Source of the DNA: Siphonodentalium dalli
Taxonomy: Eukaryota; Mollusca; Scaphopoda; Gadilida; Siphonodentaliidae
Direction: 5' to 3'
NCBI GenBank assembly: GCA_032622095.1
Contig: CP136062.1
Coordinates: 139,394,351-139,458,350 of the forward strand
DNA: 64,000 bases
This document shows, piece by piece, positions 1 to 64,000 of this stretch. The first letter of the stretch is position 1. Each line of letters starts with the position of its first letter. Under the pieces are notes generated by a model, which saw only the letters and a program-made list of their open reading frames with translations, had not been told where the DNA came from and searched no databases. The translations under genes were made by a program, and so were the position numbers.

Positions 1-215
1 ATTTCTTAAATCAAAATTTTGAAAAAATAATGCTGTTATAACCTCCACCAGGGTGCAGAGTCACCACACCAAATTCGGTTGAAATTGGACCAGCAGTCTG
101 GGAGAAAAACCGAACAGACAAACAGACCCTACACTTTTATATATATAGATTGGTTTATTGTCAATCTGAAGACCCTGGTGCTTAAAATAGTTAACTTAAA
201 AGCAAAATGTATTTT
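1..215. repeat. Dispersed-repeat-like sequence at the window edge
   Basis: No exon is visible. Bases 50-150 read like the tail of a dispersed repeat: a phrase meaning 'caccacaccaaattcggttg' is followed by runs of acagacaaacagacc and a TA-rich end. If PRMT5 is intact it continues to the left, so this segment would be PRMT5 intron. Confidence 0.3.
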
Positions 216-642
216 CTGCAAATAGTGTCTGTCATGTGCAAAATGAGGTCCCCAGAGGGTGAATTTAGTGATGCTATCATGCACAGCAGGCTAGTATCAC
301 CAAATTCACCCTCTGTGGACCTCATTCTGCTTAGGACTCATCTTCTGGGAAGTATTTATAGTCTCAAATTAACATTGTTTAGTTAGTTTTTCCCTTCTGG
401 GAAGTTACTATATCCCCTAATTTGCAGAAGATAAAATGCATAATCGAGGTGGTGACTAATGCCTGAACATCAACAATTTCAACTGGGGAAATTCAATCTG
501 ATCCTAGGTCTCCCATAGCAGTTGAGTCCTAAGTAGAATGAGGTTCCCAGAGGGTGAATTTGGTGATGCTTGTGGGATAGAGTCACTAAATTCACCCTCT
601 GGAGACCTCATTTGAGGTGCAATTGAGACACCCTATTTGCAG
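216..642. mobile_element. Multi-hairpin MITE, family C, copy 1
   Basis: The ends are inverted: CTGCAAATAGTGTCTGTC on the left and a diverged complement ending ACCCTATTTGCAG on the right. Inside each end lies a hairpin made of GAGGTCCCCAGAGGGTGAA facing its complement. Four more copies are at 2992-3401, 7734-8181, 39624-40819 and 63231-63729. No ORF is present, so it is non-autonomous. No clear target duplication was identified, so the superfamily is unknown. It lies in PRMT5 intron, 40 bp before an exon. Confidence 0.75.
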
Positions 643-681
643 GATTGCACTGGTTGACATTAATTTGGTTCTCTGTTTCAG

Positions 682-746
682 GCATAGTTCCAGAGAGTCA
701 TTCATTGGGCATGTTCAGCTGGTTTCCCATTCTCTTTCCAATTAAG
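682..746 (+). CDS. PRMT5: PRMT5, penultimate coding exon (partial gene)
   Basis: Protein arginine methyltransferase 5 makes symmetric dimethylarginine on Sm proteins and histones, with MEP50 as partner in most animals. The exon is bounded by a good acceptor (ctctgtttcag) and donor (AAG|gtaagt). It starts with two bases of a split codon and reads IVPESHSLGMFSWFPILFPIK. This matches the conserved PRMT5 C-terminal beta-barrel segment ending GMFSWFPILFPIK. It joins in phase 0 to the exon at 2039-2191. Catalytic exons lie to the left of the window. The match is from memory of the family and is strong because both exons agree. Confidence 0.95.
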
Positions 747-1173
747 GTAAGTTTGTAGGCATCGCATCGAACCAACACATTTTTTATAGGGCTCCTGACT
801 GTTTTTATACTGTCTCTGGTATTTAAAAATTCTAGTTGAGAACTTACTCATTCACATATCGTTGTCGCTGGATATCACTTAGTTACTTTTCCTGCCTATA
901 CTTTTCAATGTACACCATTCAGGGCTCATTTAGGGATGAGTTGATTGTTAATAATTATATATAATTTACGACATAATTTATTACCGTTATAAATAACAAA
1001 CAATATTAGGTAGATCGGCAATCATGGCGTCGTCATGTCCGTGAGTTCCATCGTTGTCGACGGACACAATGTGCATATACCTAAGTTTTTCATCTGAAAA
1101 ATTTGAGGTGGGTCTAAACAAGGATAAAACCCTTTAAAAAAAAAATTTTAATTTTAATTGGGGGTGAGCTGCT

Positions 1174-1445
1174 CAGTGTTCACGCTGTCGGTAGCCAAAT
1201 TAGCCAATGGCTAATCTTTTTCGAATTTGGCTAATAAAAATTTCATTTGGCTAAACTTTTTTTTACCCAAAATGGAGACGGAAATCATGGAGTCAGAACC
1301 GACCAGAAAACGATGATTTAATTTGGCCAAATTGTTTTTAATTTGGCCAAAAAACATTTGGCTAAAGTTATTTTCATTTGGCTAATAAAATTTTCATTTG
1401 GCTAAACTTTTGGCTAAAGTTTTTTTCGGTCCAGCGTGAACACTG
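1174..1445. mobile_element. hAT-type MITE in the last PRMT5 intron
   Basis: The 14-bp perfect terminal inverted repeats are CAGTGTTCACGCTG and CAGCGTGAACACTG. The flanking 8-bp direct repeat GAGCTGCT (1166-1173 and 1446-1453) is an exact target duplication of the length used by hAT transposases. The 272-bp interior is a degenerate repeat of 'atttggctaaa' and 'tttggccaa' and codes for nothing. The exact target copies suggest a fairly recent insertion. The rest of the intron (747-2038) shows no other feature. Confidence 0.88.
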
Positions 1446-2038
1446 GAGCTGCTGCTCTCTGTGGCATGCCCAAAAGTACTGTCTTCAATAGATATATTTT
1501 ATTTCACATATTTAGTGTAATATGGCAGCTTCTGAAGGACAAATTTGAAGACCTCCCAGAAATATACAGGATTATTCGTCTGTATATGGTTAACCAGAAG
1601 CTTATAGCATAATTTCTCAATCAGACCAATTAGCCACGGACATATCCATCATTACCGAATCCAAATTATCTTGTTGGAGCTGTTGGTTCTAAGTTGATAA
1701 ATCCATATTATCTTTGGCATTTATAAGGGAATGTGATGGTGTGACATGCAATTTGTATCCTGTATTGACATAAATTATCCATTTATTGCTCAAAATGAAT
1801 TTTTTTTAAATGTGCAGATATAGTCATCATAATGGTGTGTACCCTGAACACATCTTTAACATCTGTTTACCATCTCTCTGACCTATGATCTCGACCATTA
1901 GTGACTGCTATCGCGCCTTGCTGTGATAGCCTTCCAATAGGGAAATTATTAGTAGTTTCACTTAGGTAACAATATTATGTGCTGGGCTGAAGTAAGGTCG
2001 ACATTCTTATTGAAACTGATTTGTCTATTTTATTTCAG

Positions 2039-2191
2039 ACACCTGTGCATTTGACTGCTGGATGTAAGGTAACAGTCGATATGTGGAGGATGGTCACAAC
2101 CCAGAATGTGTGGTATGAATGGGGTCTCACATCTCCGGCAGTGCTCCCCATCCACAATCCTAAGGGACGTTCATACACAATTGGGCTGTAG
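2039..2191 (+). CDS. PRMT5: PRMT5, terminal coding exon with stop
   Basis: The acceptor is tttatttcag|ACACCT. The exon codes 50 residues and a TAG stop. It begins TPVHLTAGCKVTVDMWRM and ends VWYEWGLTSPAVLPIHNP then KGRSYTIGL. The human protein ends VWYEWAVTAPVCSAIHNP then TGRSYTIGL, so this is the true C-terminus. With the exon at 682-746 the visible coding part is 71 whole codons. The gene runs + strand and converges on the VAT1L gene, whose stop is 6.2 kb away. The end of this exon is copied 151 bp downstream (see 2245-2346). Confidence 0.96.
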   Translation, partial: TPVHLTAGCKVTVDMWRMVTTQNVWYEWGLTSPAVLPIHNPKGRSYTIGL

Positions 2192-2244
2192 CTTCATCCA
2201 TCCAAGAAATATAACGTCAATTTCAGATTAGTCTTTGGCTACAC

Positions 2245-2346
2245 TTGGTACCCAGAAATATCAATATGAATGGAGTCTCATATCTCCACCGGTGCTTCCC
2301 ATCCACAATCCTAATGGACATTCATAAACATTCGGACTATAGCTTT
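2245..2346 (+). pseudogene. Decayed tandem copy of the PRMT5 terminal exon end
   Basis: Bases 2250-2344 align without gaps to 2099-2193, the end of the last PRMT5 exon, at an offset of 151 bp. In the parental frame it reads TQKYQYEWSLISPPVLPI then HNPNGHS and stops at 2325-2327, five residues before the parental end. The parent reads TQNVWYEWGLTSPAVLPI then HNPKGRSYTIGL. Similarity fades upstream of about 2245 and no matching intron boundary is copied. It would lie in the PRMT5 3' UTR. It may be a remnant of a local tandem duplication. A tttcag at 2221-2226 could in principle serve as an acceptor, but its reading frame does not fit. Confidence 0.85.
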
Positions 2347-2990
2347 CAGCACACAGGATCAAAGATTGTTTTTGGAATAAATGAAAATTTATCTACACTT
2401 TATGCCTACTTAACTGACGCACAAGAAAAATGTTTTTTAATTGATATTTACATATGATGTTCTGGGAATGAATTTCAGAGTTATTAACCTTTATTGGTTT
2501 TGATAAGTGGTCTTGCTATAATTTTAAGTGATATTTTAGATGGCATCCTTTTTCTTGCTTCTTAATCACTCGCATCATTCAGGTACCAGTCACTGAATGT
2601 CCATATTCAGATTATAAACTGTACTCCTTTGTTCATAAATGACTGATTTCCAAGTTGAATTTCAGTTTTAGTGATATTTTCATCTATTTTTTTCTTCAGA
2701 ATCAATGAAATTAAATCTAGTTTTCTTTAGAAATAAAGAAATAATAAAATTGGCCAGCTTTCTTCATAATTTGCTGTATTTAGTTCTGCCAATTGCATAA
2801 TATTGACATGATAATGTGGGAAATATAACAAACCATTCTAGTCAGTCAAGTACCTTCTTTCTACATACAATGTTCGGCATCCCGGAAAGTAATTGTTGTG
2901 CAGTTGAAATTTTCCTGGAGAACTAGCTGTCAGTTGCTATCCAGATATCCTTTACAGGGTCGGGAACAGTCACAATATTCTCGAAAATGG
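2347..2990 (+). other. Putative PRMT5 3' UTR and downstream spacer
   Basis: AATAAA occurs at 2376-2381 and again at 2732-2737, either of which could be the poly(A) signal. No ORF or repeat is recognised apart from AT-rich sequence. Confidence 0.4.
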
Positions 2991-2991
2991 T

Positions 2992-3401
2992 CTGCAAATA
3001 GTGTGTCTGTTATTTGCAGAATGAGGTCCCCAGAGGGTGAATTTAGTGATTCTATCCCACACAGCGACTAGTATTACCAAATTAACCCTCGCTCTGCTTA
3101 GGCCTCATCTTCTAGGAAGTATCTATAGTCACAAATTAATATTGTTTTTCTTCTGGGAAGTTTCTATATCCCCTAATTTGCAGAAGATACAATGCATAAT
3201 CGAGGTGACTAATGAGTGAACATCACCAACTTCAACTGGAGAACTTCAGTCTGATCCTAGGTCTCCCATAGCAGTTGAGGCTGAAAGCAGAATGAGGTCC
3301 CCAGAGGGTGAATTTGGTGATGCTAGCCCTCTGTTCGGGATAGCGTCACTAAATTCACCCTCTGGGGACCTCATTCTGCAAATGACAGACACTATTTGCA
3401 G
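2992..3401. mobile_element. Multi-hairpin MITE, family C, copy 2
   Basis: This is the clearest copy of the family. It starts CTGCAAATAGTGTGTCTG and ends in the complement (gacagacactatttgcag). Each end carries a hairpin of GGTCCCCAGAGGGTGAA facing its complement. The short 60-residue ORF inside is accidental. Confidence 0.85.
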
Positions 3402-4049
3402 GCTTGTAACAAATTTAAAATTTCACAACCTCAACATATGGTGACTGAAGTCACTTAAACACTTATATCTTCTCAACAGTCATATTTATATGGGGACGGG
3501 ATTCCGAGCTAGAAAAATTTGATAACATAGCTCTTTGCTATCCTTACCTTTTTTTGGTTGAGTTATTTATACAGGTGAAGAAAACTCACTTCAATTATGA
3601 TACAAGTCCCAGCCTTCTTTTGACAGAATGTGATTTGTAAATTCTTCCATAAATTACACAATCTATTGTTATCAATAGTTTATTAGAAAATAAATATCAA
3701 CATTGTTTCCAACCACGACATATTACATATATGTTTTCACAACCAACATTCAACTACTGTATTACAACAATATATGGGTTACTCTGAGCAACATTCAGCC
3801 TCAGTAAATTGAGGGTTCAAATTCCCCGAGGTCTAAATTTAGGTTCAAATTCCTGAGGTACTCATCAGTGCATCTATCACAAGTCTGGTCAACTAATCAT
3901 GTTATAACGATTGGAGGTTGGCATGTTTTGCAGACTCGACCCTGCTGGTTAGAGAAAGTAATGAAAATATCCCCAAATATCAATTTCGAGGTCTCTAGTA
4001 AATCTTAATGAATTAGTTTCTTTAGGGAACATTTAAATTCATGGGTCAT
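3402..4049. other. Intergenic spacer, nothing recognised
   Basis: AT-rich sequence between PRMT5 and the VAT1L 3' end. No exon, RNA gene or inverted repeat was recognised. Confidence 0.5.
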
Positions 4050-4053
4050 TTAA

Positions 4054-4309
4054 CACTTTCTATACTAAATACTCATTGATAAGTAGTTATCCCTTAGGAA
4101 TTGTTCAGATAATATATATGACCAATCGTTTGTTGATCTTATTGTCTGAACAGTTCCCTCCAATAAATAGGAGTTTTTTCTGCTTCTATTATCTCTTGCC
4201 TGTATCTTGTCTGCTTATTTTTTCCTGAAAAACCCTCCAGATGAATACTAGACCCTTCCAGTGTATACTTTTACAACTGAGTGGGAGAATCCATCTAGTA
4301 AAGAAAGGA
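4054..4309. mobile_element. TTAA-flanked MITE, family Q, copy 1
   Basis: The left end CACTTTCTATACTAAATAC follows TTAA (4050-4053). The right end is the diverged complement (ctagtaaagaaagg). Other copies at 14221-14425 and 19028-19294, and a fragment near 28033-28110, define the ends as CCNTTTCTATACTAAATAC. The TTAA target suggests the piggyBac superfamily. It has no coding capacity. Confidence 0.7.
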
Positions 4310-4740
4310 TGAAGTAACTCAATCGGCCACTTGCCATTCAGACTTTATTTATTTCTACTTTCCTGAGGAAATAGCTCACCAAAATCAGATATCTGCTTGC
4401 TCCTCTTCCCTCTTTTCTATTCTTCTCATGTTTACTGAGACTGTGTAGATGCTCTTAGCATGTTTGGCATGTGGTATAGCATTGCTAAATAAAAAAAACT
4501 TCATAAAAATCTGCAGATCACAACATGAAAGTCCTCACAACCAACATAGTAGGTATGTACACACACATGTTCTTTGTGAATTATTGCTTGGCTACACAAA
4601 TTTATTAAAAGTTTCATTTCTCATGCAAAGTTGTTCAAAGTTTCATTTCACACATACAAATTCTTCAGTTTGTGTAGAATATGTTTCTAGCTCGCCTTTG
4701 AGCCATTGTTGCTATGGTACCATTGTTTCGCAATATTTGC

Positions 4741-4946
4741 ACTGAACTTGGTCCAGTCACTATCATTGCTTAGAAATGGAACATTGGCTTTGTATGGCTG
4801 GAGGGCGACCTACTTCACCATAGCAGTCGATCATTATTCATAATAGGACCATAGAAAGCAGAAAGTGCATCACAAAATAATTTTCCACTGCAAAATGTCC
4901 ATTGCTTCAATGGCCCAGCACACGATGTCATTCAGCAATGAAAAAG
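4741..4946. mobile_element. TTAA-type MITE, family R, copy 2 (left end eroded)
   Basis: The right part (ggcccagcacacgatgtcattcagca, split here only by memory of position 4911-4937) matches the element at 6237-6546, and TTAA follows at 4947-4950. The interior also shares the phrase 'gcagtcgatcattattcat'. The left boundary is approximate. Confidence 0.55.
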
Positions 4947-4998
4947 TTAACCTTGAAACGACCTACCAATCCATTTAAAAAATAATGAAATCTATTAA

Positions 4999-5228
4999 CC
5001 ATTTCATTACGGGAGCTGCACTGGTGCAGCATTAAAGATCTTGTGCCAGTGCATTATCTTGTATATGCGAGTCTCCCATAGGGAGCCTCGCATATATAAG
5101 ATAATGCACTGGCTTACAAGATCAAGATAAATTGTTAGACCAATGAAGGAGACTCGCATATACATGTATAAGATAATACATTGGCACAGGGTTTCACAAA
5201 AATTCAGGACGCTCCAGTCATAGAAGGG
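4999..5228. mobile_element. TTAA-flanked double-hairpin MITE, family B
   Basis: TTAA flanks both sides (4995-4998 and 5229-5232). The ends are CCATTTCATTACGGGAGC and the complement of CCCTTCTATGACTGGAGC. Inside are two hairpins built on TTATATATGCGAGNCTCCC, about 80 bp each. The same plan recurs about ten times in the window. No ORF is present. A piggyBac-type origin is inferred from TTAA and the CCC...GGG ends. Confidence 0.85.
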
Positions 5229-5232
5229 TTAA

Positions 5233-6232
5233 ATCACAATATGAATGCAATGTCCCATCTAGTAAAATAGATTATGAGAATGTGTGTACATACCCTTTCT
5301 TAACATTCGGACAACAATTTAATATATTAATATTATCAATTTCTTTCATCAACAAAACAAGTATATTTTACACCACCTCCACAAAAACATATACCGATAT
5401 CATACTTTTAATACCATATAAAGGAACATCAATTTATTCATTCCTTTAATCATTACCCTGATCTGCCTATCTTACCTATTCACTCTAGAGCACTATACAC
5501 ATAGAAGCGCGTTAGCGATTAAGTCTATAACTCTAGCAAGCACAGATTCAGCCAAATAATTTAAAATTATATGTTCTCAGGCACCTACCTCATCACCTAA
5601 AGAGGGCCATTCTTTTGTGGCTTGGAGGACAATGTCTTATTCATGCTCAATGTTTTCATGCAGCTACGCTCATTTAGTCAGGCTTTTACCAGTTACATCA
5701 ATTAAAACGACAACTAGCTGTTTTCCATAATTTTGTTATTTGACACCTGCCCTCATATCTCCATCCGGGTTTTTTTATAATTCAGGTGGTTTATTTCTGA
5801 TAGGCTTAGTCCTCGTTGGATGCTAGCCATGGTAGCAACCCACATTGTCGTTGGTATTATGAAATTGCGTTGAATGCTTTAAGCTTCTTCCATAACGCGA
5901 GCCATGACCACAGATACCCTGGATGGTGAGTTTCGCACATTATAAACCATCTGGATTATATTATAAACCTGGCTGGTAAATATGACTACATATGAAATAA
6001 TTCAAGCTGTGAAATTTGTGTGTGAAGCAAACAAAATAATTTGTACGGTAAGCGATAGCACTTTAAAATGATTGTGTTTAGCACATAAACTTAATTTTAT
6101 GAGTTGCTTTCGGACGATTACATTTACTGTGAGATAATTACATCTACTTCATTTTCTGTGGTATTCTTTCCTAAGATTTAAAAAAAGTTAGTGTATCTCT
6201 TCCTAGTTGTATATAGATTCTGGGGTATCAAA
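5233..6232. other. Intergenic spacer, nothing recognised
   Basis: No ORF, RNA gene or clear repeat was recognised in this AT-rich kilobase. Confidence 0.5.
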
Positions 6233-6236
6233 TTAA

Positions 6237-6546
6237 CCTCTTCGCTGCTATGACGGACGTAAAAGTGCACGCCGTGTGCTATATGGTCCGTAGGTACTCC
6301 GGACCTACTTCAGCACACTAGCAGTAGGCCATTATTCATAACTGGAATTCAGAGATTGGTTCATCGGAATAACTGTATCTCGATGTTTTAAACAGTGTAT
6401 GATGTTCCGCGATTGCGATTGATAATAACCTTTCAACTTTTTTTTTCAGTTTTTTGGTTCTTGTGGTATTCCCGTTATAGTTTCCCATTGGAAAATGGCA
6501 ATAACATCAACAGCCCAGCACATAACGTCATTTAGCAGCAGAGAGG
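6237..6546. mobile_element. TTAA-flanked MITE, family R, copy 1
   Basis: TTAA occurs at 6233-6236 and 6547-6550. The ends CCTCTTCGCTGCTATGACG and the complement of CCTCTCTGCTGCTAAATGAC form about 20-bp inverted repeats. A related copy lies at 4741-4946. It is non-coding and probably a piggyBac-type MITE. Confidence 0.8.
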
Positions 6547-6939
6547 TTAATAGATGTGAATCAAGGACACCTGTCCGTAACCTATCAATTAATATACATA
6601 TTATTTTGAATTTTTCTCATAAAATACCTACCTTATAACTGAACAGAGGGACTATTTTAGGACAGAAATATCAGGCAACCTTGCAGAAAAGTTCAGAGCA
6701 CAGCAAGAGGGAGAACTCTATATTGTTAGCACCCTCCCATCAAGGCCATGGTCAATTTGAGATTTTGCTTTGAACGCTCTGCTGCATCAGAAATAAACTA
6801 CTGTGTTATGCCTTTGTCTATAATAATACACCAAGTCTTCAGTTTTGTCTGTGTATTTTTCACACAAAAAAATTGAGAGTACCGGTAATCACTTGATTGA
6901 ACTGGTTAAATAATTTATGAGAGGCAGAGACTCAAACAT

Positions 6940-7430
6940 GAGAGTGCAACGTGCTAGTTAAAGTGACATAATTCACTAGTGAAATTATCGTTTATAATCA
7001 CTCGAGAAATCAAGGTAAATCACGCATAGAAATGTAATAAATATTTTTATTACACTCCTATTTGCGATTTCCATTGAAAACGCTGTTAATTAAAAATTGT
7101 AATATCACCAGTGAATTATGTCATTTCACGTGACGTCATTGATGTTATGTCGCATACTGATCTAGACTGAATTTTCAATGGTTGATCTTTCTCCAAATCG
7201 GGACTTTCGTGCATAAATTCTGTGTGTTTTAATCATATTTGGCAAACCAAATTATGCAGAAGTTTAATAAATAGAGTAATCAATTAGTTCAATAATTCAC
7301 TCGAGGCGAGAGACATTTGGGTAAGAATCTTGTGTGCTAACGCGCACTCGTTTCTTACCGACATCTCTCACCTCTCGTGAATTATTTAATGTAATTCTCG
7401 GAACCAATTGATAACTCTCTATGTAATCTT
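6940..7430. repeat. Family I element, diverged copy
   Basis: This is an inverted relative of 34866-35256. Both share an inner palindrome with GAGTAATCAATTNGTTC facing its complement and flanking phrases such as 'ccaaatcgggactttcgtgc' and 'cactagtgaaattat'. The terminal repeats of the 34.9-kb copy are not found here, so the boundaries are approximate. Confidence 0.6.
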
Positions 7431-7733
7431 GAAATTGGGTTACCGGTATATAATAATTATGATGTTGTAATTGTGACCTAGAAGAGATGCACTATCTTTA
7501 AATAGGATAAATACAGTCTGATTATACGTACATCAAGGTAGAAGCGAACAATAATCGTAGGAATTTCATTCCAACAGCTCATGTTGCTGTTTCAACATCA
7601 CCATCACTTTCTAAATAATCAACAGTACACATATAAATTCCTGCACAAAATGCATTTTCAGATTGAGATTTTCCACTGAGATATAATTATATGGAATAAT
7701 ATTTGTTTCCTGGTGTTACACAGTATAAACAAA

Positions 7734-8181
7734 CCTGAGTTTAGTGTGTCTGTCATTTGCAGAATGAGGTCCCCAGAGGGTGAAGTTAGTGACGCTATCC
7801 CGCATAGTTGGCTAGCATCACCAAATTCACCCTCTGGGGATCTCATTCTGCATGGCCTCATCTGTTATGGTAGACATAGACTCAGATTGGAGTTCCCAAA
7901 TGGTGAAATTGTGATGTACACCCATTGGGAACCTCGATTATGCAATGTGTCATCTGCCAATTTGGGGATATAGAAAAACTAAACTAAAAAAGAAATAGAA
8001 TCTATGTGAAAAAGTTTTTATAGAAATTTGATAATAAAGAAACTTTCTAGAGAAGATGAGGTCTAAGCAGAATGAGGTCCCCAGTAGGTGAATTTAGTGA
8101 TGCTAGCCCACTGCAGGACAGCTCACTAAATTCACCTTTTGGGGACCTCGTTCTGCAAATGACAGGCACCTTATTCTCAGG
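7734..8181. mobile_element. Multi-hairpin MITE, family C, copy 3, in the VAT1L 3' flank
   Basis: It runs from CCTGAGTTTAGTGTGTCTG to the complement near 8181, with hairpins at both ends. It lies 172 bp beyond the VAT1L stop codon, so it may fall inside the 3' UTR and could place two hairpins in that transcript. No AATAAA on the - strand was found between it and the stop codon. Nearby ORFs are accidental. Confidence 0.8.
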
Positions 8182-8352
8182 CTTGGTAGAAACACAATGG
8201 TACAAATCACTTCGCAATTTACGCACAGCTGGTTTTACATTGATGATGACAATCTGGTGGCTTGGATGGCCGGCTTATATAGAGGCAGTAAATGCAGAAA
8301 TAGCTAGGCTTTCTTCAGAATGTAACATTGAAGTATAAAAATGCAGCAGGCA

Positions 8353-8421
8353 TTACTCGTCTGAGTTCTTTACATCTCCCTCTGGTTCCTTCTCGTCACT
8401 TGTAACACACGAACCATCAGC
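8353..8421 (-). CDS. VAT1L: VAT1L, last coding exon
   Basis: The acceptor on the - strand is aattttgacag|GCTGATG. The exon reads ADGSCVTSDEKEPEGDVK then NSDE and TAA, an acidic, charged tail. It joins in phase 0 to the exon at 13278-13361. Vertebrate VAT1L also ends in an acidic low-complexity tail, but a longer one. The tail itself is not conserved, so the call rests on phase, splice signals and position. Confidence 0.85.
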   Translation of the reverse strand, partial: ADGSCVTSDEKEPEGDVKNSDE

Positions 8422-8515
8422 CTGTCAAAATTAATGCAAGAAGGGGTTAAAGTCATATTATGAAACTGAGAAGTTAGTACTCCGGCAGTATATACCAACT
8501 ATAGGGGAATGTACC

Positions 8516-8880
8516 ATTCTACTAACCTCGCTGATAACCCCAAAGAAATCAACCATTCTACTAACATCGCTGAAAATCCCAAAGAAATCGACTATACCAC
8601 TCCATACCGGAGTGTTTCACATCACTTTAACCATTTGGTTAGTGAATACATTTTCTCATTCTTTCCTTGGAATGGGGTATTTATTTTGGTTGTTTTTGTA
8701 AGGTATTAACACAAATTTAGTTAATTGGTTTACGAACCTGCTGACAACATTATTTGAAAAAGATGAATTTTAATTTTGGTTACATGGCATTCGCAGCTGA
8801 CATATATGTAATTTCATATCAAATAATAAGAATTGGAAAAAAAACACTATTCACAGTGATGTGAAACACTCTGGTAGGGT
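8516..8880. repeat. Short direct duplication beside an inverted repeat
   Basis: A ~42-bp unit (accattctactaac ... ccaaagaaatc) occurs twice at 8513-8590. A pair of inverted 20-mers, one at 8609-8628 (CCGGAGTGTTTCACATCACT), the other at 8857-8876, bounds a 230-bp loop. This lies in VAT1L intron just upstream of the last exon. Confidence 0.6.
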
Positions 8881-9469
8881 GATAAATAGAAATGGAGAAT
8901 AATCTTGCTCATAGTAGTTATTTTTTACAAATATTAGATCGAAATTGACATCACACTGTCACTCTTACATGTTATTCAAATGCAGTGACTATCATTTTTG
9001 TTTTTTTTATCGCCAATGCAAATTACAGACACACTAAACTCAGACTTGTTTACCTTTGTTGTTTGTAAAGCAACTAATAAAATTTATTTGGCCAAATAAA
9101 AATACAGAAAACAGGTTTCCCATTCATTCATTTGTGGGGATTATTCAATAAACAGTTTTATCTGAACGTTCTCCAAATAAGCTACTCATCAGTCCCCAAA
9201 GAGTTAAAATTAGTTCAGAAAAGAATAGGGCAGACTAAGCTATTTGGTGTTGTGTGTGCCTGAACGGTAAATGTTAGCAATTAACTTCTTTCTAAAGAGT
9301 CAATCTTCATCTCACCAGCCAACATGGAAGATATATTCGCCTTTCTCCATCCATTTTGTTTAATTTCTAATCAAGACAGAAGTAATGTGTCTTTAATTTG
9401 GAATGCCTGTTACTTTTGATTTATTCATCAGTGCTATCCAGGGGTTGTTATTATCTTATCACAAGAGCG

Positions 9470-9815
9470 TTGTTTGTGTCTGTCTGTGCCAATTTCCACC
9501 AAGTTGATACATATTCTTCTCCATTGTCTAATTGTGTGATTTAAAGATGCCAAATTGGTGCCATTTAGTGCGAGCGATGGGGGATATGTCAATAGTGACG
9601 CTGTTCAAGTCATGAATGGGGAGCTGATTCAAATATGTTTAGCACAAATTTCCACCAAATTCATATACATTCTTCTCCAATGATAAGAGGAATAAAATAG
9701 AGTGTCTTAAAGATGCCACATTTGGATGGAGAGAGGAGGGGCACTATAATTATTAAGAATGTTTTAGTTGCCGATATCCACCCAAGTTACATATAATCAT
9801 CTCATAATTCATTCT
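9470..9815. repeat. Degenerate ~150-bp tandem repeat
   Basis: The phrase 'aatttccaccaa' followed by 'ttcatacatattcttctcc' and 'taaagatgccaaattgg' recurs about three times with growing divergence. Repeats of this plan are common inside invertebrate DNA transposons, but no ends were found here. Confidence 0.55.
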
Positions 9816-11572
9816 AAGGAGTTTTTTCACATTCAAATTTCACATATATAGTGAGCTAGCAAAAACAGATGCATAGAAGAAAGAATTAAAAGTATATTTT
9901 TCATTCTATTTAAGAGATACAAATATTCTTGCAAAATGAAGGACCTTGAACCATGAGGAAATATATTTTCCACAAAAAAGATACAATTTGTCAAGATGGA
10001 AATGTATAGAATTCCTGTTGAAAAATAGTGGTCAATGTGAGCAGTCACTTATGGTTTATTCTGAGATAAAAGAAAACTATCAGCAGCACATGACTTTCCA
10101 GGATCCTCCAATGCATGACTCATAGCCATAAAATAGCAACTTAAAATCTCGCACTGTGTCAGGCACATGTAGCTGATATATAGCAATATTTATTTTAAAC
10201 TGAGAATAATTAGCCAGTATAGTACCATGAACAGAAGAGCACCTGGAGATTTCTTTAAAACATATGTATCTTCATGGAGATATGATAACCAGGTGTCCAA
10301 AAATTGTAGTCTAACCCACTAGATTAATTTAAACAACTCTATGTAAAACCCAATTGTCACCTTATTTTTGCGAAATAATGTGTTTATGATGTTCTCGTTT
10401 TGATCCTAATAAAAAATATTTAAAAAAAACAAATGTCAATTCCAACCACATCAACTGTGATTTAAAAATGATAACGTCTGATGTATGTGCAGTTGTAAAT
10501 AAATAAATACTTCTTTCTTCATGGGACGGATTAATCGCGATAAACAAAATGACACTCACTCCGACAAGGTGAGACACTACTTATAATCCATGTATAAGAA
10601 TTAATTTTTGTGATGCCATTTGGATATACAATTTATGAGAATATGTGTAACACTTTGAGCAAGAATATTCTCTGCTCCCAACAAATGTCCACAGCAGAAG
10701 GTTTCATACCACTTTAACCTGGGCAATGTCGGGTAACCCTGCTAGTAACATAACAAATTATGACATGCAAAATAAGGATTTTGCTATGCTTTTCTTGTAA
10801 ATCATACATAGTAATTTGTGCATTTCTAAACCAGGAGATGATGCAATGCTATGTCATTTTGATACCATACACAGAACAGATAGCTTGTTTATCATTATAT
10901 CATTACTTTCTTGTTTAATTTACATAATTTTGCTACCTTGCGATTGCCTTTTGAGTTTATGATAAATCCTGAGAAGGAGAAACATACATATATATAGACT
11001 AGTGCAGTTTGCTGCCGAACCAACTTGACAGAGGTTTGAACATTGTGTTGTGTTGTTGTGCGAACATGTGGTTGTTTGCGTGCAATATTCACGACAATAG
11101 CCAGCGATTTCTGGAAATCTACTGATAACTCCATGACTGATGAGAATCAAACTAACATACTTCTCGTGAAAACATAACATAATCAAACTGCAATTTCTCT
11201 TGCAAAAAGTGTGATTTGTGAATAATATCGCATTCATACTATCATTATACTATTAGTATATTCCTGAGAAAATTTTCATAATTTGGTAACTTTTATTTCT
11301 AAATTATGCCTGCAATCGAAGGCAAACATGCATTTAAATAATACATGTACCTAGATTGATCATCTGCAAGAGTGTGCCCTTAATCAGTAATAAATATTCT
11401 ATGAGTTTTCGATTCATGTCTCTGGATTACAGTATATTTGCTGTAGATAAATCATGAATAACTTATCGCATTTAGAAAGGGAAAATAATTTGATTGTGAA
11501 AAAAATCATTTCTGTCTGGATTCATGAATGTTCTTGTTTTGCTTATGTCTGCTTTATGAATTTAACATTTAT
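9816..11572. other. VAT1L intron, nothing recognised
   Basis: AT-rich intronic sequence. Several ORFs of 70-105 codons on the - strand show no family resemblance and no splice context, so they are not called. The stretch 8885-9465 is likewise empty. Confidence 0.5.
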
Positions 11573-11819
11573 CCCTTTCATGACGGGAGTTTCCTGAATT
11601 TTTGCGGAAACCCTGTGCCGATGCATACTCTTATATATGCGAGTTGACCATAGGTCGCCTCGCATATATAAGAGAATGCATTGGCCTAACAAATTTTGTA
11701 TTATTTTTAATAAATGTTAAAACATGTAAGAAACAAGGGGTACGCATCTAAGATGCTTTTGTCTAGTTTTTTGGCAGTCGAACCAAAGTTCTGCCAATAA
11801 GGTGCACAATTCCGGGAAA

Positions 11820-12230
11820 AAAGTTGAACAGTGGTATATTATTGCAATAGACCGATATACCAAATATCAATTGAATCCGTTAATATTTCATTGAGTTATC
11901 GCCCTAACGGTGATAAAATTGTTATTAAAATAGAAAAACTAAGACCCATAACTCTGATAACTCCGGAATTTTTTTTCGGACAAACCAAGTTTTCAAATTC
12001 GTCCCAGATATTGTTGCAAGAGACTCATATACCAAATATTGTTGAAGTCGGTTAATATTTCATCGAGTTATCACGCCAACGGTGATCAAATTGCTAAAAA
12101 TAGACAAACTAAGACCCATAACTCCGGAAAAAAAATTCGGACAAACCTGGTTTTCGAACTCATCCGAGATATTGTTGCAAGAGTCTCATATACCAAATAT
12201 TGTTGAAATTTGTTAATATTTGCACTTGTC
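11820..12230. repeat. ~160-bp tandem repeat inside the composite element
   Basis: About two and a half units share 'tataccaaatattgttgaa', 'cgagttatcgc' and 'aagacccataactc'. The units differ at many positions, so the array is old or was copied with errors. ORFs here are accidental. Confidence 0.75.
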
Positions 12231-12441
12231 AAAAAGTTCGGACGTGACCCATTTTCTACAGGCAGTAAATAGTCATTGGGAGCAACTCGCATGCCAAATT
12301 TTTTTGGAATCCGTTTACAAAGTTATAAGGCATTCTTTAGGTCTGCCCGCCGCCGCCCGCCCACCAACCGTCCCCTGTCAAACCATAAGTCGAGTTTTTT
12401 AAAAACTCGACTAAAAATGAAACAAAACTGATCAAATATTG

Positions 12442-12923
12442 TTAAAGGTACTCAATCCGATAAAACTCCTCTCAATTACTATTTCAATGGCTTCGGGGGT
12501 CAAAAATATTTTATTCGAGTCGAGTAAGTCACCCAGCTCAGATTTGTTAGATATCGATTTTAGAAATCTATTATTTTTCATTATCGGGAATTCTTTCTGG
12601 CCCAGAACTCAGTCAAAATTTCGTTATTATTACCACTTGATTATAGAGTTATCCATCCTTGTCTGTTTGAATAGAGTTTTGGTGTAAAATCTCGAGCAGG
12701 TTACCAAATTGACGGCAGTTATTAGTACTCATCTCGAGCAATTAACAAATTTCAAAAATCAATATCTAATAACTCTGAGCTTTGTTTGATGGGTTCCTCG
12801 ACTCGTATCAAATATTTTTTACCCCCAAAGCCAAAGAAATAGTAATATAGGACCCTCTGATCGTATTGTTGTTGTTGGAATCTGTTGACATGGGGACCCT
12901 CTTTACGGATTGAGTACCTTTAA
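12442..12923. mobile_element. Family H element, copy 1 (TTAA-type ends)
   Basis: The ends are TTAAAGGTACTCAATCCG and its complement CGGATTGAGTACCTTTAA, an 18-bp exact inverted repeat if TTAA is counted. The interior carries 'ttatcagatatcgattt' and 'ggcttcgggg' phrases shared with 24680-25120, 27624-28030, 33170-33325 and 49345-49745. It is nested in the composite at 11573-13249. Confidence 0.75.
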
Positions 12924-12924
12924 A

Positions 12925-13137
12925 GAATGTAAGAAAAAATAAGCAAAATTGATAAAGAATGTAAGAAACAAATTATAAAAAATTGTTAAAGAATGTAAGA
13001 AAAAATTATAAAAAATGATAAAATTGTTAAAGAATATAAGAAAAAATTATAAATTTGTTTATAGAATGTAAGAATAAATTATAAAAAAAATGACAAAAAT
13101 TGTTAAAGGATGTAAGAAAAAATGATAAAAATTGTTT
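12925..13137. repeat. Short AT-rich tandem array
   Basis: A ~30-bp unit of the form 'gttaaagaatgtaagaaaaa' plus 'attataaaaa' repeats about seven times. The same unit appears once or twice inside the element at 16907-17301, linking the two. Confidence 0.8.
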
Positions 13138-13277
13138 GGCCAATGCATTCTCTTATACACGTATATGCAAGGTCGACTCGCATATATAAGAAAATGCATT
13201 GGCATAGGGTCTTTATTGTTGCACCAACGCAGCTCCTGTCATGAAAGGGTTATGGATTACGATAAGATTTAACTGAC

Positions 13278-13361
13278 CTGAGGCTTTGACTCTATTGTTG
13301 GGTCGAGTATCAGCTTCCCAATATTTTTCCTATCATGCATCTTCTGCATGGCACTGCCAAT
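13278..13361 (-). CDS. VAT1L: VAT1L exon encoding the end of the catalytic fold
   Basis: Splice signals on the - strand are cctttcag|ATTGGC and CCTCAG|gtcagt. The 28 codons read IGSAMQKMHDRKNIGKLI then LDPTIESKPQ. Human VAT1L has AMQRIHDRGNIGKLILD at this place. This is the last strand of the MDR fold; a divergent tail follows in the next exon. Both flanking introns are phase 0. Confidence 0.95.
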
Positions 13362-13493
13362 CTGAAAGGAAATTAATCTCATTAAGTCAACTGATTCTGG
13401 TTTCCTTTGTTATCTTAGACCTGGATGTCACAACATTTATAGTATTTATGCTGCTGTTCAGTTATAACCTGTTCTTTACTAAACACTCATTAA

Positions 13494-13675
13494 CCCTCCC
13501 ATAGGGAGTCTCCCATATGTAAAAGAATACATTGGTCAAACAATAATTACCTTGACCTTGTAAACATATCAGCCAGTGCATTCTGTTAAATATGCCGGGC
13601 TTTCTATATAAGAAAATGCCTGGCACATGGTCTTTAATGCTGCACCAGCATAGCTCCCCGTCATGGACCTCGGGG
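13494..13675. mobile_element. Family B MITE, internally shortened copy
   Basis: TTAA lies on both sides (13490-13493 and 13676-13679). The right end (gcaccagcatagctcc ... catggacc) fits the family, but the left arm is diverged and shortened. It lies 130 bp upstream (in gene terms) of the VAT1L exon at 13278-13361. Confidence 0.65.
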
Positions 13676-13759
13676 TTAACAATTCTCTTAGGAAATGTTC
13701 ATAAATTAAAAAACTGTCATATTAGCCATTTGTTAAACATATTATCTCTCTGGCGTCTG

Positions 13760-14076
13760 AGGGGCCTCGGTGGCTCAATCGGTTAGGGGTACAACTCCAA
13801 GCCGTTTCGCCCTCCAGCGCTGGCGATTAGGGTTCAAATCCACATGTTTCCATCGTGGACTTTGTAACTCGAAATCGTTATCTGGTGGAGTTACCAGTTA
13901 CTCGCCGATGGCCGGTGGTTTGCCGCACATGGTTGACAAGTTTATCAGCCATTGAAATCACTGTTAGATTAGTCGCAAGTGTGCGGATTTCCTCCACCAC
14001 TAAAACTGGCAATGTCGTGATATGGCCTTAGTGGCTAAAGCGACAATAAACCCCAATCAATCAATCAATCAATCAA
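13760..14076 (+). mobile_element. tRNA-derived SINE, complete, with target duplication
   Basis: The head resembles a tRNA gene with an A box (TGGCTCAATCGG) at about 13771-13782 and a B box (GGTTCAAATCC) at about 13830-13840. The body is ~200 bp and the tail ends in five TCAA units. A 13-bp exact direct repeat TCTCTGGCGTCTG flanks it (13747-13759 and 14077-14089), so the element is whole and fairly young. SINEs borrow a partner LINE for insertion; the partner is not evident here. It is transcribed opposite to VAT1L. Confidence 0.9.
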
Positions 14077-14220
14077 TCTCTGGCGTCTGCATTTTTATCA
14101 TGTTTTGTATGTCCGTCATTTGCTCATGTATCCTGAACATGCCTTCAGATCAGCAACAGACCATTTCAATGTCTACTATTATAACTGGTGGGAGAATCAA
14201 TATAGCAAATAAATGGTTAA

Positions 14221-14425
14221 CCATTTCTATACTAAATACTCATTGATGAGTAGTTCCCTTTGGAAATGTTCAAATAATGAGTTCAACAACGACCAAATTT
14301 AAACATCTCCCACCTCTCTGTCTGTCATCTGCTTTATTACCGGAACACCCATCTAAATGAATAATAGATCATTCAAATGTATACTTTTATAACTGAATGG
14401 GAGAATCCATTCAGTATAGAAAGGG
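14221..14425. mobile_element. TTAA-flanked MITE, family Q, copy 2
   Basis: TTAA occurs at 14217-14220 and 14426-14429. The left end is CCATTTCTATACTAAATAC and the right end is the complement of CCCTTTCTATACTGAATGG. This copy defines the family best. Confidence 0.85.
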
Positions 14426-14472
14426 TTAACCCAAAAGAGTGCAGTAATAATGACAGGAAATGGATTTCAGCG

Positions 14473-14496
14473 CCCCCCCCCCCCCCCCCCCCCCCC
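14473..14496 (+). repeat. Poly(C) tract, 24 bases
   Basis: An uninterrupted run of 24 C. Long G/C homopolymers recur in this window (29204-29217, 29288-29305, 43166-43182, 47107-47122, 60487-60502), which is unusual in an AT-rich sequence. Confidence 0.95.
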
Positions 14497-14635
14497 ACAG
14501 ACTCACTAGTGGAAACTTATTAATATTAAGTCAGTTTTCTGTTAAAACTGAAGACAATTTCTGATAGTATTCAACAGAACATTGAATACTTAAAGATGTA
14601 TTCCAGGTTCCATGCTAAGTCTTTTTGGAACAATA

Positions 14636-14848
14636 CAGTAATGCCCTAAATAATCGACTCCTTAACCACAGCAGAATTATGGGTAACTTTTCAGGATTTA
14701 GTCGGAAATATGGCTTGTTGTCATTCATCGGAAAGCTCTCAGTGAGAGCTTTCCAATGAACGGCAACAAGCCATTTTTCCGACTAAATCCTGAAAAGTTA
14801 CCCATAATTCTGCTGTGGTTAAGGAGTCGATTATTTAGGGCATTATTA
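14636..14848. mobile_element. TA-flanked palindromic MITE, family A, copy 1
   Basis: The element is a near-perfect 210-bp palindrome. It starts CAGTAATGCCCTAAATAA, has a centre at the phrase 'gctctcagtgagagc', and mirrors itself to the end. Twelve copies exist in the window, each flanked by TA where the end is intact. The TA target suggests the Tc1/mariner superfamily. Transcribed copies would fold into a ~100-bp hairpin. Confidence 0.9.
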
Positions 14849-14849
14849 T

Positions 14850-15590
14850 ATGTTATTATAAACTTCAGAATATTGTTGTCCATATATTGAAGATGTGCAA
14901 CATGTATATAGATGACAGAAAAATTATTTTAATTTTTTTAATTTCTTCAACAAAGCGACATCGACTTGCCATGTTTTCGGGGGACACTGTGGTCTGCTGA
15001 CCTTTTATTTTACTAGTAAGTGTAATCTTTTTGGCTCTGGCTCTAAGGGCATTATTAACCAACAGCCCATGGTAAGCAGCAGAATAATGTCGATCTTTAA
15101 AAAAAATTGTTTCTTTGCAGAATACATAGGGTCACTATTCAGTCATTTTGAGGCAATGTTAGTCATTTTCGCATAGCTGGTTCTGGGAGATATCATTATC
15201 AGTTGCAATATTTTACCCATCTGTTTGCCACTGTTAGTTTTGTAAATTTACTGTTCTAAAGCCACCAGTTTTAACCATCAACCTGATGTTGTCCATGTTT
15301 ACAAATCGATTGGAGGCTAGGTCGCCGCCAAGAAATACTAGATAGGCACAACTTCAAAAATAAACAGACTTACATGTACTAAATAATGCCAACAGTGAAA
15401 TTTAATTTGGAAAGTAGTTTACTTTTGGTCTAAAAATTTATGTACTTTCCACTAAATTGGTAGGAAAATTTAACAAACTGAACCTAATTTTGGTCTAAGA
15501 TTGCCAAATTTCCAACCACTATTGTTTCAGGCATGAAATTGACAAATGTTAAACAATTTTGTTTGGGTAAGACAACTCCACCTACCCTGT
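14850..15590. other. VAT1L intron, nothing recognised
   Basis: No ORF or clear repeat was recognised. A weak short ORF on the - strand at 14865-15062 has no support. Confidence 0.5.
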
Positions 15591-15599
15591 AACCACATC

Positions 15600-15970
15600 T
15601 GTAGCAGTGGCGTCACTTGGAATAGGTATATTGAAGTTTTTTCCTCGGATTATCTGCCAGCAAGGCAGATTCATTCAGATAAGACAATACCATCAACCCA
15701 AGTGTTAAGATAAACATTATTAATATTCATTGCATTGTGCATTGTGCAGTGACCCCATTTGTGATAGGTATTCTCAAGTTGTGATTATGTGCAACAGCTC
15801 TAATGATCTTCACTGAGGCAAGTTCAATATATACATTATATCGATCGGTGATATATACGGTGAAGTGAAACAGCTCTGATTATCTCCTGCCAGTGGGGCA
15901 TGTTCAATCAGATAAGACAATAGCACAGACCCAAGTGTTAAGATTAACTTCATTAATATTCATGACAGTT
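15600..15970. repeat. Direct repeat abutting a VAT1L donor site
   Basis: A ~85-bp segment at 15650-15740 (cagataagacaatacc ... aagtgttaagataaac) recurs at 15885-15970 with few changes. Shorter echoes ('cagctctgattatct', 'aataggtatattgaag') lie between. The right copy ends about 20 bp from the donor of the exon at 15994-16188. Confidence 0.7.
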
Positions 15971-15993
15971 AAATGTCAAAAGTAGTCACTTAC

Positions 15994-16188
15994 GTCCTCG
16001 AATGCGAAAACAGAATCAATAACTGGTTTGATTCTGCCTTCATTATAGAGCTGAAACAGTTTGTTCATGATGTCTGCTAAATACTGGTGCCTGTTCTGTT
16101 TGAACGCCAGCTGTCGCAGTTGGAATCCAGCGATCATCTTATTCTCATCATACAGCTTTATAGGGCTTATCTTATCTACTTGCCACCA
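15994..16188 (-). CDS. VAT1L: VAT1L exon, long C-terminal catalytic segment
   Basis: Signals on the - strand are ctcttttcag|TGGTGG and GAGGAC|gtaagt. The 65 codons begin WWQVDKISPIKLYDENKMIA and end IKPVIDSVFAFED. The human VAT1L segment starts WWQVEKVNPIKLYEENKVIA. This is close identity over an otherwise unusual MDR insert, and it separates VAT1L from ordinary quinone oxidoreductases. Frame is open on both sides, introns phase 0. The open frame continues past the exon in intron, but that part is not conserved. Confidence 0.97.
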
Positions 16189-16373
16189 CTGAAAAGAGAA
16201 AGCAGCTGGATATAAGAAATCAATAATGGATTGGATAGGAGACATCACATTTGTGTAGTATGACTGGCATAGAGCTGTCAGATCCAATCTTTCTATTGGT
16301 GTAACCGTTAATTACTATAGTGTGTGGTCGTTATTTTGTCCCCTGTTGGGATTCAGCTCACATGGTGACAGTA

Positions 16374-16516
16374 CAGTAATGCCCTAAATAATCGACTCCT
16401 TAACCACAGCAGAATTATGGGTAACTTTTCAGGATTTAGTCGGAAATATGGCTTGTTGCCACTCATCAGAAAGCTCTCACTGGTTATAAAGGAGTCAATT
16501 ATTTAGGGCATTACTG
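16374..16516. mobile_element. Family A palindromic MITE, deleted centre
   Basis: It begins CAGTAATGCCC and ends GGGCATTACTG with TA on both sides. The second half of the palindrome is mostly missing. It is inserted in a unit of the 60-bp array (16340-24400). Confidence 0.85.
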
Positions 16517-16906
16517 TATGCAGTGATCATGGGTGGCTCCTTCTAGTAGTGACAGTATGTATTGATCATACTGCTTTTCAGCCTCCTCTACGTTAGGGTG
16601 CAACGTTCAGGCATATAGCGACTAGTAAGTACCGACATAGCTTTTCTGGGGATTACGTCGTTGATATATATATAGCGTCACCAGAAATCCCATAGGTAAC
16701 CAGCGCCCAGGTGTACTGGAGCATAGGAAAGCAGTATAGCTCATGACGTCGTATCCGAAAATAGTAGGGGGCGAAATTCCGCACCCAAAGATGGTGGCAC
16801 TTACTGGACTCTGACAGCGGAAGCGTTACGTCGTGGAGTTGGATGGAACATTGAGCAGAGTGTCTGAGCCAGGTATGAGACTTACTGCTTGTGGGACAAA
16901 TATTAA

Positions 16907-17301
16907 CCCTTTACCCAACAGAACGGCCCTGTGCCAATGCATTCTCTTATATATGCGAGTCGACCATAGGTCGCCTCGCATATATAAGAGAATGCATTGG
17001 CTTAACACATTAAAAATTATAAAATTGTTAAAGAATGTAAGAAAAAATGGTAAAAAGTGTTAAAAAAAGATTTTGTTTAGGCCAATGCATTCTCTTATAT
17101 ATGCGAGGCGACCTATGGTCGACTCGCATATATAAGAGAATGCATTGGCACAGGGCATAACTGTAACTATCAAAATGTGGTCAAGGAGCCGGTTCCAATG
17201 ATATCCATATTTGTATGGTTTTATTGAGACAGACCAAAGATATTTTAGGCTGTTGAAGCTTTATTTGGCCGTTTTATTTGGCCGTTTTGTTGGGTAAAGG
17301 G
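16907..17301. mobile_element. TTAA-flanked element with family-B hairpins
   Basis: TTAA occurs at 16903-16906 and 17302-17305. Its ends are CCCTTTACCCAACA and TGTTGGGTAAAGGG, a 14-bp exact inverted repeat different from family B. Inside are two near-perfect hairpins around GCATTCTCTTATATATGCGA as in family B, and the AT-rich unit seen at 12925-13137. It appears to be a chimera or a sister family. The two ORFs of 60-76 codons here are accidental. Confidence 0.85.
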
Positions 17302-17397
17302 TTAAAGTGGCTCCCTCTGGTGATGACAGTAATCATACCGCTGGTGGGATAGATAATAACGTGGCGTTAGTATGCAGTGATCATAAATAGATTTTAA

Positions 17398-17651
17398 CGC
17401 TTTCATGATGGGAGCTGCACTGGCACAGCATTAAAGATCCTGTGCCAATGGATTCTCTTATACATGCGAGTCTCACATAGGGAGCTTCACATATTTTAGA
17501 GAATACACTGGCTTACAAGGTCATGGTAAATATTGTTAGGGCAATTTATTCTCTTATATATACAAGGCTCACCTTAGAGACTCGCATATATAAGAGAATG
17601 TATTGGCGATGGGTTTTTGCAAAATTTCAGGAAGCTCCAGTCATGAAAGGG
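17398..17651. mobile_element. Family B double-hairpin MITE
   Basis: TTAA occurs at 17394-17397 and 17652-17655. The right end is the complement of CCCTTTCATGACTGGAGC. Both internal hairpins are present but diverged. Confidence 0.85.
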
Positions 17652-17939
17652 TTAATGTGGCTCCCACTGTAGCGGAGATAGTATGTTGTAATCATACCAT
17701 TTGTGTGACAAATATTAAAGTGGCTCCATCTTGTGATGACAGTATGCAGTAATCACACAGCTGGTTGGATAGATATTTAAGTGGCCCCCTCTAGTGATGA
17801 CAGACAGACAGTATGCAGTGATCATACCACTGGTGGGAGAAATATTAAATTGGTTTCCTCCAGCGGTGACAGTATGCTGTCATGAGGACATCATAGTGCT
17901 TGTTGGAGAAATATAAAGTATGCAATGTTCATTCCCCTG

Positions 17940-18650
17940 GTGGGATAAAATTTATACTGGTATCCACATGAGTTTTTTCTAACAGTTTTTCAGTATTCAG
18001 TCATATCGCGATATCAGTTAGTATATCGTGAAGTTGGTTTAGAATAAAACAGATAATCGGCATTCTCTAGATCATACCATGAATCTCTACTCTGCCTAAC
18101 GCCCGCATAGATCATATTCCATCAGTACAAAACCTGGGAACTTTTTGATGTTCTGACTCCTTCTGACAGGGAACTTTAGAACATTGAACAAAACAAGGCA
18201 GCCAATATATTTCTTTGTTTATATTTGTTTCTCCGTAATCAACTTCAAAGTATGGGGTCGTCCCAGCTCGAAAATGCATGCTTTTTGTGACTTTAGTGAG
18301 CCGATATCACAAAAAACACTGAATTAATTACCCTGGAGACAGCTGAAGAATGAATTACCCTGAAGAAATTCCCTGATTGTAAGTGGTGCATAGCAAACTC
18401 GCCCATCAAGTCCCTTAAATAATGTCATCTCAAGCTGGGACTTTCGCCTACTGATGAATAAACTATTAAGCAACAGACTATATACTTTATTTTGTTTTGT
18501 CTCGGCTTGTCCCAGGACTTATCACTGGGACAAAAATGCCGATGTATTTTCTGTTGGCCACGTTTCTTGCCATATATGAGAGATTCATGGCATGATCTCG
18601 TATTTCTCTGTCTACGGACCAGCACAGCTGCAGTCATGAAAGGGTTAAAT
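17940..18650. other. Intron with one family-B-like end and a diverged repeat
   Basis: At 18625-18644 the sequence 'gcagtcatgaaaggg' followed by TTAA is a family-B right end without a visible left partner. The segment 18065-18190 ('ataccatgaatctct', 'aaaacctgggaa', 'tgacagggaa') is similar to 53693-53815. No exon was seen. Confidence 0.55.
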
Positions 18651-18708
18651 AGTAGAACAAGATAAAAATGTAATAGCCCTCACATGACGACCGTATGCAG
18701 TCATCATA

Positions 18709-18921
18709 CAGTAATACCCTAAGTAATCGACTCCTTAACCACAGCAGAATTATGGGTAACTTTTCAGGATTTAGTCGGATATATGGCTTGTTGCCATTCA
18801 ATGGAAAGCTCTCAGTGAGACCTTTCCGATGAATGGCAACAAGCCATATTTCCGACTAAATCCTGAAAAGTTACCCATAATTCTGCTGTGGTTAAGGAGT
18901 CAATTACTTGGGGCATTACTG
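18709..18921. mobile_element. Family A palindromic MITE, copy 3
   Basis: Full length, with CAGTAATACCCTAAG at the left and its mirror at the right, flanked by TA. The palindrome centre is again 'gctctcagtgagacc'. Confidence 0.9.
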
Positions 18922-19027
18922 TACTGCTGGTGGGATAAAATTCAAGGTGGCTGCCAGTCTCCCATATGGAAGTTTTTCTCATATAATTCTAATTACTTTT
19001 ATAACTGAGTATTGGAAACATTGTTAA

Positions 19028-19294
19028 ACCTTTCTATACTAAATACTCATTGACGAGTAATTCCCGTAAGAAATGTTCTGTTAATAAGTTCAACAAACGA
19101 CCATAGAACTTTTTATCTAAACATTTCCCACCAATTAATATGAATCATTCTGCTCTTGTATTATCTGTTTTCTGTCTGTCATCTTTTTTTGTATCCTGAT
19201 CACCCCTCCAACTGAATAATTAGCTGTTCCAAATTGGAACTTCCAATGTATACTTTTATAACTGATTGGGAGAATCCATTTATTATAGAACGGG
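19028..19294. mobile_element. TTAA-type MITE, family Q, copy 3
   Basis: TTAA precedes it at 19024-19027 and TTAT follows. The ends match CCTTTCTATACTAAATAC and its complement. Confidence 0.75.
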
Positions 19295-19606
19295 TTATTA
19301 AATGTCAAAGATTTGTGATCTTGGCACCATCATTCTAAGTTTATCCAGGTATACAGTTTAGTATGAAAGGTTTAAGAAGAAATTAGATTATTTGTTAAAT
19401 CTGTAAAAAATCAATTGTTTGTTGATCAGTAACGAAGACCAGAGAAATTAGAATCTGAGATTGTCTAGTGTACCCATTGATTTATCAGTGCAAAGAATTG
19501 ATTTATTTCATGCTTTTAATTGTGTACTAAAGATAAAAATGTAATGTTATAACCCTTGTGTGGTGACAGCATAGAGTGATTATACTGCCAGTGGGATAAG
19601 ATTTAA

Positions 19607-20064
19607 AGCCCCACTTAATTTTTGAGTCTCCGATTATTTTTTTAGTGACTTGATATACGGTTTTAATAACAATCTATGCCATAAAATATGATTAAAATAC
19701 TATAATTCATCACTATTTGAAACATCTGTATCTCAGAAGATGCCCACAGAGAAATAGAAAACTGCTGAAGACTTCCCCCCTCTGGCAACCAGAATGCAAC
19801 AGAATTCAAACTTGTTCAATGAAACGGGAAGAACTCTATCTTTAATCTATAGAGTTATTCCCCCTGCATTGAAAAATAATACTGATTTTTACTTCAATCT
19901 TGATGACAAAACGAGCTGGAAACTCAACAAAAACAACATGTCTACAGTTTATTACAACGGATAAGTTGATAATACAATGTTTGGAGCTTTCTCTTTCAAA
20001 TGGTATATAATATGGCATATATTTTATATAAAGTAATCTGGGGGTTCGAAAATTAAGTGGGCCT
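19607..20064. mobile_element. TTAA-flanked element, family S
   Basis: TTAA lies at 19603-19606 and 20065-20068. The inverted ends are AGCCCCACTTAATTTTTGA and the complement of AGGCCCACTTAATTTTCGA. The 458-bp interior has no ORF. A right-hand remnant of the same family ends at 52189. Confidence 0.8.
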
Positions 20065-20122
20065 TTAAAGTGGTTTATAAATTAGGTCATTCTTTTTCAC
20101 ATAGATCTCAGTTCCCTTCATA

Positions 20123-20270
20123 CAGTAATGCCCTAAATAATTGACTCCTTAGCCAGAGCAGAATTATAGGTAACTTTTCAGGATTTAGTCAGAATATGGC
20201 CTGTTGCCATTCATCGGAAAGCTCTCACTGAGATCTTTCCGATGAATGGCAACAAGACATATTTCCAAGT
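20123..20270. mobile_element. Family A MITE, truncated copy 4
   Basis: The left arm and centre of the palindrome are present, but the right arm stops near 20270 at 'aacaagacatatttcc'. TA precedes it. Confidence 0.8.
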
Positions 20271-20345
20271 AATGTCAATGATTTGTCATCTTGTCATAAC
20301 CTCTAAGTTATCTAGTGTTATATCAAAGGTTTAGGTTGATATTAT

Positions 20346-20498
20346 ACAGTTATCGCCCGCGATTGAGTGAGACACGGGGATTTGTCGCCCGCTCGAGACC
20401 TGGAATGTCACCCGAGGGCCGCCAGGCCCGATGGTGACATTCCAGGTCGAGAGCGGCGACAAATCCCCATGTCTCACGAAAACAAGGGTGATAACTGT
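20346..20498. mobile_element. GC-rich foldback element, family E, copy 1
   Basis: A 153-bp inverted repeat from ACAGTTATCGCCCGCG to its mirror. The arms include GGATTTGTCGCC and 'gacctggaatgtcaccc'. It is GC-rich against an AT-rich background. A relative at 34010-34124 shares the outer ACAGTTNTCGCCC and the 'tttgtc' core. Confidence 0.75.
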
Positions 20499-20499
20499 T

Positions 20500-21800
20500 T
20501 TGTTATCTGACAAAGGAGTACACACGAACCTCCTTAATAGCAGGCATAAATGCGCGCATATATTCTTTAATCCAGTTCGAAAAGTAAATTTTATGTTGGA
20601 ATCATCGCTATTTAGAAAATAAAACATTCATAATCTGGATCAATTAACAGACCCGTCATTTGCGCAGCTATCCTCCGGTCAGTTTGCTGGTTGCATGGTG
20701 GAAATCGGTTAACGGAAAGAGGAGTAAAGCAATTTCGAAGTTGATTAGCCATGCAGCGAAATGTTCGGTTTCGTTTCAAATGAGCGTGTTAATTTCCAGA
20801 ATGCTAAAATGTGAAACTAACACGTTGTAGTAGTGCAAAAACAAATTGACATATGTCACAGATTGTTACGCAACATACGGGTATTCTCTGAAGTCTGAGG
20901 AATGTATTGAAGAAAAAGAAATAGTCAATTGATAAACAGTGGCTATTTGATCTAGTACATAAACGTAGTTGTAACGTATGTACATCGTATGTGCAATTGT
21001 CTGCAGCACATACCAACTGCATAATAAGGTTTATCTATTTGTCCCACGGTCTTTATTATTAATATAAAAAGGTCCAATAGGAACATTACACATTATAACG
21101 GATTTGTGCCTGTGATAACACCATTTATACATAGCGTGCTTTAATTGCAAATAAAAAAACACACAATTAGCAAACACCACAGTTCGCGGTTGTTATGAAA
21201 CAGTGGGGTTTATAAAAACAGTGTTTTTCGAAATTATTAGAGAGCTGTCAGAGAATCTCTGCGCGTTGAGTTCTTCGTAGTTCTATATTTACTGGTAACA
21301 GCTGAGCGGTCAATAACTGCGACAATGTTACCCTCGAGGGTAATAAGGTGATTTACGGCCCGCCATGTGACGCACTCTCAGCCAATCAGAAGAGAGGAAA
21401 ATGGGATGAAGGATAACAATAGGTTATATGTTATTGCATATAAATAGGATAATACAAATTTAAAGACATATTATGCGCTTACTTCTGTGAATAGAACTGA
21501 CATTTTAGTAACCAAGCACTATGTCCACTGGAAGAATGTTGCAATCAATTAGATTATCGAAACACATTCCAAACACATCGACTGCCATTTCAGAGAACAC
21601 AACGTTAGAACTATGCACAAATGTAAATATATACTACTTTATTTGGAAAGAATTATTGGGCATAAACATTACAGTATTGATTCCGCAAATAGTCACTGCT
21701 TTTGATATCAAATTTAAAAAAAAAAAATTATTTTGGCATGATTCTTTGTTAATTTACTCTGAACTCCTCAGTGGAGTGTTTCATATCACTTTAAACTGTC
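20500..21800. other. Intron, nothing assigned
   Basis: No exon was recognised. A perfect 16-bp palindrome (TTACCCTCGAGGGTAA) lies near 21328-21343, and a CCAAT-like motif (agccaatcagaag) near 21380. They suggest a possible transposon end or promoter relic, but nothing else supports either. Confidence 0.4.
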
Positions 21801-22406
21801 AAATCGATTTTCTGTTGAAGACCAGAGAAATTAGGAACTAAGATTGTCACCCAATGATTAATCAGTACAACATTGATTTCTTTCATGCTTTTACTAAGAT
21901 AAAAATGTAACAAACCTCACACTGTGACAGTATGCGTTCATCATAGCGCTAATGGTATACAATTTTTGGTGGCTCTCACATGAATTTTTCAGGCAGAAAC
22001 TTGTGTTCCTTTCGTAAATGTAAATTTGAAATATAATTCCGAAAACTAGTCATCATGACATCACCTCTAAATGGGTATCAAAGATTTAAGATGAAATTTA
22101 GATTCTATGTTTTGTATAGGAAAATAAAAAGTAAAACTATGAAATCAATATTCCGTTGGACACTGACAACGACCAGGGAAATTAAAAACCAAGATTGTCA
22201 TCTAGCACACCCATTGATTTAATTATCTGTGCAAAGTTGATTTCTTTTATGCTTTTGCTACCAAAGGGTAAGATGAAATGTAATAACCCTAAATCACATG
22301 GTGACAGTTCTCAGTGACATTACTGCTATTTTGATAAAAACGATAGCTCCTACATGAGTTTTATTTTTCATATTGACATCATAGCTGATTTTGGGAAATG
22401 TTTTAA

Positions 22407-23799
22407 CCATTTCATGACAGGAGCTGCAATGGTGCATCATTAAAGATCCTATGCCAGTGCATTCTCTTATATATGTGAGTTTCCCCATAGGGAGCCTTGC
22501 ATATATAAGACAATGCACTGGCTTTCAAGATTACGGTAAATGTTGTTAGGCCAATGTATTCTCTTATATATGCGAAGCTCCTTATGGGAGACTTGCATAT
22601 TAGGGTCCTGCGAATTGGAGATTTTGATCAAATCGAATATCGAATCGAATTCTGGAAATCGAATCGAATATCGAATCGAATATCGAATCGAATCATATCT
22701 GTGTGTTGCATTCTCAATTGGGCATGTTTTGTCAACGATTAGACGATTTGTGAAACGTTCTATCAACTACATGCACGAAGTTCCATCATAACTAATGTGG
22801 CGATGAACTGTCGTTTGTAATACTATTAACTTCAAATGATAATTGTCGAGAAAAAAAGGCAGATTTAAAAAAAATGTCCATGCGGCCGTCACAACGATTA
22901 ATATATAACCACTAAACGGATTATCAGAACTAAAATCACGCGAAATTTGTACAGTTTGCATGTACATGCAAAATTTCAAATCGACATTCGGAATCACCCA
23001 TTGTTATAAACTTGAAGATGCAACAACAGTCGCAGGGTAGCCTGATTATGTAGTGTTGGATGCTTCTTGGACAGATGATTCCATAGATGGTTTATTGTCC
23101 CAGATGCCTGCGATTTATACACCAGGTTGCATTCATCTCACGTGTACATCCCTGCACTATACCTGCAGCTTTATCATGTTTAAAATAAACATGAATAACG
23201 ACGGCATTTTGTCAAGTGTCAAAGAACGCTCAGAAATTGAAAGTAAACTTCAGAAGAAAACATCGCCAAAATGCACTTTTCGATGCCGGGAACACGTGTT
23301 GTTTAAATTCTCAGCTATACTACAGAATGCAGATCTGAGACGGATAGACGGCGGATAACGCTAGCGGTTGCTCAGTCTCATAGCTATTATTATTCACGCG
23401 CGTTGTCGGTCCATCGGTGATCTCCGAGCTTTTGGCTACCATGTTCAAAGCTAGAATTCAAGCGTATTTAGTAGTCCTATAGTGGCTAATTGCTGGCTAT
23501 ACTTATATCTAATATATATAATCGCGATGGATAATAAGAATTATAAGGTGCATATATACATCATTTTCTGTAATTAAATGGCACAAAAACAGCTAAGATC
23601 GATGTCCGTAAACAGCCTACTTTTCCACCAGTGTATATTCGAAATTTCGAGTTGGCAATTTCGACTCGAATTCGAATCGAATTTGACTTTCGAATCTCGA
23701 ATCGAATATCGAATATTCGCAGGACCCTATTGCATATATAAGAGAATGCATTGGCACAGGGTTTTCGCAAAACTTCAGGAAGCTCCAGTCATGGAAGGG
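22407..23799. mobile_element. Family B MITE split by a hAT element
   Basis: TTAA occurs at 22403-22406 and 23800-23803. The outer 194 and 62 bp form a normal family-B element with CCATTTCATGACAGGAGC and its mirror. Its second hairpin is interrupted by the hAT element at 22601-23729. The order of events is therefore array, then family B, then hAT. Confidence 0.9.
22601..23729. mobile_element. hAT-type element nested in a family-B MITE
   Basis: Terminal inverted repeats TAGGGTCCTGCGAAT and ATTCGCAGGACCCTA are perfect over 15 bp. An exact 8-bp target duplication, TTGCATAT (22593-22600 and 23730-23737), marks the hAT superfamily. Subterminal clusters of TCGAATCGAA and TCGAATATCG at both ends resemble transposase binding sites. 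The 1129-bp element has ORFs of at most 101 codons with no transposase similarity, so it is non-autonomous. Exact target copies indicate a recent insertion. Confidence 0.92.
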
Positions 23800-23879
23800 T
23801 TAATGTCAATGATTTGTCATCATGCCATCACTTTATTTAATATAAGATATCTAGGCACTATTGAGTAACAAAGCTTTAA

Positions 23880-24118
23880 CCCTTTCATGATGGGAGCTGC
23901 ATTGGTGCAGCATTAAAGATCCTGTCCCAATGCTATCTCTTATATATGCAAGTCTCCCATAGGGAGCCTCACATATATAAGAGAACAGTCTCATAAGGTC
24001 AAGGTAAATTGTATTATCTTATATATGCGAGGCTCCCTATGGGACACTTGCATATAATAAGAGAATGCATTGGCACAGGGTTTTCACAAAATTTCAGGAA
24101 GCTCCAGTCGTGGAAGGG
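23880..24118. mobile_element. Family B double-hairpin MITE
   Basis: TTAA occurs at 23876-23879 and 24119-24122. It begins CCCTTTCATGATGGGAGC and carries both hairpins. It lies only 76 bp from the previous family-B copy. Confidence 0.88.
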
Positions 24119-24401
24119 TTAAGATGAAATTAGGTCAAATGTTTTTGTGTAGGAAAATAAATAGTAAAATTATCAGATGGATTGTTAAGATTGTCACCTG
24201 GTGCATGCATTGATTCATGAATGCAAAATTTCTTTCTTTCATGTTTTGATTTCTTTACTACAAAATGCTAAGATAAAAATGCAAATGGTGACCGTTATTG
24301 CTAGTGGCAGAAAAATTAAGGTGGATCTCACATTAAAAATGTTTTCTGAGATGTGTCAGTTCCTTTTGAGAAATGAAACATTAGGGCAAACATCTAAGGT
24401 A

Positions 24402-24583
24402 CAGTAATGCCCTAAGTAATCAACCCCTTAACCACTGCAGAATTATGGGTAACTTTTCAGGATTTAGTCGGAAATATGGCTTGTTGCCATTCATCGGAAA
24501 GCTCTCAGTGAGAGTTTTCCGATGAATGGCAACAAGCCATAATTCTGCTGTGGTTAAGGGGTCGATTACTTAGGGCATTACTG
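24402..24583. mobile_element. Family A palindromic MITE, copy 5
   Basis: CAGTAATGCCCTAAGTAA to its mirror, TA on both sides. About 30 bp are missing from the right arm. Confidence 0.9.
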
Positions 24584-24679
24584 TATCTTGGCACTGCTGA
24601 ATATCATGGGAGGTAAGGTTTAGATTTTAGTGCCATGGACTGGCATTTTTAACATGGTATATTTTATCACTTGATGTTA

Positions 24680-25120
24680 ATCCGATTTGATGGTCCCCAT
24701 ATCATCAGATTCCAACAACAACATTTCTTGAAATACCGCTTCAGTTATCAGAATCGATTAATTGCCAAAAATAATGCTAACCACTGTCAACTATAGTATA
24801 AAATTGCCCTAAAAGTGTTATTTATCAACATTATGTTCAACGAAATTTGGCTGGATTGTCAAAAATCAAACACCCAAAGCCTCTTGATTTTAGAGTTATC
24901 CATCTTCATCCGCAATTTGGTCCAAGACCGTCAACTTTACATATATTTCCCAGGCCGGCAAATTTACATATCTCAGGAAATAACGAATTTCAAAAATCGA
25001 TATCTGATCACTCTCAGCTTTGATGGGTGGTTTCCTTGACTCGAATCAAATATTTTTTTCACCTCCAAAGACAAAGATATAGTAATTTAGAAGTGCTAAT
25101 TTGGATTATGTATCTTTAAA
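24680..25120. mobile_element. Family H element, copy 2, inverted
   Basis: Matches 49345-49745 and 27624-28030 in reverse orientation. It shares 'gataactctcagctttgatg' type phrases and ends with 'ggattatgtatctttaa'. The left boundary is approximate. Confidence 0.65.
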
Positions 25121-25489
25121 CATAATGCATAATACACATCAGATTTATATCCAGATTAGTTCCCCTGAATATCCACATGTAAAACAGCTGATCATAGTTT
25201 TGACAACAACATGCAAGTATCTTATGCCATGTCATACTAAATCTGGAGTTTTGTGTGAGAAAACTTTGGGCCTTGTCTGTCCCCAGGAAACTTTGACCTG
25301 TGATCTGATCTGGTTTATCGTAAGACACTATCGCCATCTGCATTTGCATTCCCTTGAGTCCCTGAACAGGAGTTCTTTCTCCTTAATGATGGTTTATATT
25401 TTTGTAAACATGTGCTATTTAGTTACCAGGGTATAAAATATTAGATATGAATTTGAAGACCCCTGTCCGGAAACGCTTCTATCGATTAA

Positions 25490-25765
25490 CCCTTTCATGA
25501 CTGAAGCTTCCTAAATTTTTGCGAAAACCGTCTGCCAATGCATTCTCTTATAAATGTGAGTTTGCAAAGGGAGAGTTTTAAAAGATTGTTGGGAGGGGTT
25601 TATTTTTTATAAATTGTTTATATATATATATATTTACCTTGATCTTGTAAGCCAGTGAATTATCTTATATGTGTGAGGCTTCCTATGGGAGACTCGCATA
25701 TATAAAAGAATGCACTGGCACATGATCTGTAATGCTGCACCAGCGCAGCTCCCGTCATAAAAGGG
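25490..25765. mobile_element. Family B MITE with altered middle
   Basis: TTAA occurs at 25486-25489 and 25766-25769. One hairpin arm is replaced by a ~50-bp segment (gattgttgggaggggttta) that also occurs at 26309-26350, outside any element. This looks like gene conversion or a local copy-paste. Confidence 0.8.
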
Positions 25766-25769
25766 TTAA

Positions 25770-27358
25770 TATTGATTATATTTAGAATATTTTCTGGTAT
25801 AAACAAGTGTGATTGTTTAACTAATGAACAATAGTCGTTCCTGTTAACAGTAGCTTCCATGGAACTAAATATCTGTGCCAAGTTTGAAAACAATTGACTG
25901 AAAAAAGTAGGAATACAAGCTCGAACAAAATTGCGTCCACGGATGGAAGGACTGACAAATGAGCTGATTCCAATATGCATGCCCCCCATAACTTTGTTGG
26001 GGTATAACAAGCTCGTGACAAACTGACACAAGTTCTGGTTTATGATGAACTTACAACAGGTTATCATTATGATTAATATTATTCACCCTGAGGTGTTTGA
26101 CCTGTTCATGCCCTCTGGATATTTCGTCCTTAGTTGGAACATCCAGTTTTATATTATGTTTCGCCGACGTCAAGTGTTGTTCTCGATGTCTGAGTCAGTA
26201 TGTGAGACATGTGACACGATGCAAGTGGTAAGTAGTGTTTACTGACTAGCTTTTGTGAGCATTTGATATATCCCTAATGTGTTGTTGGATTCTTGTTGTA
26301 AGAGTTTAAAAAGATTGTTGGGAGGGGTTTATTTTTTATAAATTATTTGTTGAGTGTTTTATGTCCTGTAGGGTTTAGGAGGGGTGTACCACTAGGTTAT
26401 TAATTGTCCAGTATTTGGGAGTTATATACTGACCAGGGCTTTGGCAATGTTGAGTATATTAGTTTTGGTGCATCAGTACTGTGTCATATTATACATCTTT
26501 TGGCCGTTAGAGGGCGTTTGCATGGTAGGGTAGCTTTTTTCAGTCTGATTTCAGTGACTGAAATGAAGTAGGGGTCTTTGACGTTTGCCTTTTTTAGGTA
26601 TTCTAGTCTGACCATATTCCTGAAGAGCTTAACCCAAGCGAAATCAGTAACCCACTAAACTATAAACAAAGTACTAGTATACCAAATTCTTATTGCCTAA
26701 GTTATCACACTTAACAAGCAACTTACGAGAACTCAACTCTACGAATGCTATACTAAGACAGTTAGGCTTCCCTTGCTAATCTTTAATCAGGTTATCATTA
26801 TAGTTGTGATACTGTTGAATGGCATTTTCCCATGATGGCTGTTGGGAGTTTATAATCTATTGATGCTTTGTAGTACAATGTTTAAGTTCTCCCATATTAA
26901 TTTGTCCAGTATCTAAAAAGTACATGTACTTTGAGAATCCATTATGAGTTTCATGTTCCAACCTTACCCCTAGTACTAATACCTGTAACAAATGTTTCAG
27001 CAATATTTGCCATTCTTTTCAAATCCTCCCTGGCAACAGATGGTATTTAATTTACTTTAATTATCTCAGATAATTATTCATCCATATAAGTGACCCAATT
27101 ATCCAACCTGTTACTTTCATCTCAGCATGGTACAATCTGTTTGATTCTGTTAACCAATAAAGCGTGAATAAATAATCTATTGTTCATTCAGCTGAGGCCT
27201 ACAACTCTTTGCTGACCTTGACAGTGGCCCCATGATAATATTTGAATATTAGTCATTCCGGCACCATGTGTCAGTGCATTTATGATTTGACCCCGAACAA
27301 ATTGCAACAGCATTATTCTTTGCAGGAATAATTAAATAAACCTGTTATTAATCACATA
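25770..27358. other. VAT1L intron, nothing assigned
   Basis: Contains the second copy of 'gattgttgggaggggttta' at 26309-26350. The 135-codon - strand ORF at 25660-26067 begins within the MITE and resembles nothing known. No exon was recognised. Confidence 0.45.
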
Positions 27359-27572
27359 CAATAATGCCCTAATTAATCGACTCCATAACCACAGCAGGAT
27401 TATGGGTAACTTTTCAGGATTTAGTCGGAAATATTGCTTGTTGCCATTCATCGGAAAGCTCTCGGGGGAGAGCTTTCCGATGAATGGCAACAAGCCATAT
27501 TTCCGACTAAATCCTGAAAAGTTACCCATAATTCTGCTGTGGTTATGGAGTCTATTACTTAGGGCATTATTG
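27359..27572. mobile_element. Family A palindromic MITE, copy 6
   Basis: A full-length palindrome from CAATAATGCCCTAATTAA to its mirror, centred on 'agctctcgggggagagct'. The arms are almost identical, so both strands contain the same accidental ORF. Confidence 0.9.
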
Positions 27573-27623
27573 TACAGTACTAAAAATCAAAAGAATCGCG
27601 AAAGGGGAAATTAATATATTCTG

Positions 27624-28030
27624 TTAAAGATGCATAATCCGAATTAATGCTCCTATATTACTATTTCTTTGGCTTCGGGGTTAAACAATATTTGATTCGA
27701 GTCGAGGAACCCACCCATCAAGTGATCAGATATTGATTTTTGAAGTTTGTTATTTCTCGAGATGTGCAATTATTTGTGGCCCAGAAAGAGTACGTCGTCA
27801 ATGAAGGGTCTTGGACAAAATTACAGATGAAGATGGATAACTCTAAAATCATGTGGTAATACGGCCAAATTTTTTGATACTCAGTGATAATACGGCCATA
27901 TGTAGTTGAACGAAATGCTAAATAACACGTTTTCGGAAATTTGATACCATAGTTGACAGTGGTTAGAATTATTTTGTAAATAATCGATTCTGATTAAATA
28001 AAGCGCATTTTGAAAAATGTTGCTGTTGTT
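27624..28030. mobile_element. Family H element, copy 3
   Basis: Begins TTAAAGATGCATAATCCG and carries the family interior ('ctttggcttcgggg', 'tgattcgagtcgagg'). Its right end is replaced by a family-Q fragment (28033-28110), which brings it close to the VAT1L exon at 28124. Confidence 0.7.
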
Positions 28031-28123
28031 GTATCTTGATGATAGACCGTTCCAATGTATACTTTTATAACAACTGAGTGGGAGAATCCATTTAGTATAG
28101 AAAGTGTTAATCATCTTACTCAC

Positions 28124-28179
28124 CGATTTGGCAAAACTAAAGAAACTCTTAGTTTCTCCTGTAACAACATTGGAAGAAC
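28124..28179 (-). CDS. VAT1L: VAT1L short internal exon (56 nt)
   Basis: Signals on the - strand are tgtcatttcag|GTTCTT and AAATCG|gtgagt. Two bases complete a glycine codon from the previous exon. Then come 18 codons, SSNVVTGETKSFFSFAKS. Human VAT1L has SSNMVTGETKSFFSFAKS, so 17 of 18 agree. The following exon starts WWQV as in human. A MITE ends 40 bp upstream of this acceptor. Confidence 0.97.
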
Positions 28180-28219
28180 CTGAAATGACAGAAATGGCTC
28201 GAGTTAGTTTCTGGGTGTA

Positions 28220-28395
28220 CAGTAATGCCCTAAATAATCAACTCCTTAACCACAGCAGAATTATGGGTAACTTTTCAGAATTTAGTTAGAAATATGGCTT
28301 GTTGCCATTCATCGGAAAGCTCTTTCTCACTAGATCATGAAAAATTACCCATAATTTTGCTGTGATTAAGGAGTCGATTATTTAGGGCATTACTG
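28220..28395. mobile_element. Family A MITE next to a splice acceptor
   Basis: From CAGTAATGCCCTAAATAA to its mirror with TA on both sides; the centre is partly deleted. In gene orientation its end lies 40 bp upstream of the acceptor at 28180, where a branch point would normally be. Confidence 0.9.
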
Positions 28396-29203
28396 TACCA
28401 ACATGATTATATGCCTCAGATCGAGGACATTGTCCTAAACATAATCTGAAGTAACCTACATCGATTGAGTTCAGTCTAGGACAACACACTGTGTAGGAAC
28501 TGTTACATCGGAAGTCGTTCTATCGCCGATTTGTGATGGTTCTTGACTGATTTGTGACGGTTCCTTATGATCCAAATTATACATTTTCACGAGTTTTTGA
28601 CAGTTAAATTGTGCGAGTAATAACAACGATGAAAACTGCAAATTGTGATATCTCGATCGGTTATCTCCCGATCGAGTCGGTTCTCTCCCAATTTAACCGG
28701 TTCTGTCCGGGAAATACGATGACTATTATTTGGAAGGATACGTGAAAATAACCAAGTGAACACAATGAAATATCAATTATGTTGAATTTACACCACTTAT
28801 AATCAATTTCGGTGAGTTACACTGCCTTCTTATATATAATTATGTGTCAACAGTAGTAACAGAATCGTTCACTTTATTGTGACGAAAAGCATGCAATTTG
28901 ACATGAATGGTCAATGTGAACTGCGAAGACTGATTTTTTCCCCCAACAAACCAATCATAATGGTCGAATGATTCAAAATGGCCACCACTTTTTTTCAATA
29001 TGGCCGCCACTTTTTTTTCAAAATGGCCACCACTGTTTTTTCAAAAAGTCGCATTTCAGCTTGTATTAAACTTATACGAACCACGTGACTTCCATTCCTT
29101 ATTCGAACATGGCCACTGCCCATGCAGAGGGGTTCCTATAGGTGACCCATGCCATTTCTCGGTTCCTTTATATAAAAGGTCAAACAAAGGGTGCTGTCAG
29201 TTG

Positions 29204-29305
29204 CCCCCCCCCCCCCCAAGATGCCTTAAATAGTCACCACAAACCCCACCCGATCCAAAATTGATGGCGGTCAACTGAATTTGGATCGGGGGGGGGGGGG
29301 GGGGG
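29204..29305. repeat. Poly(C)14 facing poly(G)18 in an inverted repeat
   Basis: C14 (29204-29217) and G18 (29288-29305) flank an imperfect inverted repeat with 'cccgatccaaaatt' and its mirror 'aatttggatcggg'. It would form a strong hairpin and may be hard to sequence. Confidence 0.85.
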
Positions 29306-29829
29306 TGTTTATGGTGTCTTGTGGACACATGTTTTAATTTCATTTTGTTCACAGTTGTCATTTCACCTTGAGGCAGTATGAATGATAAAGTGAGTTCCAG
29401 TCAATTTAGCCAGTCCGTGTACCAGTATATAGTTTGTAATTAAGTTCGTTTTAACTCTATTTTGGGCTTACTTGTGCAATTTGGATGCTTCATATACAAA
29501 TTAGCAGCTAAGCATATACGAGCATATTAACATTTCACTCGATGATATTTTGGATGGTTCGAGCGAAATGAAAACTATATTTAATAAAATTAAATAAATA
29601 CACATAAAACGTGGTCTATTCCCAATATGTTGGTGCACAACTCCATGACAAAACATCACAAATTAATGTAAAAAGATTATGTGCTTATTGCTTGGTTTTT
29701 TTATTTGTTCAGTCGTTCCTTGTTTACGTATAAATTTTTTATTTTTTTTACTAAATAACATTTGATATTTTAATTTGATTTATTTCATTATTTATTCCTA
29801 CGGGATCAAAATGGTTGGAAACTAAAAAT

Positions 29830-29998
29830 TGTAATCAGGTGTAATCGAAAAGTAATCAGTTACATTTTACGAAAGTAATTGTAATCGTAATCAATTACAT
29901 TTGAAAAAAATGTAATCAGTAATCGTAATCATGTAAATCAAAAGTAATTGTAATCATAATCGATTACATTGGCATGTAATCACCCCAACCCTGGCTAG
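29830..29998 (-). mobile_element. Solo end of a hAT element
   Basis: Read on the - strand it starts CAGGGTTGGGGTGATTACAT and continues with many copies of GATTACAATTACTTT and TGTAATCGATTA. This is the classic look of one hAT terminus with its subterminal repeats. No opposite end was found inside the 28487-31150 element, so it is a remnant or an incorporated piece. Confidence 0.7.
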
Positions 29999-31241
29999 AA
30001 TTGAACACATATCCCACCAGGAACTTTCAACCACAGACCTTCATTTATCAATTAAAGTCACTTGGTGGTTTGCGCTCCAAAATACGCGTATTAATAGTTT
30101 TCCCGATATAGAAATAGTTCAATAAACACTTGAAATACCTTTCTCTGAGCAGTATAATAATGTCACAGAAAGACACATTGGAGTCATGAAAAATACAACT
30201 TTGATCCCGATGTTTGGGTTCCAAACAAAAACAAGCATTTGCATGACATTGAACAGAAAAGAGCGTTCTGTGTTAGTCTATTCTTGATATGGTAGAAATA
30301 AAGAGCCTTTGTTTCACTTCTGTACGAAAAAAAACAGCTGGAAAAAGGCTCTGACCACAGTATGTATTTCTCAGAGCATATGAGGCCGGTATATATACTT
30401 ATCAACATTTCTTGTATTTGCAACCAATCTTATACATCCTTAAAAATTACTTAGACAAAATTTGGAAGCTCGAGTGAGCCATGTCCATTTAAATTAACAG
30501 AATATCATGACAGTAGATGTCTAATTTCATTGGGTAAATTATGCGGGCATGCACGATTATATATGATCCTATACCCAACATGACTTTCAACATGTTGTAT
30601 CTGCCCCTCGAAGTGAAGGTAATGCCACTTTAATAATCTTCTGTTATAATAGATAGCTTACTATTATTTCTTAATACACTTGTTGGATTATGTAGGTAAC
30701 ATCCGCTGCAACCATTATCGGTTTTAATACGTTTGTTACACACAACTAAATGATCCCAAAGTGCAGAAATCGTTCGAATAAATATCATGTAAAGAACCGT
30801 CACAGCCGTGATTACCTTGAAATAGAACCGTAACACTCATAAAGCTATTACAGAAGATACACAGGTACAATTTAAACTCAGTGTTCGTCGAATTTCAGTG
30901 ATTGTATGTTGTATGATTGTATCGCTATATCCGAGTTAATTGTGATCTAAAGTTCAGGTTTCGGTAAAACGGCACTTATGCAGCCTCTGTTCGTTCAAGA
31001 AAGTTTAATGTATTTAAGATATATATAATTATGCGTGATTTTGTCCAGAAAATGATAATTTTTAATCATAAGGAACCGCAACAAATCAGTCAAGAACCAT
31101 CACAATACTGGCGATAGAACGACTTCCGATGTAACAGTTCCTACACAGTTGGACAACATGGTTGAAGTGTTTTCCTCTCAAGAATCTGAGCAATATTATG
31201 AAGAGATAACAGGTTGAGATATCAATACTTCATATTCTTAA

Positions 31242-31465
31242 CGCTTTCATAGCTGTGCTGGTACAGCATTAAATATTCTGTGCCAGTGCATTCTCTTATA
31301 TATGCGAGTCTCCAATAGGGAGCTTTGCATATATCAGAGAATGCACTGGCTTACAAGGTTAAGATAAATATTGTTAGGTCAATGTATTATCTTATATATG
31401 CGAGGCTCCCTATGCATTTGCACATGGTTTTCGCAAAATTTTAAGACGCTCCAGTAATGGAAGGG
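31242..31465. mobile_element. Family B MITE, shortened right hairpin
   Basis: TTAA occurs at 31238-31241 and 31466-31469. The left hairpin is complete and the right one has lost one arm. Confidence 0.82.
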
Positions 31466-31511
31466 TTAAACAGAAAATTCACCAATCGATTCAAAGATGT
31501 ATTCTCTTTAA

Positions 31512-33085
31512 CCTTTTGAACCCTGGCCCCCCGCAATGATCGACACCCTGACCTTGGGCTCCCAGTGGTATTTTGACTTATTGTTGGCAGTGTTTAGGCG
31601 AAAATGTTGTTTATGTTCAAGTGGTGTCACATGTCTCAAACTTTAGAGGTATGTTCCCCATGGACCACTGATTATTTGCAGATCTGGTTACATTGCCACA
31701 TGGTCACTCCCTGGTAACAGTTGCTAGGCAACTACCCGATATTGAAAGTAAAATACAATTATAGCTTTTATCATTGTAATTCGGCCCAAGGAAATGGCGT
31801 TTTTGATGCAGTCAATACCCTAAATGTGAAACTGTAGATATATCTGACCAGAAGAGTGAACCTAACTTGTATTTAAGGGTAGAAATGGTTGCTAAGCAAA
31901 TACCCCAAATGATCGAATGACACCATTGCCCTGTGTATTTAATTGTATTATGCCCCAATTTAGACATTCCTTGTCATGCACATGGTGATGGTTATGTTCA
32001 AATGGTGCCAAAGGTCTGAAACTGTACAGTTATGTTCCCAAGGACCATGGAGTATTTTTAAGATTGGTATACTTTGCCACACGATCACTCCCGGGGCCTG
32101 GAAACGGTTTCTATGCAATTACTTGGAATTGAAAGTAATATGCATTTATAGCTTACAGCGTCGTAATTCCGCGCTAAGAAACTGCGTTTTCTATGCAGTC
32201 AATACCATATTGTGAAATTTGAGATATATATATATCTGTTCAGAAAGAGTGAACCCAACTTGTATTTAACGGTATTAATGGTTGCTAAGCACATACCCCC
32301 AGGTGATCGAATGACACTTCTTCCCTGTGCATTCAATGGTATTATGTCCCATTTTAGACATCGCCTATGGGCACGGTGATGGTCATGTTCAGATGGTGCC
32401 ACAGGTCTTAAACATTACAGGATTGCTCAATAATGCACGATTTGACACGTGTTTATAATGCGCATGCGCAAGCAGATCGGACTAGATGGTATTGTAACCA
32501 TGCAACCCTTTCCACAGGACCACTCTGGTGCAATGTTGAAACTTGCAATTGTATAATGCAAATTGATACACTATGGGGATCCTTGATGATATTGTATCAT
32601 TATGCAAAAACCCATACATTTATCATTATATCCTAGCTATGCGCATGCGCAAACAAATTGACTCAAATAAGTGACTGCGCCATCCTCACATACACCAGAA
32701 CACTGATTATGTATACAAGAATAATTTAAACCCAGAAGATTGATCGAAATGGTGTCTTTCTACAATCCCGCGAACCGCTCAACAATGTAGAGCATTACGC
32801 GAATCGCTTCAAATAAGGTACGTTTGTTGAATTCTGCGCTGTGAGCATGCACATATTTTCCTACCCCAACTAGTCGGCAACAAAACCATATGCATGCACC
32901 CATGGCACTGCTGAAGTTCCTGGGGATCATTTACATAGACATAAGTGGATATACCAATGGTTACAACACATACAAACATGATACATATGTTTATGTCACT
33001 GGATGCTCATGGCCGCAAAAGCGGCCAGCCGGGTGTATGAACGTTTTCTGGCTGGCCGCTTTTGTGGCCAGTCGGATTCAAAGGG
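31512..33085. mobile_element. TTAA-flanked 1.6-kb element with 390-bp tandem repeats
   Basis: TTAA occurs at 31508-31511 and 33086-33089. The ends CCTTTTGAACCC and the complement of CCCTTTGAATCC are similar. A ~390-bp unit repeats from about 31600 to 32410 (two units and the start of a third), each with 'tatgttcaa(g/a)tggtg', 'gccaca(t/c)g(g/a)tcactccc' and 'ggttgctaagca'. The right end holds a 60-bp perfect-stem hairpin (gcggccag...ctggccgc). No transposase ORF is present. Confidence 0.7.
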
Positions 33086-33169
33086 TTAATGAATAAACAG
33101 TATTCTCAAAAACCTGCTGAAATTTATTTTTTTGCGGTGTAATAACAGGTCTGGTCATTGACAGTATTA

Positions 33170-33325
33170 CCACTATCATAACTGTGACCATATCAAAAAT
33201 TGATATATGATAACTCTGAGCTTTGATGGGGTGGGTTCCTCGACTTGAATAACATTTGTTAACCCCTGAAGCCAAACTAATAGTAATTTAGGAGCATTAA
33301 TTCCGATTATGAATAATTAAATGTG
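33170..33325. repeat. Family H fragment
   Basis: Carries 'gataactctgagctttgat' and 'ttaggagcattaattccgat', the right third of a family-H element in the same orientation as 24680-25120. Confidence 0.65.
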
Positions 33326-33581
33326 GAATATGCTTTAATATTATGTGTTATATGAATTTGCTGATTGTAATTGCTGAATGTTACGCTTAGTATAGGAGTA
33401 GGAGTCTTAGCAATTCAAAGAGGGTGGCAATTGATATATCACTTGCAACCAAAAGCAAATAAGTCCCTGGAGCGTGCATTAAATCATATTTTCACTAACC
33501 TAACAGTTTCAGGTTATCCAATTCACCATGGAATACACTATTCTACAAAAATAGATACTGAAGAACAGCATTTTTACTCAC

Positions 33582-33685
33582 CATATAATATATATTTCCC
33601 CATTGGTTTCAACAGTGATATTCCTTTATTGGCATCTTCACCACATAGGCAATCTAATACGATATCAACACCTTCTGGGGATACT
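33582..33685 (-). CDS. VAT1L: VAT1L exon within the Rossmann domain
   Basis: Signals on the - strand are tttgtgcttgcag|AGTATC and TTATATG|gtgagt. One base completes a lysine codon from the previous exon; 34 codons follow, VSPEGVDIVLDCLCGEDANK then GISLLKPMGKYILY, and one base starts the glycine completed in the next exon. Human VAT1L reads SAEGVDIVLDCLCGDN in this place. The segment is the cofactor-binding fold's central strands. A family-A MITE begins 65 bp upstream of the acceptor. Confidence 0.97.
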
Positions 33686-33749
33686 CTGCAAGCACAAACA
33701 TAAATGTCATAAATACTCTAATTGAACCAGCAATCGGATTAAGCTTATA

Positions 33750-33900
33750 CAGTAATGCCCTAAATAATCGACTCCTTAACCACAACATAATTATGGGTAA
33801 TTTTTCAGGATTTAGATGGAAATATGGCTTGTAGCCATTCATCCGAAAGCTAGCTCAGTGAGAGCTTTCCAATGAATGGCAACAAGCCATATTTACGAAA
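33750..33900. mobile_element. Family A MITE, truncated, close to a splice acceptor
   Basis: The left arm and centre are present. The right arm stops at 'aagccatatttacg'. It starts 65 bp upstream (gene sense) of the exon at 33582-33685. Confidence 0.85.
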
Positions 33901-34009
33901 ATATAGTTACTGAAAATATATATAATTAGGAAAGAAAGGACTCGCTACTCAGTGCAACACCGTGCGTGTGGATGAAAAGGATGTTTTTATGTAGTAATCG
34001 GATAACAAA

Positions 34010-34124
34010 ACAGTTGTTGCCCTTCTTCTCGGGAGACATTGAGATTTGTCATCCACTCGAGACATTCAGTTCTCACGCGGGTGACAAATCTCAATGTCTC
34101 CCTCGACAGCGGGCGACAACTGTA
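34010..34124. mobile_element. Foldback element, family E, copy 2
   Basis: Outer ACAGTTGTTGCCC mirrors GGGCGACAACTGT, with inner 'gagacattgagatttgtca' facing its complement. It abuts the 28-bp minisatellite directly, as if the array grew from its right end. Confidence 0.75.
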
Positions 34125-34601
34125 TACTGTCCCATAGAGTTGTGGGAACCGACACTGTCCCGCAGAGATGTGGCAACCCACACTGTCCCATGGAGATGTG
34201 GGAACCCACACTGTCCCAGAGATGTGGAACCCACACTGTCCCATAGAGATGTGGGAACCCACACTGTCCCATTGAGATGTGAGAATCCACACTGTCCCAT
34301 AAAGAATGGGAATCCACACTGTCCCATAGAGATGTGAGAATCCACACTGTCCTATTGAGATGTGGGAATCCACACTGTCCCATAGAGATGTGGGAACCCA
34401 CACTGTCCCATAGAGATGTTGAACCCACACTGTCCCATAGAGATGTGGGAACCCATACTGTCCCACAGAGATGTGAGAATCCACACTGTCCCATAGAGAT
34501 ATAAGAACCACCAACACTGTTCCATTGAGATGTAAGAATCCACACTGTCCCATTGAGATGTGGGACCCACACTGTCCCATAGAAAAATAAAAATCCACAC
34601 C
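34125..34601. repeat. 28-bp minisatellite, array 1 (about 17 units)
   Basis: The unit is CACACTGTCCCATAGAGA plus TGTGGGAACC. Units vary by a few substitutions and small indels. The open frames on both strands (up to 254 codons, repeating MGQCGFPHLYGTVWV) exist only because the array keeps a frame; no start context, splice signal or domain supports a gene. Confidence 0.95.
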
Positions 34602-34865
34602 AGGAGCGTAGCGGGCATACACTTATTCGTACAGCCGAATAATATGGAGCACGCTTTAAATACTGTAAAAGTACATTTATTTGTGGTGTTCCAATTTTCG
34701 TGTTTTTCGTGTTGTTGATAACCACGAAATTAAAACACCCACGAAAAAATGTTATCGAAACTATCGCGATCGCCATTTTGAGAATATCATGCGGGAGGTA
34801 TACATGCAACTCTATTGACCCGATGTACATGTTATAAGAGAGTGACGTTTACCCGCAGGTGAAAC

Positions 34866-35256
34866 GGTGCGATACCACCACTACAAGTATATATTGTATA
34901 TATAGAGAGTAATCAATTGGTTCCGAGAATTACGTTAAATAATTCACGAGAGGTGAGAGACGTCGGTACCCAAACGTCTCCCGCCTCGAGTGAATTATTG
35001 AACGTAATTCTCGGAATTAATTGATTACTCTATTTATTACACTTCTGCATCAATTTGGTTCGCCAAATATGATTAACATGCAAAGTCCCGATGTGGAGAA
35101 AGATCAGTCATCGAGAATTCAGTCTAGATCAATATTAAGTGACGTCACAGGAAATTACATAATTCACTAGTGATATTACCATTTTTAATTAACAGCGTTT
35201 TCAATAGAAATCGCGCATTGGAGTGTAATAAATACTCGTAGTGGTGGTATCGCACC
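34866..35256. mobile_element. TIR element, family I
   Basis: Terminal inverted repeats GGTGCGATACCACCACTAC and GTAGTGGTGGTATCGCACC are near perfect over about 24 bp. Inside is a further palindrome (GAGTAATCAATTGGTTCC and mirror). No clear target duplication was found. A diverged inverted copy lies at 6940-7430. Confidence 0.85.
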
Positions 35257-35259
35257 AGG

Positions 35260-38045
35260 CGACCTGTGCTTTCACCAAGGTTATGTAGGTTTATGTAATA
35301 CAATCCCGTTGTTGACATTCTCAATAGTCGTCAACAAAAGCTTGGGCACTCGACATGCTAATTAATTATACACCTAAGGTGCTGATGCGCAATTTCCGAC
35401 GGATCGCCGATGTGTCTGCACATTGTTTGTTTCAATTTGTCAACTGTATCTTGTAGTCTGGTCGGAAAAGCTACATTTGTGGAACACTAGAACCCTAGAG
35501 GCATTTTTGGGGAAAAGCATGAAACTAAGTTTTCTAGCATAACTCGAAGTATGCTGAATCCAATGAGGGTACATGTCGCTGCCAGTGACCCATATTTCAC
35601 CCATAAAATCAACTTAAAGTCACATACTGTTTTATTGCCGCGAAAATACAGTAAGTCAATATCGAGACATATTGCACACTCGTTATACATATACTCTCAT
35701 GAACATGGAATACTTTGTTATTTGAATCACCCCTCGTGACCTTTCTGTCAGAACTATCTCATCATCTGCTATACATATATGGACAAGTATGTTATTTAAT
35801 AAATAAACGCTCTTTATGAAATCACACCCATTGAAAGTTCAGGATTAAGTTGAAAATATGACGTTTTTTCACAAATATCTTCTAGATCAGTTCATGCTAC
35901 TTGGAACTGGTTGAGTAATGTGACTTTATTTTGTGTTTTGTATATTAACTGATCATTGGAGCGGACCCAAGAATGTACGAACCCACGAAAAAGTCGCAAA
36001 TGGCTGAACCACGAAAATTAAAGCCATTCACATACTTTGAAGCATTATCCGACCTGCTAAGCAGTGAGTGGGGAGAACACTATCTTGAGGGGAGTTCCCC
36101 TCTTGTAGGAGGGGGTTTGGGGGATGCCCTGATGAATTTAATATTGCATTCAAAATGACGCGCTTTAATTGATTTACTGATATGCACATGCATATAGAAG
36201 TGGTTAGAAAAAATGGAAATCAGTAATATTTACTGTAATATTGAGTTAGATAAACTCGATCCTGGCATCGGTGGTATTTCAAGTAGATTATATACATGAG
36301 TGAATGACAATTACATAATTACATTCGCCGATGTATGTCAGTGCAGAAGTTGCTGAGGGGAGTGTGGAGTATATATATCATACGAGTGGGTTATATTAAG
36401 CTCCAGTGATGTTTTGTATAGTTGTATACATCCATGTAGTATTTACCTAATTTTATTTATATAACATGTCGATGTTCCAACAACGCATTTGATCATTATG
36501 TGGGAAAATTACTGCGAATTGAACAGCTCAACTGCATGCTAGTTAAATTTATTGGAGTTCCAGTCTCTCGGCTGACCATTACCATTGAGCCACACAATCA
36601 TCACAGAAGAAATATTAAGTTTGAATAACCAACTTTTGTCTAAATGCAGGTGCTTAGCGAATGAACAGTCGACATAGTTGCTTGTCTTTGTTGGTTTATT
36701 GTGTCGATTCAATGTTACAATAACTCTATATTCTGATGTCGGTCGTGAAACTGTGACAATGTGCAGGTTTAGATCTCGGAACATGCATTTAACTTCAAAG
36801 TTGAAATGTCATGATCACTAACCAGGCTTTTTCCCCGGAAATATATGGTCCATCTTCAGCAGTGTGCGAGAATGTCTGACAAGTACATGTACATCCACCA
36901 TCTTAGCATTGGCTGAGAGCACCTGGGGTAGTGTTGACGGTGGAGAACATGACATCGGGCATCACTTCCGACGTTAATGAGCAATTTGCTCATCCGAAAT
37001 CCCCCACCAATTTGCATGTACATTACCAGTGATGCAGCGTGCAAGCTGGTTGAAAAAATGCTATAGCCTATACCTGAATGACTGAATTTGGCACATGGTA
37101 GTGACATGCCTACGGTTGGCGATACATGTATCGTACCAACTAAAATTACCAAATTCCACACGTCAATACCACGTACATATTTGACCCATGCAATTTCCTG
37201 GCAGTGCTTAGCCCTGGAGCATAAATTAGGAATAGGCATATAGAGCCCTATATTGGAAAGGAGTTTGTCTTACTCCACTGTCCAATATTCGAGCGCGAAA
37301 GAGTCCGTTATTTAGCCAATCTGAATGTGAACTTGGAAGTCAAAATATTACTGTATGGGTCCGTAGATATATCTTATACCAAAAATGCCGACATATTCAT
37401 TGCCGTCCAAAAGTTCATCAACGATACCAAACGATTTAACTGACATAATATGGTTATGAACTGTAAAGCGTGAACCAAAAGCCTACATAAAACCAAAATA
37501 TTGTGCTCTCGTATACTCAAGCATGCCAGAGGTGTGATTGTGTGTGAGGGGTGGACTCACAGCGATTGGCAACAGGATAGGTTGCGGGTGCTTGTGGAAC
37601 AGGCATTTCATTATTGAGACCCAATCAAACCATGATGCAATATAGATACTAAGGAAATGGCCACCTATAAGCCTTTGGCTTACTGCCAAATCCTTTTCTC
37701 TAATGTTAAATTGTTATCGTCCTTATATTATGTATTATATGTGCTATTCTTGAGAATAAAATATTGTTTACACTAAAGGGCCATTGGTCGGTGTGTTTAT
37801 ATATAACGCCGAATCTACAGCTCAAATATTATGATCAATTTGTTGTTCCAATACTCTTAATACGTTAATTGGGCATACCATGCAGGAATGGCAGGATTGT
37901 TAACATTTGAGCTGAACTTATTGGAAATGCATTTAGGCCGTGATGGTGCCCTGGTGCTGCATGTTAGAAGTATATCATTCACCTTTGCCAGCAAAATATT
38001 GGTACGGCCAAAACCGTCCAGCCGTACCCAGAATTACGCCCTTGA
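35260..38045. other. VAT1L intron, nothing assigned
   Basis: No exon, RNA gene or transposon ends were recognised in 2.8 kb. A 127-codon - strand ORF at 36856-37239 shows no family resemblance. Lower repeat density than elsewhere. Confidence 0.45.
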
Positions 38046-38046
38046 T

Positions 38047-38293
38047 CCACACTGTGCCATAGAGATGTGGGAACCCACACTGTCCAACAGAGATGTGGGA
38101 ACCCACACTGTCCAACAGAGATGTGGGAACCCACACTGTCCAACAGAGATGTGGGAACCCACACTGTCCAACAGAGATGAGGGAACCCACACTGTCCAAC
38201 AGAGATGTGGGAACCCACACTGTCCAACAGAGATGTGGGAACCCACACTGTCCAACAGAGATGTGGGAACCCACACTGTCCAACAGAGATGTG
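38047..38293. repeat. 28-bp minisatellite, array 2 (about 9 units)
   Basis: The unit is CACACTGTCCAACAGAGA plus TGTGGGAACC. It is the array-1 unit with AAC in place of CAT. Units are almost identical (one has GAGGG for GTGGG; the first keeps the older 'gccatag'), so this array expanded recently. ORFs across it on either strand are accidental. Confidence 0.95.
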
Positions 38294-38400
38294 GTTGATG
38301 TTCTCCTGAGTATCATACCAATCTTGGTGGATTTGGACATATTTTATCATCTGCATCTAATCTGGTCTTCATTGCAACTTTTGACACATGACCTGAGTAA

Positions 38401-38645
38401 CCCTTTAATGACGGGAGCTGCACTGTTCAGCATTAAAGATCCTGTGCCAGTGCATTCTCTTATATATGCAAGTCTCACATTGGGAGCTTCGCATATATAT
38501 GAAGCTTACAAGTTGAAGGTAAATATTGTTAGGCCAATGTATTCTCTTTTATATGCGAGGCTCCCTATAGAAGACTCGCATATATATGAAAATGCATTGG
38601 CACAGGGTTTTCTAAAAATTTCCTGAAGCTCCATTCATGATAGGG
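38401..38645. mobile_element. Family B double-hairpin MITE
   Basis: It begins CCCTTTAATGACGGGAGC after GTAA and ends before TTAA (38646-38649). Both hairpins are present. Confidence 0.85.
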
Positions 38646-38809
38646 TTAAAGCTACATGATCATTTCTTATCACTTTTATAATAAGACACTTTCTAGTTTC
38701 TATTAAGTCCATGAAACTACTATACTTTTCTTAATTAAATTCAGGAATATTATAGGTCTGAGTAGATGTCCCTTGCATACAAACTTAAATACAGTTAGAA
38801 CACACTTAC

Positions 38810-38952
38810 TTTCGAACCTCCTGACTGTAGTCAGTCGCTCTGTCTAAGACATGAGATGCCACTGATTGGATGCTTTCATGTTTAGACTTGGATGCAGTTC
38901 CAAATACTGTGACATTATCTAATGTTTGACAAAGCTGTCCCACTGCATGTCC
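38810..38952 (-). CDS. VAT1L: VAT1L exon carrying half of the nucleotide-binding loop
   Basis: Signals on the - strand are ttttacag|GGACAT and CGAAA|gtaagt. The 47 codons begin GHAVGQLCQTLDNVTVFGTA and continue SKSKHESIQSVASHVLDRAT then DYSQEVR, plus two bases of a lysine codon. With the previous exon it completes the loop GGGVGHAVG, the MDR cofactor (NADP) motif. VAT1L in human has GGGVGQAVAQLC followed by NVTVFGTAS. Confidence 0.97.
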
Positions 38953-39071
38953 CTGTAAAAGATTGAGACAACATAATAATATCTTGTATTGAGAGCATTA
39001 ATGCGTGAGTGTATTTTGTCTCTTCCTCCGTTGTTATTCTTTGATCTCAAACAACAAATAAATATATATAT

Positions 39072-39316
39072 CCCTTTGATGACAGGAGCTGCACTGATAC
39101 AGCTTTGAAGACTCTGTGCCAGTGCATTCTCTTTTATATGCGAGGGAGCCTCGCATATATAAGAGAATGCACTGGCTTACAAGATCAAGGCAAATATTGT
39201 TAGGCCAATGTATTCTCTTATATATGCGAGGCTCCCTATGGGAGACTCGCATATATAAGAGAATGCATTGGCACAGGGTTTTCGCAAAATTTCAGGAAGC
39301 TCCAGTCATGGAAGGG
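39072..39316. mobile_element. Family B double-hairpin MITE
   Basis: Begins CCCTTTGATGACAGGAGC; ends before TTAA at 39317-39320. The left flank is TATAT rather than TTAA, so that side may have eroded. It sits 120 bp upstream of the VAT1L exon at 38810-38952. Confidence 0.85.
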
Positions 39317-39359
39317 TTAAATGTATAATATCCGACACCAAGCAGAACAAAGCAATGTA

Positions 39360-39572
39360 CAGTAATGCTCTAAGTAATCGACTTCTTAACCACAGCAGAA
39401 TTATGGGTAACCTTTCAGGATTTAGTCGGAAATATGGCTTGTTGCCATTCATCGGAAAGCTCTCCCCGAGACCTTTCCGATGAATGACAACAAGCCATAT
39501 TTCCGACTAAATCCTGAATAGTTACCCATAATTCTGCTGTGGTTAAGAAGTCGATTACTTAGAGCATTACTG
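39360..39572. mobile_element. Family A palindromic MITE, copy 9
   Basis: Full-length palindrome, CAGTAATGCTCTAAGTAA to its mirror, TA on both sides. Only 43 bp separate it from the previous family-B element. Confidence 0.9.
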
Positions 39573-39623
39573 TATCTTCACATACTGACTAGTAAACTAA
39601 TGTCACATTTATTTGATGAAGTG

Positions 39624-40819
39624 CAGGCCTCAAAATATGGTGCCGAACATTTGGGAATCAGGTCCCCAGAGGGTGAATTTAGTGACTCGCTCCCCTGCAC
39701 AGCCAGCTAGTGTCACTAAATTCACCCTCTGGGGACCTCATTCTGCTTAGGCCTCATCTCCTCTGGCAAGTATCTTTATTATCAAATTAACAAGTTTTTA
39801 GCTCAACTTTGCTTTGTAAAGTTTGAGCTATTGCCATGGCTTGGTATCCATCGTCCATGTGTGTATGTGTGTGAGGCGTCAACACTACAGGCTACAGGTC
39901 GTACCTTTGGTCGGACCATTATGAAATTTGTCATAGCTGTTGACATGTAGATGGGAACGAGTTATTTTGGGGTCATTCGGAAAAAAAACATGGCCACCAG
40001 CGGCCATCATGGATTTCAAAATTCAAAACATTATCACGGGCTACAGGTCGTACTCTTCATCTGATCATCATGAAATTTGTCATGGATGTTAATATTGACA
40101 TGTTGATGGGAATGAGTCATTTTGGGGTCATTCGGCCATCTTGGATTTTACTCTTTGCATGACTAAATACTTTGGCACAGGCTACAGGTCGTATTTTTAG
40201 TCGGATCATCATGAAATTTGTCATGGCTGTTAACATTGAAATGTCGATGGGAACGAGTCATTTTGGGGTCATTCGGCCATAAAACATGTCTGCTGGCAGC
40301 CATCTTGGATTTTACTCTGCATGACTAAATCCTTTGGCACACCCTACACTGGCCTACAGTCCACTTCCCTCATCCGATCACCACCAACCTTCATATTAAT
40401 CTTGATATTTATCTACTAAATGGAAGCTATCAAATGTTTTTGAATTGCATTGGAAAACATAGCCATCAGCAACCATCTTGGATTTTACTTTATATATATC
40501 TCTTCATGTTGATAATCTAGTATTACTTAGACCTTTCAACTTTCCGCATTCCTAATCGCTCCATTGACTGTAACACAAGAAATTATTCCCTTTCCAAGTT
40601 GAGCTACAGTGTCATTGACACTTTCATTTTTAGTTTCTTCAGAAAGATTGTTTTCTTTTTTAGTTTAGTTTCTCTATATCCCCAAATTGGCAGATGACAC
40701 AATGCATAATTGAGGTGCCCAATGGGTGAACATCACCATCTGGGAACTTAAATATGAGTCTTGGTCTCCCATTTGGGGACCTCATTCTGCAAATGACCAG
40801 CACCATATTTTGAGGTCTG
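39624..40819. mobile_element. Family C MITE, copy 4, with a nested element
   Basis: The two ends (CAGGCCTCAAAATATGGTG and mirror ccatattttgaggtctg) carry the family-C hairpins. Sequence 39795-40606 has been inserted between them. Confidence 0.75.
39795..40606. mobile_element. Nested element with ~180-bp tandem repeats
   Basis: The ends share TAGCTCAACTT in inverted orientation. The interior has about three units with 'ggctacaggtcgta', 'atcatgaaatttgtcat' and 'cattttggggtcattcgg', each followed by 'gccatcttggatttta'. Similar phrases occur at 43380-43870 and 57740-59120. Non-coding. Confidence 0.65.
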
Positions 40820-41063
40820 CTGAAGTGGATATCCATGGTGTAGTACGGTATAAAGTCAAGCAATTTAATAATGCATAAACAGTCAGTTTAAAGATATGGA
40901 AGAACGTTTAGTTGACATTGTTTTTTTCTATCCCAATGAACTAAATTGTAATAAACCATGGAGTCTGAAGACAAATTTCAAGCGCATATTAAAGAATTTG
41001 TCTTCAAAAGTTTTTGTTATATAACTTCATAGACTTAATTGCAGCACAATTGAGAGGGATGTG

Positions 41064-41582
41064 CATATTGGAGGCCAAATTCACATTTAATAGCCAATTA
41101 CGCTTAAGCGTAATGCATTACGCTTAAGCATAAAGCATTAATTCAAATTCCATATCTCAAAACTCCCCTGGAGCTGAAATGGATGCAGCCAATTACTGAT
41201 GCTAGTAACTTTCGACATATTTACCTTAGATGATACCATGATATGTAAGGTACAGTAATGCCCTAAATAATCGACTCCTTAACCACAGCAGAATTATGGG
41301 TAACTTTTCAGGATTTAGTCGACTATATAAATCCTGAAAAGTTACCCATAATTATGCTGTGGTTAAGGAGTCGATTATTTAGGGCAAAACTGTAGCAAGG
41401 CTATCAAAACCTAATACGCTTGGGCGTAATGGCATTACGCTTAAGCGTAATGGACTTGTGAGTGAGGCAATTACGCTTAAGCGTAATGGCTTTATGCTTA
41501 AGAGTAATAGCATTACGCTTAAGCATAATGTATTACGCTTAAGAATAATTAACTATTAAATGTGAATTTGGCCTCCCATATG
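41064..41582. mobile_element. TIR element filled with ATTACGCTTAAGCGTAAT palindromes
   Basis: The ends GGAGGCCAAATTCACATTTA and its mirror are inverted. The interior holds about ten copies of the perfect palindrome ATTACGCTTAAGCGTAAT and variants. A family-A MITE (41253-41392) is inserted in it. A solo right end of the same family occurs near 55245-55263. Confidence 0.85.
41253..41392. mobile_element. Family A MITE, centre deleted, nested
   Basis: CAGTAATGCCCTAAATAA to its mirror ending CAAAACTG, with TA flanks. It has lost the central part, leaving a 140-bp palindrome. Confidence 0.88.
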
Positions 41583-41796
41583 TGTGCAGCATATGGTCCC
41601 CAGGAGGGTGGAATATACGAAAAATGGAAGAAATATGATTAAAGTGTAACATGACTACACCTTCAATCAAAAGGGTTATGGAATTAACAATTCACCCCAC
41701 CAGGAAGGGGTATGAATTCGAATCATAATAAATATTATAATGCGTTACTGATAAATCAAGGTGATGTGAATTGGAAGGGAGATTAATAGATTAATA

Positions 41797-41992
41797 CAGC
41801 GTATGGAAACGCCCTAAATAATCAACTCCTTAACTGCAGCAGAATTACGGGTAATTTTTCAGGATTTAGTCGGAAATATGGCTTGTTGCCATTCATCGGA
41901 AAGCACTCACTGAGCCATATTTCCGACTAAATCCTGATAAATTACCCATAATTCTGCTGTGGTTAAGGAGTCGATTATTTAGGGAATTACTG
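41797..41992. mobile_element. Family A MITE, copy 11
   Basis: The left end is altered (cagcgtatggaaacgccc), and the remainder of the palindrome is intact to the TA at the right. Confidence 0.82.
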
Positions 41993-42298
41993 TATATAAC
42001 ACGGTGGTTTCAAGTGAAACACTCATAGTAATGGCAATATGCACCAATTCATGAAGGTGTGAGGTAGAAGGGCAGCGAACGGCAAGTCTTTAAATAACTG
42101 GCCTGTCATAGTCATTGACAGGTTGAAACCTACCGAAAATTTAATATGACAGGCTGAAATGTTTTTGTACATGTCGCTGATAAATTTAGATGATGATCAA
42201 TCACAGAAATGCTATTAAAATATGAGAAATACCAGTTAAGTCATGCAAGAATAGGAATGCACAATGTTAGGCTTCAAATTATTGTTTATGGCAATTTA

Positions 42299-42573
42299 AG
42301 GTAATGCCCTAAATAATCTACTCGGTAACCACAGCAGAATTATGGGTAATTTTTCCGATGGATTGGCAACAAGCCATATTTCCGACTAAATCCTGAAAAA
42401 TTACCCATAATTCTTTCAGGATATAGTCGGAAATATGGCTTGTTGCCACTCATCGGAAAGCTCTCAGTGAGAGCTTTCTGATGAATGGCAACAAGCCATA
42501 TTTCCAACTAAATCCTGAAAAATTACCCATAATTCTGCTGTGGTTAAGGAGTCGATTATTTAGGGCATTACTG
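42299..42573. mobile_element. Family A MITE with rearranged arms
   Basis: Longer than usual because part of the palindrome is duplicated in opposite orientation (42340-42420 and 42420-42540). This could be a MITE inserted in a MITE or a replication slip. Confidence 0.78.
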
Positions 42574-43139
42574 TAATTCATCAATGACTCAGTGTTGTAA
42601 CATATAGGAATGAGTTGAGTTTCTTTGAAGAATTGTGACACTTTCTAGCCATGTCTGGCCACCCCCACTTTTTAAAAAACTGTCCAACAGTTAGAAATTT
42701 CAAACTGGACATACAAACAGTTTGAAATTTAAAAGTCGCATATTTTCCTGTTTTGGGGTAAATTTTTCGACTGCATGAATAGACCATAAGTTGGAAAATT
42801 TCCATTCTTGCAATGGGGGTGTCAGGTTGAAAATTGGAAGACTTGGGCTTCCAGCTGGAAAATTCTTAACCAATTGTGGGTGCAACGTTCAAATGGAAAC
42901 TTGGTCTGGTTCAAGGGGTGGGTGAGACCATCTAGTCCCCTCATTACAGTGGAGAACTAGGCCTAGGGGGATTTGAATTTTATTATAAGAAGTGATGAAA
43001 GTGTAAAAGTGGGAAATATGATACACAGATTTTGTAAGATTGGGCAATTTTGTTATCAAATGTGTAATTACTAAACCGGAAATATTTACTCTATACAGGA
43101 GGTGGTCATGACAAAATTTCCGGACACTAGGCGCTTTTT

Positions 43140-44330
43140 AATTTTTTCCGCCCTCTGGGTGCCAACCCCCCCCCCCCCCCCCTAATTTTTATTTTTTTCC
43201 GATTCTGGCAGATTCTGGGATAGGGACCCACCCCCTTCAAACTGCTTCAAATGACTATTTTACTTAGTTGTCCTGATCTTATCCAATCTATGTTCCATAT
43301 CATGATTATAGAAGCATTCCTACTTTTGATTTACCAATAAGGCTGTAAAGTTTCAAAGTAATTCTCCAATAAATGTGGGCTGTATGTTGTGCTGATGGAT
43401 TCACATTTGAAATCCAAGATGGCTGCTGTCTGCCATGTTTGTTTTGAACAAATTTCGTGAAAAAAGGGAGGCTCCCATATTGAGGTCACCCCGAATATCC
43501 ATATGAAGTTTGGTGATGATTGGATGAGAAATGTGACCTGTAAGATGTGCTAAAGGATTTAGTCATACAAAGAGTAAAACCCAAGATGGCCGCGGGCAGC
43601 CATGTTTTTTTTTACAGAATTCATGAAAATATGGTGGGCACCCATCGAGAGGTCACACCGAGGATTCATATGAAGTTTGGTGATGATCGGTTGACGGATA
43701 AGCTCTGAAGGGTGTGCTAAAGGATTTAGTGGTGCAAAGAGTAAATCCAAGATGGCTGCCAGTGGCCATGTTTTTCATCAAAAATCGTTCAACTTTGACA
43801 GCTCCCATCTAGAGGTGATCCAAGACCCATGTACCGAATAACGTTGAAATCGGTTAAAGTGTGTTTTAACACCTTTATGTTTTATTTTGTTATGGTTTTT
43901 TGAATAGTCTATTTTTATTTGTAGAGTTTGAAGAATCTTTTGTTGTGCTATGTTTTTATTTATATCAGATTGAATAAATGATTTTTAATAGAACTATTTC
44001 AACCTGAGCCTTTCTATTTCAATGTGCATTAATAGATCCTTGATGAAAACATTTAGCAAACTGACCTTTTTTATTACCCATTTGTGTCATCCCTCATTAT
44101 TAACTGATAGTGAACTGAAACCCCCCTACCAAGAGTTAAGTTCATACATATTACATAATAGAAGCATTCTTAAAGCCTTTTGTCGCATTATTTTGAAGAA
44201 AATTGACTACAGAAAAAAAATTACGGAGCCAGGACAAATTGTGTTAGCCCGGCTGCTGAACCACCCACCCACCCCCGGATAGTGTTCGGAAATTTTTGCA
44301 GACCCCACCCCCCCCCCCCCCCCCACCCCC
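43140..44330. repeat. Old repeat region with poly(C) tracts
   Basis: Bounded by C-runs at 43166-43182 and 44305-44323. The middle (43380-43870) has two to three ~180-bp units with 'aagatggctgc', 'atatgaagtttggtgatgat' and 'tgtgctaaaggatttag', related to 39795-40606. No coding potential. Confidence 0.6.
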
Positions 44331-44814
44331 TGCTCTATAGACTATACATTACTCCGGCCATACCGGTACACTTCTGTTAGACGAAACTATAGTGACCTTT
44401 GAACTTCCCATGATTATCTTGGATATCCCATAATACTAATCTCGGGTATAAAAAAAAAAATTCGCGACGAAAACATTCACTCGATTTCGAATTCTTCGAC
44501 ATGTCACTTCGATTCAATTTCGGTTCACGTAATTTGTAAGATGCAGTGAAAAATAGAAAAGCTCAAAATGGTTCACAGACTTTTATACATTTTGATGAAA
44601 AGTACAACAGTGAAACATGGTACTTGGTAAGACAGGGAGAAGGGTATACACACCATTTGCAAAAACAAAAGTCGGCATAGGAACAAGGACGGGACACAAT
44701 TAGATCGGTTCCATAATTATATTCACTGTCAGGAAAATGAACATTGATAATCCGTACAACATAGAATCAATTCCTATTGTTGTATGATTGATTAATTGAT
44801 TGATATATACTCAC

Positions 44815-45030
44815 GACACCGCCCCCAAGAGAATGCACAAGCACCGATTGACCTGGTCTCAAATTCCCTATGTCAAACAACATGAGATACGCCGATAGGT
44901 AGTTCATTGGTATGGCCGCGGCATCCTGGAACGTCATCTGGTTTGGAATCCTGTAGACATGGTTCTTAGAGGCCACAACCAATTCTGACCAGGCAGAATA
45001 GTTCAGAAAGGCTGTCACCCGATCTCCGAC
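44815..45030 (-). CDS. VAT1L: VAT1L exon with the start of the cofactor loop
   Basis: Signals on the - strand are tattttgtag|GTCGGA and GGTGTC|gtgagt. The 72 codons begin VGDRVTAFLNYSAWSELVVA, include PMNYLSAYLMLFDIGNLRPG and end QSVLVHSLGGGV. Human VAT1L has NAWAEVV, PMNFVTAYVMLFEVANLREG and SVLVHSAGGGVG. The exon is an exact 216 nt with phase 0 at both sides. The catalytic zinc ligands of true alcohol dehydrogenases are absent, as expected. Confidence 0.98.
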
Positions 45031-45604
45031 CTACAAAATACCATATAGTACACTAAAATCAACATTCAAATCTAACCCTCTGAGCCGCCATTTTCTTGTG
45101 TTTCGCTTGGCACAGTAATATTCTGACTGCAGTTATTATTGGAAAGAGGGGTTACTATACCAGAACGGCAGTAATTATTTGTACGTGTTTTCGTAGGACT
45201 GTAATTCGACTAATTTCGAGACAAGAGTGTTATACTGCCCGTACAGCAACGCCAGGTCATCAGGTAACGATTTTATGAAATTATAACAACAAACAAAGCC
45301 ATTCATATTTAAACATCTGTGCGTCACTGGTGGTAACTGATGGTAGTATAGAGCCCATGTTCGGTGTGGTTTTATGCCGAGACATCGACGATCGATCGAT
45401 CGATCGCGAATAGCTGTTTGAAAACAATTTTTTGCCACACTTCTGCGCTTAATTATTATGTTCGTCGTTGGGCTGTTCAAAGTTTTTCTGGGACAAATGT
45501 GGCATATAGAGCAAAATTATCGTACCACCGATACGAGGAAAGCAACTTTCGGTCGTTATATATTTCGGATCTTTGTGAGAAAATAGCACAATTCAACTCA
45601 ACGT

Positions 45605-46191
45605 TCCACTACTTTCACAGACCTGCGGCCAACGCATGTGACTGTCTGATGAAATCTGCTTTCACAGACCTGAGGCCAACGCATTTGATTATCTGTTTTC
45701 ACATACATGCGGCCAACGCATGTGACTATCTGCTTTCACATACATGCGGCCAACGCGTGTGACTATCTGTTTTCACAGACTTGCGACCAACGCATGTGAC
45801 TATCTACTTTAACAGACCTGCGGCCAACACATGTGATTATCTGCTTTCACAGACCTGCAACCAATTATATAACGCATTCGGCTATCGGCTTTCACAAACC
45901 TTCGGCCAACGCATGTGACTATCTGCTTTCACATACCTGCGGCCAACGCGTGTGACTATCTGCTTTCACAGAATTGCGGCCAACCCATGTGATTATCTGC
46001 TTTCACAGACCTGCGACCAACGCATGTGACTATCTGCTTCCACAGACATGCGGCCAACGCATGTGACTATCTGCTTTCACAGACCTGCAACCAATTAACG
46101 CATTCGGCTATCGGCTTCCAAAGACTTGCGGCCAACGCATGTGACTATCTGCTTTCACAAACATGCGGCCAACGCATGCGACTATCTGCTT
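45605..46191. repeat. ~37-bp minisatellite, left part
   Basis: About 15 units of the form CTGCTTTCACAGACCTGCGG plus 'ccaacgcatgtgactat'. The units differ at many sites and some carry an extra 'caattatat'. The array resumes at 47251-47360 after a LINE insertion. ORFs through it are accidental. Confidence 0.92.
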
Positions 46192-47250
46192 GACTTGAAA
46201 CATATTTTATTTGTATAATATACAAAAGGGATTGAGGCACAAGTTTTTACAACTTACGATTCGAAGCCACTCTCCCGATACAATAATATAACATACATGT
46301 GATCAAGATGACGGTATATAAACGTATTTACAAGATGATCAGTTTAGAGATATATAATTTGTATTGCCTTCCAGAGGTTGTGTAGATTTGTGTTTAAACA
46401 ACGAGGCTACATTGTGAATATGTGGCACGATAAACGGGTGCTAATACAATCTAAACCTTTAAGTATATTCAGAAGTGATATATTTATGTATGTACACACA
46501 CCTACATATACACATGTACACACATATGGATCCATATGGACACCCATACATACATATAATATAAAATCTTTTAGGGGTCGAAACGTTTAGTCGCGGGCAA
46601 TATATTGCTGTGTGATGTCAAATAGTCTCATATATTTTTGGGGACGAGATATTAGGTATTCCACACATGAGTTCTGCAATGTTGCTTATTATGAGATTTT
46701 CACGGGTTAGTTTCTCAGAAAATTCTGAGCGCTCTCTTTGGTACATGGGCACATGAAGAAATAATGATATGCGTCTTCATACTGGTTTCCACACGAACAT
46801 GCGGGGCTGTCAGCGATATAGTTGTTGAACATATCAGATCGGAGTTCACTACACAAGTTACGTATAGGCGACAGTGAAAAATATTGTATTTTCTGAGTCC
46901 AACGTAGTAATGTCGAGGGGGACCGGGCGTTGGATCTATATGTTGCAAGTTGGTTTTAAAGGTAGAAAATTGGTCAGCGTCAGTGATTAATTTGGGAAGT
47001 TTATTCCATTCCATGGCCATCTTTGGGAAAAATGACTGTTTGAAGTGTTCAGTATTGCAGTAATATGAATAAAATTTACTGGGGCGTCTCCAATTATAGT
47101 CTGCAACTTCATGAGATCTGGGGGGGGGGGGGGAGAGTAGTGGATAGATATGATGGTGCTAAACTGTTGACGATTTTATAGAGTGCCTGCAATTTATGTG
47201 TTTGGCGTCTTTTATTGAGTGAAGGCCATCCAGCTTCCTGTAATACCGTA
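46192..47250 (-). mobile_element. LINE 3' end inserted in the minisatellite
   Basis: On the - strand a reverse-transcriptase C-terminus is readable: GWPSLNKRRQTHKLQALY, YKIVNSLAPSYLSTTLP, RRPSKFYSYYCNTEHFKQ, MAMEWNKLPKLITDADQF. After one frame change it continues NNYIADSPACSCGNQYED with a CxC...H...C pattern as in LINE C-terminal zinc knuckles. It starts mid-gene, so it is 5' truncated, and about 500 bp of 3' UTR follow. TATCTGCTT lies on both sides, a likely target duplication, though it is also part of the repeat unit. The clade is uncertain (jockey, CR1 or L2-like). Confidence 0.9.
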
Positions 47251-47360
47251 TATCTGCTTTCACATACCTGCGGCTAACGCATGTGACTATCTACTTTCAC
47301 AGACTTGCGACCAACGCATGTGGCTTTCTGCTTCAACAGACTGCAACCAGCGCATGCGGC
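47251..47360. repeat. ~37-bp minisatellite, right part
   Basis: Three units in register with the array at 45605-46191. Together with the left part they show that the LINE split a pre-existing array. Confidence 0.9.
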
Positions 47361-47383
47361 TGTCGGCTTAGGTGCAATTTTAA

Positions 47384-47544
47384 CGTTTCAAACCATACAT
47401 GCATATCATTGGCGCTTTCATGGGATTGCGGCTGATGCAGTTAAACGCATCCGATTTCAAAACATTTTGAAATCGGATACGCTTAACTGCGTCAGCCGCA
47501 ACCCGAAAGTGCCAGTGATATAATTTATGTATGGTTTGAATCGT
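47384..47544. repeat. Palindrome, arms of about 75 bp
   Basis: From 'aacgtttcaaaccatacat' through 'gcatccgatttcaaaa' to the mirror image. The arms are about 85% identical. It could be a small foldback transposon; no target repeat was seen. Confidence 0.75.
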
Positions 47545-47599
47545 TGCGTCTCTGCAACCTGATGAACGCATTCGTCATCCGCAGGTGTGCAAGCAGCTT

Positions 47600-49340
47600 T
47601 ATTTTCTTTTTCTCCTCGAATTACGGTTCTATATACGGTACAACTAATTACTCCCGTTCCTATATACACAGTGGGTTACAGTTACTGAAACATTTCCTCT
47701 CATCAAGCTATAAATAGTGAATCTATAGCAAAAAGCTGCGCGACCAGACTTAAAATACAGGGGACACGCGTGCATGATCACTAGGCCTATATATTAAATC
47801 AAGATTTGTTAAGATTTATCTTATAGGATTAATCGCGAGGATTAATATAATTGAATAAGAAGAATTTTTTAAAGATTGATCTTAGGATTAATCTAGGTTA
47901 ATTGTTGACCCAATAACGGAGATATTTGAGGAAGTGTTTTGCATATAAGAATTTAACTTATGCACGTAAGACTACAGTGGATCACTTGTGGTTTTGGTTT
48001 TAAATTAATCACAAAACTCTCCGTTATATATATAGTCAAAGTAAGCTCTATATATATATATAGAGTTATGACCCTTAATTCTGGATAAGAGTAGATGAGT
48101 GACTTTTACATGTAATCGTACACACGTGTCCTCTGGTGTCCGGTTAGAATATTAATTAATATTTAATCTGGGCCGGATTAGATATATCGAGCTTTATATC
48201 GATTGCGATGCGTAAAGGCGAAATTTCACGATCTTCAGGTAACCCAGCCCAGTCGATAATTGGATGGTACTGCATGGGTTACATACATGACACATGTATA
48301 CATGTCATCGGTCCGTGCTAAATCGAACTTAGCCTATATTTTATACCACATCTGTATGGTGGTGATCTTGTTGTACATGCATATGCCAAAATGTAATTTC
48401 ATCACAATTGTTACACTATTCGTATCGGCTTGACCATGTTGGGGAATCTTCATTTTGTCACCGTTATATAAGGGCATATCGGGCTATATAACAATTTCCC
48501 CAACTATGTTTTAAGTTGGAAATTCGAAGGTTAAATTAAAGCTCTAACAGTATCACAATTCACATTACCATCTTAGATATGGCAATGATACCAGAACACC
48601 AATGTTCTGCAACATTAATTGGAGTTTCGCTTAAAATCATTCCTTTTTTTTTCCTGATTTTTTTTGTCACTTAACTTTTGGGGGGGGGGGGGTGTTGACT
48701 ATATGTCATTATGGCAAATTTTATTTTGTTATTTCTGGACGTTCATGTGCAATTTGGAAAACTTGAGTTTCCTGCATACAATCGGAAAGTTGAAGTTATA
48801 TTGAGGACAACCAGGTTGGAATTCCAAAGTAGCATATTTCACGACTATATCTATCCACAGGCCCCTATAAGGGAAAATACTAAAATACCAATATAGACTA
48901 TACGTTACTGCATGCATGTTGTGTTTATATATAGTCCATGTTGGAATTTTAGTAGTTTCCCCAGGGGGCTGTGTATCTATCTTATCGCCTGCTGACTGTT
49001 GGATATTTGAATGATTCAGACATCGTAATCATGCATAAACCATGAAAAGCTCATGAATATAATCATGGATATATGTTGCATAAATAATGTTTATTGTCAC
49101 AATGTATTCCTGAATGTGAGCATGTTAAACAAGATAGAGATATATAGGTTACATATATGCGCCGTATGGTTTTCTAAATGATTATACGCAGGGACAGATA
49201 TCATCATGAAACATAAATGCATGTGCATGCCTTATTGCATGTACAAATTTCGCGCTCAACGTATAATTCACTGAAATATTTATATGCATATATGTATAAT
49301 GTAGTATGCATGTATGTGTGACAATCACCAAACACCTCGA
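47600..49340. other. VAT1L intron, nothing assigned
   Basis: AT-rich with simple TATA runs and a G-run at 48676-48690. No exon or transposon end was recognised. Confidence 0.45.
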
Positions 49341-49344
49341 ATAT

Positions 49345-49745
49345 ATTGTTAAAAATACATGCATAATCCGAATTAAATCTCCTAAATTACTATTCCTTTG
49401 GCTCTGGGGCATACACATTATTTGATTTGAGTCGAGGAACCGACCCATCATGGCTCATAGTTATCAGATATAATTTTTTTTAATCTGTTATTTTTCACCA
49501 CCTGGAATATTTGGCGGCCTAGCAAATATTCGACAAGCCGACCGACATGCTCTCGATACCAAATTGCGTGGGAAAAAATGTTGATATTATAACAAATTTT
49601 GAATTTTTTTATACTAGAGTGGACAATGGTTAGCATTATATTTGGTGATTATAATCTATTCTGATAACTAAAGCGTCATTTGAATAAAAGTTGTTGGAAT
49701 TCGTATGATACGGGGCAATCGATTCGGTTTGTGTACCTTTAAATC
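49345..49745. mobile_element. Family H element, copy 5
   Basis: Begins near 'catgcataatccgaattaa' and ends 'gattcggtttgtgtaccttt' before AAA. It shares the interior phrases of the other copies and is moderately diverged. Confidence 0.7.
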
Positions 49746-49920
49746 AAACGAAAATAACCGTGAGTGAAACAAGTGTTGCACACGATGAATTGAGTTAAAA
49801 CGGTCAACCGATGTGAATTTCTGGACTCCACGGAATTGTTTTGGGCCAATGTTTTAGACTGAAATGGACATTTGGTGGAAATGTTTCAGTTGCATGGAAT
49901 ATAGAACTTTGGGTGTTAGC

Positions 49921-50872
49921 ACAGGGGCCTGTAACGCGCTCCGCTGTCCGCCCCCTTTTGCGCTGCCCATATACGCGCCTGTTTCACGCTAATGGTAGTA
50001 TAATAGACACAAGGGGAACTGTAGAAATTCACCTTTTTACCATCCCTCGGCAATTGGATAAATTTAGGCCATTCACACCAGTAATGCTAACGATATAGCC
50101 ACGGATGTATCGGCGAATAATTCATCTTTCAATCAATACCACAAACTCCCATCAGAACCATTTATATACATAGCATTTGATAACTTTTTAACCACCGAGT
50201 ATTGTCTTCGAAGAGCGTAAATTTTCGGATTGATCCGGCTCAAAAAACAATGGACGATATGTTCCAATAAATTCACCCCCGCACGGCTTACTATAATTAA
50301 AAATCGGTCAAACGTGATTCGTAAACAAAAAATGAAAAACAAAGTTGGAACTATCGACAGATTTCTCCTCTATAGAAATTGTTTACTGACGATGTGTTGA
50401 TTTGTATGAGTAAATAAATTATTAGCCGACAAGAAATCCCTGAGCGCTAGATGTTTAGTTGATCGTTTGACCGATTTTTAATTATAGTAAGCCGTGCGGG
50501 GGTGAATTTATTGGAACATATCGTCCATTGTTTTTTTAGCCGGATCAATCCGAAAATTTACGCTCTTCGGAGACAATACTCGGTGGTTAAAAATTTATCA
50601 AATACTATGTATATGAATGGTTCTGATGGGAGTTTGTGGTATTGATTGAAAGATGAATTCTTCGCCGATACATCCGTGGCTATATCGTTAGCATTACTGG
50701 TGTGAATGGACTAAATTTGTCCAATTGCCGAGGGATGGTAAAAAGGTGAACTTCTACAGTTCCCCTTGTGTCTATTATACTACCATTAGCGTGAAGCAGG
50801 CGCGTATATAGTAGCGGCGTATATGGGCAGCACAAAGGGGGGCGGACAGCGGAGCGCGTTACGGGCCCCTGT
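49921..50872. mobile_element. Large foldback element with ~400-bp arms
   Basis: The ends ACAGGGGCCTGTAACGCGC and GCGCGTTACGGGCCCCTGT are inverted. The arms (49921-50325 and about 50465-50872) match over nearly their whole length and are separated by a ~140-bp loop. The outer 60 bp of each arm are GC-rich. A target duplication was not clear. No transposase is present. Confidence 0.92.
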
Positions 50873-51094
50873 GGGTACAGTTGGAAATTCCCAACATAAT
50901 AAGGGGTGCAAATCGAATACCCCGAACTCTAAGATGGATATCCTCCATAGCCAGGTCCCTATACTCAAAGCTATAGCCCTTCAGACCCACACCTACAATG
51001 AGGACATGCATAATTATATCGATTGACCTGACCTATTGGCGAAAGGGTGTTAGTGTGAAACAGTGGTATATTATAAATATTTGCTCGCATTTAC

Positions 51095-51224
51095 CTGGAA
51101 TTCTGTAACTCCCGTACCGATGCTTTCAATCTCTCCAGCGCATTCGAAACCCATAGCAACCGGTGTTTTCGGAGGATTGTCGATTACACCCTGCCTCACC
51201 ATCAAATCCATGAAGTTCATTCCA
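51095..51224 (-). CDS. VAT1L: VAT1L, most upstream exon found
   Basis: Signals on the - strand are ttttctctatag|TGGAAT and GAATTCCAG|gtaaat. The first base closes a split codon, probably Cys (TG|T). The 43 codons read GMNFMDLMVRQGVIDNPPKT then PVAMGFECAGEIESIGTGVT and EFQ. Human VAT1L has CGLNFIDLMVRQGNIDNPPK. VAT1L is an MDR protein with no confirmed substrate; its relative VAT1 is a synaptic-vesicle and mitochondrial-fusion protein. The 45-80 N-terminal residues must come from an exon further upstream. Confidence 0.97.
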
Positions 51225-51469
51225 CTATAGAGAAAACAAGAAAACCATAGTCAGAAATGGTAACGCCACCAATATCATATTATTAGCCATAAATATAAAT
51301 TATAATACAATTATTCTATAAACTAGTTTTCAAATTTTATGTGGGAAATTTGCATACTTCCATATTTCAAGTTTTCTCGTTTCTCGTGTCATACATTACT
51401 TTCTTCAAACTGTCTTCTTTATTACACAAGCTGATGGGCCCGACTTCGCCCGGCCTGTTTCCCATCTTA

Positions 51470-51985
51470 TTTCCGGTGAAAGACGCGATTTGACCTTCAA
51501 TTGACTATTTCGAAAGTCAAGGTCATGTCAGAGGCATGATTTGACCCGTCCAAAACACCCCCACCCTGAGAAAAGTACCCCTAGGTATCAAATTTCGTCG
51601 AAATCCGTCCGTTTTACCCCACTTGACCTTTAATGAACAATTTTGAAGGTCAAGGTAAGGTCGGAGTCATGATTTGACCCGTCCAAAACACTCCCCCGAC
51701 AAAAGTACCCATAGGTATCAAATTTCGTCGAAATCCATCAGTTTTATCCGATTTGACCTTTGATTGACCACATTGAAGGTCAAGGTCACGCCGAGGTCAC
51801 GATTTGACCCGTTTAAACTCTCCCCGGACAAAAGTATCCCTAGGTATCAAATTTCGCCGAAATTTGTCCGTTTTACCCAAATTTACCTTGCGTTGACAGT
51901 TTTAAAGGTCAAGGTCAGGTCGGGGTCACGCCCAAAACACTTCCCGGACACAAATACCCATAAGTATCAAATTACGTTGAAATCT
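51470..51985. repeat. ~145-bp tandem repeat, four units
   Basis: Each unit has 'gatttgacccgtccaaaac', 'aaaagtaccc(c/a)taggtatca', 'aatttcgtcgaaat' and 'gaaggtcaaggtca'. An inverted relative lies at 57060-57545. It ends 250 bp upstream of the VAT1L exon at 51095. Confidence 0.85.
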
Positions 51986-52019
51986 AAGGAAAGCCGAAGA
52001 GGACATGTTGGTTGCTAAT

Positions 52020-52189
52020 TGCTAGATATACGACGCGGTATTTTAAAGGTGTTTCAAACTAGGAGATAGAAGTATTCTGCGTTTCAAATGGTAATGAATT
52101 ATAGTATTTTATTCAAATTTTATGGCATAAATTGTTATTAAAACCGTATATACTATAAAAAAATGAATGACTCGAAAATTAAGTGGGCC
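52020..52189. mobile_element. Family S remnant, right end only
   Basis: Ends 'tcgaaaattaagtgggcct' followed by TTAA (52190-52193), the same as 19607-20064. The left half is missing. Confidence 0.7.
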
Positions 52190-52479
52190 TTTAAACAAAG
52201 TCACAATTGCAGTTAGGCTCATCTCATACTCGTCCATTCAGCGATATTCTGCTGCGCAGTTTGTTATAGCCTCCAGTATTCATTGAGCGTTATATAGCCC
52301 CAACTGTTATAATTCGCCTTTAGCAGGCGTACATTTGCCTCAGATTATTGAGATATTAGGTCACACGTAATCACATTAAATCGCATGGAAACATAGCAAT
52401 TGTGTGGGCTGCTTGACGTGAATATGTAACGAGAAATAAGGTCATACGTAATGACATTAAACTCAAGAAAACCCGCGAA

Positions 52480-53205
52480 AACAAAACAAAATCACATTTA
52501 ATGTTTTAAGTTATTTCCTTCATGAAAAGAATCTTCGTGATAATGAACCCTCTCAATACTTTAGAATATAGAATTAACCTTAAAATAACAAAAACCTTCG
52601 GAACACAGAACCTTCGGAATAACGAACCTTCGGATTTGTGAACCTTCGGAATAGCGAACATTCAGAGAAATTTCGGAATAGTGGACCTTCGGGATAGTGA
52701 ACCTTCGGAATAGAGACATGCCCCCCAATATTCATATTATATGCCCAGAGTTCAAAGGTATGGACCCATAAAATTCTAAATTTGGCCCTTAAAATATTGA
52801 ACTCCAAATTAGAGCCCACACAGAACATCACTTAAGTCAACTGTACCTGTGTAATGTCCAAATGCGGGAGGGTCCATATATACCACAACATTCATATTAT
52901 ATGCCAAGAATTCAACGGTATGGGCCCACGTAATGACATTAAATCTCAAGAAAACCCGCGAAAACAAAACAAAATCACATTTAATGTTCTAAGTTAAGTT
53001 AGTTCCTCCTGTATCTGTAATGGGTATGCGCGCAGGATCAGTTCGGATGTGAGCGCACACTCCATAAAAAGAATCTTTGTGAAAATGAACCCTCTCAAAT
53101 TAGTCTCAATACTTTAGAAAACAGAATTAACCTAAAAATAACAAAATCCTTCGGAATAGAGAACCTTCGGAATAGCGGACCTTCGGGATAGCGAACCTTC
53201 ATAAT
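52480..53205. repeat. Direct duplication with CCTTCGGAAT arrays
   Basis: A ~170-bp segment at 52430-52600 ('aaacccgcgaaaacaaaac', 'aatgaaccctctcaa') recurs at 52925-53150. Each copy is followed by a short array of CCTTCGGAATAGCGAA (about nine units in the first, four in the second). Confidence 0.8.
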
Positions 53206-53469
53206 AGAAACATGTCCCCACAATTACACTGGTGACGTAAACACATGTGCTAATCTTTGTCGTACTATCGTAACTATCGGTATGATTTATACTCAAGTAC
53301 GAAATAACCATAATACAATCGTCCAGTGGATTATCGATCGACCACACAATATGAAAACTCTACACCAGTGTACACCACTGTGTGGCGTAATAAAGCGCAT
53401 ATATATAGTCGATATAATATAACAATATGGACTCATGACCAAGTTCATTCCCTGGCCGTTCGGTGTGCA

Positions 53470-53680
53470 CTCTAAGAAAAAAGTTCCCAATTTGGTTCCC
53501 CGGAGAACCAAATACTAATATAGAACCAATCAGTTTGGTTCGACTCTTCTTTTGTTCTATCTGGAAGCAAATCACAAGTTTAGTGTCCAGAACATATTCA
53601 CGCTAAGAGAAAAGTTCCCCGGAAAATCAAATACCAACATAGAACCATACTTTGGTTCCACTCTTCTTTTGTTCCATCTT
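53470..53680. repeat. Two copies of a GGTTCC-rich repeat, family K
   Basis: A ~95-bp unit with 'ccccggagaaccaaatac' and 'agtttggttcgactcttc' occurs twice. A third copy lies at 63868-63980. Inner halves are complementary (gaaccaaa/tttggttc), so each is a hairpin. Confidence 0.75.
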
Positions 53681-54299
53681 CACAACCCCTATAGACCATA
53701 CCATGAATCTCTGCTCAAGCTACGCCCGTGGAGATCATACTCCACTATATAGGTCAAAACCTGGGAAATTGTTGATGTTGTGACAGGGAATTATATAAGT
53801 TTATAACATTGCGAAAACAGTGCAAGTAATGTATTTCTCAGTTAATATATTTTCCTTAATAATGTATATATTTCACTGTATGTGACTATGGTTTTCTTGT
53901 AATACACTGCTTGAAAAATTCTGGTGTTGGCCCACGACTAAGCTAATGCTAAATTGTTGAACCACTCAAACGATCCATTTGTTAAACGATTGCATGTTTA
54001 CACCTGTCATCACACATGTGCATGGTGTATTGGAGAACAACATTGCAACTTATTGACAGAACAGTTCAGAACAAGTGGACAATAATTATATCGCTGTATA
54101 TAATTATAGATAATGGATATTCGTTAATGATAAGAAATTCTATTTTACTGTGGTTAGCTAATTCTATATCACCAAGATATAGTCTTTGGGAAATATGGCA
54201 ATCATACATTCAGATTGTATAGCAGTGTTCACTAGGCACAATGCGAACACCACCGTACTGTCCCTCATGACATATACATTATCCATATAGTAGCTTGGC

Positions 54300-54580
54300 G
54301 AGGGTTCCAAGTGACTCATTTTTTTTAATTCGCACGGCACATTTGGCCAACATAAGCCGTCCAGCGCTGGCGGAACTGGTTCGATTATCTAATTCCAACG
54401 TGAGTGGTTTTGTGATTGTGATCCACACACACTCGAAAGGTAACCCGATTCGTGCCTCTGGACAAGTTTGTCACTTGCTTGCCCGGATGTCCGACGTGGT
54501 TCCTGTACACGCAGTAGAGTGCTATACCCCCCCCCCCCCCCCCATGTGCGAGATTCCCTCCATCTTCAGAAAACGTATAT
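54300..54580 (+). repeat. Possible decayed relative of the SINE
   Basis: Phrases 'ccagcgctggcg', 'actggttcgatta' and 'tgtgcgagattccctcca' echo the order of the SINE at 13760-14076. No ends were found. It is followed by C14 at 54530-54543. A weak call. Confidence 0.35.
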
Positions 54581-54899
54581 AGTGGTGCATGTATAAACTA
54601 AACCTATCTGGGCATATTAAGCGTTATTTTCATTTGCCATTAGTGCAGGAGACCATGCATAAAAATCAACCGATACCAACTTCAGATTATCCAATCAATT
54701 GCGCGGCTTTTATTGCAATCACGCGTTATATCACGGATATAAATCGAAAAAACAATCAACTGCAGCCTGCGTGAATTGGATTCGAATAGGTCATCTTTTT
54801 TATCGATTATATAGACGACTCTGAATTGGTTTCCCAACTGAGTTGGCAAAGGAGCTAGGCGATATCCGGGATATATAAAACGCGTTGGTCCAATACGGA

Positions 54900-55600
54900 A
54901 TGTTATCCAGAATGAGGTTCGATTGCTGTATGTCTCTTGTGGAACTGGACAATAACAGCCGCTATGTGGCTTCGATTATCGGCGAGGGACAGGGGTAATA
55001 AGACAATACGTTTCCGGGAATGATAGATGGTGGTATCCGTGGCGATATGCTAGAGTTATACTGATGATATCAACCAGACCCCAGTAAACACTTCAGTTCT
55101 GAGTCTATATAACTGTCTCCCGCGTTGTCAAGTGCAAACATTCGTCTGTTCTGGGCATACTGAGAGTTGATCGTTGACTTCCCTGACTGCGTCTGAGAAG
55201 GGATTACTTTCCCTATATTAAGCTGAAGCGCAATTATTTATTAAAAGTGAATTTGGCCTCCCATACTATCCATCATTTCTGGAAATGTATTGTCTTGTTA
55301 TATCTCGCCGATAATCGAAGCCGTTATCGTCCAGTTTCACGTATGCAAAAAACCGACAGCAATCGAAGCCGTCTATTTAATTTTGCGACCAAGTGTCGTG
55401 CATGTGTTATTAAACAGACAGCAGAGACATGGTGCCGGTGTGGTTGCTAGTGTGGGGTGTTCCAATATAAGTCAGAATGTTCAACAATTGGAAATTTCAA
55501 GCATGAGAAACGACAAAATATGGTGATATTGTAGCTAATGATGCTGATATAGCTTTATGTTCCAACCAACATGTATAGCATAGTATGTTGTTCTTGCATG
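54900..55600. repeat. Diverged repeat complex, left copy
   Basis: Contains 'gagttatactgatgatatcaa' (shared with 60195 and 62585) and, at 55250-55600, a segment that is the inverted partner of 60720-61085. Confidence 0.7.
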
Positions 55601-56293
55601 AACAAAGAGCTAGGATAGTGCATGGTTTCCGTGATGACATGATCGCATGAGTTAGTGAATCGACTACGGTTCCATTGTAAGTGGGAAGTTGTCCGTCCTG
55701 GGTATACAGTAACCGGTAATTGGACTGCGCAACCTCACGACAAGATCGTGAGTATAAAATGAATATCAAGCACTATTTTATTTCAGCTTCGAAATCGTGG
55801 TGTATCCTTGGTTACCTCCACTTGCAACCGAATCGAAGTCGTGTGTATATATAGGATAGTCAATAGCGTGGTTAACCATGGCTTATATCCTCACATATAT
55901 ACAAAGCGTATATCCTCACACATACAAAGCGACGACATCGCATTCGTGTGAACAGACTAACCACGATTTTGCCGGGGCCGATCCTCCACTTACGATTGAA
56001 TCGTGGTTGTCTTTTGAGGGGGGTGGGCTAACCCCGGGATTCTCGAATGGACCAAGAGGCCCATTCCCTAACCCCTAATTTTTTAGCCTTTATTAAAAAA
56101 TACAATAGAAACAAAGGAAGAACCATTTGTTTGTTTGTACACAAATTCTTCTTCTTTCCGTCGCTGGAATCCATACGAGGGGGTGTTTAGCCCCCTGGAA
56201 CACTGCATGTAGGTTGATGGTAGCTGCAGTGCCCCAGCAGTTGTTGTTGCCTCGTCTGTGACGGTGGTGGTGATGGCGGACTCCTGGTAGATG

Positions 56294-56617
56294 TTATCCA
56301 GAGTCCGAGCTGCTCGACGTCAGGGATGGCGGACGTGATGGTGTAGTTAAATCCAAGGAGAAGAAGGCAAGCTGGAAGTCGTCCGGGTGTACTGCATGGT
56401 AACTTTTATCCAACAGCTCCTGTCTTCTCTCGTTGACGTCCTGAATGGCATTTTCCCTCGCTGGTCTCCGAAGTCCAAGTCTTCCGCTCTGGTGATCCAT
56501 TAGCATGAGACGGCAGAGATTCCAGCGAAGTACTGCGCCCTCCATTCTGTCAACATAGCCGACTCGACAACCAAAATCTGAGATCGAAGCGGGATCAGAT
56601 AATGGCTGTCGAGTCAT
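56294..56617 (-). CDS. Unassigned open frame, 107 codons
   Basis: The frame begins MTRQPLSDPASISDFGCRV and ends in a Ser-rich tail (PPSLTSSSSDSG). It extends upstream without a start to about 56676 (INAGTQCRLGCAECRGLAW). GC content is well above the surroundings, and AATAAA on the - strand lies about 200 bp downstream near 56090. It resembles no family I can name. It could be a fragment of a transposase, a real terminal exon or chance. VAT1L exon 1 is not here: the sequence does not fit. Confidence 0.3.
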   Translation of the reverse strand: MTRQPLSDPASISDFGCRVGYVDRMEGAVLRWNLCRLMLMDHQSGRLGLRRPARENAIQDVNERRQELLDKSYHAVHPDDFQLAFFSLDLTTPSRPPSLTSSSSDSG

Positions 56618-57059
56618 CCAGGCTAATCCGCGGCATTCAGCACAGCCGAGTCGACACTGTGTGCCAGCGTTGATCTAATCCGGTCCGTGTTGGCTATTCC
56701 TGTAGGTAAGCCAGTGAGTGATCCGTGCTGGGCCGACGGTCTGTGGCATACCGGAAGGTACGATCCTCTCTCGCCGGCGACTACGTCTTATAACGTTCAC
56801 ATGCATATATATGGGTTCATCCACCTTCACTCTTTATCGACGATGATTGGCTAATCGCAAGAGCTGACATAACAAGAAAACTAAGATGCATGCATCAGGT
56901 CGGCCGTGAACTATCTACCATAGAATTGTTGTAGCTATCGATTATACATTTTGGAACACCTGTCTGTATGTATGTGTGTATGCATGAATGCATGTGTGTA
57001 TGTGTTATAGACTCTAACACTGCTCGACTGATCCGACTCGGATTTGGTATTTAACGTGT

Positions 57060-57545
57060 CAACTTGACCTCGCTCATAGGCATGTTTCTGGACCTTGACC
57101 GATCCGACTAAAAAATTGTGTGTAGGACTACTTCGATCCCGGGAGCAATATTGACGGGTCCAATTTCACGTGGGACCATGTTCTCGAACGTGCTGATGTA
57201 GGCATGTTTCTGGACTATTTGGACGGGTCAAATCTTGATCCCGACCTGACTTTGACATTCAAAAAGATCAATTCAAGGTCAAATCTGGTAAAACGAAGTA
57301 TTTCAACGAAATATAATACCTACTGTTACTTTTGTCCCAGGAGTGTTTCGGGTGGGTCAAATTATGACCCTGACCTGATCTTGACATTCAAAATTGTCAA
57401 ATCGGGTAAAGCCGGGCGGATTTCGACGGGTACTTTTGTCGTGACTTTTGTCCGGGAAGTGTTTTGGGCGGGTCAAATCGTGACCCGACATGACGTTCAC
57501 CTTTAAAATGGTCAATTCAAGGTTAAATCGCGCAATTCTCCGAAA
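57060..57545. repeat. Inverted relative of the 51.5-kb tandem repeat
   Basis: About three units with 'gggtcaaat(c/t)(g/t)tgacccga' and 'ttgacattcaaaa' in the opposite orientation to 51470-51985. The ~100-codon ORF across it is accidental. Confidence 0.75.
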
Positions 57546-57739
57546 ATCAGAGGGGAACATCCCGGACGAAGTAGGGTCCACCAGCTACTATTATATATTT
57601 CTAGATTTAGTTACAAACTAAATACCTGTATATTGTACAAAGAAATGTTTGACAAATATATCTGTATCAATATTACCATACGGGTCATTAAAATAGATAC
57701 GACGAAACAAATTTTGAAGGGTGCATGGTATCAGGTAAA

Positions 57740-59130
57740 TTTTTATATTTCAAATGATAACAGGAATGCGGAAAGTTGAAGTACCTACGTAATACTGGCT
57801 ATCCGAATGAAGAGATATACATGTATATAAAAACCAAAATAGAAGATGACTGCTGGCGACAATGTTTTCCAAAAAAATTCAAAGCATTCGATAGCTCCCA
57901 TCTAGTTGTCAGCCCGAAGATCAATATAAAGTGTGGTGACTATCAGATGAGGGATATGACTGTACAGTTGCTAAACAATTCAGTCACGCAAAAGAGGATC
58001 AAACAGTAAGATACCAAATTGCTGCCTGTGGTAATGTTTTTTAACGAAATTCGGGGAAATTAGATTACTCTCCCCCTGGTTATCCAGAAGATCATTGTGG
58101 AATCTGGTGACGATCGGACAAGGGGTGTCGTCTGTAGGATCAACCAAATTATTTAGCCATAAAAATAGTAAAATTCAAGATCACCGCTGGCAGTGATGTC
58201 TTCACAAGGACAGCTTGAGAACAAAACATGGCTCACATCTAGCGGTGACCCAAACTATCCACATGAAAAAAAGTTCTCCAATAAAAGCTGGCTGCAGGGT
58301 GCGCCAATTGATTCAAATTCGAAATTTAACAGGGTGTACTGCTTGTGGCCATGTTTTCCCCGCAAATTTGATAGACTGATGGACAAAACCACTGAATCCG
58401 TTGAATCAATATACATGTATACATGGATTAATGTATATGCATTGTTATACACAGTACTGGTATATAAAGGTACTGAAAATAACAATATTACTAGTATACA
58501 CAAAATAAACCATATATCATGGCTATGGGTTCTAATATCCGAATATGACAGCTGATAACCTGGTGTGAATTGAAGAGTGGTGGTGTCTCACGCATATCTA
58601 ACCCTCCATGTTAGAAACATGCCATTAAATGTCATAAGTATAATCTAGCTTGAGGACAGAAGTTATCCATAAAACCCCCCCTTAATTCAACCAGGTCCTC
58701 GCGCGATGTATGGTCGATCACATGATGATCTAGGGGGGATTAGAATTGTTGTATAAAAACAGCACTGCATGTAAATATAAAATAAAATAGTGCTACATCT
58801 TATTACAGATTATTGCCATATATAATCAGTGACTATACAGACAGTCTGACAAAATAAAGTTTCAGTGACACTCTATCCGAAGAGGGGAATAATTCCATCT
58901 GTTACAGTCAATGGAGCAATTATGAATCTGGAAAGGTGAAATTTCTAAGTAATACTAGATATCGACATGACGCGATAACATATAACGTAAATGCAATATG
59001 GCCGCTGGCGACCATTTTTTCCTATAAAATTAAAAAAATATTTGATAGCTCTCATCTGATAGATCAATATCAAGATAAATATGAAGTTTAGTGATGATCG
59101 GATGAGTGAAGTGGACTGTGCTAAACGGTT
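57740..59130. repeat. Diverged ~180-bp repeats like the 39.8-kb element
   Basis: Several degenerate units with 'tggaaaggtgaaattt', 'gatgatcggatgag' and 'cgctggc(a/g)a' phrases. The order resembles 39795-40606 and 43380-43870. No exon was seen. Confidence 0.55.
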
Positions 59131-59445
59131 TAGTAATGCTTAAAAAGATTTTTACCTTAATATTTTTATGTTCACTTTATAAACTTCACTGAGTCATCTT
59201 TGTCATGTATTGAGTTTGATATCTGTTGTTAACAGTTTATAAATCATGTATGTCTCATGTTTGTTATTTTAATTTATGTGTTTATTATCATTAAATAAAG
59301 TTGAATTCCTTAAACAGATTCTTACCTCAATGTTTTTATGTTCACTTTATAAACTCCACTGAGTCATCTTTGTCATGTATTGAATTTGATATCTTTTGTT
59401 AACAGTTCATAAATTATGTATGTCTCGTGTTCGTTATTATATTAT
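59130..59445. repeat. Direct repeat, two ~170-bp units
   Basis: The segment from 'ttacctcaatgtttttatg' to 'ttcataaattatgtatgtct' occurs twice in tandem (59148 and 59322 onward) with about 90% identity. Confidence 0.85.
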
Positions 59446-60139
59446 ATTCACTTTATAGTGTGTTTCAGAACGAAAACAAAATGAATAAAATCAACAAATT
59501 TGTAAATTTAAAAACAATTCAAACGTTGTTGTATTCCATGTCCCAGCCCGGACATATACACCAAATTTCAATAATATTCATTGAGAAACAACGGACCAAA
59601 CGCCATATAACACCCCGTATGCATCTTTTATTCCGAGTTGGCCTTTTATTCCGAGTTGGCACGCGCCGATTGGGCGAGTTAGCCCATGGGGCGAGTACGC
59701 CGATTCCGACACCTTTTCTATTTGCAGCAGGTTAAGTTTACGCGTAATTTAATTTACAAAGTTCCCCAATTGGTATCGTAAATAGAGCGACCTTATTTGA
59801 CAGAGAATGCCTCTGTTATTGATTATAAAGTTGCTATACATTAAAAACGACAATTCACATGCTCGTTCAAGCGCAGTAGTCTATTTTCCCCATGTTAAAG
59901 GACATTCACAAATACTAAATAACGCTAACTTACTGCCGAATGTTTTACACGACAACTGTTAACATATTTGGGCTGAATTCATCTGACGCGGTATTATTCC
60001 TCAAAATAAACAACAAAACCATCGTTACTTGGAAATGTAGTTTGGGCTAACATTTACATAAATCCTCCATATCATTATTCCGACACACACGTCAGATGAA
60101 AAAGTCACATGAAGTAACCGGCCAAATTGGCCGAAATAA

Positions 60140-61090
60140 GACAATAGGTTTCTGGAAATAATTTGTAGTGGTTTCCTTGGCGTCATGCTGGAGTTATACT
60201 GATGATAACAATCAGACTCCGGTAAACACTTCAGTAGTCGCGTCTATATAACTGCCTCCCGCGATGTCAGGAGCGATCCGAGTCTCAAGTGAAAATTAAC
60301 ATTGTCTGTTATCAACCAATACTTCAGAAGTCGCGTCTATACCTTTATCCCACAATTTCAAGAGGGATGTCCAGTGCAATCATTCGCCTGTTCTCAATAT
60401 ACTGAAAAATTGATCGTTGATCCAGACTATATTGGCGAATGGAATATAGTTTCCCAATATTATAAGCTGGTCGGATTTCTTGGCTATTTGGGGGGGGGGG
60501 GGGGTGTAAACATATAATATAATCGATCCTGCAAACAACCGTGACATGGACGTGGTTTTATATACGGATGATCTTCGTTTGGGATATAGAGGTTGTCCTA
60601 GTTTGAATTTTCAAATGCACCGTTCCCAAGTAAACTCTAGTAAAATTCAGTTGAACCATCTTTATCCAACAGCACTTGGCCTATATCAAGTATATAAACT
60701 GCAGTAAATTTAACTTGTAGCCTAGCTATTTGTCCAAGAACAACATACTATGCTATAAATGTTGGTTGGAAATTAAAGCTATCAGCATCATTATAGTACA
60801 ATCTCAACATATTTTGACGTTTATGGTTCCCAACTGCTATTGCTCAGATGTGAAATTTACACTCGGTGAATATTCTGACTTGCAATGGAATGAAACACCC
60901 CACACAACTAACCCACCACCATGAACACAATGCCTCTGTAGATTGCAGCTATAATCACCGTTTAGTAATATACTGCGGGATCGATTGCAGTCAGTTTCTT
61001 GCATGTGGGACTGAACAATAACAGAATCTATCATGCTGCTGATTCGATTATCGGCGACAGACAAGGGTACAAGAAATGATAACGTACTCA
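60140..61090. repeat. Diverged repeat complex, right copy
   Basis: Bases 60140-60295 match 62545-62690 closely ('aaacacttcagtagtcgcg', 'cgcgatgtcaggagcgat'). Bases 60720-61085 are the inverted partner of 55250-55600. No ORF with known similarity. Confidence 0.75.
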
Positions 61091-61099
61091 AGATCATAT

Positions 61100-62460
61100 T
61101 ATTAGGGATATATCAAATATATTGGAGCTTTAATGTGGTGATTGTGAAAAATGTGTATATAGGCTATGTAGTTGATTATATGTGATAATTGTGTATGTAT
61201 GTACACTGTGCACTTGGACGGTGAGAAAGGGTGTGAAAACATTTTTTAAATCGGACGTGCCAAAATAAAGTTTAATTTGAAATATTTATACACCATGTAC
61301 ACGTCACGTATGATATGTGTTCACAAAGGGCGCATATGTTCCAATTGGTTGAACGTTTCATCGCCAAACATACAACGGCCATCGCATTGATATACCAATA
61401 ACCACACACCAATTGCCAAAAAAGTGACGATCGCCTTGACAATTGACGTTATTGTGTTGACGCGCTGCCAGCTTGCGGCAAATACAACAAGCTGTTGGAT
61501 TCTCGGTTCTCTTATACTACATTTGAATTCTTTTCGGCTGGCAGGTATCCATTCTTTGTTATTTGTTCTAATTTATATTGGAATAGAGGTCTGTATAGTG
61601 CACGGAATAGCATGCAGAATAACAATCAGGCCAAAATTGTCGATTTTCGTTACATTGTTCAACGTTTCTAATCACATTTAGTCCGTCCAAGTACGACATA
61701 AAATACTGGTTCCGGATGAAAATATTATTTTAAAAATGTACTGACAGAAGCCAATCTACAGCGGATGAGCACTGAACGGTTTACAAACAATCTCGAGACT
61801 CGTTATCAATAATTTCCGACAAGGCTTCATTCATCACCTATTATTAAATCAACTAAATGGTTGAGCGAATCCATGGCTTCCGATTATTGGAGACTAATTA
61901 GTCATAATTCCTTCAAGGTTTTATGAATGCACCACCTCAGAATTCCGTTAAAAACAACTACAACCCTTCAAGTTATTACAACAACTACGGCTTATCACTG
62001 AAGTGTTCTCATTCACCACACCAGAAAGGCCTCTAAATGCGGTCCAAACATATACTAATCTGATTAAATACGCCCCCGATACTTCGCAATACGACATTTA
62101 GTCCACATTCCGACTGAGGCATAATTCAGCAATGTTATCTGTTATATTATGCATTGTATTCCCGCAATAAATTGTTCGAGGGTGGCCCAGTCAATGTTCA
62201 CACCTAAATATCGAAAGCAATTAACGCGGTCATAACAGTTACATATATATACAGCATCAATGGTACATCCGCGAAGGTATATCAGCGAATACATGTACAT
62301 CCTCAAAAAAGTCTAACCGATACGCACATAGCGAGTACATATTTAATCACAATTTCCCCACAGCTCCAACATTGAGTTCATAGCTCCATTGTCAGACCAA
62401 AAACAGCCTAACAAAATACACCCATAGAGGGCGTAATAATGATCTCATATGGGGTCACTA
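61100..62460. other. Nothing recognised
   Basis: Within the presumed first VAT1L intron or 5' flank. Open frames up to 85 codons without support. This is one place where the missing first exon might hide. Confidence 0.4.
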
Positions 62461-62464
62461 ACGC

Positions 62465-62730
62465 CACCATCGAGCCAATATATGGGTTTATCCACCGTCA
62501 GTATTTATCGACGCTGATTGGCTAATCGCAAGAGCTGACATAATAATAAGACAATAGGTTTCCAGAAATACTATGTGATGGAGTTATACTGATGATAACA
62601 ACCAGACTCCGGTAAACACTTCAGTAGTCGCGTCTATATACTGCCTCCCGCGATGTCAGGAGCGATCCGAGCCGCAAGTAAAAACAAGAAAACCAATGTC
62701 AGAAATGGTAACGCGCTCAAGATCATATAT
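62465..62730. repeat. Mosaic of segments repeated elsewhere
   Basis: 62465-62540 matches 56810-56875 ('gattggctaatcgcaagagc'). 62545-62690 matches 60140-60295. 62690-62720 matches 51233-51265, the intron edge beside the VAT1L exon at 51095-51224 ('aacaagaaaacca'). Confidence 0.75.
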
Positions 62731-63230
62731 TATATACACATGATTGTAATTATACAATATAACATATATTGGTTTCGCGAATGACCAACTCTGAATTCCG
62801 TTAAAATAACAATAACAACCAGCACCTAATTAACGAACCGGCGGCCGCGACTCCACCGCCTCCGACCACAACCCGCAGTGGGCTGGAGAACAAAAAAGTC
62901 TATAAAAGTTGAAATATAAGACTTACAAATTAACTTTTTCATTTCTTTTATTTGTAATTGACATACAGCTTATCAAATCACAAACCAAAAATCAACATTA
63001 TTATATTGACATATAACGTTAATTAACGACAATAAACGAAATTGAAATTCCCAACTACACCTTTTACCGGACTCGGCCTCCGGCTCGCAGTTCGAATTTT
63101 AATCATCCCAAAATTTCCCATTCTATAAATAAAACACCCATGTTAATGTCAGCGCCCACAGCTATCTAGAATCTCTAGGACAGTATACACGCGGTGCGCG
63201 CGTAATTAACATTGTCTGTTCTCAACCAAG

Positions 63231-63634
63231 CCTGAGTTTATTTAGTGTGCCTGTCATTTGCAGAATGAGGTTCTCCCCCCCCCCCAGAGGGTGAATTTAG
63301 TGACGCTATCCCACATAGCGGGCTAGCGCCACTAAATTCACCCTCTGGGGACCTCATTCTGGCATGGCCTCATCTGCTATGGGAGACATAGACTCAGATT
63401 GAAGTTCCCAAATGGTGAATATTGTGATGTACACCCATTAGGAACCTCGATTGTGAAATGTGTCGTCTGCCAATTTGGGGACAAAGAGAAACTAAACTGA
63501 AAAAGAAATAGAATCTATATGTGAAGAAGTTTCCATATAATTATGATTATAAAGAAACTTTCCCATAGCAGTTGAGGCCTAAGCAGAATGAGGTCCACAG
63601 ATAGTGAATTTAGTGATGCTAGCCCGCTATGCCG

Positions 63635-63672
<38 letters not shown>

Positions 63673-63729
63673 GCGCCACTAAATTCACCCTCTGGGGACC
63701 TCATTCTGCAAATAACAGGTACACTAAAC
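63231..63729. mobile_element. Family C MITE, copy 5
   Basis: From CCTGAGTTTATTTAGTGTG to its mirror 'acaggtacactaaa'. It carries both hairpins, a C-run in the left arm, and a ~32-bp AT microsatellite (63638-63669) in the right loop. Confidence 0.85.
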
Positions 63730-63867
63730 CGTTGACTTGAGATCGTTGACTTTCCAGACTATATATCTGCGAAGGGATTATTTGCCCTATATATAGTTGA
63801 TCGGATTCCTTGGATATTGTAGACATGCATCTTTATATAATCGATCACATGAAACACCGTATACACT

Positions 63868-63980
63868 CAAAGAAAACAGCCCCAAATTTGGTTCCTCGGA
63901 GAACCAAATACCAACATAGAACCAAACAGTTTGGTTCCACGCTGCTTTAATATCCTAAATTTGGTTCATCAAAGAACCGA
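63868..63980. repeat. Family K repeat, third copy
   Basis: Same plan as 53470-53680: 'ggttcctcggagaaccaaat' and 'agtttggttccacgc'. It reaches the window edge. Confidence 0.7.
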
Positions 63981-64000
63981 CAGAATTCAAGGTGTGTGGC

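Follow-up and report, generated by a model that had tools for sequence, protein, structure and literature searches.

The window analysed here, a stretch of 64,000 nucleotides, holds on its minus strand eight exons of a VAT1L-type gene whose first exon lies outside it (Table 1). Judged from sequence, the locus very probably carries an apparently intact, spliced VAT1L gene, the only one of the VAT1/VAT1L type found in the genome, which belongs to an invertebrate and probably to a protostome. The gene is a new orthologue of a conserved animal gene family; the preliminary description read it correctly but lacked its 5' end.

Table 1. Exons of the VAT1L gene, with positions in the window except for exon 1; E values are those of tblastn matches to VAT1L
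Feature	Position	Strand	Length (nt)	Remarks
Exon 1	G000, C2:139462316-139462515 (locus L009:4016-4215)	-	200	ATG to phase-2 donor; about 4 kb beyond the window
Exon 2	51095..51224	-	130	internal (exon 1 of the preliminary description); E 2e-13
Exon 2 splice sites	51095..51224	-		acceptor TGTTTTCTCTATAG, donor GTAAATGC
Exon 3	44815..45030	-	216	phase 0 to 0; E 1e-24
Exon 4	38810..38952	-	143	phase 2 at end; E 1e-12
Exon 5	33582..33685	-	104	phase 1 at end; E 3e-13
Exon 6	28124..28179	-	56	E 4e-6
Exon 7	15994..16188	-	195	conserved WW pair at start; E 5e-21
Exon 8	13278..13361	-	84	E 3e-4
Exon 9 (proposed)	8353..8421	-	69	acidic tail ADGSCVTSDEKEPEGDVKNSDE and stop codon; splice and frame fit, no homology support

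When the eight-exon model was rebuilt from the sequence, the exons summed to 997 nt and gave, after one leading base, 331 residues and a stop codon, with GT-AG ends at all seven introns and phases 0, 0, 2, 1, 0, 0, 0, so that the coordinates, lengths, intron ends and phases reported before all agree with the rebuilt model. Similarity to VAT1L had been noticed in seven of the eight exons, and seven were matched by tblastn in the 64-kb window (E 1e-24 to 3e-4); the probe was a human VAT1L sequence, the core of which is that of PDB 4A27. The GGGVG motif for nucleotide binding begins in exon 3. The concern that automated annotation could miss several exons applies to plain ORF scanning, stop-to-stop ORFs of at least 100 aa containing two of the eight exons, but not to a search with a protein query, which recovers seven of the eight.

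The gene was, however, described as complete with these eight exons, and here the model had to be corrected to nine: the first exon lies outside the window, and 67 of the 398 residues were absent from the shorter version. The exon that begins at 51224 opens with a single T behind the acceptor (CTCTATAG/TGG), followed by GGA ATG AAC; this T is the third base of a codon divided by the preceding intron, and the exon is therefore an internal one. Furthermore, the human VAT1L chain has 36 additional aligned residues ahead of the start of this exon. A search with the N-terminal core, covering the window and 100 kb upstream, revealed a single significant place (E between 1e-5 and 4e-5 for three queries that overlap), which is located outside the window, and no first exon was found inside the window with this query. 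The exon at that place has an in-frame stop upstream of its ATG and a GTAATT donor at its 3' end, and its last bases, TG, together with the leading T of exon 2, encode the Cys of KACGMNF. The full model consists of nine exons over 59.8 kb, with a coding sequence of 1,197 nt for 398 residues and eight introns of 2.6-16.7 kb, all GT-AG; an open frame with a start codon is reached only once exon 1 is added, the eight window exons having no ATG start of their own.

The surroundings had been characterised as 43 kb of repeats, which is an overstatement: for 32% of the window, a similar piece occurs at another place within 174 kb, pieces on the same strand less than 3 kb away being excluded, and this applies to 0 of the 997 exon bases. 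Tandem arrays are present in the window. Of the 26 listed neighbouring ORFs, eight were compared with Pfam and none matched at E 0.01, and the window contains neither an Rfam match at gathering scores nor a tRNA.

Family assignment and the Switch segment

Among solved structures, the best match of the full protein is human VAT1L (PDB 4A27; 8.5e-145, 485.6 bits), followed by human VAT1 (338 bits), CurK (5DP1; 149), the quinone oxidoreductase 1YB5, zeta-crystallin (123), and ZADH2/PTGR3 (about 60). Given the score that the protein reaches against human VAT1L with exon 1 included, the match of the eight-exon version is not due to chance. ZADH2, at about 60 bits, is distant from this protein. The Pfam domains above the cut-off are ADH_N, ADH_zinc_N and ADH_zinc_N_2. 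The model is identical to human VAT1L at 205 of 338 positions (61%) and to human VAT1 at 155 of 343 (45%), the two human proteins being identical to each other at 158 of 335; PMC7822847 puts the latter identity once at 45.8% and once at 54%. In the three-way alignment, counting columns with a letter in all three sequences, 125 are the same throughout, in 79 the model agrees with VAT1L alone, in 33 the two human proteins agree with each other alone, in 27 the model agrees with VAT1 alone, and in 71 all three differ.

The difference between the two paralogues seems to be sharpest in the Switch segment. According to PMC7822847, human VAT-1 has a cleft that binds NADP and a Switch segment, Tyr285-Phe309, that moves over it; the protein forms dimers and weakly reduces some quinones. 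Exon 6 encodes 19 of the 25 residues that align with this segment, if the Gly with a split codon is included, and is identical to VAT1L at 18 of the 19, the highest share of the exons compared, and to VAT1 at 5, the lowest. Furthermore, 18-residue windows with at least 17 identities to VAT1L number 12 of 321, and all of these start at residues 261-272. These figures point to the Switch segment as the part of the protein that best distinguishes VAT1L from VAT1. Of 20 NADP contact or AXGXXG motif positions, 17 carry the VAT1L letter in the model, one is a gap in common with VAT1L and two differ from it, the VAT1 letter being present at 11; of 10 substrate-pocket positions, seven carry the VAT1L letter and three the VAT1 letter (both lists, with two positions in common, follow PMC7822847).

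The original assignment of the protein to the VAT1L rather than the VAT1 type is supported by the match scores and identities, by the Switch segment, by the gaps in common with VAT1L and by the trees; VAT1 shares 45% identity with the model, and a clade of these two is rejected (AU p 0.0098). The sequence itself shows how the exons are arranged, to which family the protein belongs and that its residues are of the VAT1L type; the residues are also compatible with an NADPH-dependent quinone oxidoreductase, an activity reported for human VAT-1 (PMC7822847). By analogy with the latter, the 398-residue protein, a medium-chain dehydrogenase of the quinone oxidoreductase group, would have a Rossmann cleft between two domains as its NADPH-binding site, the mobile Switch segment would close over the cofactor, and the protein would dimerise; it might then reduce quinone-like substrates or act as a redox-sensing partner at membranes.

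Age of the separation of VAT1 and VAT1L

That the gene comes from an invertebrate, as had been proposed, is supported indirectly, by the 61% identity to human VAT1L and by a COX1 copy elsewhere in the genome. For a vertebrate VAT1L, 61% identity to the human protein would be a very low value. The chromosomal COX1 copy (C1:108.13 Mb) contains in-frame TGA, with AAA at positions expected to be Lys and AGA/AGG at positions expected to be Ser, a pattern that fits mitochondrial code 5 (invertebrate). Together with the genome size, this code makes a protostome likely, rather than a lancelet. Three Pfam families used as phylum markers (PF14830, PF00379 and PF16915) had no hit, which carries no weight for the phylum since the controls gave none either.

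The genome searched comprises 2.23 Gb in nine contigs. With human VAT1 as the query, five exons of the present gene were matched at 32-58% identity, and there was no VAT1-type gene among the best 22 candidates scored; with the model as the query, there was no second VAT1/VAT1L-type gene among the best 18. VAT1 is thus absent or undetected in this genome. Among the loci considered and rejected as VAT1-type genes, C3:194.57 Mb is a fatty acid synthase by PDB match, C3:181.85 Mb looks by eye like a member of the same family, C1:222.69 Mb looks by eye like a TP53I3-type quinone oxidoreductase, and C2:140.51 and C3:167.73 Mb look MECR-like from the translation.

Placing the translation in a VAT1/VAT1L tree had been proposed as a check. 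The tree included one human VAT1, one human VAT1L, one invertebrate sequence (the model) and remote bacterial outgroups, which came from a single contig scan (at least 80 loci kept of 573 among the matches listed) and were thinned to eight. It joins the model to VAT1L with support of 100/99 and leaves VAT1 outside; a tree constrained to have VAT1 and VAT1L as sisters is worse by 22.4 log-likelihood units (AU p 0.0086). The model and VAT1L group together in all seven runs (bootstrap 99-100, SH-aLRT 99.4-100), and the sister grouping of VAT1 and VAT1L is rejected in all seven (AU p 0.00026-0.017); these runs, the first of which is the original set again, varied the outgroups, used LG+G4 or dropped the Switch columns, and their rows overlap, so they are not independent. 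In a tree with the longest outgroups, which also included CurK, 1YB5 and an MECR-like protein from the same genome, the clade of the model and VAT1L is supported at 98/99 but the three animal proteins come together only at 72/58. Furthermore, two one-residue gaps are common to the model and VAT1L and absent from VAT1; the residue missing in the first is present in eight of eight bacterial rows and that missing in the second in seven of eight.

Taken together, the tree and the shared gaps, which draw on a single human VAT1 and a single human VAT1L, favour a split that happened before the vertebrate duplications. We consider it somewhat more probable than not that VAT1 and VAT1L had already arisen by duplication when this animal and vertebrates diverged, VAT1 having been lost or remaining undetected here. 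We lean, by a slight balance of the evidence, towards the more specific scenario under which the split preceded the protostome-deuterostome divergence rather than resulting from vertebrate duplications, VAT1L alone was retained in this lineage, and the near-unchanged, VAT1L-specific Switch segment points to a distinct function of VAT1L. Should this be the case, the type of Switch, three quarters of which is encoded in one 56-nt exon, has stayed nearly the same since the split.

Could this animal instead carry a single copy of the ancestral type, with VAT1 and VAT1L both stemming from vertebrate genome duplications, and look VAT1L-like only because VAT1 changed faster? This is possible but rather doubtful. 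Such a history is compatible with the finding of one VAT1/VAT1L-type gene here, among the best candidates scored, and with a listing in PMC4042849 that treats VAT1L, ZADH2 and VAT1 as members of a single 2R-ohnologue family, which disagrees with the older split. However, a sister grouping of VAT1 and VAT1L is rejected in every run; the end branch of VAT1 is short and the stem of the model and VAT1L is long (0.33 vs 0.93); and the two gaps of the latter pair are missing from VAT1.

The claim that a VAT1L-type protein in an invertebrate is useful for dating the split stands in principle, the tree placing the split before the divergence of this animal and vertebrates, but the mere presence of such a gene is not news: earlier reports name VAT1L genes in a bobtail squid (PMC12240821), a water flea (PMC6036137), a wild bee (PMC10286232) and a tapeworm (PMC12809694). 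No work dating the VAT1/VAT1L split was found in the literature listings, most of them partial. The present gene offers a concrete and cheap test of the time at which VAT1 and VAT1L separated.

Alternatives for the gene model

The proposed exon 9, a divergent C-terminal tail, has no homology match in the tblastn search against human VAT1L, and reading through the donor of exon 8 leads to a stop after two codons, so another gene end is possible, with translation stopping just past exon 8 or in some other terminal exon and the rest of the model being correct. We regard this as unlikely. Downstream of exon 8, the same strand contains 728 AG sites, of which 42 pass simple rules for the acceptor and frame length (a pyrimidine count at least as high, YAG, an open frame of 10-60 aa), and among these 42 candidate terminal exons the proposed one has the highest share of Asp and Glu, as expected for a VAT1L tail. 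The tail of human VAT1L is acidic.

That the locus is a pseudogene or a decayed VAT1L copy, to which one might be led by the long introns (2.6-16.7 kb) that partly consist of repeats, is extremely improbable given a frame open over 1,197 nt, eight of eight GT-AG introns, 61% identity to the human protein, the retention of most binding residues and the finding of no other copy to carry the function among the best 18 candidates scored in the genome.

Comparison with known systems

Human VAT1L is the closest known protein, with 61% identity over 338 residues, 485.6 bits, the same two gaps and 18 of 19 residues of exon 6 in common, a comparison that covers the alignment of the solved chain, the N- and C-terminal tails lying outside it. 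The human VAT1L gene has nine exons. Human VAT1 (6LHR, 6K9Y) belongs to the same family and shares 45% identity, the NADP motif region and the WW pair, but differs in the Switch segment (5 of 19 residues identical to the model), in two extra residues before the DY motif and in the substrate pocket, where the model has the VAT1 letter at only three of 10 positions. Quinone oxidoreductases and enoyl reductase domains, represented by 1YB5 and CurK (5DP1), share the superfamily and align over most of the length, but only at 123 and 149 bits, respectively.

Tandem and other repeats in the VAT1L introns

The introns of VAT1L hold tandem repeats with units of 28 and 37 bp (table below). The 28-bp unit of the intron 4 arrays, which lie 3.5 kb apart, is ACTGTCCCATAGAGATGTGGGAACCCAC together with a close variant, and the ORF list of the window includes long ORFs at this intron that extend across the arrays. 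In intron 2 the 37-bp unit is ATCTGCTTTCACAGACCTGCGGCCAACGCATGTGACT, again with a close variant.

Tandem repeats in VAT1L introns
Feature	Position	Location	Copies
Tandem repeat, 37-bp unit	47251-47356	intron 2	2.9
Tandem repeat, 37-bp unit	45654-46191	intron 2	14.2
Minisatellite array, 28-bp unit related to that of 34126-34583	38047-38294	intron 4	8.9
Minisatellite array, 28-bp unit	34126-34583	intron 4	16.5

A segment of intron 3 (39795-40629) has many related pieces upstream of the window (extended coordinates ~91-93 kb and ~129-139 kb), and in the similarity comparison over 174 kb a single base within it is covered by up to 81 matching pieces. This segment looks like a satellite or a dispersed repeat.

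Other loci in the S. dalli genome

Two chromosomes each carry one uninterrupted reading frame of 421 aa (C2:140.51 Mb, L021; C3:167.73 Mb, L022); these frames, which we take to be MECR-like, differ from each other and are possible retrocopies. A chromosome-size contig contains a long mitochondrial COX1 copy (C1:108127492-108128832), followed by what, by eye, looks like ND2; part of this locus is given as N. The COX1 copy is open when read with the invertebrate mitochondrial code (code 5) and would therefore either have been inserted recently or come from mitochondrial sequence that was joined into the contig during assembly.

The top bacterial match listed

Among the matches listed in the contig scan, the top bacterial one is L042, from Candidatus Sericytochromatia (JADMKE010000029.1). 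At the Switch segment, the NADP-responsive part of human VAT-1 (Tyr285-Phe309), the alignment with eight bacterial rows shows the VAT1-like residues YGMAQAVTGEK in L042 and a gap in the remaining seven rows.
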